Part shown: positions 1-37,238 of the stretch, piece by piece
Layout of the letters: every line of letters starts with the position of its first letter
How positions within the stretch are numbered: position 1 is the first letter of the stretch
DNA from: Alkalibacterium sp.
GTDB taxonomy: Bacteria; Bacillota; Bacilli; Lactobacillales; Carnobacteriaceae_A
DNA length: 37,238 bases
Assembly: GCA_020832185.1 (NCBI GenBank)
Contig: JAFIFE010000004.1
Location: forward strand, 1 to 37,238
Direction of reading: 5' to 3'
Made by a program: the position numbers and the translations under genes
Notes under the pieces: generated by a model
What the model saw: the letters and a program-made list of their open reading frames with translations, nothing else
Database searches by the model: none
What the model was told of the DNA's origin: nothing

Positions 1-63
1 ATAATTAAAGAATTAAATCTACAAGACGCAGTTCGTATTCTTTTAAAAAAAAAAGAAGAATAG
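1..63 (+). CDS. C-terminal end of an unidentified protein (partial)
   Basis: An open frame runs in from the left edge and stops at TAG (61-63), giving about 20 residues that end in a lysine/glutamate-rich tail (LLKKKEE). A Rho-independent terminator starts right at the stop, which supports a real gene end. There is too little sequence to identify the protein. Confidence 0.55.
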   Translation: MIKELNLQDAVRILLKKKEE

Positions 64-107
64 CGCTTATCCTTTCATTATAGTTAACGTATCAGCGCTT
101 TTTTTAT
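62..107 (+). terminator. Rho-independent terminator of the left-edge gene
   Basis: The arms AGCGCTTAT (62-70) and ATCAGCGCT (91-99) pair with one mismatch and are followed by a run of seven T. The hairpin begins inside the stop codon of the partial gene. Confidence 0.75.
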
Positions 108-136
108 TTATCAGAAAGAAAGGGGGATTAACTTCA

Positions 137-419
137 ACTCAAAATAGAGGTAGTGGTGAGTTGAGGCTAATGTGTACTTTAGAGGATACTCAAAATAGAA
201 GGTGGGGTGAGTTGAAGGTAGTGAGCGCCTTTGTATGATACTCAAAATAAAAGGTATAGCGAGTTGATGTTAGTGATCATGACTACCTTCAACTCGTGAT
301 TCATTATAATTTGAGTCGCATTTAGTCAGTGGCACTATACGTAACTTAAAAAAAGGACATCAGCGAGTTGAATGATAACTGTATTTTAGACCTCACTCAT
401 TTTCTAAACATATCTGAGT
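137..419. repeat. Array 1 of the 51-52 bp phased ACTCA/TGAGT repeat (6 units)
   Basis: Six degenerate units start at 137, 188, 240, 292, 344 and 395, so the period is 51, 52, 52, 52, 51. Each unit has a left half-site ACTCA (variants ACTCG at 292, ACTTA at 344) and a right half-site TGAGT or CGAGT exactly 20 bp downstream (157, 208, 260, 312, 364, 415). The first three units also share AAAATAGA/AAAATAAA after the left half-site and GAGTTGA on the right. The array lies between two terminators that face each other. I see no open reading frame or CRISPR-like spacer logic; the segment between half-sites is variable. Confidence 0.8.
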
Positions 420-450
420 TAAGGCGTTAAACGAAAGTAGATTTAAAAGG

Positions 451-480
451 AAAAAAATCCTCGTCTTTAGACGAGGATTT
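451..480 (-). terminator. Terminator of the subtilisin-like protease gene
   Basis: A perfect hairpin has arms AAATCCTCGTC (455-465) and GACGAGGATTT (470-480) with a TTTA loop. On the minus strand it is followed by a U-run (A-run 451-457 on plus). It sits immediately after the protease stop codon. Confidence 0.85.
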
Positions 481-485
481 CCTTA

Positions 486-2747
486 TTAAGGTTTAGATTT
501 ACCACCGAAGAAGTAAAATCCGCCGCCAACTGATCCGAGGATAACAACCGCTCCAACAAGAACGACTGGGAGTTCCCCTTCTGATTGACCGAAGGCTGCG
601 CGAGCCGTTTCGGAAGACTCTTCCGATTCAGCTTCTTCCTCATCTGCATCTTCTTCTGGAAGTATTTCTTCACTTTCTTCTGGTTCAATGTCTTCTGATC
701 CGCTGAGAATAGCAGAAGCTAGTTCATTTGGATTAAAGACAGCAAGCGTTCCGACTGACGCTGTATTTCCGACCACTCCACCGTTTGTATAGGTGCTGCC
801 TAGGAGAATCCATTCTTCCTGAGCGGCATTCCACTGATAAAGACTATCTTCGTTGAGTTCCGGTTCATCTGTAAAGAAGCGGTAAGCCATTTCGTCAGGG
901 AAAGCAGTAATCATCTGGCCATCTTGTTCAATAGAGAAGTCAATTAAATCACTTTTTGCAGTGTCACCGTAGTCCATTGTTGACTGGATCGATTCGAATG
1001 AAAGAAGGGCGTTGCCTTCCTGTAAATTACGTGCAGGGATGACCCACTCCATATCGATACGTGCAATCAGCAGGGTGATGTTTCGCTCTCTTATCAGATC
1101 GATCTGGTCAGCTGATAAACTGACGCTCTGAATATGCGCCAGGGTCGAATCAAATGAAATGGCAAGCACGCCACTGTCTGCCACTGCTAATATGTCTTCG
1201 TCGTCTATTGTGGCAATCCCGTTTGAATCATAAGGGCGTATCCAGACGGTAGTTTGAAGGGTTTCTTCATCTTCTAAATCCTCTTCAAGGTCGTCAGTCT
1301 CTTCTTCATCAAGTGATTCCTCATCTGCACTGTCACGTTCATCATCGGTGTCCGTTGTTTCTTCTTCAGACTCATCTGATTCAGTCACTTGCTCTGTGCG
1401 CGCATCAGTGTCCTGTGCATTATCTGTTTCTTCTATTATTACGTCAGATTCTGCTGGGTCTTCTTCTACAGGGTCTTGAGTGTCCTCGGTCACTTCGTCG
1501 CTGCCTTCTTCAGGCTCGCCTTCGACCGATTCGTCCTCGTCTTCAATAGGTTCTTCCTCAGGTTCAGGCTCCTCGATGACTTCCTGCAGGAAATGAACGA
1601 GACCATGTCCGTAAAGAGGATCATGCCCTTCTTCTCCCAAATCTCTCGCTTTTTGAGTCATGCGTGCTCTGATTTGTCGGCCAGATTCATTTGGGTATTT
1701 CTGCATCAGTAAAGCTGCAATACCGGCTACGTGTGGAGTAGCTTGCGATGTGCCGGACATTGTTCTGTATTCACCGGGTTGATTACGTAACCCTAAAATG
1801 GATACGCCAGGTGCGGCCAATTCGTTTTCACTAGCAATCATTGAGTCATGTGCACGCTGCTGGTTCTGGTCCACGTTTGCAACAGCAAGTACTTCTTCGT
1901 ATGCAGCAGGGTAATCAATGACTTTTTTATTTTCGTTGGTATTTCCGCTTGCAGCAACAATCAAGATCCCTTGGTTGTCTGCTGCTTTAATCAGGTCGTG
2001 AATCTCGCTGCTGGGAGAAGAAAAGCCAGAACTGATCGTGATGATATCCATCTGATTTGCAATAGCCCACTCAATCCCGTCTAAAAGACTGCTGGCCTTA
2101 GTACTGGATCCATCTTTTTCATGATAGACTTTCACGCCAAACAGATCGACACCGGGAGCGACTCCCTGAGCGCGAGTATGCTGATGGGCGCCTATGATAC
2201 CAGCCACATGTGTACCGTGGCCGTCATGGTCGTTATCCCAGCTGTCAGGTCCATCATCATAGTCGTCTCCGAAAATACTGTGTCCACCGGCATAGGTAAT
2301 TTCCTCGTGATTATAAAAACCGGTATCGAGTACAGCTACACGAACGTTTCTTCCAGTATAGCCTTCTTCCCAGGCATCAAATGTTCCGATCATGTCCTGG
2401 TTCCAGTCATCAGAATAGATAAAATCATCTTGATTTGACTGAGTGGTTGTCATTTCCTGATCGTACGTGACGCGTCTGACACCCTCCATCTGGGTAATGT
2501 CTTTGATAGATGATGCTGGGACAGACATCATCTGAACGGGCATAAGACTCATAGTCCGAATATTTTTAAATGCGGGATCAAGCTCATCTTCATCAGGGAC
2601 ATCATCATCATAACGTACAATAATATCTATGTACTCATCAGATAAATGACGATCTGTTGCTAAAACACTCGTTGCAGGAATCAGGATACTTAATATTAAA
2701 ATTAGGGTAGAAAGAGCATTCCATACTATTAAACGTTTTTTATTCAC
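486..2747 (-). CDS. Secreted, membrane-anchored subtilisin-like serine protease (S8)
   Basis: This is a predicted extracellular endopeptidase of 753 residues. The first ~30 residues form a signal peptide. Residues ~35-100 look like an I9-type propeptide. The S8 domain covers ~115-395, with catalytic Asp141 (VLDTG), His177 (HGHGTHVAG context), Ser334 (SGTSQATPHVAG) and oxyanion Asn269. Residues ~400-510 are an almost purely acidic Glu/Asp/Ser linker. A further globular part without recognised family spans ~510-680, followed by a second acidic stretch and a C-terminal hydrophobic helix ending GGKSKP. No LPxTG is present, so anchoring by the helix is likelier than sortase attachment. The start is GTG at 2747, with AAGGAG on the minus strand about 11 bases upstream. 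Substrate unknown; nothing links it to sugar use except position. Confidence 0.9.
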   Translation of the reverse strand: MNKKRLIVWNALSTLILILSILIPATSVLATDRHLSDEYIDIIVRYDDDVPDEDELDPAFKNIRTMSLMPVQMMSVPASSIKDITQMEGVRRVTYDQEMTTTQSNQDDFIYSDDWNQDMIGTFDAWEEGYTGRNVRVAVLDTGFYNHEEITYAGGHSIFGDDYDDGPDSWDNDHDGHGTHVAGIIGAHQHTRAQGVAPGVDLFGVKVYHEKDGSSTKASSLLDGIEWAIANQMDIITISSGFSSPSSEIHDLIKAADNQGILIVAASGNTNENKKVIDYPAAYEEVLAVANVDQNQQRAHDSMIASENELAAPGVSILGLRNQPGEYRTMSGTSQATPHVAGIAALLMQKYPNESGRQIRARMTQKARDLGEEGHDPLYGHGLVHFLQEVIEEPEPEEEPIEDEDESVEGEPEEGSDEVTEDTQDPVEEDPAESDVIIEETDNAQDTDARTEQVTESDESEEETTDTDDERDSADEESLDEEETDDLEEDLEDEETLQTTVWIRPYDSNGIATIDDEDILAVADSGVLAISFDSTLAHIQSVSLSADQIDLIRERNITLLIARIDMEWVIPARNLQEGNALLSFESIQSTMDYGDTAKSDLIDFSIEQDGQMITAFPDEMAYRFFTDEPELNEDSLYQWNAAQEEWILLGSTYTNGGVVGNTASVGTLAVFNPNELASAILSGSEDIEPEESEEILPEEDADEEEAESEESSETARAAFGQSEGELPVVLVGAVVILGSVGGGFYFFGGKSKP

Positions 2748-2794
2748 TAAAAAGTTATCTCCTTTTTTATCACTAAATTAAAAATCACTTAGTT

Positions 2795-2823
2795 GTATCA
2801 TTCGCTAAATCATTTTTAAACAA
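2795..2823 (-). promoter_or_regulatory. Candidate promoter for the protease gene
   Basis: Read on the minus strand, TTGTTT (plus 2818-2823), a 17-base spacer and TGATAC (plus 2795-2800) form a plausible sigma-A promoter about 50 bases before the GTG start. Confidence 0.4.
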
Positions 2824-2926
2824 AAGACTCGTGTGATGCGTTATTTTAGTAGAAATTTAACATCATTACAGGTATCTTATCACAAGTGACACACTGAAAT
2901 TGAGTTAAAGGACTTATAAAAAGAGA

Positions 2927-2950
2927 AAATGTGAGAGTCTTGTCACATTT
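2927..2950. promoter_or_regulatory. 24-bp inverted repeat with TGTGA...TCACA core, likely operator
   Basis: The arms AAATGTGA (2927-2934) and TCACATTT (2943-2950) are perfectly complementary around 8 bases. The outline resembles a CRP-type site but has N8 where CRP has N6. It overlaps a possible -35 (TTGTCA, 2940-2945; TAGAAA 2964-2969 could be the -10) of the plus-strand genes starting at 3032. It lies in a divergent intergenic region, so it could serve either side. Confidence 0.5.
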
Positions 2951-3031
2951 CGTTAAAAAAATGTAGAAATAATAAATTTAGTGGTAGAATGTAAGGGATA
3001 TCAACTGAAAGAGAGGGGTGACTTCGTTAAA

Positions 3032-4315
3032 ATGGCTGATTTAGAGAAAGCTATTCGATTTTTCCATACTCAACCGGGAATGGATAAATTATTCAAGTTG
3101 TTTAGAGAAGAATTACTCACACACCGTAAAATCAAAGGGTATGTAAAGTTAGACCTGTTTAAACCGGTAGAATTGGAATCAGTGGCACAATTTTTCCAAG
3201 TCTCCATTGAGTCTTTGAAAACGAAAGGACGAGTCGATCTCGAAGCGTTCGATCGAAAACTGGACAGTCCGCCGTTCAATGGACTCGATTTGACTCAATT
3301 GCTGGAAAGTTATTTCGATGAGAAATTATTGTCTCTCTCCACTAAAGAAGAACGGAAATATTACCTGAAAAAACTGGAAGAGGAATTCTCCCTTCTTAAA
3401 GACTGGATTGCCTACTTGAGAAGAAATACTCATGATACGAGATGGATTCAGGAGCTGATTGAAGAATCCAGTCATCAGTTTGAACAGTATGTGCTGTATT
3501 TGTCAGAAGGCATCAGATTACTGCCCAGTCGACCTATCAGATTATCTGTATTCAGTCAGATTATCACATTGGATGCAGATGCATTTCAGACCTCCCAGCC
3601 ATTAGGAAAGTTATGGCTGCACGTGTTGTCTGAAACAAAACGACTCCATGCCATCGAACCGATTACCCTGCCGGAAAACAGACAGGGGGAAGATGCCTTG
3701 CTTCGTGAATTTAATCTGTTCAGAGAAGACATTTCCGATACGGTGACAGTTGCAAACTGTTACGCAGAAACTCAGGCGGGGTACCATGCCATGTGGGAAG
3801 CGGCTGTTCATACGCGAAGTGTGCTGACTGTTCCTTTGAGAGAAGTCATTAAACTGACGGCTGTTTATCCGGCTCATGAGAAGGGTATCGTCTGGGTCGT
3901 TGATAATCCGGAACTGTTTACGCGAATATTAGATGAAGTGCCGTCGATACCAATGATCTGCCCGAGAGAAAAATGGGACTGCGCGACCTGGGAAGTGTTT
4001 GACCGAATCGAAGACAGTGGATTTGAACTGAGATTTGTCGGAGACTTCACGCCTAAGAGCATTGTGAGAGCTGAGGAGTTACTGCTCCACTACCCTACGC
4101 AATCTCAAACATGGAAAATGGATGTGCCAACCTATTTAAAGGCACGCGATCTGACCGATTATATTAGTGATAAAGACTGCAAACTATTAGACAAGCATCA
4201 TTTAGATTACCTTGCCTGTGTGAAAGATGAAATGAAAGACCGCAGACAACCTGCTTATCTCATGAATATAGTAGATGAGATTATCTATGCCTTGAAAAAA
4301 TTCTATAGTGATTAA
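3032..4315 (+). CDS. Orphan JetD-like protein (TIGR02679 / DUF2399 family)
   Basis: The pattern of the last ~200 residues matches the TIGR02679/DUF2399 family, whose other members act as the JetD nuclease subunit of Wadjet-type plasmid-defence systems. The recognisable block is a Toprim-like fold: VWVVDNP (~residues 287-293) stands where relatives have a glutamate (TENP), and VGDFT (336-340) stands where relatives have GDFDxxG. Both acidic catalytic positions are therefore altered (E to D, second D to T). No JetA, JetB or JetC genes are nearby. Start: ATG 3032 follows GAGAGGGG by 13 bases. An in-frame GTG at 2981 would give 444 rather than 427 residues but lacks a good ribosome site. The beta-galactosidase gene starts 23 bases after the stop, so the two are probably co-transcribed. 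Function in this setting is unknown. Confidence 0.65.
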   Translation: MADLEKAIRFFHTQPGMDKLFKLFREELLTHRKIKGYVKLDLFKPVELESVAQFFQVSIESLKTKGRVDLEAFDRKLDSPPFNGLDLTQLLESYFDEKLLSLSTKEERKYYLKKLEEEFSLLKDWIAYLRRNTHDTRWIQELIEESSHQFEQYVLYLSEGIRLLPSRPIRLSVFSQIITLDADAFQTSQPLGKLWLHVLSETKRLHAIEPITLPENRQGEDALLREFNLFREDISDTVTVANCYAETQAGYHAMWEAAVHTRSVLTVPLREVIKLTAVYPAHEKGIVWVVDNPELFTRILDEVPSIPMICPREKWDCATWEVFDRIEDSGFELRFVGDFTPKSIVRAEELLLHYPTQSQTWKMDVPTYLKARDLTDYISDKDCKLLDKHHLDYLACVKDEMKDRRQPAYLMNIVDEIIYALKKFYSD

Positions 4316-4338
4316 ACAGATGTGAAAGGAAGAGTCTA

Positions 4339-6399
4339 TTGAAAAGAATACAAGTAACAGATGAGGATCGTTTGCTTCACGGAGGAGATTATAATCCCGA
4401 TCAATGGCTGGAGTATCCAGATGTTCTTGAAGAAGATGTCAGACTAATGAAAAAAGCCCACACGAATACTTTTTCAGTTGGAATTTTTGCGTGGGCAGCT
4501 TTAGAACCTGAAGAGGGCAAATTTACGTTTGACTGGCTGGATAAAGTGATCGAGCGGATCGAATCGATCGGCGGGCGCTTTATTCTGGCGACACCTAGTG
4601 GGGCAAGACCTGCATGGATGTCAAAAAATCATCCGGAAGTGCTGCGAGTCGATGCTGAAAGACGCAGACAGCTTCACGGTGCACGCCACAATCACTGCTT
4701 CTCGTCACCTTACTACCGTCAAAAAACACAGGAAATGAATACAAAGCTGGTTGAACGTTACGGCAATCACCCGTCACTTCTGATGTGGCATATTTCCAAT
4801 GAATTTGGCGGCGAGTGTCACTGCGACCTTTGTCAGGCTAATTTCCGCAGCTGGCTGAAAGATAAATATGACAACGACCTGGATAAACTGAACCACGAGT
4901 GGTGGGGACCATTCTGGAGTCATACGATTACCGAGTGGGATCAGATCGAATCGCCTTCTCCGATCGGTGAAAGTGCCGTACATGGGATGAATCTGGACTG
5001 GCGACGTTTTGTCTCACACCAGACAATCGATTTTTACAAAAATGAAATTGTCCCGTTAAGAGAACAGACGCCAGATGTTCCGATCACAACCAACTTCATG
5101 TCGGACAACCCTGAATTTGTGCCGTTCACAGCCTTGGACTACAGCGAATTTGCCAAAGAAGTGGATGTCATCAGCTGGGACGCTTACCCTGCCTGGCATA
5201 ACGATCAGGAAGACACAGCTACCTTGGCTTCACGTGTGGCCTTTTTGAATGATCATTTTTACAGCATGAAACACAAACCATTCCTGTTAATGGAATCCAC
5301 TCCAAGTCTGGTTAACTGGCATGATGTCAATAAAGCGAAACGACCTGGGATGCATCTTTTATCGTCTATGCAGATGCTGGCGCACGGATCGGACGGTGTG
5401 CTGTATTTCCAGTGGCGTAAATCCCGTGGATCATCAGAAAAATTCCACGGAGCTGTTGTAGACCATGACCGGTCCAGTGAGAACCGAGTATTCAAAGAAG
5501 TCGCGAAACTGGGTAAAGCAATGGAAGATATTTCCAGTAACGTAGTAGGCTACCAGCGTAAAGCGGATGTCGGAATTTTATATGACGTTGAAAGTGACTG
5601 GGCCTTAAAAGATACACAGGGATTCGGCCTTAAAACGAAACATTACGGCGAGACGCTGCAGAAACATTATCAGGCGTTCTGGGAACGAAATGTAGCGGTT
5701 GATGTGTTGTCCAAAGAAGATACATTGGATTCCTATAAAGTACTGCTTGTGCCAATGCTTTATATGGTGTCGGAACAAACCGTTGAAAAACTGAAACAGT
5801 TCGTAAAAAATGGCGGAACCCTTGTCGCGACCTATATTACGGGACTGGTCAATGAATCAGATTTAACGTATATGGGTGGGTGGTATGAACCCCTTAAAGA
5901 CTTGTTTGGGATCGAACCGACAGAAACAGATACGTTTTACCCGTCTGATCGCAACTCAGTCATGTATAAAGGCAGATCGTACGAAGTGAGAGATTACGCG
6001 ACCCTGCTTGATGTAAATGATGCGGAAACCCTGGGAACTTACGAAGAAGACTTCTATAAAGAAACAGCTGCAGTAACGAAAAATGAGTACCACGACGGTC
6101 AAACGTTCTATATCGGGGCACGACTGGAAGATGACTTCCACCGTGACTTTTATGGCGAACTGATCGAAGAGCTGGATTTGAAAACGCCACTTGAAGCAAA
6201 ATACAATCGAGGAGTCTCCATTCAGGCACGAGAAGCTGAAGGCAGACAGACGGTCTTTATAATGAACTTTACCGAAGACAATCAGCCTGTTTTACTTCTT
6301 GAGAGCGTTAAAGATATCCAGACCGGTGAAACAGTAGCGGGTGCTTTGGAACTGGCTCCTTATGATGTGAGAATCGTTGAGAAAACTGCAGAAGCATAG
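4339..6399 (+). CDS. GH42 beta-galactosidase
   Basis: Predicted intracellular enzyme (686 residues, no signal peptide) hydrolysing terminal beta-galactosides. The N-terminus (LLHGGDYNPDQW) is the classic GH42 opening. The acid/base is Glu155 in HISNEFG and the nucleophile is Glu319 in LLMEST. Cys120, Cys160, Cys162 and Cys165 form the zinc-binding cluster found in many GH42 enzymes. The trimerisation and C-terminal beta domains are present and the length is normal. It starts with TTG, preceded by GAAAGGAAGAG. It follows the JetD-like gene closely, and a LacI-type regulator lies 170 bases downstream. GH42 members often act on galacto-oligosaccharides or plant galactans rather than lactose, and no lactose transporter is seen here. 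I see no clear terminator after it. Confidence 0.93.
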   Translation: MKRIQVTDEDRLLHGGDYNPDQWLEYPDVLEEDVRLMKKAHTNTFSVGIFAWAALEPEEGKFTFDWLDKVIERIESIGGRFILATPSGARPAWMSKNHPEVLRVDAERRRQLHGARHNHCFSSPYYRQKTQEMNTKLVERYGNHPSLLMWHISNEFGGECHCDLCQANFRSWLKDKYDNDLDKLNHEWWGPFWSHTITEWDQIESPSPIGESAVHGMNLDWRRFVSHQTIDFYKNEIVPLREQTPDVPITTNFMSDNPEFVPFTALDYSEFAKEVDVISWDAYPAWHNDQEDTATLASRVAFLNDHFYSMKHKPFLLMESTPSLVNWHDVNKAKRPGMHLLSSMQMLAHGSDGVLYFQWRKSRGSSEKFHGAVVDHDRSSENRVFKEVAKLGKAMEDISSNVVGYQRKADVGILYDVESDWALKDTQGFGLKTKHYGETLQKHYQAFWERNVAVDVLSKEDTLDSYKVLLVPMLYMVSEQTVEKLKQFVKNGGTLVATYITGLVNESDLTYMGGWYEPLKDLFGIEPTETDTFYPSDRNSVMYKGRSYEVRDYATLLDVNDAETLGTYEEDFYKETAAVTKNEYHDGQTFYIGARLEDDFHRDFYGELIEELDLKTPLEAKYNRGVSIQAREAEGRQTVFIMNFTEDNQPVLLLESVKDIQTGETVAGALELAPYDVRIVEKTAEA

Positions 6400-6491
6400 G
6401 AACTATGTTTAACTAGTCAGGAAGTCTGAGTTTAAGTGATCCAGACAAATAGTGTATGATAGAAATGTTCACATTTTTTGGGAAGTTTGTG

Positions 6492-6521
6492 TTCATGGAT
6501 GTTCATTATTCTTGTTATAAT
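6492..6521 (+). promoter_or_regulatory. Candidate promoter of the LacI-family regulator gene, with TGTTCA repeats
   Basis: A perfect -10 TATAAT (6516-6521) has a weak -35 TTCATG (6492-6497) 18 bases upstream. TGTTCA occurs as a direct repeat at 6466, 6490 and 6500 around this promoter, a possible operator. The maltose-type palindrome found elsewhere in the window is absent. Confidence 0.45.
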
Positions 6522-6568
6522 AAAAGAGTAAATCAAGTGCAATAAGGGAGATAGAAAGGAGAGAGCGT

Positions 6569-7543
6569 TTGGTTACATTAAGTGATGTTGCTAAGAAAGC
6601 AAATGTTTCCAAAATGACTGTTTCTCGTGTCATCAATCACCCGGAAAAGGTTACCGAGGAATTAAAATTGCTGGTTTATGAAGCGATGCAGGAGTTGAAT
6701 TATCGACCCAATGCTGCTGCGAAAGCCCTGGCAAACAATCGGACTCAAATTATTAAATTACTGATACTGGAAGAGATGGACACTACAGAACCGTATTATA
6801 TGTTCTTATTAACAGGCATTGCGAATGAATTGGATAAACATGCGTATAGTTTGCAGTTATTGACTCACCGGAATATTCAGATTGGTGAATCGGATGGGTA
6901 TATTGTCTGTGGCATGCGCGAAAAAGATAAAGAGCTGGTTGAAACCTTGACCAAACCGACCGTGTTTTTCGGTCAGAACAGCTTTGGGATAGATTTTGTA
7001 GATAGTAATAATGAGAGCAGTATGGAGCGGGCGACCGAATACGCTATCCAGAATGGCTACGATAAAATCGTGTATATCGGGATTGATGTCGACGAGCCGT
7101 TTGCGCACTCTCGTGAAAAAGGATACGCAAAAGTGATGGACAAACATGGCTTTGAGAAATGCGTATACCGGCTGGAAAATCGCTCAAGGTATTCAGCTGC
7201 GTTCATTAAAGAAAACTGGGGAAAGTTTCCTAAAAATACATTATTCTTATGTGCATCTGATCGTTTAGGCTTAGGTGTGATTCGAGAAATCAAGGATCGT
7301 GGATATGATATTCCTAATGATTACGGTGTTATCGGACATGATGGAGTATTTCTTGACCAGATCGCCTACCCACATTTGACAACATTAAAACAGTCCATTG
7401 CAGAAATGGGTGCGGCCTGTGCACGTATGGTCTTAAATAAAGTTAAAGAGAACGGCGAATCTCAGGGAAATCTGTTGTTTGAAACAGAGCTGAAATTGGG
7501 CGGGACCACCCGAAAAGAGTCAGCCGAATCGATCGACAATTAA
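6569..7543 (+). CDS. LacI/GalR-family transcriptional regulator
   Basis: 324 residues. The N-terminal helix-turn-helix (LSDVAKKANVSKMTVSRVIN, residues 4-23) and the hinge (YRPNAAAKALA, ~46-56) with the leucine that intercalates at a central CpG are standard. The remaining ~265 residues form the periplasmic-binding-like sugar-sensing domain. The start is TTG with AGAAAGGAGAGAG just upstream. It is the only LacI-type regulator in the window. Two roles are possible: local control of the GH42 gene, or control of the maltose units that carry TGWTACCGRTAACA, a LacI-type operator with central CpG. Its own promoter lacks that site. MalR of Lactococcus is a family member reported to act as an activator, but I cannot claim orthology. 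Confidence 0.93.
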   Translation: MVTLSDVAKKANVSKMTVSRVINHPEKVTEELKLLVYEAMQELNYRPNAAAKALANNRTQIIKLLILEEMDTTEPYYMFLLTGIANELDKHAYSLQLLTHRNIQIGESDGYIVCGMREKDKELVETLTKPTVFFGQNSFGIDFVDSNNESSMERATEYAIQNGYDKIVYIGIDVDEPFAHSREKGYAKVMDKHGFEKCVYRLENRSRYSAAFIKENWGKFPKNTLFLCASDRLGLGVIREIKDRGYDIPNDYGVIGHDGVFLDQIAYPHLTTLKQSIAEMGAACARMVLNKVKENGESQGNLLFETELKLGGTTRKESAESIDN

Positions 7544-7549
7544 AAAATG

Positions 7550-7590
7550 AGACTAAAATGATCATCTAACTGATTGTTTTAGTCTTTTTT
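7550..7590 (+). terminator. Terminator after the LacI-family gene
   Basis: The arms AGACTAAAA (7550-7558) and TTTTAGTCT pair and are followed by a T-run ending at 7590. It lies directly after the regulator stop codon. Confidence 0.85.
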
Positions 7591-7609
7591 ACATTCAGTT
7601 AAAGTTGAA

Positions 7610-7687
7610 GAACTAATAAAGTTTTCTTCTATTAGTTCGGGTGATAATGTATAATAAATTAAAAATAAAAAAGTGAGAACTTTCTCA
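7610..7687 (+). promoter_or_regulatory. Promoter of the lipoprotein pair flanked by two inverted repeats
   Basis: TATAAT (7650-7655) is a strong -10. Upstream, GAACTAATA (7610-7618) and TATTAGTTC (7630-7638) form a 9-bp inverted repeat across the -35 region, where only a weak TTCTAT is seen. Downstream, TGAGAA-CT-TTCTCA (7674-7687) is a 14-bp palindrome about 12 bases past the predicted transcription start. The position suits a repressor site. AGGAG at 7694-7698 is the ribosome site for the gene at 7705. Confidence 0.5.
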
Positions 7688-7704
7688 TTAAATAGGAGAC
7701 TATA

Positions 7705-8331
7705 ATGAAAAAAATTAAGATTACACTAATACTCATTTTGATCTCTTTTACGAGTGCTTGCAGCAATGGTGCTTTTGGAGCAGGGTCAAATTGGATAAGA
7801 GAAGCTGAACTGACTGAGAGAGAAGAAGGTATTCTCGCAACGACGTCTGATAAGTCACTAATTTTTGATTTCAAAATGGACAACACTAAAACGACTGCGA
7901 CTATACGGATTGAAAAGTATATATTCGGAGAGTTGATTGAAGAGGAATTTTTGCATCTTTCCACGGAAATTGAAAATACAGGATCCATAACTGTGACTAA
8001 TACCACATCCTTGACAGACCCAAATCAAATTCTATTGAATGTCGGAATGAATTTTGATAATGGAACAGCCACTTTGAAGACATATGACATGATTGAACAA
8101 GGATTAGATGGAGCTTCAAGTATTTGGGAAAATGTAGCTGCTGAAGGTATAAGTTATTCTGATGGGAATGTGATCCTTGGAAGCTTTGCGTACTCATGGA
8201 ATGAAGAAGGAATGAGGACTGTCTCAAAAGAATTTTATGAGGAACCTGAAGCAAATAGAGAAGAAATTGAGGAATATGAATTACTTTATATAATTAAAGC
8301 GGAATTTAATGAAAGCATTGCGGATGAGTAG
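7705..8331 (+). CDS. Lipoprotein of unknown function, paralogue 1
   Basis: 208 residues. The N-terminus is a lipoprotein signal with lipobox FTSAC, lipidated Cys19, so the protein is probably tethered outside the membrane. I recognise no family. It is clearly related to the next gene: both carry a (T/N)xREE-IL-TTS block, SL-FDF, an IEKY-(F/Y)GE segment, a WE-(N/A)-A core and an (I/L)IKAEF ending. It appears to be a compact beta-rich domain of ~180 residues with no catalytic signature. It starts 162 bases after the LacI gene, with its own promoter, and is separated from the paralogue by only a few bases, so they form an operon. Confidence 0.75.
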   Translation: MKKIKITLILILISFTSACSNGAFGAGSNWIREAELTEREEGILATTSDKSLIFDFKMDNTKTTATIRIEKYIFGELIEEEFLHLSTEIENTGSITVTNTTSLTDPNQILLNVGMNFDNGTATLKTYDMIEQGLDGASSIWENVAAEGISYSDGNVILGSFAYSWNEEGMRTVSKEFYEEPEANREEIEEYELLYIIKAEFNESIADE

Positions 8332-8358
8332 ACTATAATGAGAAAAGGGGGAGTAATA

Positions 8359-9078
8359 ATGAATCTGTCAAAATCAGGCTTTACTTTAGCCGCATTTTTA
8401 TTACTTAGTGCATGTACAACTGAAACGGTCTTGGAAGACCCGCAAACTGATGAGACAGTCAGTGTCGAAGCAAATGGTGAAGAGGATACTCCACAAATAA
8501 ATACGATAGTGCCGTCCCAGCTGACGAATAGGGAAGAAGCTATTTTATTTACGACGTCTTCACAATCACTTGTGTTTGATTTTAATGTAGAACCGGAGTT
8601 TACCGAAGCAAATGTATGGATTGAAAAATACGAATATGGTGAACCGTCAGAGTATACTATAGGTCATACTTCAATGGACATAGTGAATAACGGATATATA
8701 GTGTTTTCGTCTACAGAAAATTATAGTGTGAGCAATGAAATTTTAATTAGACTGGGCTTGAGTAGTGGGTATAGTTCTGCGCACCACTCTACATCTGATA
8801 CATTACCAGGTAGCGAGTCAGCTGATGAAGAAAGTGACAACGATGGAATTTCTATGGGTACGATATGGGAAGCCGCATCAAGCGATGAAATGGATCTTTC
8901 AAATGGAGAAGTTGTGTTGGGTAGCCTTATCCACACCAATATGGAAGAGGGAGTCAGTGGATTGACACAGGCGTTTTATGCTGATGTCGAAGGTCATATT
9001 GAGGAAATTGAGGATTATGGATTAGTGTATCTGATTAAAGCTGAGTTTTTAAAAGATGATCAGGGAAGTCAGGATTAA
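8359..9078 (+). CDS. Lipoprotein of unknown function, paralogue 2
   Basis: 239 residues from ATG 8359, chosen because AAAAGGGGGAG lies at the right distance and the signal peptide then begins properly. An in-frame ATG at 8338 would place that ribosome site inside the gene. The lipobox is LLSAC with Cys19, the same position as in the preceding paralogue. The mature part starts with a Glu/Asp/Thr-rich linker and then follows paralogue 1 closely, with an extra acidic, serine-rich insertion at ~150-170. Tandem duplication explains the pair. No function can be assigned. Confidence 0.75.
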   Translation: MNLSKSGFTLAAFLLLSACTTETVLEDPQTDETVSVEANGEEDTPQINTIVPSQLTNREEAILFTTSSQSLVFDFNVEPEFTEANVWIEKYEYGEPSEYTIGHTSMDIVNNGYIVFSSTENYSVSNEILIRLGLSSGYSSAHHSTSDTLPGSESADEESDNDGISMGTIWEAASSDEMDLSNGEVVLGSLIHTNMEEGVSGLTQAFYADVEGHIEEIEDYGLVYLIKAEFLKDDQGSQD

Positions 9079-9098
9079 AAGTAAAATAAGTTAGACGA

Positions 9099-9132
9099 GA
9101 AAGGATTGATTATAAAAAATCAGTCCTTTTTT
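9099..9132 (+). terminator. Terminator after the lipoprotein pair
   Basis: AAAGGATTGATT and AATCAGTCCTTT pair (one G-U) around ATAAAA, followed by Ts ending at about 9132. Confidence 0.85.
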
Positions 9133-9254
9133 GTAAGTCAGTCGATCTCTAGAAACGTTGACTTGAATAAGGAGTATTGATAAAACTGTTCCTTATATTA
9201 AAAAAAGATTAGAATTCAATTGGCAAATGAAAAGTACTTTAAGGAGGAACATGT

Positions 9255-10385
9255 TTGAATCAGCAGTTAATCGTCAGGCCGGGCCCTGAAACGTATCGAT
9301 GCCAACCAGGAATCGTTGAAGAGTTAAGTGAGTATATAAGAGATAGAGCATCTAAACGTGTCATGGTCGTTTACGGGACCCTTTCCTGGGCAAAAGTCAG
9401 TGCTAAAATCGAAGCAATTCTAAATGAGTCTGAGTTAGAACGCATTGACTACGAAGAGTTTCAGGGGGAATGCAGTTATGCAGAAGTGGACCGTCTTCAG
9501 CAGCTTGCAGAAAAAACATCGGCTGATGTAATCATCGGAGTCGGCGGAGGAAAACTTATGGATGCTGTTAAGTATGTTGCGGCTAATATAGCGTCTCTGA
9601 ATTCAGTTCTTATCCCAACACTCGCCAGTAACTGTGCACCTTGGACATCGCTGAGTGTAATGTATACATCCGAGGGGCAGTTTATTCAATATGACTTTCA
9701 CCACCGTCAGGTCTCCCTCTTATTGGTGGATCCGTCTGTCACTCTGGATTCGCCGGTCAGATATTTTGCTGCTGGAATAGGGGATACACTGGCGAAATGG
9801 TATGAATCAGAACCCAATTTATCGTTGCCGGACAACGACTCCGCTGCGTTGACTATCGCTCGTTCAGTAGCCATGCTGTGCAAACAGACCATCGAAGAAC
9901 ATGGGATTCAAGCCGTCAAAGATGCCGAGGAGAACCAGATGACAAAAGACTACATTAAAGTCGTAGAAACAGTTATTATGACGGGTGGTCTGGTCGGTGG
10001 GTTCGGTGATGAATTAGCGCGAACAACGGCAGCGCACGCTATTCATGATGGGCTAACCTTCTTTCCAGCTTTGCATCACTTGCTTCATGGCGAAAAAGTC
10101 GCATATGGGGTAATGGTTCAACTAGCTTTGGATAACCAGCTGAACGACATGCCTCAGGTTTCACAGTTGTTTCGCTCGCTGCAGTTGCCGGTTTCCTTAA
10201 AAGAATTGGGGTTGGATTTGACCGTCGATCTTTACGAAAAGCTGGCATGGCTGTCGATTGAACACGATCCAGGTATATATAATTTGCCGTACCCTATTAC
10301 AGAAGGAATCGTAGCGGAAGCGATTGAAGCAAATGAACAGTTCGTAAAAAGGTGGGAAATGAGTCTCTCACATTTGAATAGTTAA
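9255..10385 (+). CDS. GldA/HcxA-like metal-dependent alcohol dehydrogenase
   Basis: 376 residues of the iron-containing alcohol dehydrogenase / glycerol dehydrogenase superfamily. The NAD-binding glycine motif GVGGGK is at ~95-100. Metal ligands are predicted as Asp177 (GIGDTLAKW), His261 (AHAIHDGL) and His278 (LLHGEKVAYG). The overall pattern is nearer to hydroxycarboxylate dehydrogenase A (E. coli YbdH/HcxA) than to true glycerol dehydrogenase, but substrate cannot be read from sequence. The start is TTG 9255, with AAGGAGG seven bases upstream; the ATG at 9251 is out of frame. It stands alone with its own terminator. Its link to alpha-glucan use is positional only. Confidence 0.85.
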   Translation: MNQQLIVRPGPETYRCQPGIVEELSEYIRDRASKRVMVVYGTLSWAKVSAKIEAILNESELERIDYEEFQGECSYAEVDRLQQLAEKTSADVIIGVGGGKLMDAVKYVAANIASLNSVLIPTLASNCAPWTSLSVMYTSEGQFIQYDFHHRQVSLLLVDPSVTLDSPVRYFAAGIGDTLAKWYESEPNLSLPDNDSAALTIARSVAMLCKQTIEEHGIQAVKDAEENQMTKDYIKVVETVIMTGGLVGGFGDELARTTAAHAIHDGLTFFPALHHLLHGEKVAYGVMVQLALDNQLNDMPQVSQLFRSLQLPVSLKELGLDLTVDLYEKLAWLSIEHDPGIYNLPYPITEGIVAEAIEANEQFVKRWEMSLSHLNS

Positions 10386-10437
10386 GGGATTTTCCTTAAA
10401 ATAAAGGAAGAAAGATACCAGTAATTTGAATAGTACT

Positions 10438-10497
10438 AACCTGAGGAGTAGGTCTATCAATCGATTGAGAGACAGGCATTCTCAGGTTTTTTATTTT
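10438..10497 (+). terminator. Long two-tier terminator after the dehydrogenase gene
   Basis: The outer arms are AACCTGAG (10438-10445) and CTCAGGTT (10481-10488), followed by T-rich sequence. Inside, GTCTATCAAT and ATTGAGAGAC form a second helix with one mismatched pair. Confidence 0.8.
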
Positions 10498-10572
10498 TAA
10501 ATAGAGGAACACCGTTTATTAGAAGCCGGCTTTAGACGGGTTCACCCGCATTTCAAGATGTCTTTTATGCAA

Positions 10573-10906
10573 ACTCGGAAGTGACCTGATTTAGAGTTAT
10601 AAGAATGAAACCATTATTTTATTCACTCGAAATATAATTGATCTGAGTAGTAAGAATTAACTGTTTATTTTAGTCACTCAAAAGTTAGAAGAGCTCGACT
10701 GACAGTAAGTGATCGATTATTTTAGCAACTCGCAGGAAAAACCAAACGAGTAGTTAATATTTTTAAGTTATTCTTATTACTCATAACTCTATGTGAAGTG
10801 AGTTTTTAAAAGAGGCGTATGATTCTAATAACTCAATAGAAACACTATTCTCAGTTGCCAAAATAGACTCTCTATTATTCAAACTGAAACGTTAATGAGT
10901 TCGAGT
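10573..10906. repeat. Array 2 of the 51-52 bp phased ACTCA/TGAGT repeat (7 units)
   Basis: Left half-sites (ACTCA, ACTCG or ACTGA) start at 10573, 10625, 10676, 10728, 10779, 10831 and 10883: periods 52, 51, 52, 51, 52, 52. Right half-sites (TGAGT, or one-mismatch forms AGAGT, CGACT, CGAGT, TCAGT) start 19-20 bp later at 10593, 10644, 10696, 10747, 10799, 10851 and 10902. A T/A-rich block such as ATTATTTTA or ATTCTAATA precedes most left half-sites. The array fills most of the 720-base gap between the dehydrogenase terminator and the maltose operator at 10975. No gene is visible in the gap. Confidence 0.8.
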
Positions 10907-10974
10907 TAACTTAATAAGACCTCAAAGTCAATCGGAAACGGAATTGAAAGGGAGAGACATTCCGTTAGATTTTC

Positions 10975-10988
10975 TGTTACCGATAACA
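10975..10988. promoter_or_regulatory. Maltose-regulon operator, copy 1 (TGTTACCGATAACA)
   Basis: Near-perfect palindrome with central CpG, typical of LacI-family operators. It lies exactly 12 bp upstream of the -35 at 11001. The same site and spacing recur at 16272 and 29416. The position, about 54 bp before the predicted start of transcription, suggests activation. Confidence 0.7.
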
Positions 10989-11000
10989 CTTTAAAACTGC

Positions 11001-11028
11001 TTGTTTATTTTACTGTGAGTGCTAGAAT
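11001..11028 (+). promoter_or_regulatory. Promoter of the cyclomaltodextrinase / maltose phosphorylase operon
   Basis: TTGTTT (11001-11006), a 16-base spacer and extended -10 TGC-TAGAAT (11020-11028). Transcription would start near 11035, downstream of the first in-frame GTG (11019) of the next gene, which rules out that GTG as a start on this transcript. Confidence 0.7.
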
Positions 11029-11108
11029 CAAATTGGAACCGCTTCATGAAAAAGGAAAAGATTACCTATAAACGAGAATACACTGTTATTAAAGAAGGGA
11101 AAATGATT

Positions 11109-12983
11109 ATGGATACAGCAGCAATTTATCACCGTGCAGAAAGTGAGTATGCTTACTTGTACGAACGAGGGCATTACCATATTCGGATTCGTACGAAATC
11201 GAAAGACGTACAGAGTGTGGAACTGATTAGTGGAGATCCTTATGCACTTGACCATGAAAAATGGTTTTTAAAAGGGAAAGAAATGAAAAAAATAGCATCG
11301 ACTAATATGCATGATTACTGGATGATCGATACGCATGAACCGACAAAGCGTATGGCGTATGGGTTTAGAGTCATCGGAAAAGACGGCATAGAAATTTTTT
11401 ATTCCGATCAGGGGGTCTATCCTTTCGAAGAGACGTTCTTAAGTCAGATGAACTTCTATTTCCGTGTGCCGTATATTCATGAAATCGATGCTTTTCGTGC
11501 GCCTCAGTGGGCAAGTGAAACCATCTGGTACCAGATTTTTCCTGAACGATTTGCGAATGGGAATCCTGAAAATGATCCCAAAGGAACCCTTCCTTGGGGA
11601 AGCAAAGAGCATCCTTCTCGTGACGACTTTTACGGAGGAGACCTTCAAGGTGTCTTAGATAATATGGATTATCTGGAAGACTTGGGCATCAACGGCATAT
11701 ACTTCACACCTATTTTCAAAGCGCATTCGAATCACAAATACGATACGATCGATTACAAAGAAATCGATCCTGATTTTGGAGACAAAGCACTCTTTAAAAA
11801 AGTAGTAGAGGAAGCACATAAGCGCGGTTTCCGTGTGATGATCGATGCAGTATTTAACCACGTGGGCATTCATTCACCTCAGTGGCTGGACGTATTGGAA
11901 AATCAGGAAAAGTCTGTCTATAAAGACTGGTTCTATATCCATTCCTTCCCAGTTGATGATGTAGCTGGTCTCAGTACAGAAGCACTGGAGAATGTCGGCC
12001 GTGTGAACTATGATACCTTCGCCTTCACCGGTCACATGCCGAAACTAAATACGGCGAATCCGGATGTTCAGAAGTATCTACTGGACATTGCCACATACTG
12101 GATCAAGGAATTTGATATTGATGCATGGCGTCTGGACGTGGCCAATGAAGTGGACCATTATTTCTGGAAACGATTCTTTAAAGAAACAACAGCCATCAAA
12201 GAAGATTTGTATATTTTAGGTGAGATCTGGCATTCCTCTCAAAACTGGTTAAATGGGGATGAGTTTCACGCGGTTATGAACTATGCGTTCACAGACACAA
12301 TTGAAAACTATTTCTTCAAGAAATTCCTTTCGCCTACGCGTTTAGTCTCTAACTTAAACAGTCAGCTGATGCTTTACCGTCAGCAGACGACTGAAGTCAT
12401 GTTCAATTTGCTCGATTCGCATGATACTCCGCGAGTGCTTTCAAAAGCAGGCAATGATAAAAATCTGGTGAAATCCGCTATGGCCTTTTTATATGCGCAA
12501 CCGGGTGCCCCATGTATGTATTACGGAACAGAAATCGGTATGGACGGGTTAATGGATCCTGACTGCCGTAAATGCATGATCTGGGATGAAGACAAACAGG
12601 ACCGGGATATGCTTGCATTTACTAAAGAATTGATAGCGTTCCGCAAAATGTACTCTGATATCCTGATTTCGGGTGACACTGAGTGGCATGATGTAAGAGA
12701 TGATGAACAGTTTGTCGGCTTCAAGCGAAAATTAGGCAACAGAGAACTTTATTTCTTCTTTAATCAAGATGAAGAAGAAGCCTTCTTGCCATTGATTCCT
12801 CGTGGAGCGAAAAAAGTACTCAGTTTAAATGATGTGGCAGACAGCGAAGAAACCCTACTGTCTCAAAACGGCTTTTCAATTTTCTACTATGAAGACGAAG
12901 AAGAAGAACGCAAAGAACGTTTAATGAAAAAACGTGACCGCGCGAAAAAACGTAAAGTACTGCTTGAAGCGATAAAGAAGTAA
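11109..12983 (+). CDS. Cyclomaltodextrinase / neopullulanase / maltogenic amylase (GH13_20)
   Basis: Predicted cytoplasmic enzyme hydrolysing cyclodextrins, pullulan and short maltodextrins. With ATG 11109 it has 624 residues and starts MDTAAIYHR, the usual beginning of this family. GAAGGG lies nine bases before that ATG, and the promoter lies downstream of the alternative GTG at 11019. A CBM34-like N-terminal domain (~1-120) is followed by the GH13 barrel with nucleophile Asp343 (WRLDVANE), acid/base Glu372 (LGEIW) and Asp439 (DSHDTPR). The MPKLN signature of the neopullulanase subfamily is at 310-314. The protein ends in an unusual ~35-residue Lys/Arg/Glu tail beyond the normal C-terminal domain. 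It is the first gene of an operon with maltose phosphorylase. Confidence 0.93.
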   Translation: MDTAAIYHRAESEYAYLYERGHYHIRIRTKSKDVQSVELISGDPYALDHEKWFLKGKEMKKIASTNMHDYWMIDTHEPTKRMAYGFRVIGKDGIEIFYSDQGVYPFEETFLSQMNFYFRVPYIHEIDAFRAPQWASETIWYQIFPERFANGNPENDPKGTLPWGSKEHPSRDDFYGGDLQGVLDNMDYLEDLGINGIYFTPIFKAHSNHKYDTIDYKEIDPDFGDKALFKKVVEEAHKRGFRVMIDAVFNHVGIHSPQWLDVLENQEKSVYKDWFYIHSFPVDDVAGLSTEALENVGRVNYDTFAFTGHMPKLNTANPDVQKYLLDIATYWIKEFDIDAWRLDVANEVDHYFWKRFFKETTAIKEDLYILGEIWHSSQNWLNGDEFHAVMNYAFTDTIENYFFKKFLSPTRLVSNLNSQLMLYRQQTTEVMFNLLDSHDTPRVLSKAGNDKNLVKSAMAFLYAQPGAPCMYYGTEIGMDGLMDPDCRKCMIWDEDKQDRDMLAFTKELIAFRKMYSDILISGDTEWHDVRDDEQFVGFKRKLGNRELYFFFNQDEEEAFLPLIPRGAKKVLSLNDVADSEETLLSQNGFSIFYYEDEEEERKERLMKKRDRAKKRKVLLEAIKK

Positions 12984-13036
12984 AAAAGTAAAGTAGTCAA
13001 ATAAGTATCCACTATTTCAGATAGGACGTGTAAGTT

Positions 13037-15307
13037 ATGGAAAGAATTGCAAAGGTAGACCCGTGGAAAGTCATCTCCACAGACGTAAATGAAAAGAAGC
13101 GAGTGCAGGAAAGTTTAACCTCGATCGGGAACGGGTATATGGGTCTGCGCGGAAATTTTGAAGAAGGATTCTCAGGGGATACGCATATTGGGACCTATTT
13201 AGCAGGAGTCTGGTATCCGGACAAAACACGGGTAGGCTGGTGGAAAATCGGGTACCCTGAATATTTTGGAAAAGTGATCAATGCAACTAATTTTATCCCG
13301 GTGACTATTTTAGTGAATGGGCATCAGGTCGATTTAGCTGTAGATGAAGTGAAAGACTACTCCCTGGAACTGGATATGAAAGAAGGGATTTTAAATCGAT
13401 CATTCGTCTGGATGAAAGATGACCTAGAAATCGCCTTTACCTTCTCTCGTTTTGTCAGTGTGGCAACGAAAGAATTAGCTGTCATTAAAGTGGATGCTGA
13501 ACTCCTGAAAGGGGAAGCTGATCTTGAACTGATCCCTCATTTAGATGGAGATGTTGTAAACGAGGACAGCAATTACGATGAAACATTCTGGCTTGAAAGA
13601 AACAGAGGATTGGCTCCTTACCCTTATTTAACAACTAAAACGATTGAAAACAACTTTGGGACAGACCGGTTTACTGTAACGATGATGATGGCTAATCAGG
13701 CAGAAAACTTAACATCAGAAGCAACAAAGGATTCTGAGATGAAAGTAGAAGAAAGGTTTAAAGGGTCAGTTTCCACTGGGGATAAAGTCTCGTTGACCAA
13801 AATCGTTTCAGTAGTATCCAGTCGTGATGTCGAAGAAGCGGATCAGATCAAAGCAGCAGAAACCCTACTGGATGCAGCAGTCGAGAAAGGATATGCACAA
13901 CTTAGAGAAGCGCATGTCACTGAGTGGGCAAACCGCTGGGATAAAGCCGATGTCATGATCGATGGCGATGAAGCAAGCCAGCAGGGTGTTCGTTTCAATA
14001 TTTTCCAGCTGTTTTCAACTTATTATGGAGAAGACCCACGACTGAACGTCGGACCTAAAGGCTTTACTGGCGAAAAATACGGAGGGGCAACCTATTGGGA
14101 TACAGAATCATGTATTCTGCCGATGTATTTATCGACCACAGATGAGGAAGTATCTAAACAGCTTTTAGTCTATCGCCATAATCAGCTGGAACAGGCACAC
14201 ACAAATGCCCAGAAACAGGGGCTTGAGGGCGCACTCTACCCAATGGTAACCTTCACGGGAATCGAGTGCCACAATGAGTGGGAGATCACATTCGAAGAAA
14301 TCCACCGTAATGGGGCAATAGCGCACGCTATATACAATTACTCAACTTACTTTGGTGATGAGTCGTACTTACTGGATAAAGGACTGGATGTCTTAGTCGG
14401 TATTTCAAGGTTCTGGGCAGACCGCGTCCATTATTCACAGCGCAATAAACAGTATATGATCCACGGTGTAACAGGACCGAATGAATATGAAAACAACATC
14501 AACAATAACTGGTACACCAATACTATGGCAGCCTGGACTCTTCGCTATACATTGGAATCTATTGAAAAAGCATCTGATGACAAGAAAAAAGCGTTGGACA
14601 TGAATGCTGATGAGCTGGAAAAATGGGCTGACATTGTCGAGCACATGTATTTCCCTAAAGATGAAGAACTGGATATTTACGTTCAGCACGATACATTCCT
14701 GGATAAAGATTTACGCCCGGTGACTGCGCTTAAACCTGAAGAACGTCCGATCAATCAGAACTGGTCCTGGGACAAAATCCTGCGTTCGCCATTTATTAAA
14801 CAGGCAGATGTCCTGCAGGGTCTCTATTTCCTGAATCATGAATTCAGTCTGGAAGAGAAAGAGAAAAACTTTGACTTCTACGAACCAATGACTGTCCATG
14901 AATCCTCTTTATCCCCGCTGGTTCATTCGATTTTAGCGTCTGAATTAGGCAAGAAAGAAAAAGCCTTCGAAATGTATGAACGCACAGCCAGATTAGATTT
15001 GGATAACTACAATAACGATACTGAAGATGGACTGCACATTACTTCAATGAGTGGCGGCTGGTTATCGATTGTTCAAGGATTTGCCGGAATGCGCACACTT
15101 GAAGGGCACTTATCATTCGAACCATATTGTCCAACTCAATGGAATGGCTACCAGTTCAAACTGAAATACAGAGGACGTCTGATCAAAGTAAACGTGACAG
15201 CTTCTGAAGTTGAATTTACGCTGCAGGAAGGTGAAGCACTGACCTTTGACCTGTATGGCAAAGACGTGACACTAAATGATTCACTTTCACACCCAATAGA
15301 AAAATAA
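13037..15307 (+). CDS. malP: Maltose phosphorylase (GH65)
   Basis: 756 residues, the usual length. It splits maltose with inorganic phosphate into glucose and beta-glucose-1-phosphate in the cytoplasm. The catalytic acid is Glu483 in [15 protein letters not shown], and the GH65 block [19 protein letters not shown] (412-430) supports maltose phosphorylase over trehalose or kojibiose phosphorylases, though specificity is inferred. It lies 53 bases after the cyclomaltodextrinase gene with a modest AGGA ribosome site. A terminator follows, then beta-phosphoglucomutase, which consumes the beta-glucose-1-phosphate. Also known as mapA. Confidence 0.92.
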
Positions 15308-15310
15308 GGA

Positions 15311-15341
15311 AAAGGGGGAGCCACTCTCCCCCTCTTTTTTA
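15311..15341 (+). terminator. Terminator after maltose phosphorylase
   Basis: GGGGGAG and CTCCCCC pair around CCACT, flanked by an A-run and T-run. It separates malP from pgmB, so pgmB depends on read-through or its own promoter. Confidence 0.85.
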
Positions 15342-15362
15342 GTCACAAGATAAAACAAAAGA

Positions 15363-15419
15363 TTTAAATGACTTGGAGTAGTGGCTATTATCCGCTTTAC
15401 TTAAAACAGGTCATTTAAA
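15363..15419. repeat. 10-bp inverted repeat upstream of pgmB
   Basis: TTTAAATGAC (15363-15372) is matched by its perfect reverse complement GTCATTTAAA (15410-15419), 37 bases apart. It lies between the malP terminator and the pgmB ribosome site. It could be a looped operator pair or an RNA stem; a promoter in between is not obvious. Confidence 0.5.
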
Positions 15420-15455
15420 CCATTTAGAGAACGAACAAAATCAGGAGGAATAAAT

Positions 15456-16124
15456 ATGATTAAAGGTTTAATATTCGATTTAGACGGAGTGATTACGGAT
15501 ACAGCGGAGTTTCACTATATTGCCTGGAAAAGTTTGGCAGAAAAAATCGGGATCGAGATCGATCGTGAATTTAATGAACAGCTAAAAGGAATCAGCCGTA
15601 TGGAATCGCTCGAACTGATCTTGAAACATGGAAACAAAGAGAATGAGTACACTGATGAAGAAAAAGAAGAGCTTGCAACGTTGAAAAATGAAGAATACAA
15701 AGAGTCAATCAAAGAAATCACACCGGATGACTTACTCCCCGGGATTGAAAAACTACTTAAAGAGGCAAAAGAGAAAAAGTTAGGCATGGTGCTGGCTTCT
15801 GCAAGTAAAAATGGACCGGCTATTATGGATAATCTTCAAATCACCGATCTTTTCGATGGAATAGTGGATCCTGCTTCACTTAAAGCGGGCAAACCTGACC
15901 CGGAAATCTTTGTTCGAGGAGCAGAGATGCTTGGTCTGGATCCGACAGAATGTGTCGGACTGGAAGACGCTGAAGCAGGAATCGAAGCAATCAATGGAGC
16001 GAACATGTTCTCAGTGGGTGTCGGATCTAAAGAAGCTATGAAACAAGCCGATTACGCGGTTGAAGATACATCTCAGCTAGATTTAGATACGATACTGGAA
16101 AAAGCAAGCCAAGCACATGTATAA
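15456..16124 (+). CDS. pgmB: Beta-phosphoglucomutase
   Basis: 222 residues, HAD superfamily. It converts beta-glucose-1-phosphate to glucose-6-phosphate. The nucleophile Asp8 and acid/base Asp10 sit in FDLDGVITDTAEFHY, the hallmark of beta-phosphoglucomutases. KPDPEIF (~147-153) and GLEDAEAGIEA carry the conserved Lys and the magnesium-binding acidic residues. It starts at ATG with a near-ideal AGGAGGAATAAAT leader. It directly completes the maltose phosphorylase pathway. Confidence 0.95.
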   Translation: MIKGLIFDLDGVITDTAEFHYIAWKSLAEKIGIEIDREFNEQLKGISRMESLELILKHGNKENEYTDEEKEELATLKNEEYKESIKEITPDDLLPGIEKLLKEAKEKKLGMVLASASKNGPAIMDNLQITDLFDGIVDPASLKAGKPDPEIFVRGAEMLGLDPTECVGLEDAEAGIEAINGANMFSVGVGSKEAMKQADYAVEDTSQLDLDTILEKASQAHV

Positions 16125-16151
16125 AATCTAAAAGTATAAGTATTCTAAAAG

Positions 16152-16181
16152 GGGCATGAGTATTAGTCATGTCTTTTTTTT
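16152..16181 (+). terminator. Terminator after pgmB
   Basis: GGCATGA and TCATGTC pair (one G-U) and are followed by eight Ts. Confidence 0.85.
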
Positions 16182-16271
16182 ATGTGTGAGAGTTTGTTTA
16201 TTTTTCATCTAAACTCAGCACAGTTACTGTTAAACTTAATTAGTCTATAGTCGTTCATATCTGATACATCC

Positions 16272-16285
16272 TGATACCGGTAACA
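16272..16285. promoter_or_regulatory. Maltose-regulon operator, copy 2 (TGATACCGGTAACA)
   Basis: The same LacI-type palindrome as at 10975 and 29416, again exactly 12 bp upstream of the -35 (16298). Central ACCGGT is self-complementary. Confidence 0.72.
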
Positions 16286-16297
16286 TAGAAAAAACAA

Positions 16298-16326
16298 TTG
16301 AAACATTCGTACAAACCTTATATAGT
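16298..16326 (+). promoter_or_regulatory. Promoter of the maltodextrin ABC operon
   Basis: TTGAAA (16298-16303), 17-base spacer, TATAGT (16321-16326). Predicted start near 16333, giving a leader of about 139 bases that contains several palindromes. Confidence 0.7.
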
Positions 16327-16329
16327 TAA

Positions 16330-16444
16330 TTTGTAATCACTTACAAAACATTTTAAAAGCGATTTCTTAAATGGAACGGTACCTTCTGTTTAAGCGTGGC
16401 TGATGAAAATAAGTGACACGTCATTTGTTTAACGTGCTAACAAA
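16330..16444. promoter_or_regulatory. malE leader: palindrome, cre-like site and second palindrome
   Basis: TTTGTAA-TCAC-TTACAAA (16330-16347) is a perfect 7-bp inverted repeat over the predicted transcription start. TAAAAGCGATTTCT (16354-16367) fits the CcpA cre consensus with two mismatches and would act as a roadblock at about +22. A 21-base imperfect palindrome (16424-16444; arms TTTGTT and AACAAA around AACGTGCT) lies just before the ribosome site. Confidence 0.5.
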
Positions 16445-16471
16445 ATGTAAAAAAAATAGGAGGAACAACAC

Positions 16472-17809
16472 ATGATCGATACTAAATTTTTATACAAAGG
16501 ATTGTTACTGCTTTCAACAGCCGGTTTATTAGCTGCTTGTGGAAATGGAGACAACGGCGACGCTGGTGACACAGGAACAGATACTGATACAACGGAAGAT
16601 GCAGCAGAAGATACAACTGAAGATACAAACGGTGAAACAGCTGAAGGGGAAGCTTCAAACGAAGACGAACCTGAAAAACCTGAAACACTTCACATGTGGG
16701 TCAACCAGGAAGAACAGCAGCTAGATGCATATGACGAAATCACTGCCCGCTTTACTGAAGAGTATGGCATCGACGTTCAGATCACACCATATGAAATGCT
16801 TGAACAGTTAGATGGGATGAGTTTAGACGGTCCTGCAGGTCAAGGTCCCGATTTATTCTTCCAGCCACATGACCGTATGGGAGACATTTACTTACAAGGG
16901 GTCGCTGCTGAATTAGAATTAACTGATGATCAGTTAGAGCGTTTAGGCGAATACAACGAAGAAGCTGTTCAATCATTCAGCTATGAAGGCATCCAATTCG
17001 GAATTCCAGCTGTTGTTGAAACATATGCTTTGTTTGTAAATAATGAATTAGTTCCTGAAGCACCTGAAACAATGGACGAATTACTGGAAATCGCACGTGA
17101 TTTAACAGATGGCGATCAGTATGGATTTATGATGGACGCAAGTAACTTATACTTCGCCTACCCATTCATTACTGCTGAAGGTGGATACATCTTCGAACAG
17201 GATGCTGATGGCGTGTATGACCCATCAAACATTGGATTAAATACACCAGAATCTGTAGCAGCTGTTGAAATGATGCAGTCATGGTTTGACGAAGGATTAA
17301 TGCCACCAGGAATCGACCTTGAAGTAGCGAACAGCTTATTCATGGATGGTCAATTAGGTATGGTAGTTAATGGACCGTGGGCTATTCCGGATTACCGCGA
17401 TTCTATCGGGGATAACTTACAGGTTGTTGAACTCCCAACTCAAAACGGTGAAAACTTAAACTCATTCTCAGGAAACAAAGGCTGGTTAGTCAACTATTAC
17501 ACTGAAAATGAATACTGGGCAACTGAATTAGCTCTATTTATTACAAATGAAGAAAGTTCACAGACCTACTTCGAAATGGCCGGTGAATTGCCAGCACATA
17601 CTGCAGTACAAATCGACGATGAACTCCTTGATCCAATTTTCGCACAAACTCAACACGCTCACCCAATGCCAAACATTCCAGAAATGTCACAAGTTTGGGA
17701 ACCACTAGGTGATGCTTTACAATTCGTACAACAAGGTGACGATGTACAAGAAGTACTAGATGAAGCTGTTCAAAACATTGAAGCTAACATTTCAATGATG
17801 GGACAATAA
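16472..17809 (+). CDS. malE: Maltodextrin ABC transporter substrate-binding lipoprotein
   Basis: 445 residues. The signal peptide ends in lipobox LLAAC, lipid anchor Cys23. An acidic linker (~25-72, Asp/Glu/Thr-rich) leads into a family-1 solute-binding fold of the maltose/maltodextrin type: LHMWVNQEEQQL at the start, FGIPAVVETYALFVNN, and NGPWAIPDY late in the domain are characteristic. Good AGGAGG ribosome site. It is followed by an intercistronic hairpin and two permease genes. Substrate is inferred from family and neighbourhood. Confidence 0.92.
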   Translation: MIDTKFLYKGLLLLSTAGLLAACGNGDNGDAGDTGTDTDTTEDAAEDTTEDTNGETAEGEASNEDEPEKPETLHMWVNQEEQQLDAYDEITARFTEEYGIDVQITPYEMLEQLDGMSLDGPAGQGPDLFFQPHDRMGDIYLQGVAAELELTDDQLERLGEYNEEAVQSFSYEGIQFGIPAVVETYALFVNNELVPEAPETMDELLEIARDLTDGDQYGFMMDASNLYFAYPFITAEGGYIFEQDADGVYDPSNIGLNTPESVAAVEMMQSWFDEGLMPPGIDLEVANSLFMDGQLGMVVNGPWAIPDYRDSIGDNLQVVELPTQNGENLNSFSGNKGWLVNYYTENEYWATELALFITNEESSQTYFEMAGELPAHTAVQIDDELLDPIFAQTQHAHPMPNIPEMSQVWEPLGDALQFVQQGDDVQEVLDEAVQNIEANISMMGQ

Positions 17810-17844
17810 GTTTCAATTTTAAAATTTAAACTCATTTGAATCGG

Positions 17845-17880
17845 GGAGATTGAGCAGGTTCGTTGACTCAATCTCCTTAT
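17845..17880 (+). terminator. Intercistronic stem-loop between malE and malF
   Basis: GGAGATTGAG (17845-17854) and CTCAATCTCC (17867-17876) form a perfect 10-bp stem, followed only by TTATT. It is probably a partial terminator or mRNA-stabilising hairpin that lets the binding protein be made in excess of the permeases. Confidence 0.7.
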
Positions 17881-17980
17881 TCATGTTAAATCATACGGAT
17901 GCATAGGGAGTATAGAGAGCGATGCTTTAAAGGCAACGAAGTCTCTTGTAAAGTATAGGGCTGATAGAAGGAGAGAGATT

Positions 17981-19297
17981 ATGCCTACTGACGAGAATAA
18001 AAACAAATTTGAGCACCCAGTGAATGCCAATTTAGATCATAGTCCCAAAAAGGCTATGCTGTTATCATTGATTCCTGGGATGGGTCAGATTTATAATAAG
18101 CGACTAATTAAAGGAATAATTATATTTGTACTGTTCGCAGCATTTACGGTCATGATGGTTGAATTTATTGCTTCAGGCTTACAAGGCTTGATCACATTAG
18201 GAACAGAACCAAGGATAGATGATTCACGCGTATTTCTGATTGAAGGAATTTTAGCCATTATATTCACTGTGTTTTATGGCGTCTTCTATTATTTCAATAT
18301 ACAGGATGCCAAAATTGAAGCACGCAGAATAAGAGACGGCTGGCGTGCCGGTACCGTTATGGAAAACTTCAGAAACGCATGGGACACTGCTTTCCCTTAC
18401 GTACTGATTGGTCCGGGATTCATGCTTCTGATTTTTGTGGTTATCTTGCCGCTATTGTTTATGGCGTTTTTAGCGTTCACAAACTATAATCTTTACAATG
18501 CGCCTCCCCGCAATATTCTACAGTGGGTAGGATTTGATAATTTCGTCAGATTAGTGACGATCGGTGAATGGCGTACAACGTTCTTCAGTGTTCTATCATG
18601 GACGTTGACATGGACATTTGTTGCTACAACATTGTCTATTGCACTAGCGATGTTTTTAGCGATTCTGACTAATGACAAACGATTAAAAGGCACACGAATC
18701 ATCCGTACGGTCCTGATCCTGCCTTGGGCAGTTCCCGGATTCGTAACGATCATAATCTTTTCAGCTCTATTTAATGACAACTTTGGTGCCATAAATACAG
18801 ATATTATTATGCCGCTGTTTGGGACAAGTATTCCATGGATGTCCAGCGTTATGTGGAGTCGTATCGCAATCATCATGATTCAGGTATGGCTTGGCTTCCC
18901 TTATGTTTACGCCTTATTCTCAGGTGTACTAAAAGGGATATCAGATGACTGGTATGAAGCAGCTGATATGGATGGGGCAACAAAATGGCAGAAATTCATA
19001 AACATTACGTTTCCACATTTAATGTTTGCGACTGGACCGATTTTGTTGACACAATATACATTCAACTTCAATAACTTCAATATCATCTACCTGTTTAATG
19101 AAGGTGGACCTGCAGTCCGCGGACAGAGTGCCGGTGGAACAGACATCCTGATTTCATGGGTATACAACTTAACCTTTACGAATTCACAGTACAGTATGGC
19201 TGCTGCCATCTCACTTATACTGGGATTAATAGTAGCGACTTTCGCGTTCTTCCAGTTCCGTCGCTCACGATCATTCAAAGATGAGGGGAATTTCTAA
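17981..19297 (+). CDS. malF: Maltodextrin ABC transporter permease MalF
   Basis: 438-residue inner-membrane subunit. An N-terminal pair of hydrophobic segments around SLIPGMGQIYNKR (~29-41) precedes the permease core, an extension common in Firmicute MalF proteins. The EAA loop that docks the ATPase is at ~326 (EAADMDGATKWQKF). The ribosome site AAGGAGAG lies just upstream. Its stop overlaps the start of malG (TAATG), so the two are translationally coupled. No ATPase gene is in the window. Confidence 0.92.
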   Translation: MPTDENKNKFEHPVNANLDHSPKKAMLLSLIPGMGQIYNKRLIKGIIIFVLFAAFTVMMVEFIASGLQGLITLGTEPRIDDSRVFLIEGILAIIFTVFYGVFYYFNIQDAKIEARRIRDGWRAGTVMENFRNAWDTAFPYVLIGPGFMLLIFVVILPLLFMAFLAFTNYNLYNAPPRNILQWVGFDNFVRLVTIGEWRTTFFSVLSWTLTWTFVATTLSIALAMFLAILTNDKRLKGTRIIRTVLILPWAVPGFVTIIIFSALFNDNFGAINTDIIMPLFGTSIPWMSSVMWSRIAIIMIQVWLGFPYVYALFSGVLKGISDDWYEAADMDGATKWQKFINITFPHLMFATGPILLTQYTFNFNNFNIIYLFNEGGPAVRGQSAGGTDILISWVYNLTFTNSQYSMAAAISLILGLIVATFAFFQFRRSRSFKDEGNF

Positions 19298-20175
19298 TGA
19301 GTAAATTATTCGAACGTATGCAGAAGAAACAATTTACACGCAAGCAGAGAAGCAAAATAGAAGTAGGCTTGATCTACCTCATTATTGCAATCATGTTTGT
19401 TATTATCTTCTACCCATTGTTCTGGGCGTTTGCAATTTCAATGAATACCTCATCGAATTTGTATACAGCTTCTCTATCCCCTGAAAACTGGTCTTTGGAT
19501 AACTATATCTGGCTCTTTACCAATCCAAGAAGTGACTACCTGCTTTGGTACCGTAACACATTATTCGTGTCCTCAGTGGTTACAGTGGTCACCACTTTAT
19601 TAGTCAGTTTTACAGCTTACGCGTTCTCACGCTACCGTTTCAGAGGGCGTACGTATGGCCTATATGCTTTTCTTTTACTACAAATGTTTCCGGTTTTAAT
19701 GGCAATGGTGGCTTTATTTATCCTGCTTAATACAATTGGCTTACTTGATAATCTATGGGGACTGATCCTGATTTATATTGGTGGAGGGATTCCGATGAAC
19801 TCTTTCCTAGTCAAAGGGTACTTGGATACTTTACCTAAATCACTTGATGAGTCAGCTAAAATGGATGGTGCAGGGCACTTCAGGATTTTCTTCCAGATAT
19901 TACTGCCTCTTGCAAAACCTATTTTATCAGTGGTAGCCTTGTTCAACTTCATGGCGCCATTTATGGACTTCATCCTGCCTCGTATCGTTCTAAGAAGCCC
20001 TGAGAACTTCACGCTAGCACTAGGGTTGTATAACTTTGTTAACGCACAGTTTTCAAACAACTTTAGTCGATTTGCAGCAGGTGCTGTGCTGATCGCAATT
20101 CCAATTGCGTCAGTTTACCTGGTGCTTCAGAAGTATCTGATCTCAGGTCTTGCTTCTGGTGCGACAAAAGGATAG
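19297..20175 (+). CDS. malG: Maltodextrin ABC transporter permease MalG
   Basis: 292 residues, about six membrane segments. The EAA loop is at ~184 (DESAKMDGAGHFRIFF). It overlaps the malF stop by one base. It forms the membrane channel with MalF and receives maltodextrins from MalE. A strong terminator follows. Confidence 0.92.
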   Translation: MSKLFERMQKKQFTRKQRSKIEVGLIYLIIAIMFVIIFYPLFWAFAISMNTSSNLYTASLSPENWSLDNYIWLFTNPRSDYLLWYRNTLFVSSVVTVVTTLLVSFTAYAFSRYRFRGRTYGLYAFLLLQMFPVLMAMVALFILLNTIGLLDNLWGLILIYIGGGIPMNSFLVKGYLDTLPKSLDESAKMDGAGHFRIFFQILLPLAKPILSVVALFNFMAPFMDFILPRIVLRSPENFTLALGLYNFVNAQFSNNFSRFAAGAVLIAIPIASVYLVLQKYLISGLASGATKG

Positions 20176-20186
20176 GAACAACTTAA

Positions 20187-20223
20187 GCTCTCCTTACACC
20201 TATTGTAGGGAGAGCAGTTTTTT
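20187..20223 (+). terminator. Terminator after malG
   Basis: GCTCTCCTTACA and TGTAGGGAGAGC pair with one mismatch and are followed by AG and six Ts. Confidence 0.85.
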
Positions 20224-20231
20224 ACTCATTT

Positions 20232-20245
20232 TGTAAGCGTTAACT
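20232..20245. promoter_or_regulatory. Perfect cre (CcpA) site before the amylopullulanase gene
   Basis: TGTAAGCGTTAACT matches the cre consensus TGWAARCGYTWNCW at every position. It lies about 25 bases before the ATG, between the malG terminator and the ribosome site AGAGGAG. No separate promoter is evident, so transcription may come from read-through. Confidence 0.75.
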
Positions 20246-20269
20246 AAAAAAGAAGAGGAGTTAAAATAA

Positions 20270-23200
20270 ATGAACAGAAAATCGAGTTCTTTCTTTTCAG
20301 CTTTCTTGGTTGTATTAATGGTCTTTCAGTCGTTGGCAAGTGTTCTTCCGGTCTTTTCAGAAACGGTCAATGCCGAAACTGAACGGCAGTTACGGATTCA
20401 TCTGGAGACGGATTCTATTGATAACGATTTATCTCTATGGATATGGGGAGATGTATTAAGGGAATCATCAGAAACTTCTGAATGGCCGAGTGGGTCGGCC
20501 TTCAATGAAGAGAATCAGACAGATTTTGGGTATTATCAGGATATCCTAATTCAATCGGATGCAGAAGAAATCGGGCTGATTCCAGTTTACGGCGATGAAT
20601 CCAAGTTTATAGATGAAGATGTCATCATTTCTTTATTTGAAGGGGTCGAAGATGTATGGATCAGAGAAGACGGATCAGTATATTACTATGAGCCGATTGA
20701 CTTTGAGTCTCCAACTATTCGTCTTCACTTTTATGATGAATCTGAGGAGTATTCGGACTACGGAGTATGGTTCTGGGGCGCAGCGCCTAACCATCCACAA
20801 AATTGGCCGGACGATGCCATCCGCTTTTCTGCCGATCAGGTAGGCCCTTATGGGGCGTATATCGATATTCCTGTAAACGAAAACGCTACTGGATTTTCGT
20901 TTCTGATATTGAATACGGCTACAGGCGACCAGACAGGGGATCTTATTTTTGAAGATCTAAACACTCATCAGCAGGTATTTCTGAAAGCTGGTGTGGAGGA
21001 GGTCTTTACTAATCCATTCTACCGCTCACCAGAGCCAGAGGATGAAAGAGAAGAAACAGAGGGAGAAGGAGATATTTCGGTTTCTGCTTCTGTGAATCGT
21101 TCGTTTGATTATTCAGAGCACGGCCTCCTGGATGTTGAGATTGAAAACAATTCAGACTTGGGGATTGACCGAATAGCTGCAGACGTGTCATCAATTGGTG
21201 GACGCGATAACTTATCGATTTCACCGGAATTGGCCCGTGTCACATTGTCGGCTGATCACACGGTGGCGCCAGGGACGTATCCGATTACGGTTACGGTATG
21301 GGACGAGAATAATGGACGTTACACCACTCAAACAGAGGTGACCATCGAGGCCCGAAATAAAGCCGATGGGGAGCGTGACTGGGATGAAGAAATTATTTAC
21401 TTCATGCTGACAGACCGCTTTGCTGACGGAGACGAATCAAACAACAATCCGTATGGACTTGACTATGAAAATGCAGACAATCCACGTGGAACGTATCAGG
21501 GTGGGGACTTCAAAGGGGTCACTCAAAATCTTGAGTACCTTGATGAATTAGGCGTCTCAACTATCTGGATCACTCCTATTGTTGAAAACGTTGGCTATGA
21601 TGTCGAATATGCAAGTTCAGATGGAAGTTACTATGGGTATCACGGGTACTGGGCATCAAACTTTGAGGAACTGAATCCTCATTTGGGTACACTGGCTGAA
21701 TTTCATGAACTGATCGATTCAGCAGCAGAACGGCATATAAATATCATGGTTGACGTCGTCTTGAATCACCCAGGTTACGGCTTACATCCAGACAATGGTG
21801 TACCAAATCCGCCTGAAGGGTATCCAACTAATGAAGACCGTGCACGTTTTGACGGCATGATCAGAGAAAATCCGGGTGGGAATGACTTGACTATGGAACT
21901 GGCTGGTTTACCTGATTTCATCACTGAACGTCAGGACGTCAGAGAACAGCTGGTCGAGTGGCAGGCTGATTGGATCAGCAAGTCTACAACTCCAAGCGGA
22001 AATGCTATTGCAAGTTACCGTGTGGATACAGTGAAACATGTGGATGACACCACATGGCAGCATTTCAAAAACGAATTAGTAGAAAAAGATCCTGGCTTCC
22101 GACTCATTGGTGAATCATGGGGAGCAAATTACAATAGCCATACACGTTACTTGAACTCAGGAATGATGGATAGCCTGCTTGATTTCAGCTTTAAAGACTA
22201 TGCCTCCAATTTTGTTAGAGGAAATCTGGAAGCAGCAAACAACCAGCTGATCGAACGCAATCAGGCACTTTCAAGCGACGCTACACTAGGACAATTTTTG
22301 GGCAGTCACGATGAAGCAGGCTTTTTGCATAATCATGGCAATGATGAAGGCATGCTCAAGTTAGCTGCATCGCTTCAAATTACGGCTAAAGGACAGCCCG
22401 TTATCTATTACGGTGAAGAATTGGGGCAGACAGGGACAGATAACTGGCCACAATACGATAACCGTTATGATTTAGCATGGGAAGACGTTGAAGGAAATGA
22501 CATTCTGGCTCATTATCAGGAAGTGATCGGATTCAGAAATGAGTTCAGTGAGGTCCTCTCAAGAGGGTCAAGAAGCGAGTTCTTAACTTCTGATGACAGT
22601 GAATGGATGATGGTGGAACGTGCGCTGAATGATGAATCAGTCTTTATGGCATTCAATGTATCAGAAGAAGAGCAGACGATTTCGGTACAGGTAGAAAATG
22701 AGAATGTGATCGTAATGGATCACTATTCAGGCGTTGACTACACTGCAACGGAAGTGGATGGCAGTTATGTACTGACGTTTACAGTACCGGCAATGGCAGA
22801 CGGTGGAACAGCGCTGCTTTCAACTGAAAATGGCACGTTTATTTCTCAGGAAGTCGAGACGCCTCAAGAAGAGAGCGAAATAGAAGACGGCTTTTTTCGT
22901 CTCCATTTTGCGACGCTTCCAGAGAATGATCCGGCGAATCTGGGGCTTTGGGTCTGGGAAGATGTAAAAGACCCGTCTGATACACTAGGCTCATGGCCAA
23001 ACGCTGCGTTATCATTTGGGGATGCAGTCAGTACAGATTATGGGTATTACATGGATGTGGAACTCGCTGATGATCCGGAAGTCATCGGATTTTTGATTAA
23101 TAACCGCAGCGGGTCAAATTTGACAGGAGATTTAAGGGTAGGCCTACTGACTCCTGAAATGAATGAGGCATGGCTCGATCACGAGTATACTATTTATCCG

Positions 23201-26041
23201 TATGAACCCTTATTCGAAGAAGATATGATTCGTATCAACTATCAGAGACCAAATGACGATTATGAAAATTGGGGCTTGTGGACGTGGGGCGATGTACTGG
23301 CACCCACTGAAAACTGGGCATCTGGTGCGTTGGATAGTGACGGCACAGGTCGAAACGGGACTTATTTCAACCTTGAACTCGCTGAAAACGCACAGGAAAT
23401 CGGATTCTTATTTGTACAAAAAGATGGGTCTGCACAGACAACCGATTACAGGTTCCAAGGCTTGTCTGAACACAGTCAGTTATTTGTACGTGAAGGAGAC
23501 GATACTATTTACACCAATCCTTATTATGTCAGAGAAGATGGCATGATCAGAGCCGAACAGATATCTGAAACTCACATTGAAGTGTTTTTCCATTCAACAG
23601 AAGCTCTATCGGAAGAGCAGCTTCAGGATTTGATTCAAGTCACTGATAAAGAGGGGATTGCAGTTGCGTTTACCTCGGTTACAGTAGACCATGACCGTAA
23701 TGCTGTCATATTAGAAGGAAACTTTTCATTAACTCTAGCTCCATACAGTGTGGTGTTTGATGGAAAACAAGTAGATGCCCGTATGGGATGGCGCTTGAAA
23801 GATGAATTATATGCATACGATGGTGCGTTGGGTCTTGACCTCCGCGAAGACGGCACAGCTGACTTGAAAGTATGGTCACCAAGTGCAGATGCTGTCCGAG
23901 TCGTGTTATACGATAAAGACAACCAGTCTGAAATTGTTCGAGATGATATTGAAATGACATCAGTGGATTCAGGTGTCTGGGAAATCGTTCTTGATGAAGA
24001 ATCTACAGGTTTAGACGACGTGACGGGTTACTTCTACCATTTTGAAATTGAACGCAATGGGGAAGCCGTATTGGCTTTAGATCCTTATGCCCGTTCGATG
24101 GCAGCCTGGGATAGCAGCGACCCGGACAATTACATCGGTAAAGCAGCTATTGTGAACCCGAGTCATATTGGACCAGAACTGGAGTACGCAAACATTGAAG
24201 GGTACGAAAAACGCGAAGATGCGATCATTTATGAAATTCATGTCAGAGATTTCACTTCAGATCCTTCGATCGAAGAAGAGCTTGACAGTCAATTTGGCAC
24301 ATTCAGTGCATTTATTGAGAAACTGGATTACATTGAAAGTTTAGGTGTGACTCATATACAAATGCTTCCTGTCATGAGTTATTTCTTTGCGAACGAGTTT
24401 GAAAACAGCGAACGCATGCTAAACTATTCTTCAACGAACACAAACTATAACTGGGGTTACGACCCACACAGTTATTTCTCCTTGACTGGGATGTACTCAG
24501 AAAATCCTGAAGACCCAGCTAAACGAATTGAAGAATTCAAACAGTTGATTGACGAAATTCACAGTCGCGGAATGGGTGTTGTACTGGACGTTGTCTACAA
24601 CCATACGGCGAGAGAGCATATTTTTGAAGATCTGGAACCAAACTATTATCACTTCATGGATCAGGACGGCACATCCCGTACAAGTTTCGGCGGTGGACGT
24701 TTAGGAACCACGCATGAAATGGCGCGACGTATTTTAGTCGATTCTATCACTTACTGGGTCGAAGAGTTCAAAGTAGATGGATTCCGCTTCGATATGATGG
24801 GTGACCATGATGCAGAAAGTATCCAAATCGCTTTTGATGAAGCGAAGGAACTGAATCCGAATATTTTAATGATCGGTGAGGGCTGGCGTACATTTGTAGG
24901 AGACGAAGGATACGAAGACGTTATGCCTGCAGATCAGGACTGGATGCAGCATACGGATGCAGTCGGTTCATTCTCAGATGATTTCAGAAATGAACTGAAA
25001 TCCGGATTCGGCAGCGAAGGGCAACCACGTTTTATCACTGGTGGGGCGCGTTCAATCCAGCAGATTTACGATAACCTGACAGCTAATCCGCATAACTTTA
25101 CAGCGACAAATCCGGGCGATGTGGTTCCTTATATTGCAGCACATGATAACTTGACGCTGCATGACGTAATCGCGCAGTCTATTCAAAAAGACCCTGAAGA
25201 TCACCAGCAGGAAATCCATCAGCGTATCCGTTTAGGCAACTTGATGGTACTGACAGCTCAAGGGACACCGTTCATTCACGCTGGTCAGGAATTTGGACGG
25301 ACAAAACAATTCCGAGATCCAGACTTTATCGAACCAGTTGCGGCTGAAATGGTTCCATATAAATCAACATTCATGACGAATGCTGATGGCAGTCCATTCT
25401 TGTATCCGTACTTTATTCATGACTCGTATGATTCAACAGATGCAATCAACATGTTTGACTGGAACAAAGCAACTAACGAAGAAGCTTACCCAATCAATAC
25501 ATTGACGCAATCTTACACAACGGGATTGATCGAGCTGAGAAGAAGTACAGATGCCTTCCGTAAAGGAACAATGGATGAAATTTCAGACATGGTCTCACTA
25601 GTCGATGTTCCTGAAATAGGTGAAACAGATTTAGTTATCGTCTACCGCGCAGAAGATTCGAATGGAGATGTCTACTACGTCTTCGTGAATGCCGATGACT
25701 CTGAACGCACATTGACTCTAAATACTGATTTGACTGAAGGCTACGTCATTGTAGACGGAGAAAACGCAGGCACGCGTGCAATCGCTAGTCCTGAAGGCAT
25801 TTCTGTTGAAGAAAGTGGCGTAACACTAGCTCCATTAACTGCTTCAGTAGTGGTGTTGACAAACAGAGACATGGAAGATAATCCGGACGAAGAGGATGAA
25901 AAAGAAGAAAGTCATCCTAGAGATAAAGCGCCGGGTCAACAAGAGGGACACCCTAGAGATAATGCACCAGGACGACAAGACGGTCATCCCAGGGATAATG
26001 CTCCAGGAAGAAACAATCCCAAAGGCAAGTCTCCAAGGTAA
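20270..26041 (+). CDS. Extracellular amylopullulanase with two GH13 catalytic domains
   Basis: 1923 residues, signal peptide ~1-35. Order: two PUD/CBM41-like starch-binding modules (~38-135, ~148-255), an Ig-like segment (~270-360), an alpha-amylase GH13 barrel (~365-850; Asp586, Glu615, Asp681), two more CBM41-like modules (~875-970, ~985-1085), pullulanase accessory and CBM48-like domains (~1090-1290), then a type I pullulanase barrel (~1300-1780) with YNWGYDP at 1393-1399, nucleophile Asp1508, acid/base Glu1537 and Asp1626. The tail (1882-1923) has three 12-residue HPRD(N/K)APG repeats. Both catalytic triads look intact, so it should cut both alpha-1,4 and alpha-1,6 links. The two-active-site layout is known from Bifidobacterium ApuB and an alkaliphilic Bacillus amylopullulanase. 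A LPxTG anchor is absent. Confidence 0.93.
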   Translation: MNRKSSSFFSAFLVVLMVFQSLASVLPVFSETVNAETERQLRIHLETDSIDNDLSLWIWGDVLRESSETSEWPSGSAFNEENQTDFGYYQDILIQSDAEEIGLIPVYGDESKFIDEDVIISLFEGVEDVWIREDGSVYYYEPIDFESPTIRLHFYDESEEYSDYGVWFWGAAPNHPQNWPDDAIRFSADQVGPYGAYIDIPVNENATGFSFLILNTATGDQTGDLIFEDLNTHQQVFLKAGVEEVFTNPFYRSPEPEDEREETEGEGDISVSASVNRSFDYSEHGLLDVEIENNSDLGIDRIAADVSSIGGRDNLSISPELARVTLSADHTVAPGTYPITVTVWDENNGRYTTQTEVTIEARNKADGERDWDEEIIYFMLTDRFADGDESNNNPYGLDYENADNPRGTYQGGDFKGVTQNLEYLDELGVSTIWITPIVENVGYDVEYASSDGSYYGYHGYWASNFEELNPHLGTLAEFHELIDSAAERHINIMVDVVLNHPGYGLHPDNGVPNPPEGYPTNEDRARFDGMIRENPGGNDLTMELAGLPDFITERQDVREQLVEWQADWISKSTTPSGNAIASYRVDTVKHVDDTTWQHFKNELVEKDPGFRLIGESWGANYNSHTRYLNSGMMDSLLDFSFKDYASNFVRGNLEAANNQLIERNQALSSDATLGQFLGSHDEAGFLHNHGNDEGMLKLAASLQITAKGQPVIYYGEELGQTGTDNWPQYDNRYDLAWEDVEGNDILAHYQEVIGFRNEFSEVLSRGSRSEFLTSDDSEWMMVERALNDESVFMAFNVSEEEQTISVQVENENVIVMDHYSGVDYTATEVDGSYVLTFTVPAMADGGTALLSTENGTFISQEVETPQEESEIEDGFFRLHFATLPENDPANLGLWVWEDVKDPSDTLGSWPNAALSFGDAVSTDYGYYMDVELADDPEVIGFLINNRSGSNLTGDLRVGLLTPEMNEAWLDHEYTIYPYEPLFEEDMIRINYQRPNDDYENWGLWTWGDVLAPTENWASGALDSDGTGRNGTYFNLELAENAQEIGFLFVQKDGSAQTTDYRFQGLSEHSQLFVREGDDTIYTNPYYVREDGMIRAEQISETHIEVFFHSTEALSEEQLQDLIQVTDKEGIAVAFTSVTVDHDRNAVILEGNFSLTLAPYSVVFDGKQVDARMGWRLKDELYAYDGALGLDLREDGTADLKVWSPSADAVRVVLYDKDNQSEIVRDDIEMTSVDSGVWEIVLDEESTGLDDVTGYFYHFEIERNGEAVLALDPYARSMAAWDSSDPDNYIGKAAIVNPSHIGPELEYANIEGYEKREDAIIYEIHVRDFTSDPSIEEELDSQFGTFSAFIEKLDYIESLGVTHIQMLPVMSYFFANEFENSERMLNYSSTNTNYNWGYDPHSYFSLTGMYSENPEDPAKRIEEFKQLIDEIHSRGMGVVLDVVYNHTAREHIFEDLEPNYYHFMDQDGTSRTSFGGGRLGTTHEMARRILVDSITYWVEEFKVDGFRFDMMGDHDAESIQIAFDEAKELNPNILMIGEGWRTFVGDEGYEDVMPADQDWMQHTDAVGSFSDDFRNELKSGFGSEGQPRFITGGARSIQQIYDNLTANPHNFTATNPGDVVPYIAAHDNLTLHDVIAQSIQKDPEDHQQEIHQRIRLGNLMVLTAQGTPFIHAGQEFGRTKQFRDPDFIEPVAAEMVPYKSTFMTNADGSPFLYPYFIHDSYDSTDAINMFDWNKATNEEAYPINTLTQSYTTGLIELRRSTDAFRKGTMDEISDMVSLVDVPEIGETDLVIVYRAEDSNGDVYYVFVNADDSERTLTLNTDLTEGYVIVDGENAGTRAIASPEGISVEESGVTLAPLTASVVVLTNRDMEDNPDEEDEKEESHPRDKAPGQQEGHPRDNAPGRQDGHPRDNAPGRNNPKGKSPR
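25913..26020 (+). repeat. Three 36-bp in-frame repeats at the 3' end of the amylopullulanase gene
   Basis: Each encodes HPRD(N/K)APG plus four variable polar residues (25913-25948, 25949-25984, 25985-26020), followed by the basic end KGKSPR. The amino acids are better conserved than the codons, suggesting selection on the peptide. Confidence 0.8.
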
Positions 26042-26063
26042 TCGATAGATGAGTTTATTGACA

Positions 26064-26218
26064 GGTCCCTGTAATGCAGGTGATAAAGAACAGGGGACTC
26101 TCGTTTGAGGGTAGACTTAATACGTTTGATACACCTCATTTGGGGGTAAGCCTCAGATAATGAAATATTAATAACGGGCACTCTCCTTTTCTGTGCATTA
26201 GGCACGAAGGGAGAGTGC
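26064..26218 (+). terminator. Two stem-loops after the amylopullulanase gene
   Basis: The first is GTCCCTGT (26065-26072) with ACAGGGGAC (26090-26098, one bulge), with a poor T tail. The second is a tall branched hairpin, GCACTCTCC (26178-26186) with GGAGAGTGC (26210-26218) and an inner GTGC/GCAC helix, also with a weak T tail. Together they probably terminate or process the message. The rest of the 298-base gap shows no gene. Confidence 0.55.
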
Positions 26219-26291
26219 GTTAGTTTAACCAGAATACTGACTGGAAATAGGGAGAGATATACAGAACTGGATTATATCTAAGACGACCTAA

Positions 26292-26297
26292 TATAAT
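26292..26297 (+). promoter_or_regulatory. Possible -10 box (TATAAT) before the second pullulanase
   Basis: A perfect TATAAT with no convincing -35. If used, transcription would start about where the AAAGGAG ribosome site begins (26304), leaving almost no leader. This is unusual and may be coincidental. Confidence 0.25.
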
Positions 26298-26339
26298 AGG
26301 GACAAAGGAGAGGATCGTATCAATACGAATTTTAAAGAA

Positions 26340-28829
26340 ATGAGCAACGTTGATGTAACTAGCGCAGTAATTATTTCAGAAAATCAGATGGAAGTCTTTC
26401 TCAATTCTGTTGAACATTTGAATCAGGAAGATATAAAAACGAGTTGGGAAGTCAAAAATAGCAATGGAGACGTCAATGCGATTGAATCCGTATCAATCGA
26501 CACAGATAGAAAAAGCGTGATCTTAACGAGCCCGTTCACTGTGGATGATGCACCCTATACTGTCCATTCAAAAGACAAAGAAATTCCGGTACTAATGGAC
26601 TGGAAACTAAAGGACAGCTATTACGCTTATGATGGAGAATTAGGTGCCCGTCTCCATCAAGATGGAACAGCAACGTTGAAAGTATGGTCACCTAGTGCAG
26701 ATGCTGTTCATGTCATTCTGTACGATAAAGAGGATCAATCCCGTGTAGTCAAAGATGACATAAGGATGGAAAGCATCGAATCCGGAGTATGGGAAGTAAG
26801 CTTAGATGAAAAAAATACGGAAATAGCTGATGTGAAAGGCTACTTCTATCATTATGAAATCAAAAGGGGAGACAAGTCCGTACTGGCTCTAGATCCTTAC
26901 GCGCGTTCACTGGCTGCCTGGAACAGTAACGATCCGAATACTGATATAGCCAAAGCGGCTATCGTCAACCCGGAAATACTAGGGCCAAAGCTGAATTATG
27001 CCGCTATCGAAGGGTACGAAAAACGTGAAGATGCAGTCATATATGAAGTTCATGTGAGGGACTTTACGTCTGATCCGTCAATCGATGACCAACTGGACAG
27101 TCCGTTCGGGACATTCAGTGCGTTTATCGAAAAACTGGACTATATAAAAAGTCTTGGGGTCACCCATATTCAGCTGCTGCCAGTCATGAGTTTCTATTTT
27201 ATCAATGAATTTAAAAACAATGAGCGCATGCTTCATTATGCTTCAAATGATTCGAATTATAATTGGGGTTACGATCCTCAGAGCTACTTTGCATTGACCG
27301 GCATGTACTCTGAAAATCCGCATGATCCTGAGAAGCGTATAGAAGAATTTAAACATCTGGTCGATGCTATCCATGGATGTGGAATGGGTGTGATTCTCGA
27401 TGTGGTTTACAATCATACTGCCCGGGTGGACATATTCGAGGATCTGGAACCGAATTATTATTACTTTATGGATAAAGACGGTAAACCAAGAGAAAGTTTT
27501 GGTGGCGGACGACTAGGTACGACGCATGCGATGTCCCGGCGTATCCTTGTTGATTCGATCGTCAACTGGACAAAAGAGTATAAAGTGGATGGCTTTCGTT
27601 TCGATATGATGGGAGATCATGACGCTGAAAGCATTCAAATCGCTGTAGACGAAGCTGTAAAACTGAACCCGAATAGTCTGGTGATTGGCGAAGGATGGCG
27701 AACCTATGTAGGGGATGAAGATTCAGAAGAGATTTTAGCTGCAGATCAGGACTGGATGCAGCACGCTGAAGGGGTGGCATCATTTTCTGATGATTTCCGT
27801 AATGAACTGAAGTCTGGTTTCCTGAATGAAGGAGAGCCGAGCTTCCTCACGGGAGGAGCACGTTCTGTTCAGCGTATTTATGACAATCTGACTGCACATC
27901 CACATAACTTCACTGCAACGGATCCGGGGAGTGTGGTTCCTTATATTGGAGCCCATGATAACCTCACGCTGCATGATGTGATTGCACAGTCTATCCAGAA
28001 AGACCCGGACGACCATCAAGAGGAAATACACAAGCGGATTCGCTTAGGAAATCTGATGGTGCTGACTGCTCAAGGGATTCCATTTATTCATGCAGGCCAA
28101 GAGTTTGGGCGGACTAAGCAGTTCAGAAATGAGCGTTTCACGGAACGCGTTCCAGATGAAGAAACACCTGACCGTTCCGTTTTTATGACGGATACAGAAG
28201 GACAGCCATTCGGTTACCCCTACTTTATTCATGATTCAGTGTACGCAACGGACGCTGTCAACATGTTCGACTGGAACAAAGCATTGAACAAGGAAGCTTT
28301 CCCAATCAATACGTTGACACAAACTTACACAGCTGGCTTGATTGCGCTGAGACGAAGCACAGATGCTTTCTGCAAAGGAACCATGGAAGAAATTGCAGAA
28401 AAGGTATCTCTGGTTGATGCACCTGAAATAAAAGAGACGGATCTGGTGGTCGCATACTGCGCAGAAGATTCAAACGGCGACCGTTATTTTGTGTTTGTGA
28501 ATGCGGACGACACTGAACGCACTCTGACACTGGATACTGATTTGACCCATGGAGACATTATTGTTGACGGTCAAACGGCAGGTACGCTTGCAATAGGGAA
28601 TCCAGAAGGCATTTCAGTAACAGAACAGGGCGTGACTTTAGCTCCACTGACTGCTGCTGTCATCGTCCTCACTAAACAAGATATGACAAACCTGCCGGAC
28701 GCAGATACCGGCTCTGCTATCGGAAAAAGACTGCCATCAAAAGCATCTCCTCTATGGACCATAGGCGCAGCTGGACTATTAAGCATCCTGACGGGTGTAG
28801 CCCTAAACCTACTCAAGAAGAAAAAATAA
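26340..28829 (+). CDS. Type I pullulanase, paralogue of the C-terminal half of the amylopullulanase
   Basis: 829 residues. It aligns with amylopullulanase residues from about 1090 onward. YNWGYDP (307-313), Asp422, Glu451 and Asp540 are all present, with exactly the same spacing as in the larger enzyme (115, 29, 89), so the alpha-1,6 debranching site is intact. No signal peptide is present and the frame is closed by TAA at 26289. Yet the C-terminus looks like a surface anchor: LPSKA, a ~22-residue hydrophobic stretch, and KKKK. ATG 26340 lies 30 bases after AAAGGAGAGG, too far; at the proper distance only an in-frame ATC (26319) is seen, so the true start is uncertain. It may be a truncated duplicate that lost its export signal and amylase half, or a cytoplasmic debranching enzyme with a leftover anchor. 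Confidence 0.85.
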   Translation: MSNVDVTSAVIISENQMEVFLNSVEHLNQEDIKTSWEVKNSNGDVNAIESVSIDTDRKSVILTSPFTVDDAPYTVHSKDKEIPVLMDWKLKDSYYAYDGELGARLHQDGTATLKVWSPSADAVHVILYDKEDQSRVVKDDIRMESIESGVWEVSLDEKNTEIADVKGYFYHYEIKRGDKSVLALDPYARSLAAWNSNDPNTDIAKAAIVNPEILGPKLNYAAIEGYEKREDAVIYEVHVRDFTSDPSIDDQLDSPFGTFSAFIEKLDYIKSLGVTHIQLLPVMSFYFINEFKNNERMLHYASNDSNYNWGYDPQSYFALTGMYSENPHDPEKRIEEFKHLVDAIHGCGMGVILDVVYNHTARVDIFEDLEPNYYYFMDKDGKPRESFGGGRLGTTHAMSRRILVDSIVNWTKEYKVDGFRFDMMGDHDAESIQIAVDEAVKLNPNSLVIGEGWRTYVGDEDSEEILAADQDWMQHAEGVASFSDDFRNELKSGFLNEGEPSFLTGGARSVQRIYDNLTAHPHNFTATDPGSVVPYIGAHDNLTLHDVIAQSIQKDPDDHQEEIHKRIRLGNLMVLTAQGIPFIHAGQEFGRTKQFRNERFTERVPDEETPDRSVFMTDTEGQPFGYPYFIHDSVYATDAVNMFDWNKALNKEAFPINTLTQTYTAGLIALRRSTDAFCKGTMEEIAEKVSLVDAPEIKETDLVVAYCAEDSNGDRYFVFVNADDTERTLTLDTDLTHGDIIVDGQTAGTLAIGNPEGISVTEQGVTLAPLTAAVIVLTKQDMTNLPDADTGSAIGKRLPSKASPLWTIGAAGLLSILTGVALNLLKKKK

Positions 28830-28849
28830 GTCGAATGATTAAATGATGT

Positions 28850-28882
28850 GGGCTCTTGCTTAAAGCAAGAGCCTTCTTTTTA
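28850..28882 (+). terminator. Terminator after the second pullulanase
   Basis: GGCTCTTGCT and AGCAAGAGCC form a perfect 10-bp stem with a TAA loop, followed by TTCTTTTT. Confidence 0.9.
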
Positions 28883-28913
28883 TAGATCCTAGAGAAAGCC
28901 TCCTATTTTCAGT

Positions 28914-29297
28914 ACTCACTAATAGATGAACACTGACTTGTAAGAATCGAATACATATTGTCACTACTGGCGAAAGACCTCCAGATGAGTAGAAAGAATC
29001 AGGCAGAGATTGTTGAAGCTGAGATGAAAAATGGTATGAGCTTTAATAATAAGGAGTTTATTGTTTAAACTGAAAAGAATTCATGCGTGAGTTAGTAAAA
29101 TAATAACGCCATTGTTTAAACTGAAAAGAATTCATAACTGAGTTAGTAAAATAATAACGTCATTGTTTAAACTGAAACCAATTCGGTATTGAGCTTCAAG
29201 AATAAAGGTGCGATTGTCGCAAGTGAAGACTCTAATGATTTGAGTTTGAACAATACGATAGAGATTCTAATTACTCAAGAGAATAGTTGTACCGAGT
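28914..29297. repeat. Array 3 of the 51-52 bp phased ACTCA/TGAGT repeat (8 units)
   Basis: Left half-sites start at 28914 (ACTCA), 28966 (ACTGG), 29018 (GCTGA), 29069, 29120, 29171 (ACTGA), 29222 (AGTGA) and 29273 (ACTCA): periods 52, 52, 51, 51, 51, 51, 51. Right half-sites (TGAGT; variants TGACT, TGAGC, CGAGT) follow 19-20 bp later. The units at 29069 and 29120 are almost identical over the full 51 bp (ATTGTTTAAACTGAAAAGAA opening), so part of this array duplicated recently. It fills most of the 700-base gap between the pullulanase terminator and the operator at 29416. The remaining ~120 bases (29298-29415) show nothing clear. Confidence 0.85.
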
Positions 29298-29415
29298 GAC
29301 CACTATCCCGACTAAAATATAAGATCCTGCCTCTAGCTGCCTCAAAATAAGTCACTTTGAATAAAAAGAAAGAACAAGTGCACTGGATTTTCATTCGCTT
29401 TTCATTTAAGAAAGA

Positions 29416-29429
29416 TGATACCGATAACA
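29416..29429. promoter_or_regulatory. Maltose-regulon operator, copy 3 (TGATACCGATAACA)
   Basis: Same LacI-type palindrome as at 10975 and 16272, again exactly 12 bp upstream of the -35 (29442). Confidence 0.7.
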
Positions 29430-29441
29430 TTCCGAAAAGTG

Positions 29442-29470
29442 TTGTACGAATGTCCGCCAAAGATTAAGAT
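29442..29470 (+). promoter_or_regulatory. Promoter of the alpha-glucosidase / glucokinase / PTS / MapP operon
   Basis: TTGTAC (29442-29447), 17-base spacer, TAAGAT (29465-29470). Predicted start near 29477. Confidence 0.65.
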
Positions 29471-29479
29471 TATAGCTGT

Positions 29480-29493
29480 TGTCATAAATGACA
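29480..29493. promoter_or_regulatory. Perfect 14-bp palindrome just after the transcription start
   Basis: TGTCAT-AA-ATGACA sits at about +4 to +17 of the operon starting at 29531, the classic place for a repressor. Regulator unknown; it differs from the maltose operator and from cre. Confidence 0.5.
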
Positions 29494-29530
29494 GAGAAAA
29501 TGCTGACGAGAATGTGGAGTGACTTAATTA

Positions 29531-31228
29531 ATGGAAAAACAATGGTGGAAAAAGGCGGTAGCGTATCAAATCTACCCACGGAGTTTTTATGATTCAAATG
29601 GAGACGGTATCGGTGATTTGAAAGGCATTATTGAAAAACTGGATTACATCAAAGAGTTGGGGATTGATGTCATTTGGGTGAGTCCCGTATATGAATCGCC
29701 TAATGATGATAACGGCTATGATATCAGTGATTATCACGATATCATGTCAGAATTCGGCACAATGGCTGACTTTGATGAACTGCTCGCAGAAGTACATAAG
29801 CGTGGAATGAAAATTATTATGGACCTGGTTATTAATCATACATCTGACGAGCACGAATGGTTTATCGAGGCGCGCTCATCAAAAGACAACCCGTATCGCG
29901 ATTTTTATATCTGGCACCCAGCTAAGCCTGACGGATCAGAAATCAACAACTGGGAGTCGATTTTTGGCGGGTCGGTCTGGGAATATGATGAAACGACAGA
30001 TGAATATTTTATGCATGTCTTCTCTAAAAAACAGCCTGACTTGAACTGGGAGAATGCAACCGTAAGAGAGCATTTATATGAGATGGTCAACTGGTGGCTG
30101 GATAAGGGAATCGACGGATTTAGAGTTGATGCTATTTCTCATATCAAGAAAAGAAACGGCTTTCCTAATATGCCAAACCCTTTGAACAAAGATTATGTGC
30201 CTTCGTTTGATGGGCATATGAATCAGCCGGGGATTGATCTGTTCTTGTCAGAGTTCGCTGAAAAAACGATTAAGAACTATGATGTCATGACAGTGGGGGA
30301 AGCAAACGGTGTAACCATCAAAGATGCTGACCGCTGGGTAGGAGAAGAGAATGGCTACTTCAACATGATCTTCCAATTCGAACACCTTGGACTGTGGGGA
30401 GCAAACGGCGAAGGACTGGACCTTAAAGAATTGAAAGAAGTCATGACCAGATGGCAGAAAGGACTGGACGGCCGTGGATGGAATGCCTTGTTCATTGAGA
30501 ATCATGACCTGGCAAGAAGTGTGTCGACTTGGGGGAATGATGCTGATTTGAGAAAAACCTCAGCTAAAGCCTTGGCAACATTCTATTTCTTCATGCAGGG
30601 AACCCCTTTCATTTATCAAGGACAGGAAATCGGAATGACCAACGTACAGTTCGATTCGATTGAAGACTACGACGATGTCGGCATGATCAATATGTATAAT
30701 ATCGAAACAAAAAACGGATCGACTCACGAGGAAATAATGGAATACATCTGGAAAAATGGACGTGACAACTCACGCACACCGATGCAGTGGTCGAACGCAC
30801 CGGAAGCTGGATTTACAACAGGCACGCCGTGGTTTGGAACAAATCCGAACTACCCGGATATCAACGTGGATCAGGCACTGAACGATCCAGATTCCATTTA
30901 TCATTTTTACAAGAAGATGATTCAGATGAGAAAAACGACACCTGCTTTGATATATGGGCACTACGAACTGATTGCTGAGGAGCATGAGAAAGTGTATGCC
31001 TACCTTCGAGCGTATGAGGGCGTAGAGTATGTGATCGTGGTTAACTTATTCAATGAGTCTACAGTGATCGATCTGAGTGAAGAACTGGAACTAGGCGAAC
31101 TGAAATTGAGTAATTATACAGTAACAGATGAATTGAATGCTGTCATCAAGCTGCGCCCTTATGAGGCTCGAGTTCATAAAGTGGCGAAACAGAAAGTATG
31201 GCACGATCCAAACTACTACATCTTATGA
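29531..31228 (+). CDS. malL: Alpha-glucosidase (GH13_31, oligo-1,6-glucosidase family)
   Basis: 565 residues, cytoplasmic. It removes glucose from the non-reducing end of malto- or isomalto-oligosaccharides. The nucleophile is Asp200 (GFRVDAISH), acid/base Glu257 (VGEANG), and Asp326 (ENHDLAR) completes the triad. The residue after the nucleophile is Ala201. In this family valine there goes with alpha-1,6 cleavage and alanine or threonine with alpha-1,4, so maltase-like preference is inferred. It is the first gene of a four-gene operon. The ribosome site GGAG is 11 bases before ATG. Confidence 0.92.
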   Translation: MEKQWWKKAVAYQIYPRSFYDSNGDGIGDLKGIIEKLDYIKELGIDVIWVSPVYESPNDDNGYDISDYHDIMSEFGTMADFDELLAEVHKRGMKIIMDLVINHTSDEHEWFIEARSSKDNPYRDFYIWHPAKPDGSEINNWESIFGGSVWEYDETTDEYFMHVFSKKQPDLNWENATVREHLYEMVNWWLDKGIDGFRVDAISHIKKRNGFPNMPNPLNKDYVPSFDGHMNQPGIDLFLSEFAEKTIKNYDVMTVGEANGVTIKDADRWVGEENGYFNMIFQFEHLGLWGANGEGLDLKELKEVMTRWQKGLDGRGWNALFIENHDLARSVSTWGNDADLRKTSAKALATFYFFMQGTPFIYQGQEIGMTNVQFDSIEDYDDVGMINMYNIETKNGSTHEEIMEYIWKNGRDNSRTPMQWSNAPEAGFTTGTPWFGTNPNYPDINVDQALNDPDSIYHFYKKMIQMRKTTPALIYGHYELIAEEHEKVYAYLRAYEGVEYVIVVNLFNESTVIDLSEELELGELKLSNYTVTDELNAVIKLRPYEARVHKVAKQKVWHDPNYYIL

Positions 31229-31242
31229 TAAAGGAGAAGACA

Positions 31243-32217
31243 ATGGAAAAAATCGCTATTGGCATCGACTTAGGTGGGACTACGATCAAATTTGCTTTCG
31301 TTACGGAAGAAGGGCGGATCATCGCGCATTGGGCAGTGTTGACACCCATTCACAACAACGGAAGAAGCATTATTCCGACGATCATCGATTCGATACAGGA
31401 GAAGCTTATCGAGGAGTCATTATCGTCAGAACAGGTTTCAGCTATTGGGATGGGATCGCCTGGATCAGTAAACCGTGAAAAAGGGACAGTAACGGGAGCG
31501 TATAATTTGGGCTGGGTCGACACTGTTCAGATAAAAGAGGAAATCGAACGGGCACTCAACATTCCGTTTGCGTTAGATAATGACGCGAATGTGGCTGCGT
31601 TAGGCGAGCAGTGGATGGGTGCCGGTCAGAATGAACCGGATGTTGTCTTCCTGACTCTTGGAACAGGTGTTGGCGGCGGGGTCATCATCGGTGGCGAGCT
31701 GGTACATGGGTTTCTTGATACAGCAGGAGAAATTGGTCATATGAAAGTGGAGGAGGGCGGTTTTTCCTGTACCTGTGGTCAAAAAGGGTGTCTTGAAACA
31801 GTAGCGAGTGCGACGGGTATCGTGAACGTCGCAAGGAAAGAAGCGCCACACTACCTTGAGTCTTCGGCGCTGGCTAAAGCGATCCTTGAAGAAAAGGTCA
31901 TTACGGCGAAGTATGTCTTTGAGTCAGCCAGAAGTCAGGATCCTCTTGCAGAACATGTGCTGAAAAAAGTTGGAAACTATTTAGGAACAGCGTGTGCCAA
32001 CATTGCAAATATATTGAACCCTTCCACTATAGTATTAGGGGGCGGTGTGTCTCGAGCAGGGGATTTCCTGTTGAGCTTTGTTGTACCGCATTTTGAACGC
32101 AATGCCTTTCCAACAATCGCTAAGCATACGGCTATCAAGATTGCGACACTTGAAAATGATGCAGGCGTGCTAGGTGCCGCCTCCTTAGCATTTGAATCAG
32201 CAGAAATCAAAAAATAG
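31243..32217 (+). CDS. glcK: ROK-family glucokinase
   Basis: 324 residues from ATG 31243, which follows AAAGGAGA closely and lies 14 bases after the alpha-glucosidase stop; the same frame is open upstream to 31198 but overlaps that gene. It phosphorylates free glucose released by the alpha-glucosidase and maltose phosphorylase. The N-terminal phosphate loop is IGIDLGGTTIKFA. LDNDANVAALGE holds the catalytic Asp. The zinc motif CTCGQKGC spans residues 176-183, with the ROK signature before it (GEIGHMKVEEGG). Confidence 0.93.
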   Translation: MEKIAIGIDLGGTTIKFAFVTEEGRIIAHWAVLTPIHNNGRSIIPTIIDSIQEKLIEESLSSEQVSAIGMGSPGSVNREKGTVTGAYNLGWVDTVQIKEEIERALNIPFALDNDANVAALGEQWMGAGQNEPDVVFLTLGTGVGGGVIIGGELVHGFLDTAGEIGHMKVEEGGFSCTCGQKGCLETVASATGIVNVARKEAPHYLESSALAKAILEEKVITAKYVFESARSQDPLAEHVLKKVGNYLGTACANIANILNPSTIVLGGGVSRAGDFLLSFVVPHFERNAFPTIAKHTAIKIATLENDAGVLGAASLAFESAEIKK

Positions 32218-32257
32218 GCAAGACCGTTGTGGGTAACTAGAATAGACAGGAGCATGG

Positions 32258-34429
32258 ATGATGAAAAAAATAATGAATTTTGAGTTTTGGCAGAAGTTTG
32301 GGAAGGCATTAATGGGTGTGATTGCCGTTATGCCGGCCGCTGGATTAATGATCAGTATCGGAGGATCGATTCCACTGATCAATCCAGATCTAGCTGCATT
32401 AGTTGCACTAGGAAGCGTTATTGAAAATATCGGTTGGGCGATCATAGGAAATTTACACATTCTATTTGCTCTGGCTATCGGTGGAAGCTGGGCGAAGGAT
32501 AAGGCCGGTGGAGCTTTTGCTGCCGGGATCAGTTTTATTCTGATCAACCGTATCACTGGAGCCATTTTTGGCGTGACAGGGGACATGCTGGCTGATGAAG
32601 CTGCCGTGACTCAAACCCTGCTTGGAACAGAGATCCCAGTTAATGGGTATTTCGTTTCTGTTTTAGAAGCACCCGCACTTAACATGGGTGTGTTCGTCGG
32701 GATCATCGCCGGATTTTTAGGTGCGATGGCTTTCAATAAGTACTACAATTTCAGAAAACTACCGGACGCACTGTCATTCTTTAATGGGAAACGGTTTGTC
32801 CCATTCGTTGTGATCGTCTGGTCACTAGTCGCCGCACTGGTTCTTTCATTTGTATGGCCAGTCATTCAAGGTGGAATAAACAGTTTTGGTGTCTGGATCG
32901 CAGAATCACAGGATACTGCACCCGTTTTAGCTCCTTTCCTTTTTGGAACACTGGAACGACTGCTGTTACCATTTGGCTTGCATCATATGTTAACGATTCC
33001 GATAAACTATACACCGCTTGGAGGAACGTATCAGGTACTAAGTGGGGCGCAGGAAGGCGCATTCGTCTTCGGACAGGATCCGTTATGGCTGGCTTGGGCA
33101 CGTGACTTAGTCAACCTGGATGCCGCTGGAGATACAAGTACTTACCAGTATGCTATGGAAACATTCGTCCCCGCCCGTTTCAAAGTGGGACAGATGATCG
33201 GGTCTTCAGGGATACTAATGGGATTAGCCTATGCGATGTACAAAAATGTGGATGAAGACAAGCGGAAAGGATACAAGTCGATGTATGTATCTGCCGGACT
33301 TGCCGTATTCCTGACAGGGGTGACCGAACCTCTTGAGTTCATGTTCATGTTTGCAGCCATGCCGTTGTATGCGATATACGCTGTCATACAAGGGGCCGCT
33401 TTTGCCATGGCAGACATTATTAATTTACGCGTACATGCTTTTGGGAATATTGAACTGCTGACGCGAACGCCTTTGGCTTTAAGAGCAGGACTAGGACTAG
33501 ATCTGATCAACTTCGTGTGGGTCACTGTTTTATTCGCAGTGGGGACTTATTTCCTTGCGAATTTCCTGATCAAAAAGTTTAATTACGCGACACCTGGACG
33601 TAAAGGGAATTATGAAAACGACTCAATGGGTACTGAAAACAATCAAGTCGTTGATGCATCGCAGCAAGTGTATGACATTATTCATCTACTTGGTGGAAAA
33701 GATAACATTGAAGATGTTGACGCCTGCATGACGCGTCTGCGTGTGACAGTAAAAGATACCAATCGAGTAGGCAAGGAAGCACACTGGAAAAAAGCCGGAG
33801 CCATGGGACTAGTCCATAAAGATACGGGCGTTCAGGCTATATACGGACCAAAAGCAGATGTGCTGAAATCTGATATTATAGATGTACTTGAGTCTAATGC
33901 AGATATTCCCGCTTCAACGATCGACCAGGATACTCAAGAGAACGCTGGCGATAATGAATCGAAAGCTGCATTAAATACAGAAACAGCCGTTTACACCGTT
34001 GCATCAGGAACAGTGAAATCCATTACTGAAGCCCCTGATGAAGTCTTTTCTCAACAGATGATGGGGGATGGATTCCTTGTCGACCCTACTTCAGATACTG
34101 TCGTGTCACCTGTTTCGGGCACGATTGAAAATGTTTTTCCGACGAAACACGCGATTTCAATCAAAACAGCTGAAGGCATCGATGTCCTTGTCCATATGGG
34201 TATCGATACGGTAGAATTAAAAGGACGTGCTTTCGACGTTAAAGTGAACGAAGGACAAACGGTTAAAGCGGGAGAGACATTAGCTTTAATGGACCGTAAA
34301 CAAGTTAAAGAGGCTGGAAAAGATACAGTCATCCTGGTTGTCTTTACTAATTTAACGGAAGAGCATTCATTCGTACTAAACTCGAAAACAGATGGACATC
34401 AGTCAGACCGTATTGCAACAATCAATTAA
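32258..34429 (+). CDS. malT: PTS maltose/glucose transporter, EIICBA
   Basis: 723 residues in one chain: EIIC membrane domain (~1-435), EIIB (~455-550) with phospho-cysteine Cys490 (DACMTRLRV), and EIIA (~570-715) with phospho-histidine His646 (VLVHMGIDTVELKG). EIIC carries FGLHHMLTIPINYTPLGG, typical of the glucose/maltose branch. The glucose family is certain; maltose as substrate is inferred from the next gene (MapP type) and from maltose phosphorylase in the window. Two adjacent ATGs (32258, 32261) are possible; AGGAG (32248-32252) suits the second slightly better. It would import maltose as maltose-6'-phosphate. Confidence 0.88.
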   Translation: MMKKIMNFEFWQKFGKALMGVIAVMPAAGLMISIGGSIPLINPDLAALVALGSVIENIGWAIIGNLHILFALAIGGSWAKDKAGGAFAAGISFILINRITGAIFGVTGDMLADEAAVTQTLLGTEIPVNGYFVSVLEAPALNMGVFVGIIAGFLGAMAFNKYYNFRKLPDALSFFNGKRFVPFVVIVWSLVAALVLSFVWPVIQGGINSFGVWIAESQDTAPVLAPFLFGTLERLLLPFGLHHMLTIPINYTPLGGTYQVLSGAQEGAFVFGQDPLWLAWARDLVNLDAAGDTSTYQYAMETFVPARFKVGQMIGSSGILMGLAYAMYKNVDEDKRKGYKSMYVSAGLAVFLTGVTEPLEFMFMFAAMPLYAIYAVIQGAAFAMADIINLRVHAFGNIELLTRTPLALRAGLGLDLINFVWVTVLFAVGTYFLANFLIKKFNYATPGRKGNYENDSMGTENNQVVDASQQVYDIIHLLGGKDNIEDVDACMTRLRVTVKDTNRVGKEAHWKKAGAMGLVHKDTGVQAIYGPKADVLKSDIIDVLESNADIPASTIDQDTQENAGDNESKAALNTETAVYTVASGTVKSITEAPDEVFSQQMMGDGFLVDPTSDTVVSPVSGTIENVFPTKHAISIKTAEGIDVLVHMGIDTVELKGRAFDVKVNEGQTVKAGETLALMDRKQVKEAGKDTVILVVFTNLTEEHSFVLNSKTDGHQSDRIATIN

Positions 34430-34450
34430 TTAAGTCAGAGGAGCAAAAGA

Positions 34451-35302
34451 ATGAAGGTTTTAACTTTGAACACACACTCATGGATGGAAGAACAGCCATA
34501 TGACAAACTGGATAGTTTAGTAGACAGTATTGTGAAGGCAGATTATGATGTCATTGCCCTTCAGGAAATCAATCAGTCTATTGGAGCGCGTGAAATTGAA
34601 GCGGAAACCTTCATTAGTCCTCATGAAGAGGTGCTGGCAGTGCCTTTAAAAGAAGACAATTTTGCTTACCTGCTGGTCGAAAAACTGAAACAAAAAGGAC
34701 ATCTGTATTACTGGAGCTGGACAGCCAATCATATCGGGTACGACAAATATGATGAAGGAGTAGCAATACTGTCAAAAGATTCATTTGAATCTGGCGGCCA
34801 CCTGATTTCTGCATCAACCGATTATGCCAGCCATTACACGAGAAAAGTCCTCAAAGCCCGGATCGAACGAGAGGGAACGGTCTGGACAGTCCTTTCCGCA
34901 CACTACTCCTGGTGGCTAAATGGAGACGGGGAGAAACTGTTTGAAAATGAATGGAAGAATACGCTGAACTTGATCAAGAGCGATGAAAAAGAATCAGTGA
35001 TTGTCATGGGGGATTTCAATAATGATCCTCAGGTTGAGCAGGAAGGGTACTCGCTGATAATGGAAACAGCCCCCTTTTTACAGGATGCCTTCAAAGCAGC
35101 CGAGAGCAAAGTGGGCGAGGCCACTGTAGTAAGCGCCATCGACGGATGGGAAGACCATCAGGATCATAAACGGATAGACTATGTATTTACTAGTAACACT
35201 CTAAATGTTGATCGTTATCGTGTGATGTTCGATGGAGAAACTGAACCGGTCATAAGTGATCACTATGGCGTAGAAGTTCTGATAGATAAAAAACTTACTT
35301 AA
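34451..35302 (+). CDS. mapP: Endonuclease/exonuclease/phosphatase-family enzyme, probable maltose-6'-phosphate phosphatase
   Basis: 283 residues, no signal peptide. The EEP metallophosphatase motifs are all present: Glu39 (LQEIN), SAHYSWW, Asp188/Asn190 (GDFNND), RIDYVF and Asp270/His271 (SDHYG). In Enterococcus faecalis, MapP, a phosphatase of this kind, dephosphorylates maltose-6'-phosphate from the PTS so that maltose phosphorylase can use it. Here the gene starts 21 bases after the PTS gene, with AGAGGAG before ATG, and GH65 maltose phosphorylase is in the same window, which makes the same role likely. The family also contains nucleases and sphingomyelinases, so function rests on context. 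Confidence 0.8.
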   Translation: MKVLTLNTHSWMEEQPYDKLDSLVDSIVKADYDVIALQEINQSIGAREIEAETFISPHEEVLAVPLKEDNFAYLLVEKLKQKGHLYYWSWTANHIGYDKYDEGVAILSKDSFESGGHLISASTDYASHYTRKVLKARIEREGTVWTVLSAHYSWWLNGDGEKLFENEWKNTLNLIKSDEKESVIVMGDFNNDPQVEQEGYSLIMETAPFLQDAFKAAESKVGEATVVSAIDGWEDHQDHKRIDYVFTSNTLNVDRYRVMFDGETEPVISDHYGVEVLIDKKLT

Positions 35303-35347
35303 AGTTAGAGAAAATACGTGACAAGAAGCGAAAATCATGCTATATTT

Positions 35348-35379
35348 AGCACTGGACTAATTTAGCGTCCAGTGCTTTT
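35348..35379 (+). terminator. Terminator of the malL-glcK-malT-mapP operon
   Basis: AGCACTGGAC (35348-35357) and GTCCAGTGCT (35367-35376) form a perfect 10-bp stem followed by TTT. Only one good terminator follows the four genes. Confidence 0.85.
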
Positions 35380-35433
35380 GTACGCTTAAAATGTATTAAA
35401 ACATATTATGATTTAAAAAAGGGGCATATCAAT

Positions 35434-36336
35434 ATGAAGAAGAAATTATTATTAACTAGCTTAGTTTCGATGGGTGGATTACTGTTCGCCTGCGGAAACG
35501 ATGATGGAGCTGAACCTGAATTGATTGAAGAATCAACAGATGACGCGACTGAAGAGGCAATCCAGGATACTGCAGATGAGGAAACATCATGGGCTGATAT
35601 TGAAGAAGAAGGCACATTGACTGTCGGAACATCAGGCACGTATGCACCGATTACATTTTTTGATGAAAACAATGAATTAACTGGATTTGAAGTTGAATTA
35701 GTGAGAGAAATCGGCGAACGTCTGGACCTTGAAGTTGTATTTGAAACAATGGACTTTGACGGTATTCTTCCGGCACTAAGAAATGGTCAAATCGACGTAG
35801 CCGCACATGATTTCGCGATAACTGAAGAACGTCTGGAAATTTTCGACTTCGTTGATCCGCACAAATTCTCGTATGGATCGATCATCGTGAGAGCAGAAGA
35901 TCAGGACACGTTTGAATCTGCTTATGATTTAGAGGGCGTTGACGTTGCTGTTGGATCACTGACAAGTAACTACGCAATCTTTGCTGATAACATCGGCGCA
36001 AACGGAACAGCTTACGATGGTGGAGTTGAAGCTATCTTGAGAGATGTCATGAATGGCAACCAGGACGCTTACTTGAATGACCATCTTGTTCTTTTAAACA
36101 CATTAAATGAATTTGATGATGACCGCTTAGCGATCGCTGAAGATGTCAAATTCCATTCAACTGAAAGTGCAATGGCCGTTTTACAAGGAAATGAGTCATT
36201 GAGAGATCAGTTAAGCGAAACACTTCAGGAATTGATGGACGAAGGAATCGTATCTGATTTGTCTATGGAATTCTTAGGCGCAGATGTGACGGAACCCGTT
36301 GACCAGTCAGAAGTTGTGGGTCTTGACGGAGAATAA
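35434..36336 (+). CDS. Polar amino-acid ABC transporter substrate-binding lipoprotein
   Basis: 300 residues. Lipobox LLFAC, Cys20, then an acidic linker (~22-58) and a family-3 solute-binding domain: GTLTVGTSGTYAPITF, LTGFEVELVREIGERL and GILPALRNGQIDVAAHDFAIT. The pattern resembles cystine/polar amino-acid receptors (TcyJ/FliY type), but the ligand is not certain. Ribosome site AAGGGG. It begins a separate unit after the maltose operon terminator and has no evident link to sugar use. Confidence 0.9.
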   Translation: MKKKLLLTSLVSMGGLLFACGNDDGAEPELIEESTDDATEEAIQDTADEETSWADIEEEGTLTVGTSGTYAPITFFDENNELTGFEVELVREIGERLDLEVVFETMDFDGILPALRNGQIDVAAHDFAITEERLEIFDFVDPHKFSYGSIIVRAEDQDTFESAYDLEGVDVAVGSLTSNYAIFADNIGANGTAYDGGVEAILRDVMNGNQDAYLNDHLVLLNTLNEFDDDRLAIAEDVKFHSTESAMAVLQGNESLRDQLSETLQELMDEGIVSDLSMEFLGADVTEPVDQSEVVGLDGE

Positions 36337-36346
36337 ATAGATAGAT

Positions 36347-36387
36347 AAACATACAAGAAGCACACACTTCTTGTATGTTTATTTTTT
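36347..36387 (+). terminator. Strong hairpin between the amino-acid binding protein and permease genes
   Basis: AAACATACAAGAAG (36347-36360) and CTTCTTGTATGTTT (36367-36380) form a perfect 14-bp stem with loop CACACA, followed by A and six Ts. It should cut transcription into the permease and so favour the binding protein. Confidence 0.85.
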
Positions 36388-36404
36388 GAAGAGAGGATGA
36401 GACG

Positions 36405-37103
36405 ATGTTTGATGCAATTAGAGACATTCGGTGGGAGTACCTGTTTGACCTGGAACTGGCGATAGATTCGCTTCCTTTCCTGCTGCAGGGACTTCAAAAC
36501 ACGATGATCATTGCTCTGTTCAGTATGGTCATTGCCTTATTGCTGGGAATCATTATAGGAATTGCACGTATGTCAAAATATGCTGTGTTCCATTTGCCGG
36601 CACGTTTATATATTTCATTTATGCGGGGGACCCCGTTACTGGTATTTGTATTTATTCTATATTATGGTCTTCCAGTCATAGGAATTGAATTTAATAACGC
36701 ACTGGTAGCCGCTATTGTGGGAGTCAGTTTAAACTTCGCAGGGTATAATGCAGAAGTCGTCCGTTCAGCTATCTTATCTGTTCCTAAAGGTCAGTGGGAA
36801 GCAGCGGCAACTTTGCAGATGGATTATTTCCAGACCTTGAGAAAAATAATCATTCCTCAAGCGACGCGTATTGCTCTTCCTCCCACGTTCAATATATTTA
36901 TGGACGTTGTAAAAGGGACATCTTTAGCCTCAGTTATAACTGTGCAGGAGCTGCTTTACAGCGCACGACTGGTAGCGGGAAGAACATATGACAGTATGAC
37001 GATGTATATTTCAGCAGCTTTGATCTACTGGATGGTCTGTATCGTGATCGGTTATTTCCAGGAAAGACTGGAAGTCAGATACAACCGTTATCTATCTAAT
37101 TAA
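36405..37103 (+). CDS. Polar amino-acid ABC transporter permease
   Basis: 232 residues of the HisMQ/TcyL type with about five membrane segments. SFMRGTPLLVFVFILYYGLP and the EAA loop (SVPKGQWEAAATLQMDYFQTLRKI, given here in part: GQWEAAATLQMDYF) are diagnostic. It pairs with the binding protein upstream. No ATPase follows on this strand before the window ends and a minus-strand gene comes in, so the ATPase must be coded elsewhere. Confidence 0.9.
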   Translation: MFDAIRDIRWEYLFDLELAIDSLPFLLQGLQNTMIIALFSMVIALLLGIIIGIARMSKYAVFHLPARLYISFMRGTPLLVFVFILYYGLPVIGIEFNNALVAAIVGVSLNFAGYNAEVVRSAILSVPKGQWEAAATLQMDYFQTLRKIIIPQATRIALPPTFNIFMDVVKGTSLASVITVQELLYSARLVAGRTYDSMTMYISAALIYWMVCIVIGYFQERLEVRYNRYLSN

Positions 37104-37158
37104 GCATTATGGTGTTAAGTCAAGAGAATAAATTAGAGACAGACAACTTATTTTCATG

Positions 37159-37193
37159 AAAAAGGGTGCACTGAACTAAACCGTCACGCACCC
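37159..37193 (-). terminator. Minus-strand terminator at the right edge
   Basis: On the minus strand, GGGTGC (plus 37188-37193) and GCACCC (plus 37164-37169) pair and are followed by five Us (A-run 37159-37163). It lies downstream of the partial minus-strand gene. A shorter plus-strand hairpin, CCGAA/TTCGG (37192-37209), overlaps it. Confidence 0.6.
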
Positions 37194-37208
37194 GAAGATA
37201 CGTTCGGT

Positions 37209-37238
37209 TTACATCGTCGGATAGTCGTCCCTAAGAAA
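37209..37238 (-). CDS. C-terminal end of a minus-strand gene (partial)
   Basis: Reading in from the right edge on the minus strand, one frame gives FLRDDYPTM and a TAA stop at 37209-37211, 15 bases before a minus-strand terminator. Another frame stays open to about 37186 but would end inside the hairpin. Nine residues do not allow identification. Confidence 0.35.
   Translation of the reverse strand, partial: FLRDDYPTM

Follow-up and report, generated by a model that had tools for sequence, protein, structure and literature searches.

Three intergenic arrays and their half-sites

The window, a stretch of 37,238 nucleotides from an Alkalibacterium sp. contig, contains three intergenic arrays of degenerate units, to which no strand is assigned. 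Array 1 (positions 137 to 419; chain search and profile) consists of 6 units, with left half-sites at 137, 188, 240, 292, 344 and 395 and right half-sites at 157, 208, 260, 312, 364 and 415. It is bordered on both sides by gene 3′ ends (the left side was judged by eye), and its right flank carries an intrinsic-terminator-like stem (451 to 484, minus strand) of a subtilase-like gene (486 to 2747, minus strand) with a Pfam Peptidase_S8 match. Array 2 (10573 to 10906) has 7 units, with left half-sites at 10573, 10625, 10676, 10728, 10779, 10831 and 10883 and right half-sites at 10593, 10644, 10696, 10747, 10799, 10851 and 10902. Array 3 (28914 to 29297) has 8 units, with left half-sites at 28914, 28966, 29018, 29069, 29120, 29171, 29222 and 29273 and right half-sites at 28934, 28986, 29037, 29088, 29139, 29190, 29241 and 29293. 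Another intrinsic-terminator-like stem (28850 to 28874, plus strand) follows the gene at 26340 to 28829 and lies between that gene and array 3. Amylase-family genes were found downstream of arrays 2 and 3 by a Pfam analysis of seven window proteins.

A chain search with the pattern ACTCA, 19–20 bp, TGAGT, 31–32 bp, ACTCA, repeated, bore out both the count of 21 units in three arrays given by the earlier note and their coordinates. The best chain in the window was array 1 (12 half-sites, score 34), followed by array 3 (16 half-sites, score 30) and array 2 (14 half-sites, score 29), and the fourth-ranked locus scored 7. The top chain score was 8.5 in 40 dinucleotide shuffles and 7.5 in the reversed sequence. 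On a grid of alternative spacings, the true cell scored 34, the neighbour with a common gap value 24, and all others at most 12. The distance of 51 or 52 bp between unit starts held for all three arrays, and a word-free lag autocorrelation peaked at 51–52 in each of them (z 5.8, 5.5 and 13.3). Within array 3, the 51-bp unit was recently duplicated in tandem (29060 to 29184; 2.5 copies, 91% match), and array 1 also holds a tandem duplication (2.3 copies, 78%). The units are therefore not all independent.

The half-site words ACTCA and TGAGT named in the earlier note are present, but a profile indicated that the half-site is longer, ATTnTnnnAACTCR and its mirror. In the profile of the window arrays, a second conserved block lies about 9 bp outside ACTCA/TGAGT; by profile and alignment, an example of this outer ATTnT block is ATTTT at 10616 to 10620, occupying −9 to −5 relative to the left half-site at 10625. 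The left word of array 3 is most often ACTGA (3 of 8). Array 1 represents a sub-type whose cores carry the outer words TAGT/ACTA in place of AAT/ATT, and it matched a model made from arrays 2 and 3 weakly (best 12.7 bits).

Constant spacing and drifting sequence

Gaps between half-sites of more than 4 bits were counted in 78 arrays, a number that may include one array twice (L081 and L082, each at a contig end, are probably parts of a single array) and that includes L083, which is cut by a contig end. A score cut-off of 45 was used for the gap, location, linker co-variation, dyad and linker-alternation counts and one of 25 for spacer and contact identity; chains of fewer than 6 half-sites were dropped beforehand. 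In a scan that allowed 27–37 and 15–25 bp, with each extra base penalised by 0.3, the spacing from a right half-site to the next left one (the core) was 32 bp in 393 and 31 bp in 56 of 456 gaps, and that from left to right (across the linker) was 19, 20 and 21 bp in 180, 275 and 26 of 485. Linkers were mostly 14–16 bp. Unit periods of 51–53 bp, which lie near a whole number of helical turns, made up nearly all of the counts and were kept across arrays.

Core spacer identity was 0.33 in array 2, 0.34 in array 3 and 0.28–0.34, which is near chance, in seven diverged arrays of the window genome; the contact identities were 0.75, 0.87 and 0.74–0.90, respectively, values that are partly circular, since these arrays also supplied the profiles used to choose the contact columns and the chains had been detected through their half-sites. 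Near-chance spacers of constant length are free of this circularity. The core gaps of the seven arrays were all 32 bp, except for the last ones of L028 (31 bp) and L030 (30 bp). The claim that spacing stays constant as the intervening sequence drifts is thus upheld by these arrays and by the gap counts, and selection on the geometry of the arrays is well supported. Some arrays are homogeneous, with a spacer identity of 0.7–0.9, which indicates that tandem duplication also builds arrays. Such arrays, and the recent duplications described above, would fit decaying minisatellites, in which the regular spacing is merely a relic of a tandem origin. A relic, however, would decay equally at every position and accumulate insertions and deletions, so that the diverged arrays, with half-sites kept and core lengths hardly varying, disfavour this explanation; the same geometry is also found with other words in other families. 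We regard decaying minisatellites as very unlikely.

In 74 of the 78 arrays (the four without two 32-bp cores were left out), an AT tract occupies the linker dyad and GC the core dyad, about 26 bp or 2.5 turns apart, in five of five groups. The W fractions were 0.84, 0.97, 0.83, 0.98 and 0.84 at the linker dyad and 0.38, 0.15, 0.12, 0.25 and 0.16 at the core dyad. This composition was not part of the search pattern.

The consensus of both cores and units is palindromic, as would be expected if the arrays were transcribed RNA hairpins serving as terminators, sponges or processing sites. In addition, the two halves of the core vary jointly from one array or genome to another, and core positions 6 and 7 pair slightly above chance in a 52.3-bp sub-family (z about 3). 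On the other hand, the left and right halves of 602 units showed no pairing beyond that of within-array shuffles (largest z 2.3), and z was at most 2.9 for 359 cores within arrays. In the subset from this genome, one position reached z 3.1 for pairing across units, with 61 observed and 60.1 expected. Paired positions thus barely co-vary within arrays, which argues against RNA hairpins, and no Rfam match above the gathering score was obtained within the window. This alternative is considered very unlikely.

Several further patterns were tried and set aside. Tracking of helical phase by alternating linker lengths was dropped, since the alternation over 20 arrays was not significant, being no better than that of shuffled order (642 of 4000 permutations were as regular). 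Higher-order block duplication was rejected, identity at lags 2 and 3 being not clearly greater than at lag 1, with L229 as a visible exception. Open frames run over some 51-bp arrays, but a coding repeat of 17 codons was ruled out by the many arrays with 52-bp steps.

Distribution, neighbouring genes and orthologous sites

Phasing of 51–52 bp outside the three regions, which the earlier note had set as its test, was well above chance in both the genome of the window and its relatives. This genome has at least 15 arrays. Arrays were also found in other Alkalibacterium, in Marinilactibacillus, in another family of the same order and in Neobacillus/Bacillus; among the candidates, L223, L225, L226 and L227 were picked genome-wide and exceed only a 4-kb null. 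The same geometry occurred with other words in other families. For the Bacillaceae arrays, part of the geometry was forced by the search pattern and, because a tandem repeat lets a single match count double, by estimate one or two chance families are conceivable among 84,980 genomes; the dyad composition, which was not forced, and the wording of G432, judged to be intermediate, favour a real relation, if not necessarily common descent. A class-wide search with the model R3, in which 10 candidates were scored per genome, was positive in at least 2 of 398 genomes, including that of the window. G127 gave one model match, yet no chain scoring 25 or more. No match was obtained in plasmids with three arrays as queries or in phages with one array as query, and the two-core pattern had no match in viral contigs.

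The 71 arrays with both neighbours lie in 39 codirectional, 25 convergent and 7 divergent gaps, whereas 56 non-array gaps of at least 100 bp comprised 37, 6 and 13, respectively. Convergent gaps were therefore commoner (p 0.0016) and divergent ones rarer (p 0.05) among array gaps, p-values that are optimistic because the baseline was drawn from unannotated open reading frames in a single genome and some of the arrays are orthologous to one another. The best reading is that arrays lie mostly away from promoter gaps. When neighbours were compared across arrays, no gene family adjoined more than 5 of them, and a common neighbour gene was rejected as an explanation; where a family did recur, it did so in twos or threes or belonged to a single amylase-family group. 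If each array were an ordinary operator, the upstream control region of one adjoining gene, the position of arrays 2 and 3 upstream of amylase-family genes would be accounted for. This is quite unlikely in view of the orientation of the 71 gaps and the placement of array 1 between two 3′ ends; furthermore, the array neighbours in this genome, read from their translations, resemble unrelated housekeeping genes.

In the gap between ecfT and truA, the words differ between sister species and the 51–52 bp period is retained, as would be expected if arrays pass on their geometry but exchange their words. In one genome (G006), this gap gave a lag-51 z of 3.6, where the null reached 3.4 at its 95% point and 4.3 at its maximum, and it was left uncounted. 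Conservation of contacts was measured in two orthologous pairs from six displayed sets: contacts were kept at 131 of 159 positions versus 183 of 253 other bases in the first (Fisher p 0.024), and at 149 of 200 versus 154 of 307 in the second (Fisher p 4e-8).

Depending on the species, an array is present or absent at the same site. Presence and absence of this kind, together with palindromic symmetry, intergenic position, variable array length and the near homogeneity of some arrays, would also suit selfish or mobile repeats, whose half-sites are bound by a transposase or recombinase that spreads or expands the arrays, as RAYT does with REP/BIME. The Y1 transposase family PF01797, which also covers non-RAYT IS200/IS605 transposases, was found in 5 of 18 genomes searched, including four that bear arrays (G002, G003, G005 and G009). 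However, it gave no match in 11 of the 15 array-bearing genomes searched (that of the window, G001, G004, G008, G011, G019, the array-rich G021, G060, G074, G088 and G135), and G010, with 7 matches, had no detected array. Hairpin co-variation within arrays is almost nil, and the plasmid, phage and viral-contig queries mentioned above also speak against mobility. The REP/RAYT reading is not supported by this distribution, and mobile repeats as a whole appear unlikely.

A putative bending protein and comparison with known systems

We consider it probable (roughly 0.6) that each array is a row of cooperative sites for a putative sequence-specific DNA-bending protein. The symmetric core, TGAGTTnnnAnAAT-N9-ATTnTnnnAACTCA, has a nearly fixed length and alternates with the short linkers, and these lengths make the contacts recur about every five helical turns. 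Like the earlier note, we infer a protein bound in phase on one face of the DNA, from the symmetry, the helical spacing, the AT/GC pattern of the dyads and the lack of co-variation within arrays. Subunits with two contacts each, about 10 bp apart, would sit side by side on the cores and, by bending or wrapping the DNA, may build a regular nucleoprotein body. Because arrays are frequent in convergent and rare in divergent gaps, this body might influence how the chromosome is structured, or it might separate transcription units as an insulator or roadblock; it would perhaps not be a normal promoter operator. More tentatively, the arrays could form a previously undescribed class of chromosome-borne, intergenic nucleoprotein arrays in Bacilli, programmed by sequence and nucleosome-like or insulating, with about 3 to 29 units at a five-turn pitch and a bending protein of fast-changing word preference. 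In agreement with the statement that no described element has this pattern, a limited search of the open-access literature for such arrays found none. If this interpretation is correct, the arrays are dispersed chromosomal sites at which the geometry of a protein array outranks sequence under selection. They would offer a direct route to a protein that organises DNA in lactic acid bacteria and some Bacillaceae, as well as a natural series in which DNA words have changed under a constant architecture.

Among known repeats, a CRISPR array has invariant repeats with unique spacers of about 30 bp between them. Such an array, already denied in the earlier note, is not supported here, the repeats being degenerate and the linkers mostly 14–16 bp long. 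MIRU-type mycobacterial repeats resemble the present arrays in their dispersal between genes, their tandem arrangement and their unit length of about 50 bp, but are not known to be palindromic with fixed half-sites. REP/BIME prefer gene 3′ ends.

REP/BIME are described as imperfect palindromes outside genes, set in alternating orientation at regular distances, and BIME-2 is reported to bind DNA gyrase (PMC2817692). The present arrays are likewise extragenic and made of alternating palindromes, but differ in their rigid 51–52 bp geometry, in words that are degenerate within one genome, in having almost no paired changes within arrays, apart from the slight excess at core positions 6 and 7 in one sub-family and the joint variation of core halves between arrays and genomes, and in the Y1 transposase missing from 11 of the 15 array-bearing genomes searched. 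The targets of RemA in Bacillus subtilis are 7-bp direct repeats with 3-bp gaps upstream of promoters, in AT-rich, repetitive DNA of poor conservation that this ring protein is thought to wrap (PMC8481266). The likeness to these regions lies in such DNA, and the difference in the direct repeats, since the arrays here have palindromic half-sites with a period of 51–52 bp. RemA as the binder was rejected, because PF04025 had no match in any of 20 genomes searched and the same search was positive in 3 of 14 controls, B. subtilis included. The p6 protein of phage phi29 is a multimer that reads periodic bendability along DNA (PMC10899789). The p6 regions are viral, with a 24-bp dimer period and no specific words, whereas the arrays described here combine a period of 51–52 bp with specific half-sites.

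Anatomy of the arrays in the window

A chain search using the half-sites ACTCA and TGAGT and their gaps recovered the three intergenic arrays described in the earlier note, at 137-419 (array 1; score 34, 12 half-sites), 10573-10906 (array 2; score 29, 14 half-sites) and 28914-29297 (array 3; score 30, 16 half-sites), and successive unit starts were indeed 51 or 52 bp apart. The fourth-ranking site of the window scored 7, and the top score among 40 dinucleotide shuffles of the window was 8.5. A word-free lag test agreed with the window arrays. Tandem Repeats Finder detected just the least diverged portions, in arrays 1 and 3.

The ACTCA and TGAGT half-sites are present as proposed, but the half-site is longer. 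A line-up of 42 half-sites, 3 of which were positioned one base off, revealed a second conserved block, which makes the whole half-site aTTnTnnnaACTCR, mirrored on the right. Aligned two-unit windows of arrays 2 and 3 read TTATTnTnnnAACTCA ... TGAGTTnnnAnAATAA. In 78 arrays from all genomes (half-sites above 4 bits), 456 gaps led from a right half-site to the left half-site that follows it; 393 of these measured 32 bp and 56 measured 31 bp. Of 485 left-to-right gaps, 180 measured 19 bp, 275 measured 20 bp and 26 measured 21 bp. Because of these distributions, the stiff piece is a 36-37 bp palindrome (the core) across two adjacent units as originally drawn, and the linker within the unit is the more flexible piece. 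The original unit also describes the array ends, since 53 of the 78 arrays start with a left half-site and 55 end with a right one.

Distribution and turnover

As contig 21, the window belongs to a genome of 2.64 Mb (G000). A sequence model from window arrays 2 and 3 (R1), together with a profile chain, found 9 additional arrays in G000. A broader model (R2) added 3 clear ones, L222, L224 and L229 (chain scores 48, 41 and 77), and 4 weaker candidates, L223, L225, L226 and L227 (33, 27, 23 and 24), against a null maximum of 17.8 in 96 shuffled 4-kb loci. G000 therefore holds at least 15 arrays. R1 matched 10 of 41 genomes of relatives at E 1e-4, G000 included, and within the order R2 matched 16 of the 295 genomes searched; the 51-52 bp phasing thus extends beyond the three window regions, both in G000 and in relatives. 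Four R2-matching genomes belong to another family (g30), whose arrays have a period of 51 and a core spacing of 31 in nearly all cores; in G127, a fifth outlier with an R2 match, the chain search did not confirm an array. A two-exact-core pattern matched 41 loci over genome contigs, in Alkalibacterium, Marinilactibacillus piezotolerans, Neobacillus cucumis and Bacillus sp. ISL-18, and none in viral contigs. Plasmids gave no matches for three arrays, nor phages for one. A class-wide sample of 398 genomes contributed at least one further array-bearing genome, G432, whose array words we read as intermediate between the Bacillaceae and Alkalibacterium types.

In the G000 array at L229:2057-2341 (contig C23, about 17 kb), every second unit is alike, giving two alternating unit types with 31/21 spacing. 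Two other G000 arrays, L035:4918-5157 and L027:6482-6691, have different cores (in L035 about GACTGGGCGCTATA ... ATCCCACTC) with a period of 51 and form a further sub-type.

The gap between ecfT and truA holds an array in G000, G002, G005, G008 and G011 and a short weak one (score 29) in G004; none was detected there in G003, G007 and G009. G006 was counted neither with nor without an array, and G010, which has only a weak paralogous truA match, lay outside the comparison. In G001 this gap (L194) carries a lag-51 array of the words AAACTG and CAGTTT, which lie 30 and 21 bp apart and divide the period unlike other arrays. Words at the gap vary between species. Orthologues of the gene that follows array 3 have an array upstream in G000 and G003 and weak signals near the null maximum in G007 (17.7) and G004 (18.3); no array was found in the other 8 of 12 genomes. 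These differences, in presence at both places and in words at the ecfT-truA gap, indicate that arrays appear and vanish and that words are replaced, with the period retained.

Selection, and the choice between DNA and RNA

In seven G000 arrays (L028, L030-L033 and window arrays 2 and 3), the contacts, or conserved half-site positions, had an identity between units of 0.74-0.90, a value that is partly circular because the contact columns came from profiles of the same arrays. The bases between the contacts of a core had an identity of 0.28-0.34, near chance, and core gaps were all 32 save the last of L028 (31) and the last of L030 (30); near-random spacers of constant length are free of that circularity. 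The earlier observation that spacing is constant while sequence drifts is borne out, and decay alone was disfavoured for these arrays on the drifted spacers, constant core length and kept contacts. In the two orthologous pairs measured, contacts were better kept than other bases, at 131 of 159 versus 183 of 253 in the first pair and at 149 of 200 versus 154 of 307 in the second, which shows a 306-base length difference. More homogeneous arrays also exist (for example most of those in G021, and the Neobacillus ones), with an identity of 0.55-0.89, mostly >0.7, so that tandem duplication enlarges arrays as well. In G002, contigs C14 and C49 each end in half of one homogeneous array (L081 and L082), which probably broke the assembly; its flanking genes are orthologous to those at G005 L099.

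Between arrays and genomes, both halves co-change (z up to 13.6), as expected of one symmetric binder reading both halves; an RNA hairpin would predict the same. Within arrays, symmetric positions across all 602 units showed no pairing above shuffles (largest z 2.3), and one position reached z 3.1 in the G000 and G003 subset. Over 359 cores there was a slight excess, with z 2.9 at one position and 2.6 at another. It peaked in one sub-family of 71 cores (z about 3, positions 6-7), and the same positions gave z 0.4 to 1.6 in 54 cores from diverged G000 arrays and one G003 array. Rfam had zero matches in the window. With within-array pairing absent or small, a DNA reading is favoured over an RNA one.

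Placement and a putative DNA-bending protein

Among the 71 arrays for which both neighbouring genes are available, 39 lie in codirectional, 25 in convergent and 7 in divergent gaps. The corresponding numbers for the 56 gaps in G000 that are 100 bp or longer and lack an array are 37, 6 and 13 (Fisher, 0.0016 for convergent and 0.05 for divergent). In codirectional gaps, the median distance was 123 bp from array to upstream gene end and 225 bp to downstream start. A terminator-like stem separates array 3 from the preceding gene and another adjoins the right side of array 1. By eye alone, stems can also be made out ahead of arrays 1 and 2, which the scans did not report. Neighbouring genes are diverse. 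Window 6569-31228 is a starch/maltodextrin locus. Alongside a LacI regulator it encodes a protein of 1923 aa that carries amylase and pullulanase-associated domains, and several amylase-family proteins, one of them 829 aa long; arrays 2 and 3 precede amylase-family genes. The array at L029:7940-8438 sits between two genes, 86% alike and transporter-like by eye, a gene duplication adjoining an array.

The main rival, a selfish recombinase system, is unlikely: a Y1 transposase was found in 4 array-bearing genomes, and also in G010, which has no detected arrays, and none was found in G000 and 10 other array-bearing genomes. RemA was not found in 20 genomes searched. Among papers listed by searches of an open-access library, titles and abstract openings held no recognised description of such arrays. 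We favour, with a probability of roughly 60%, phased cooperative sites for a putative DNA-bending protein making two contacts per half-site. What is observed is the geometry, symmetry and dyad composition, the contacts kept amid drifted spacers, the genome-wide spread and the placement; the protein itself would occupy the arrays and bend or wrap the DNA, and the arrays may serve chromosome structure or insulation. All five groups compared (two Alkalibacterium, Marinilactibacillus-type, g30 and Bacillaceae; 74 arrays together) show an AT tract at the linker dyad (W 0.83-0.98) and a GC-rich core dyad (W 0.12-0.38), a composition that was no part of the search pattern. Because the two dyads are about 26 bp, or 2.5 turns, apart, the minor grooves at the two would point in opposite directions, as they do where DNA curves round a protein.
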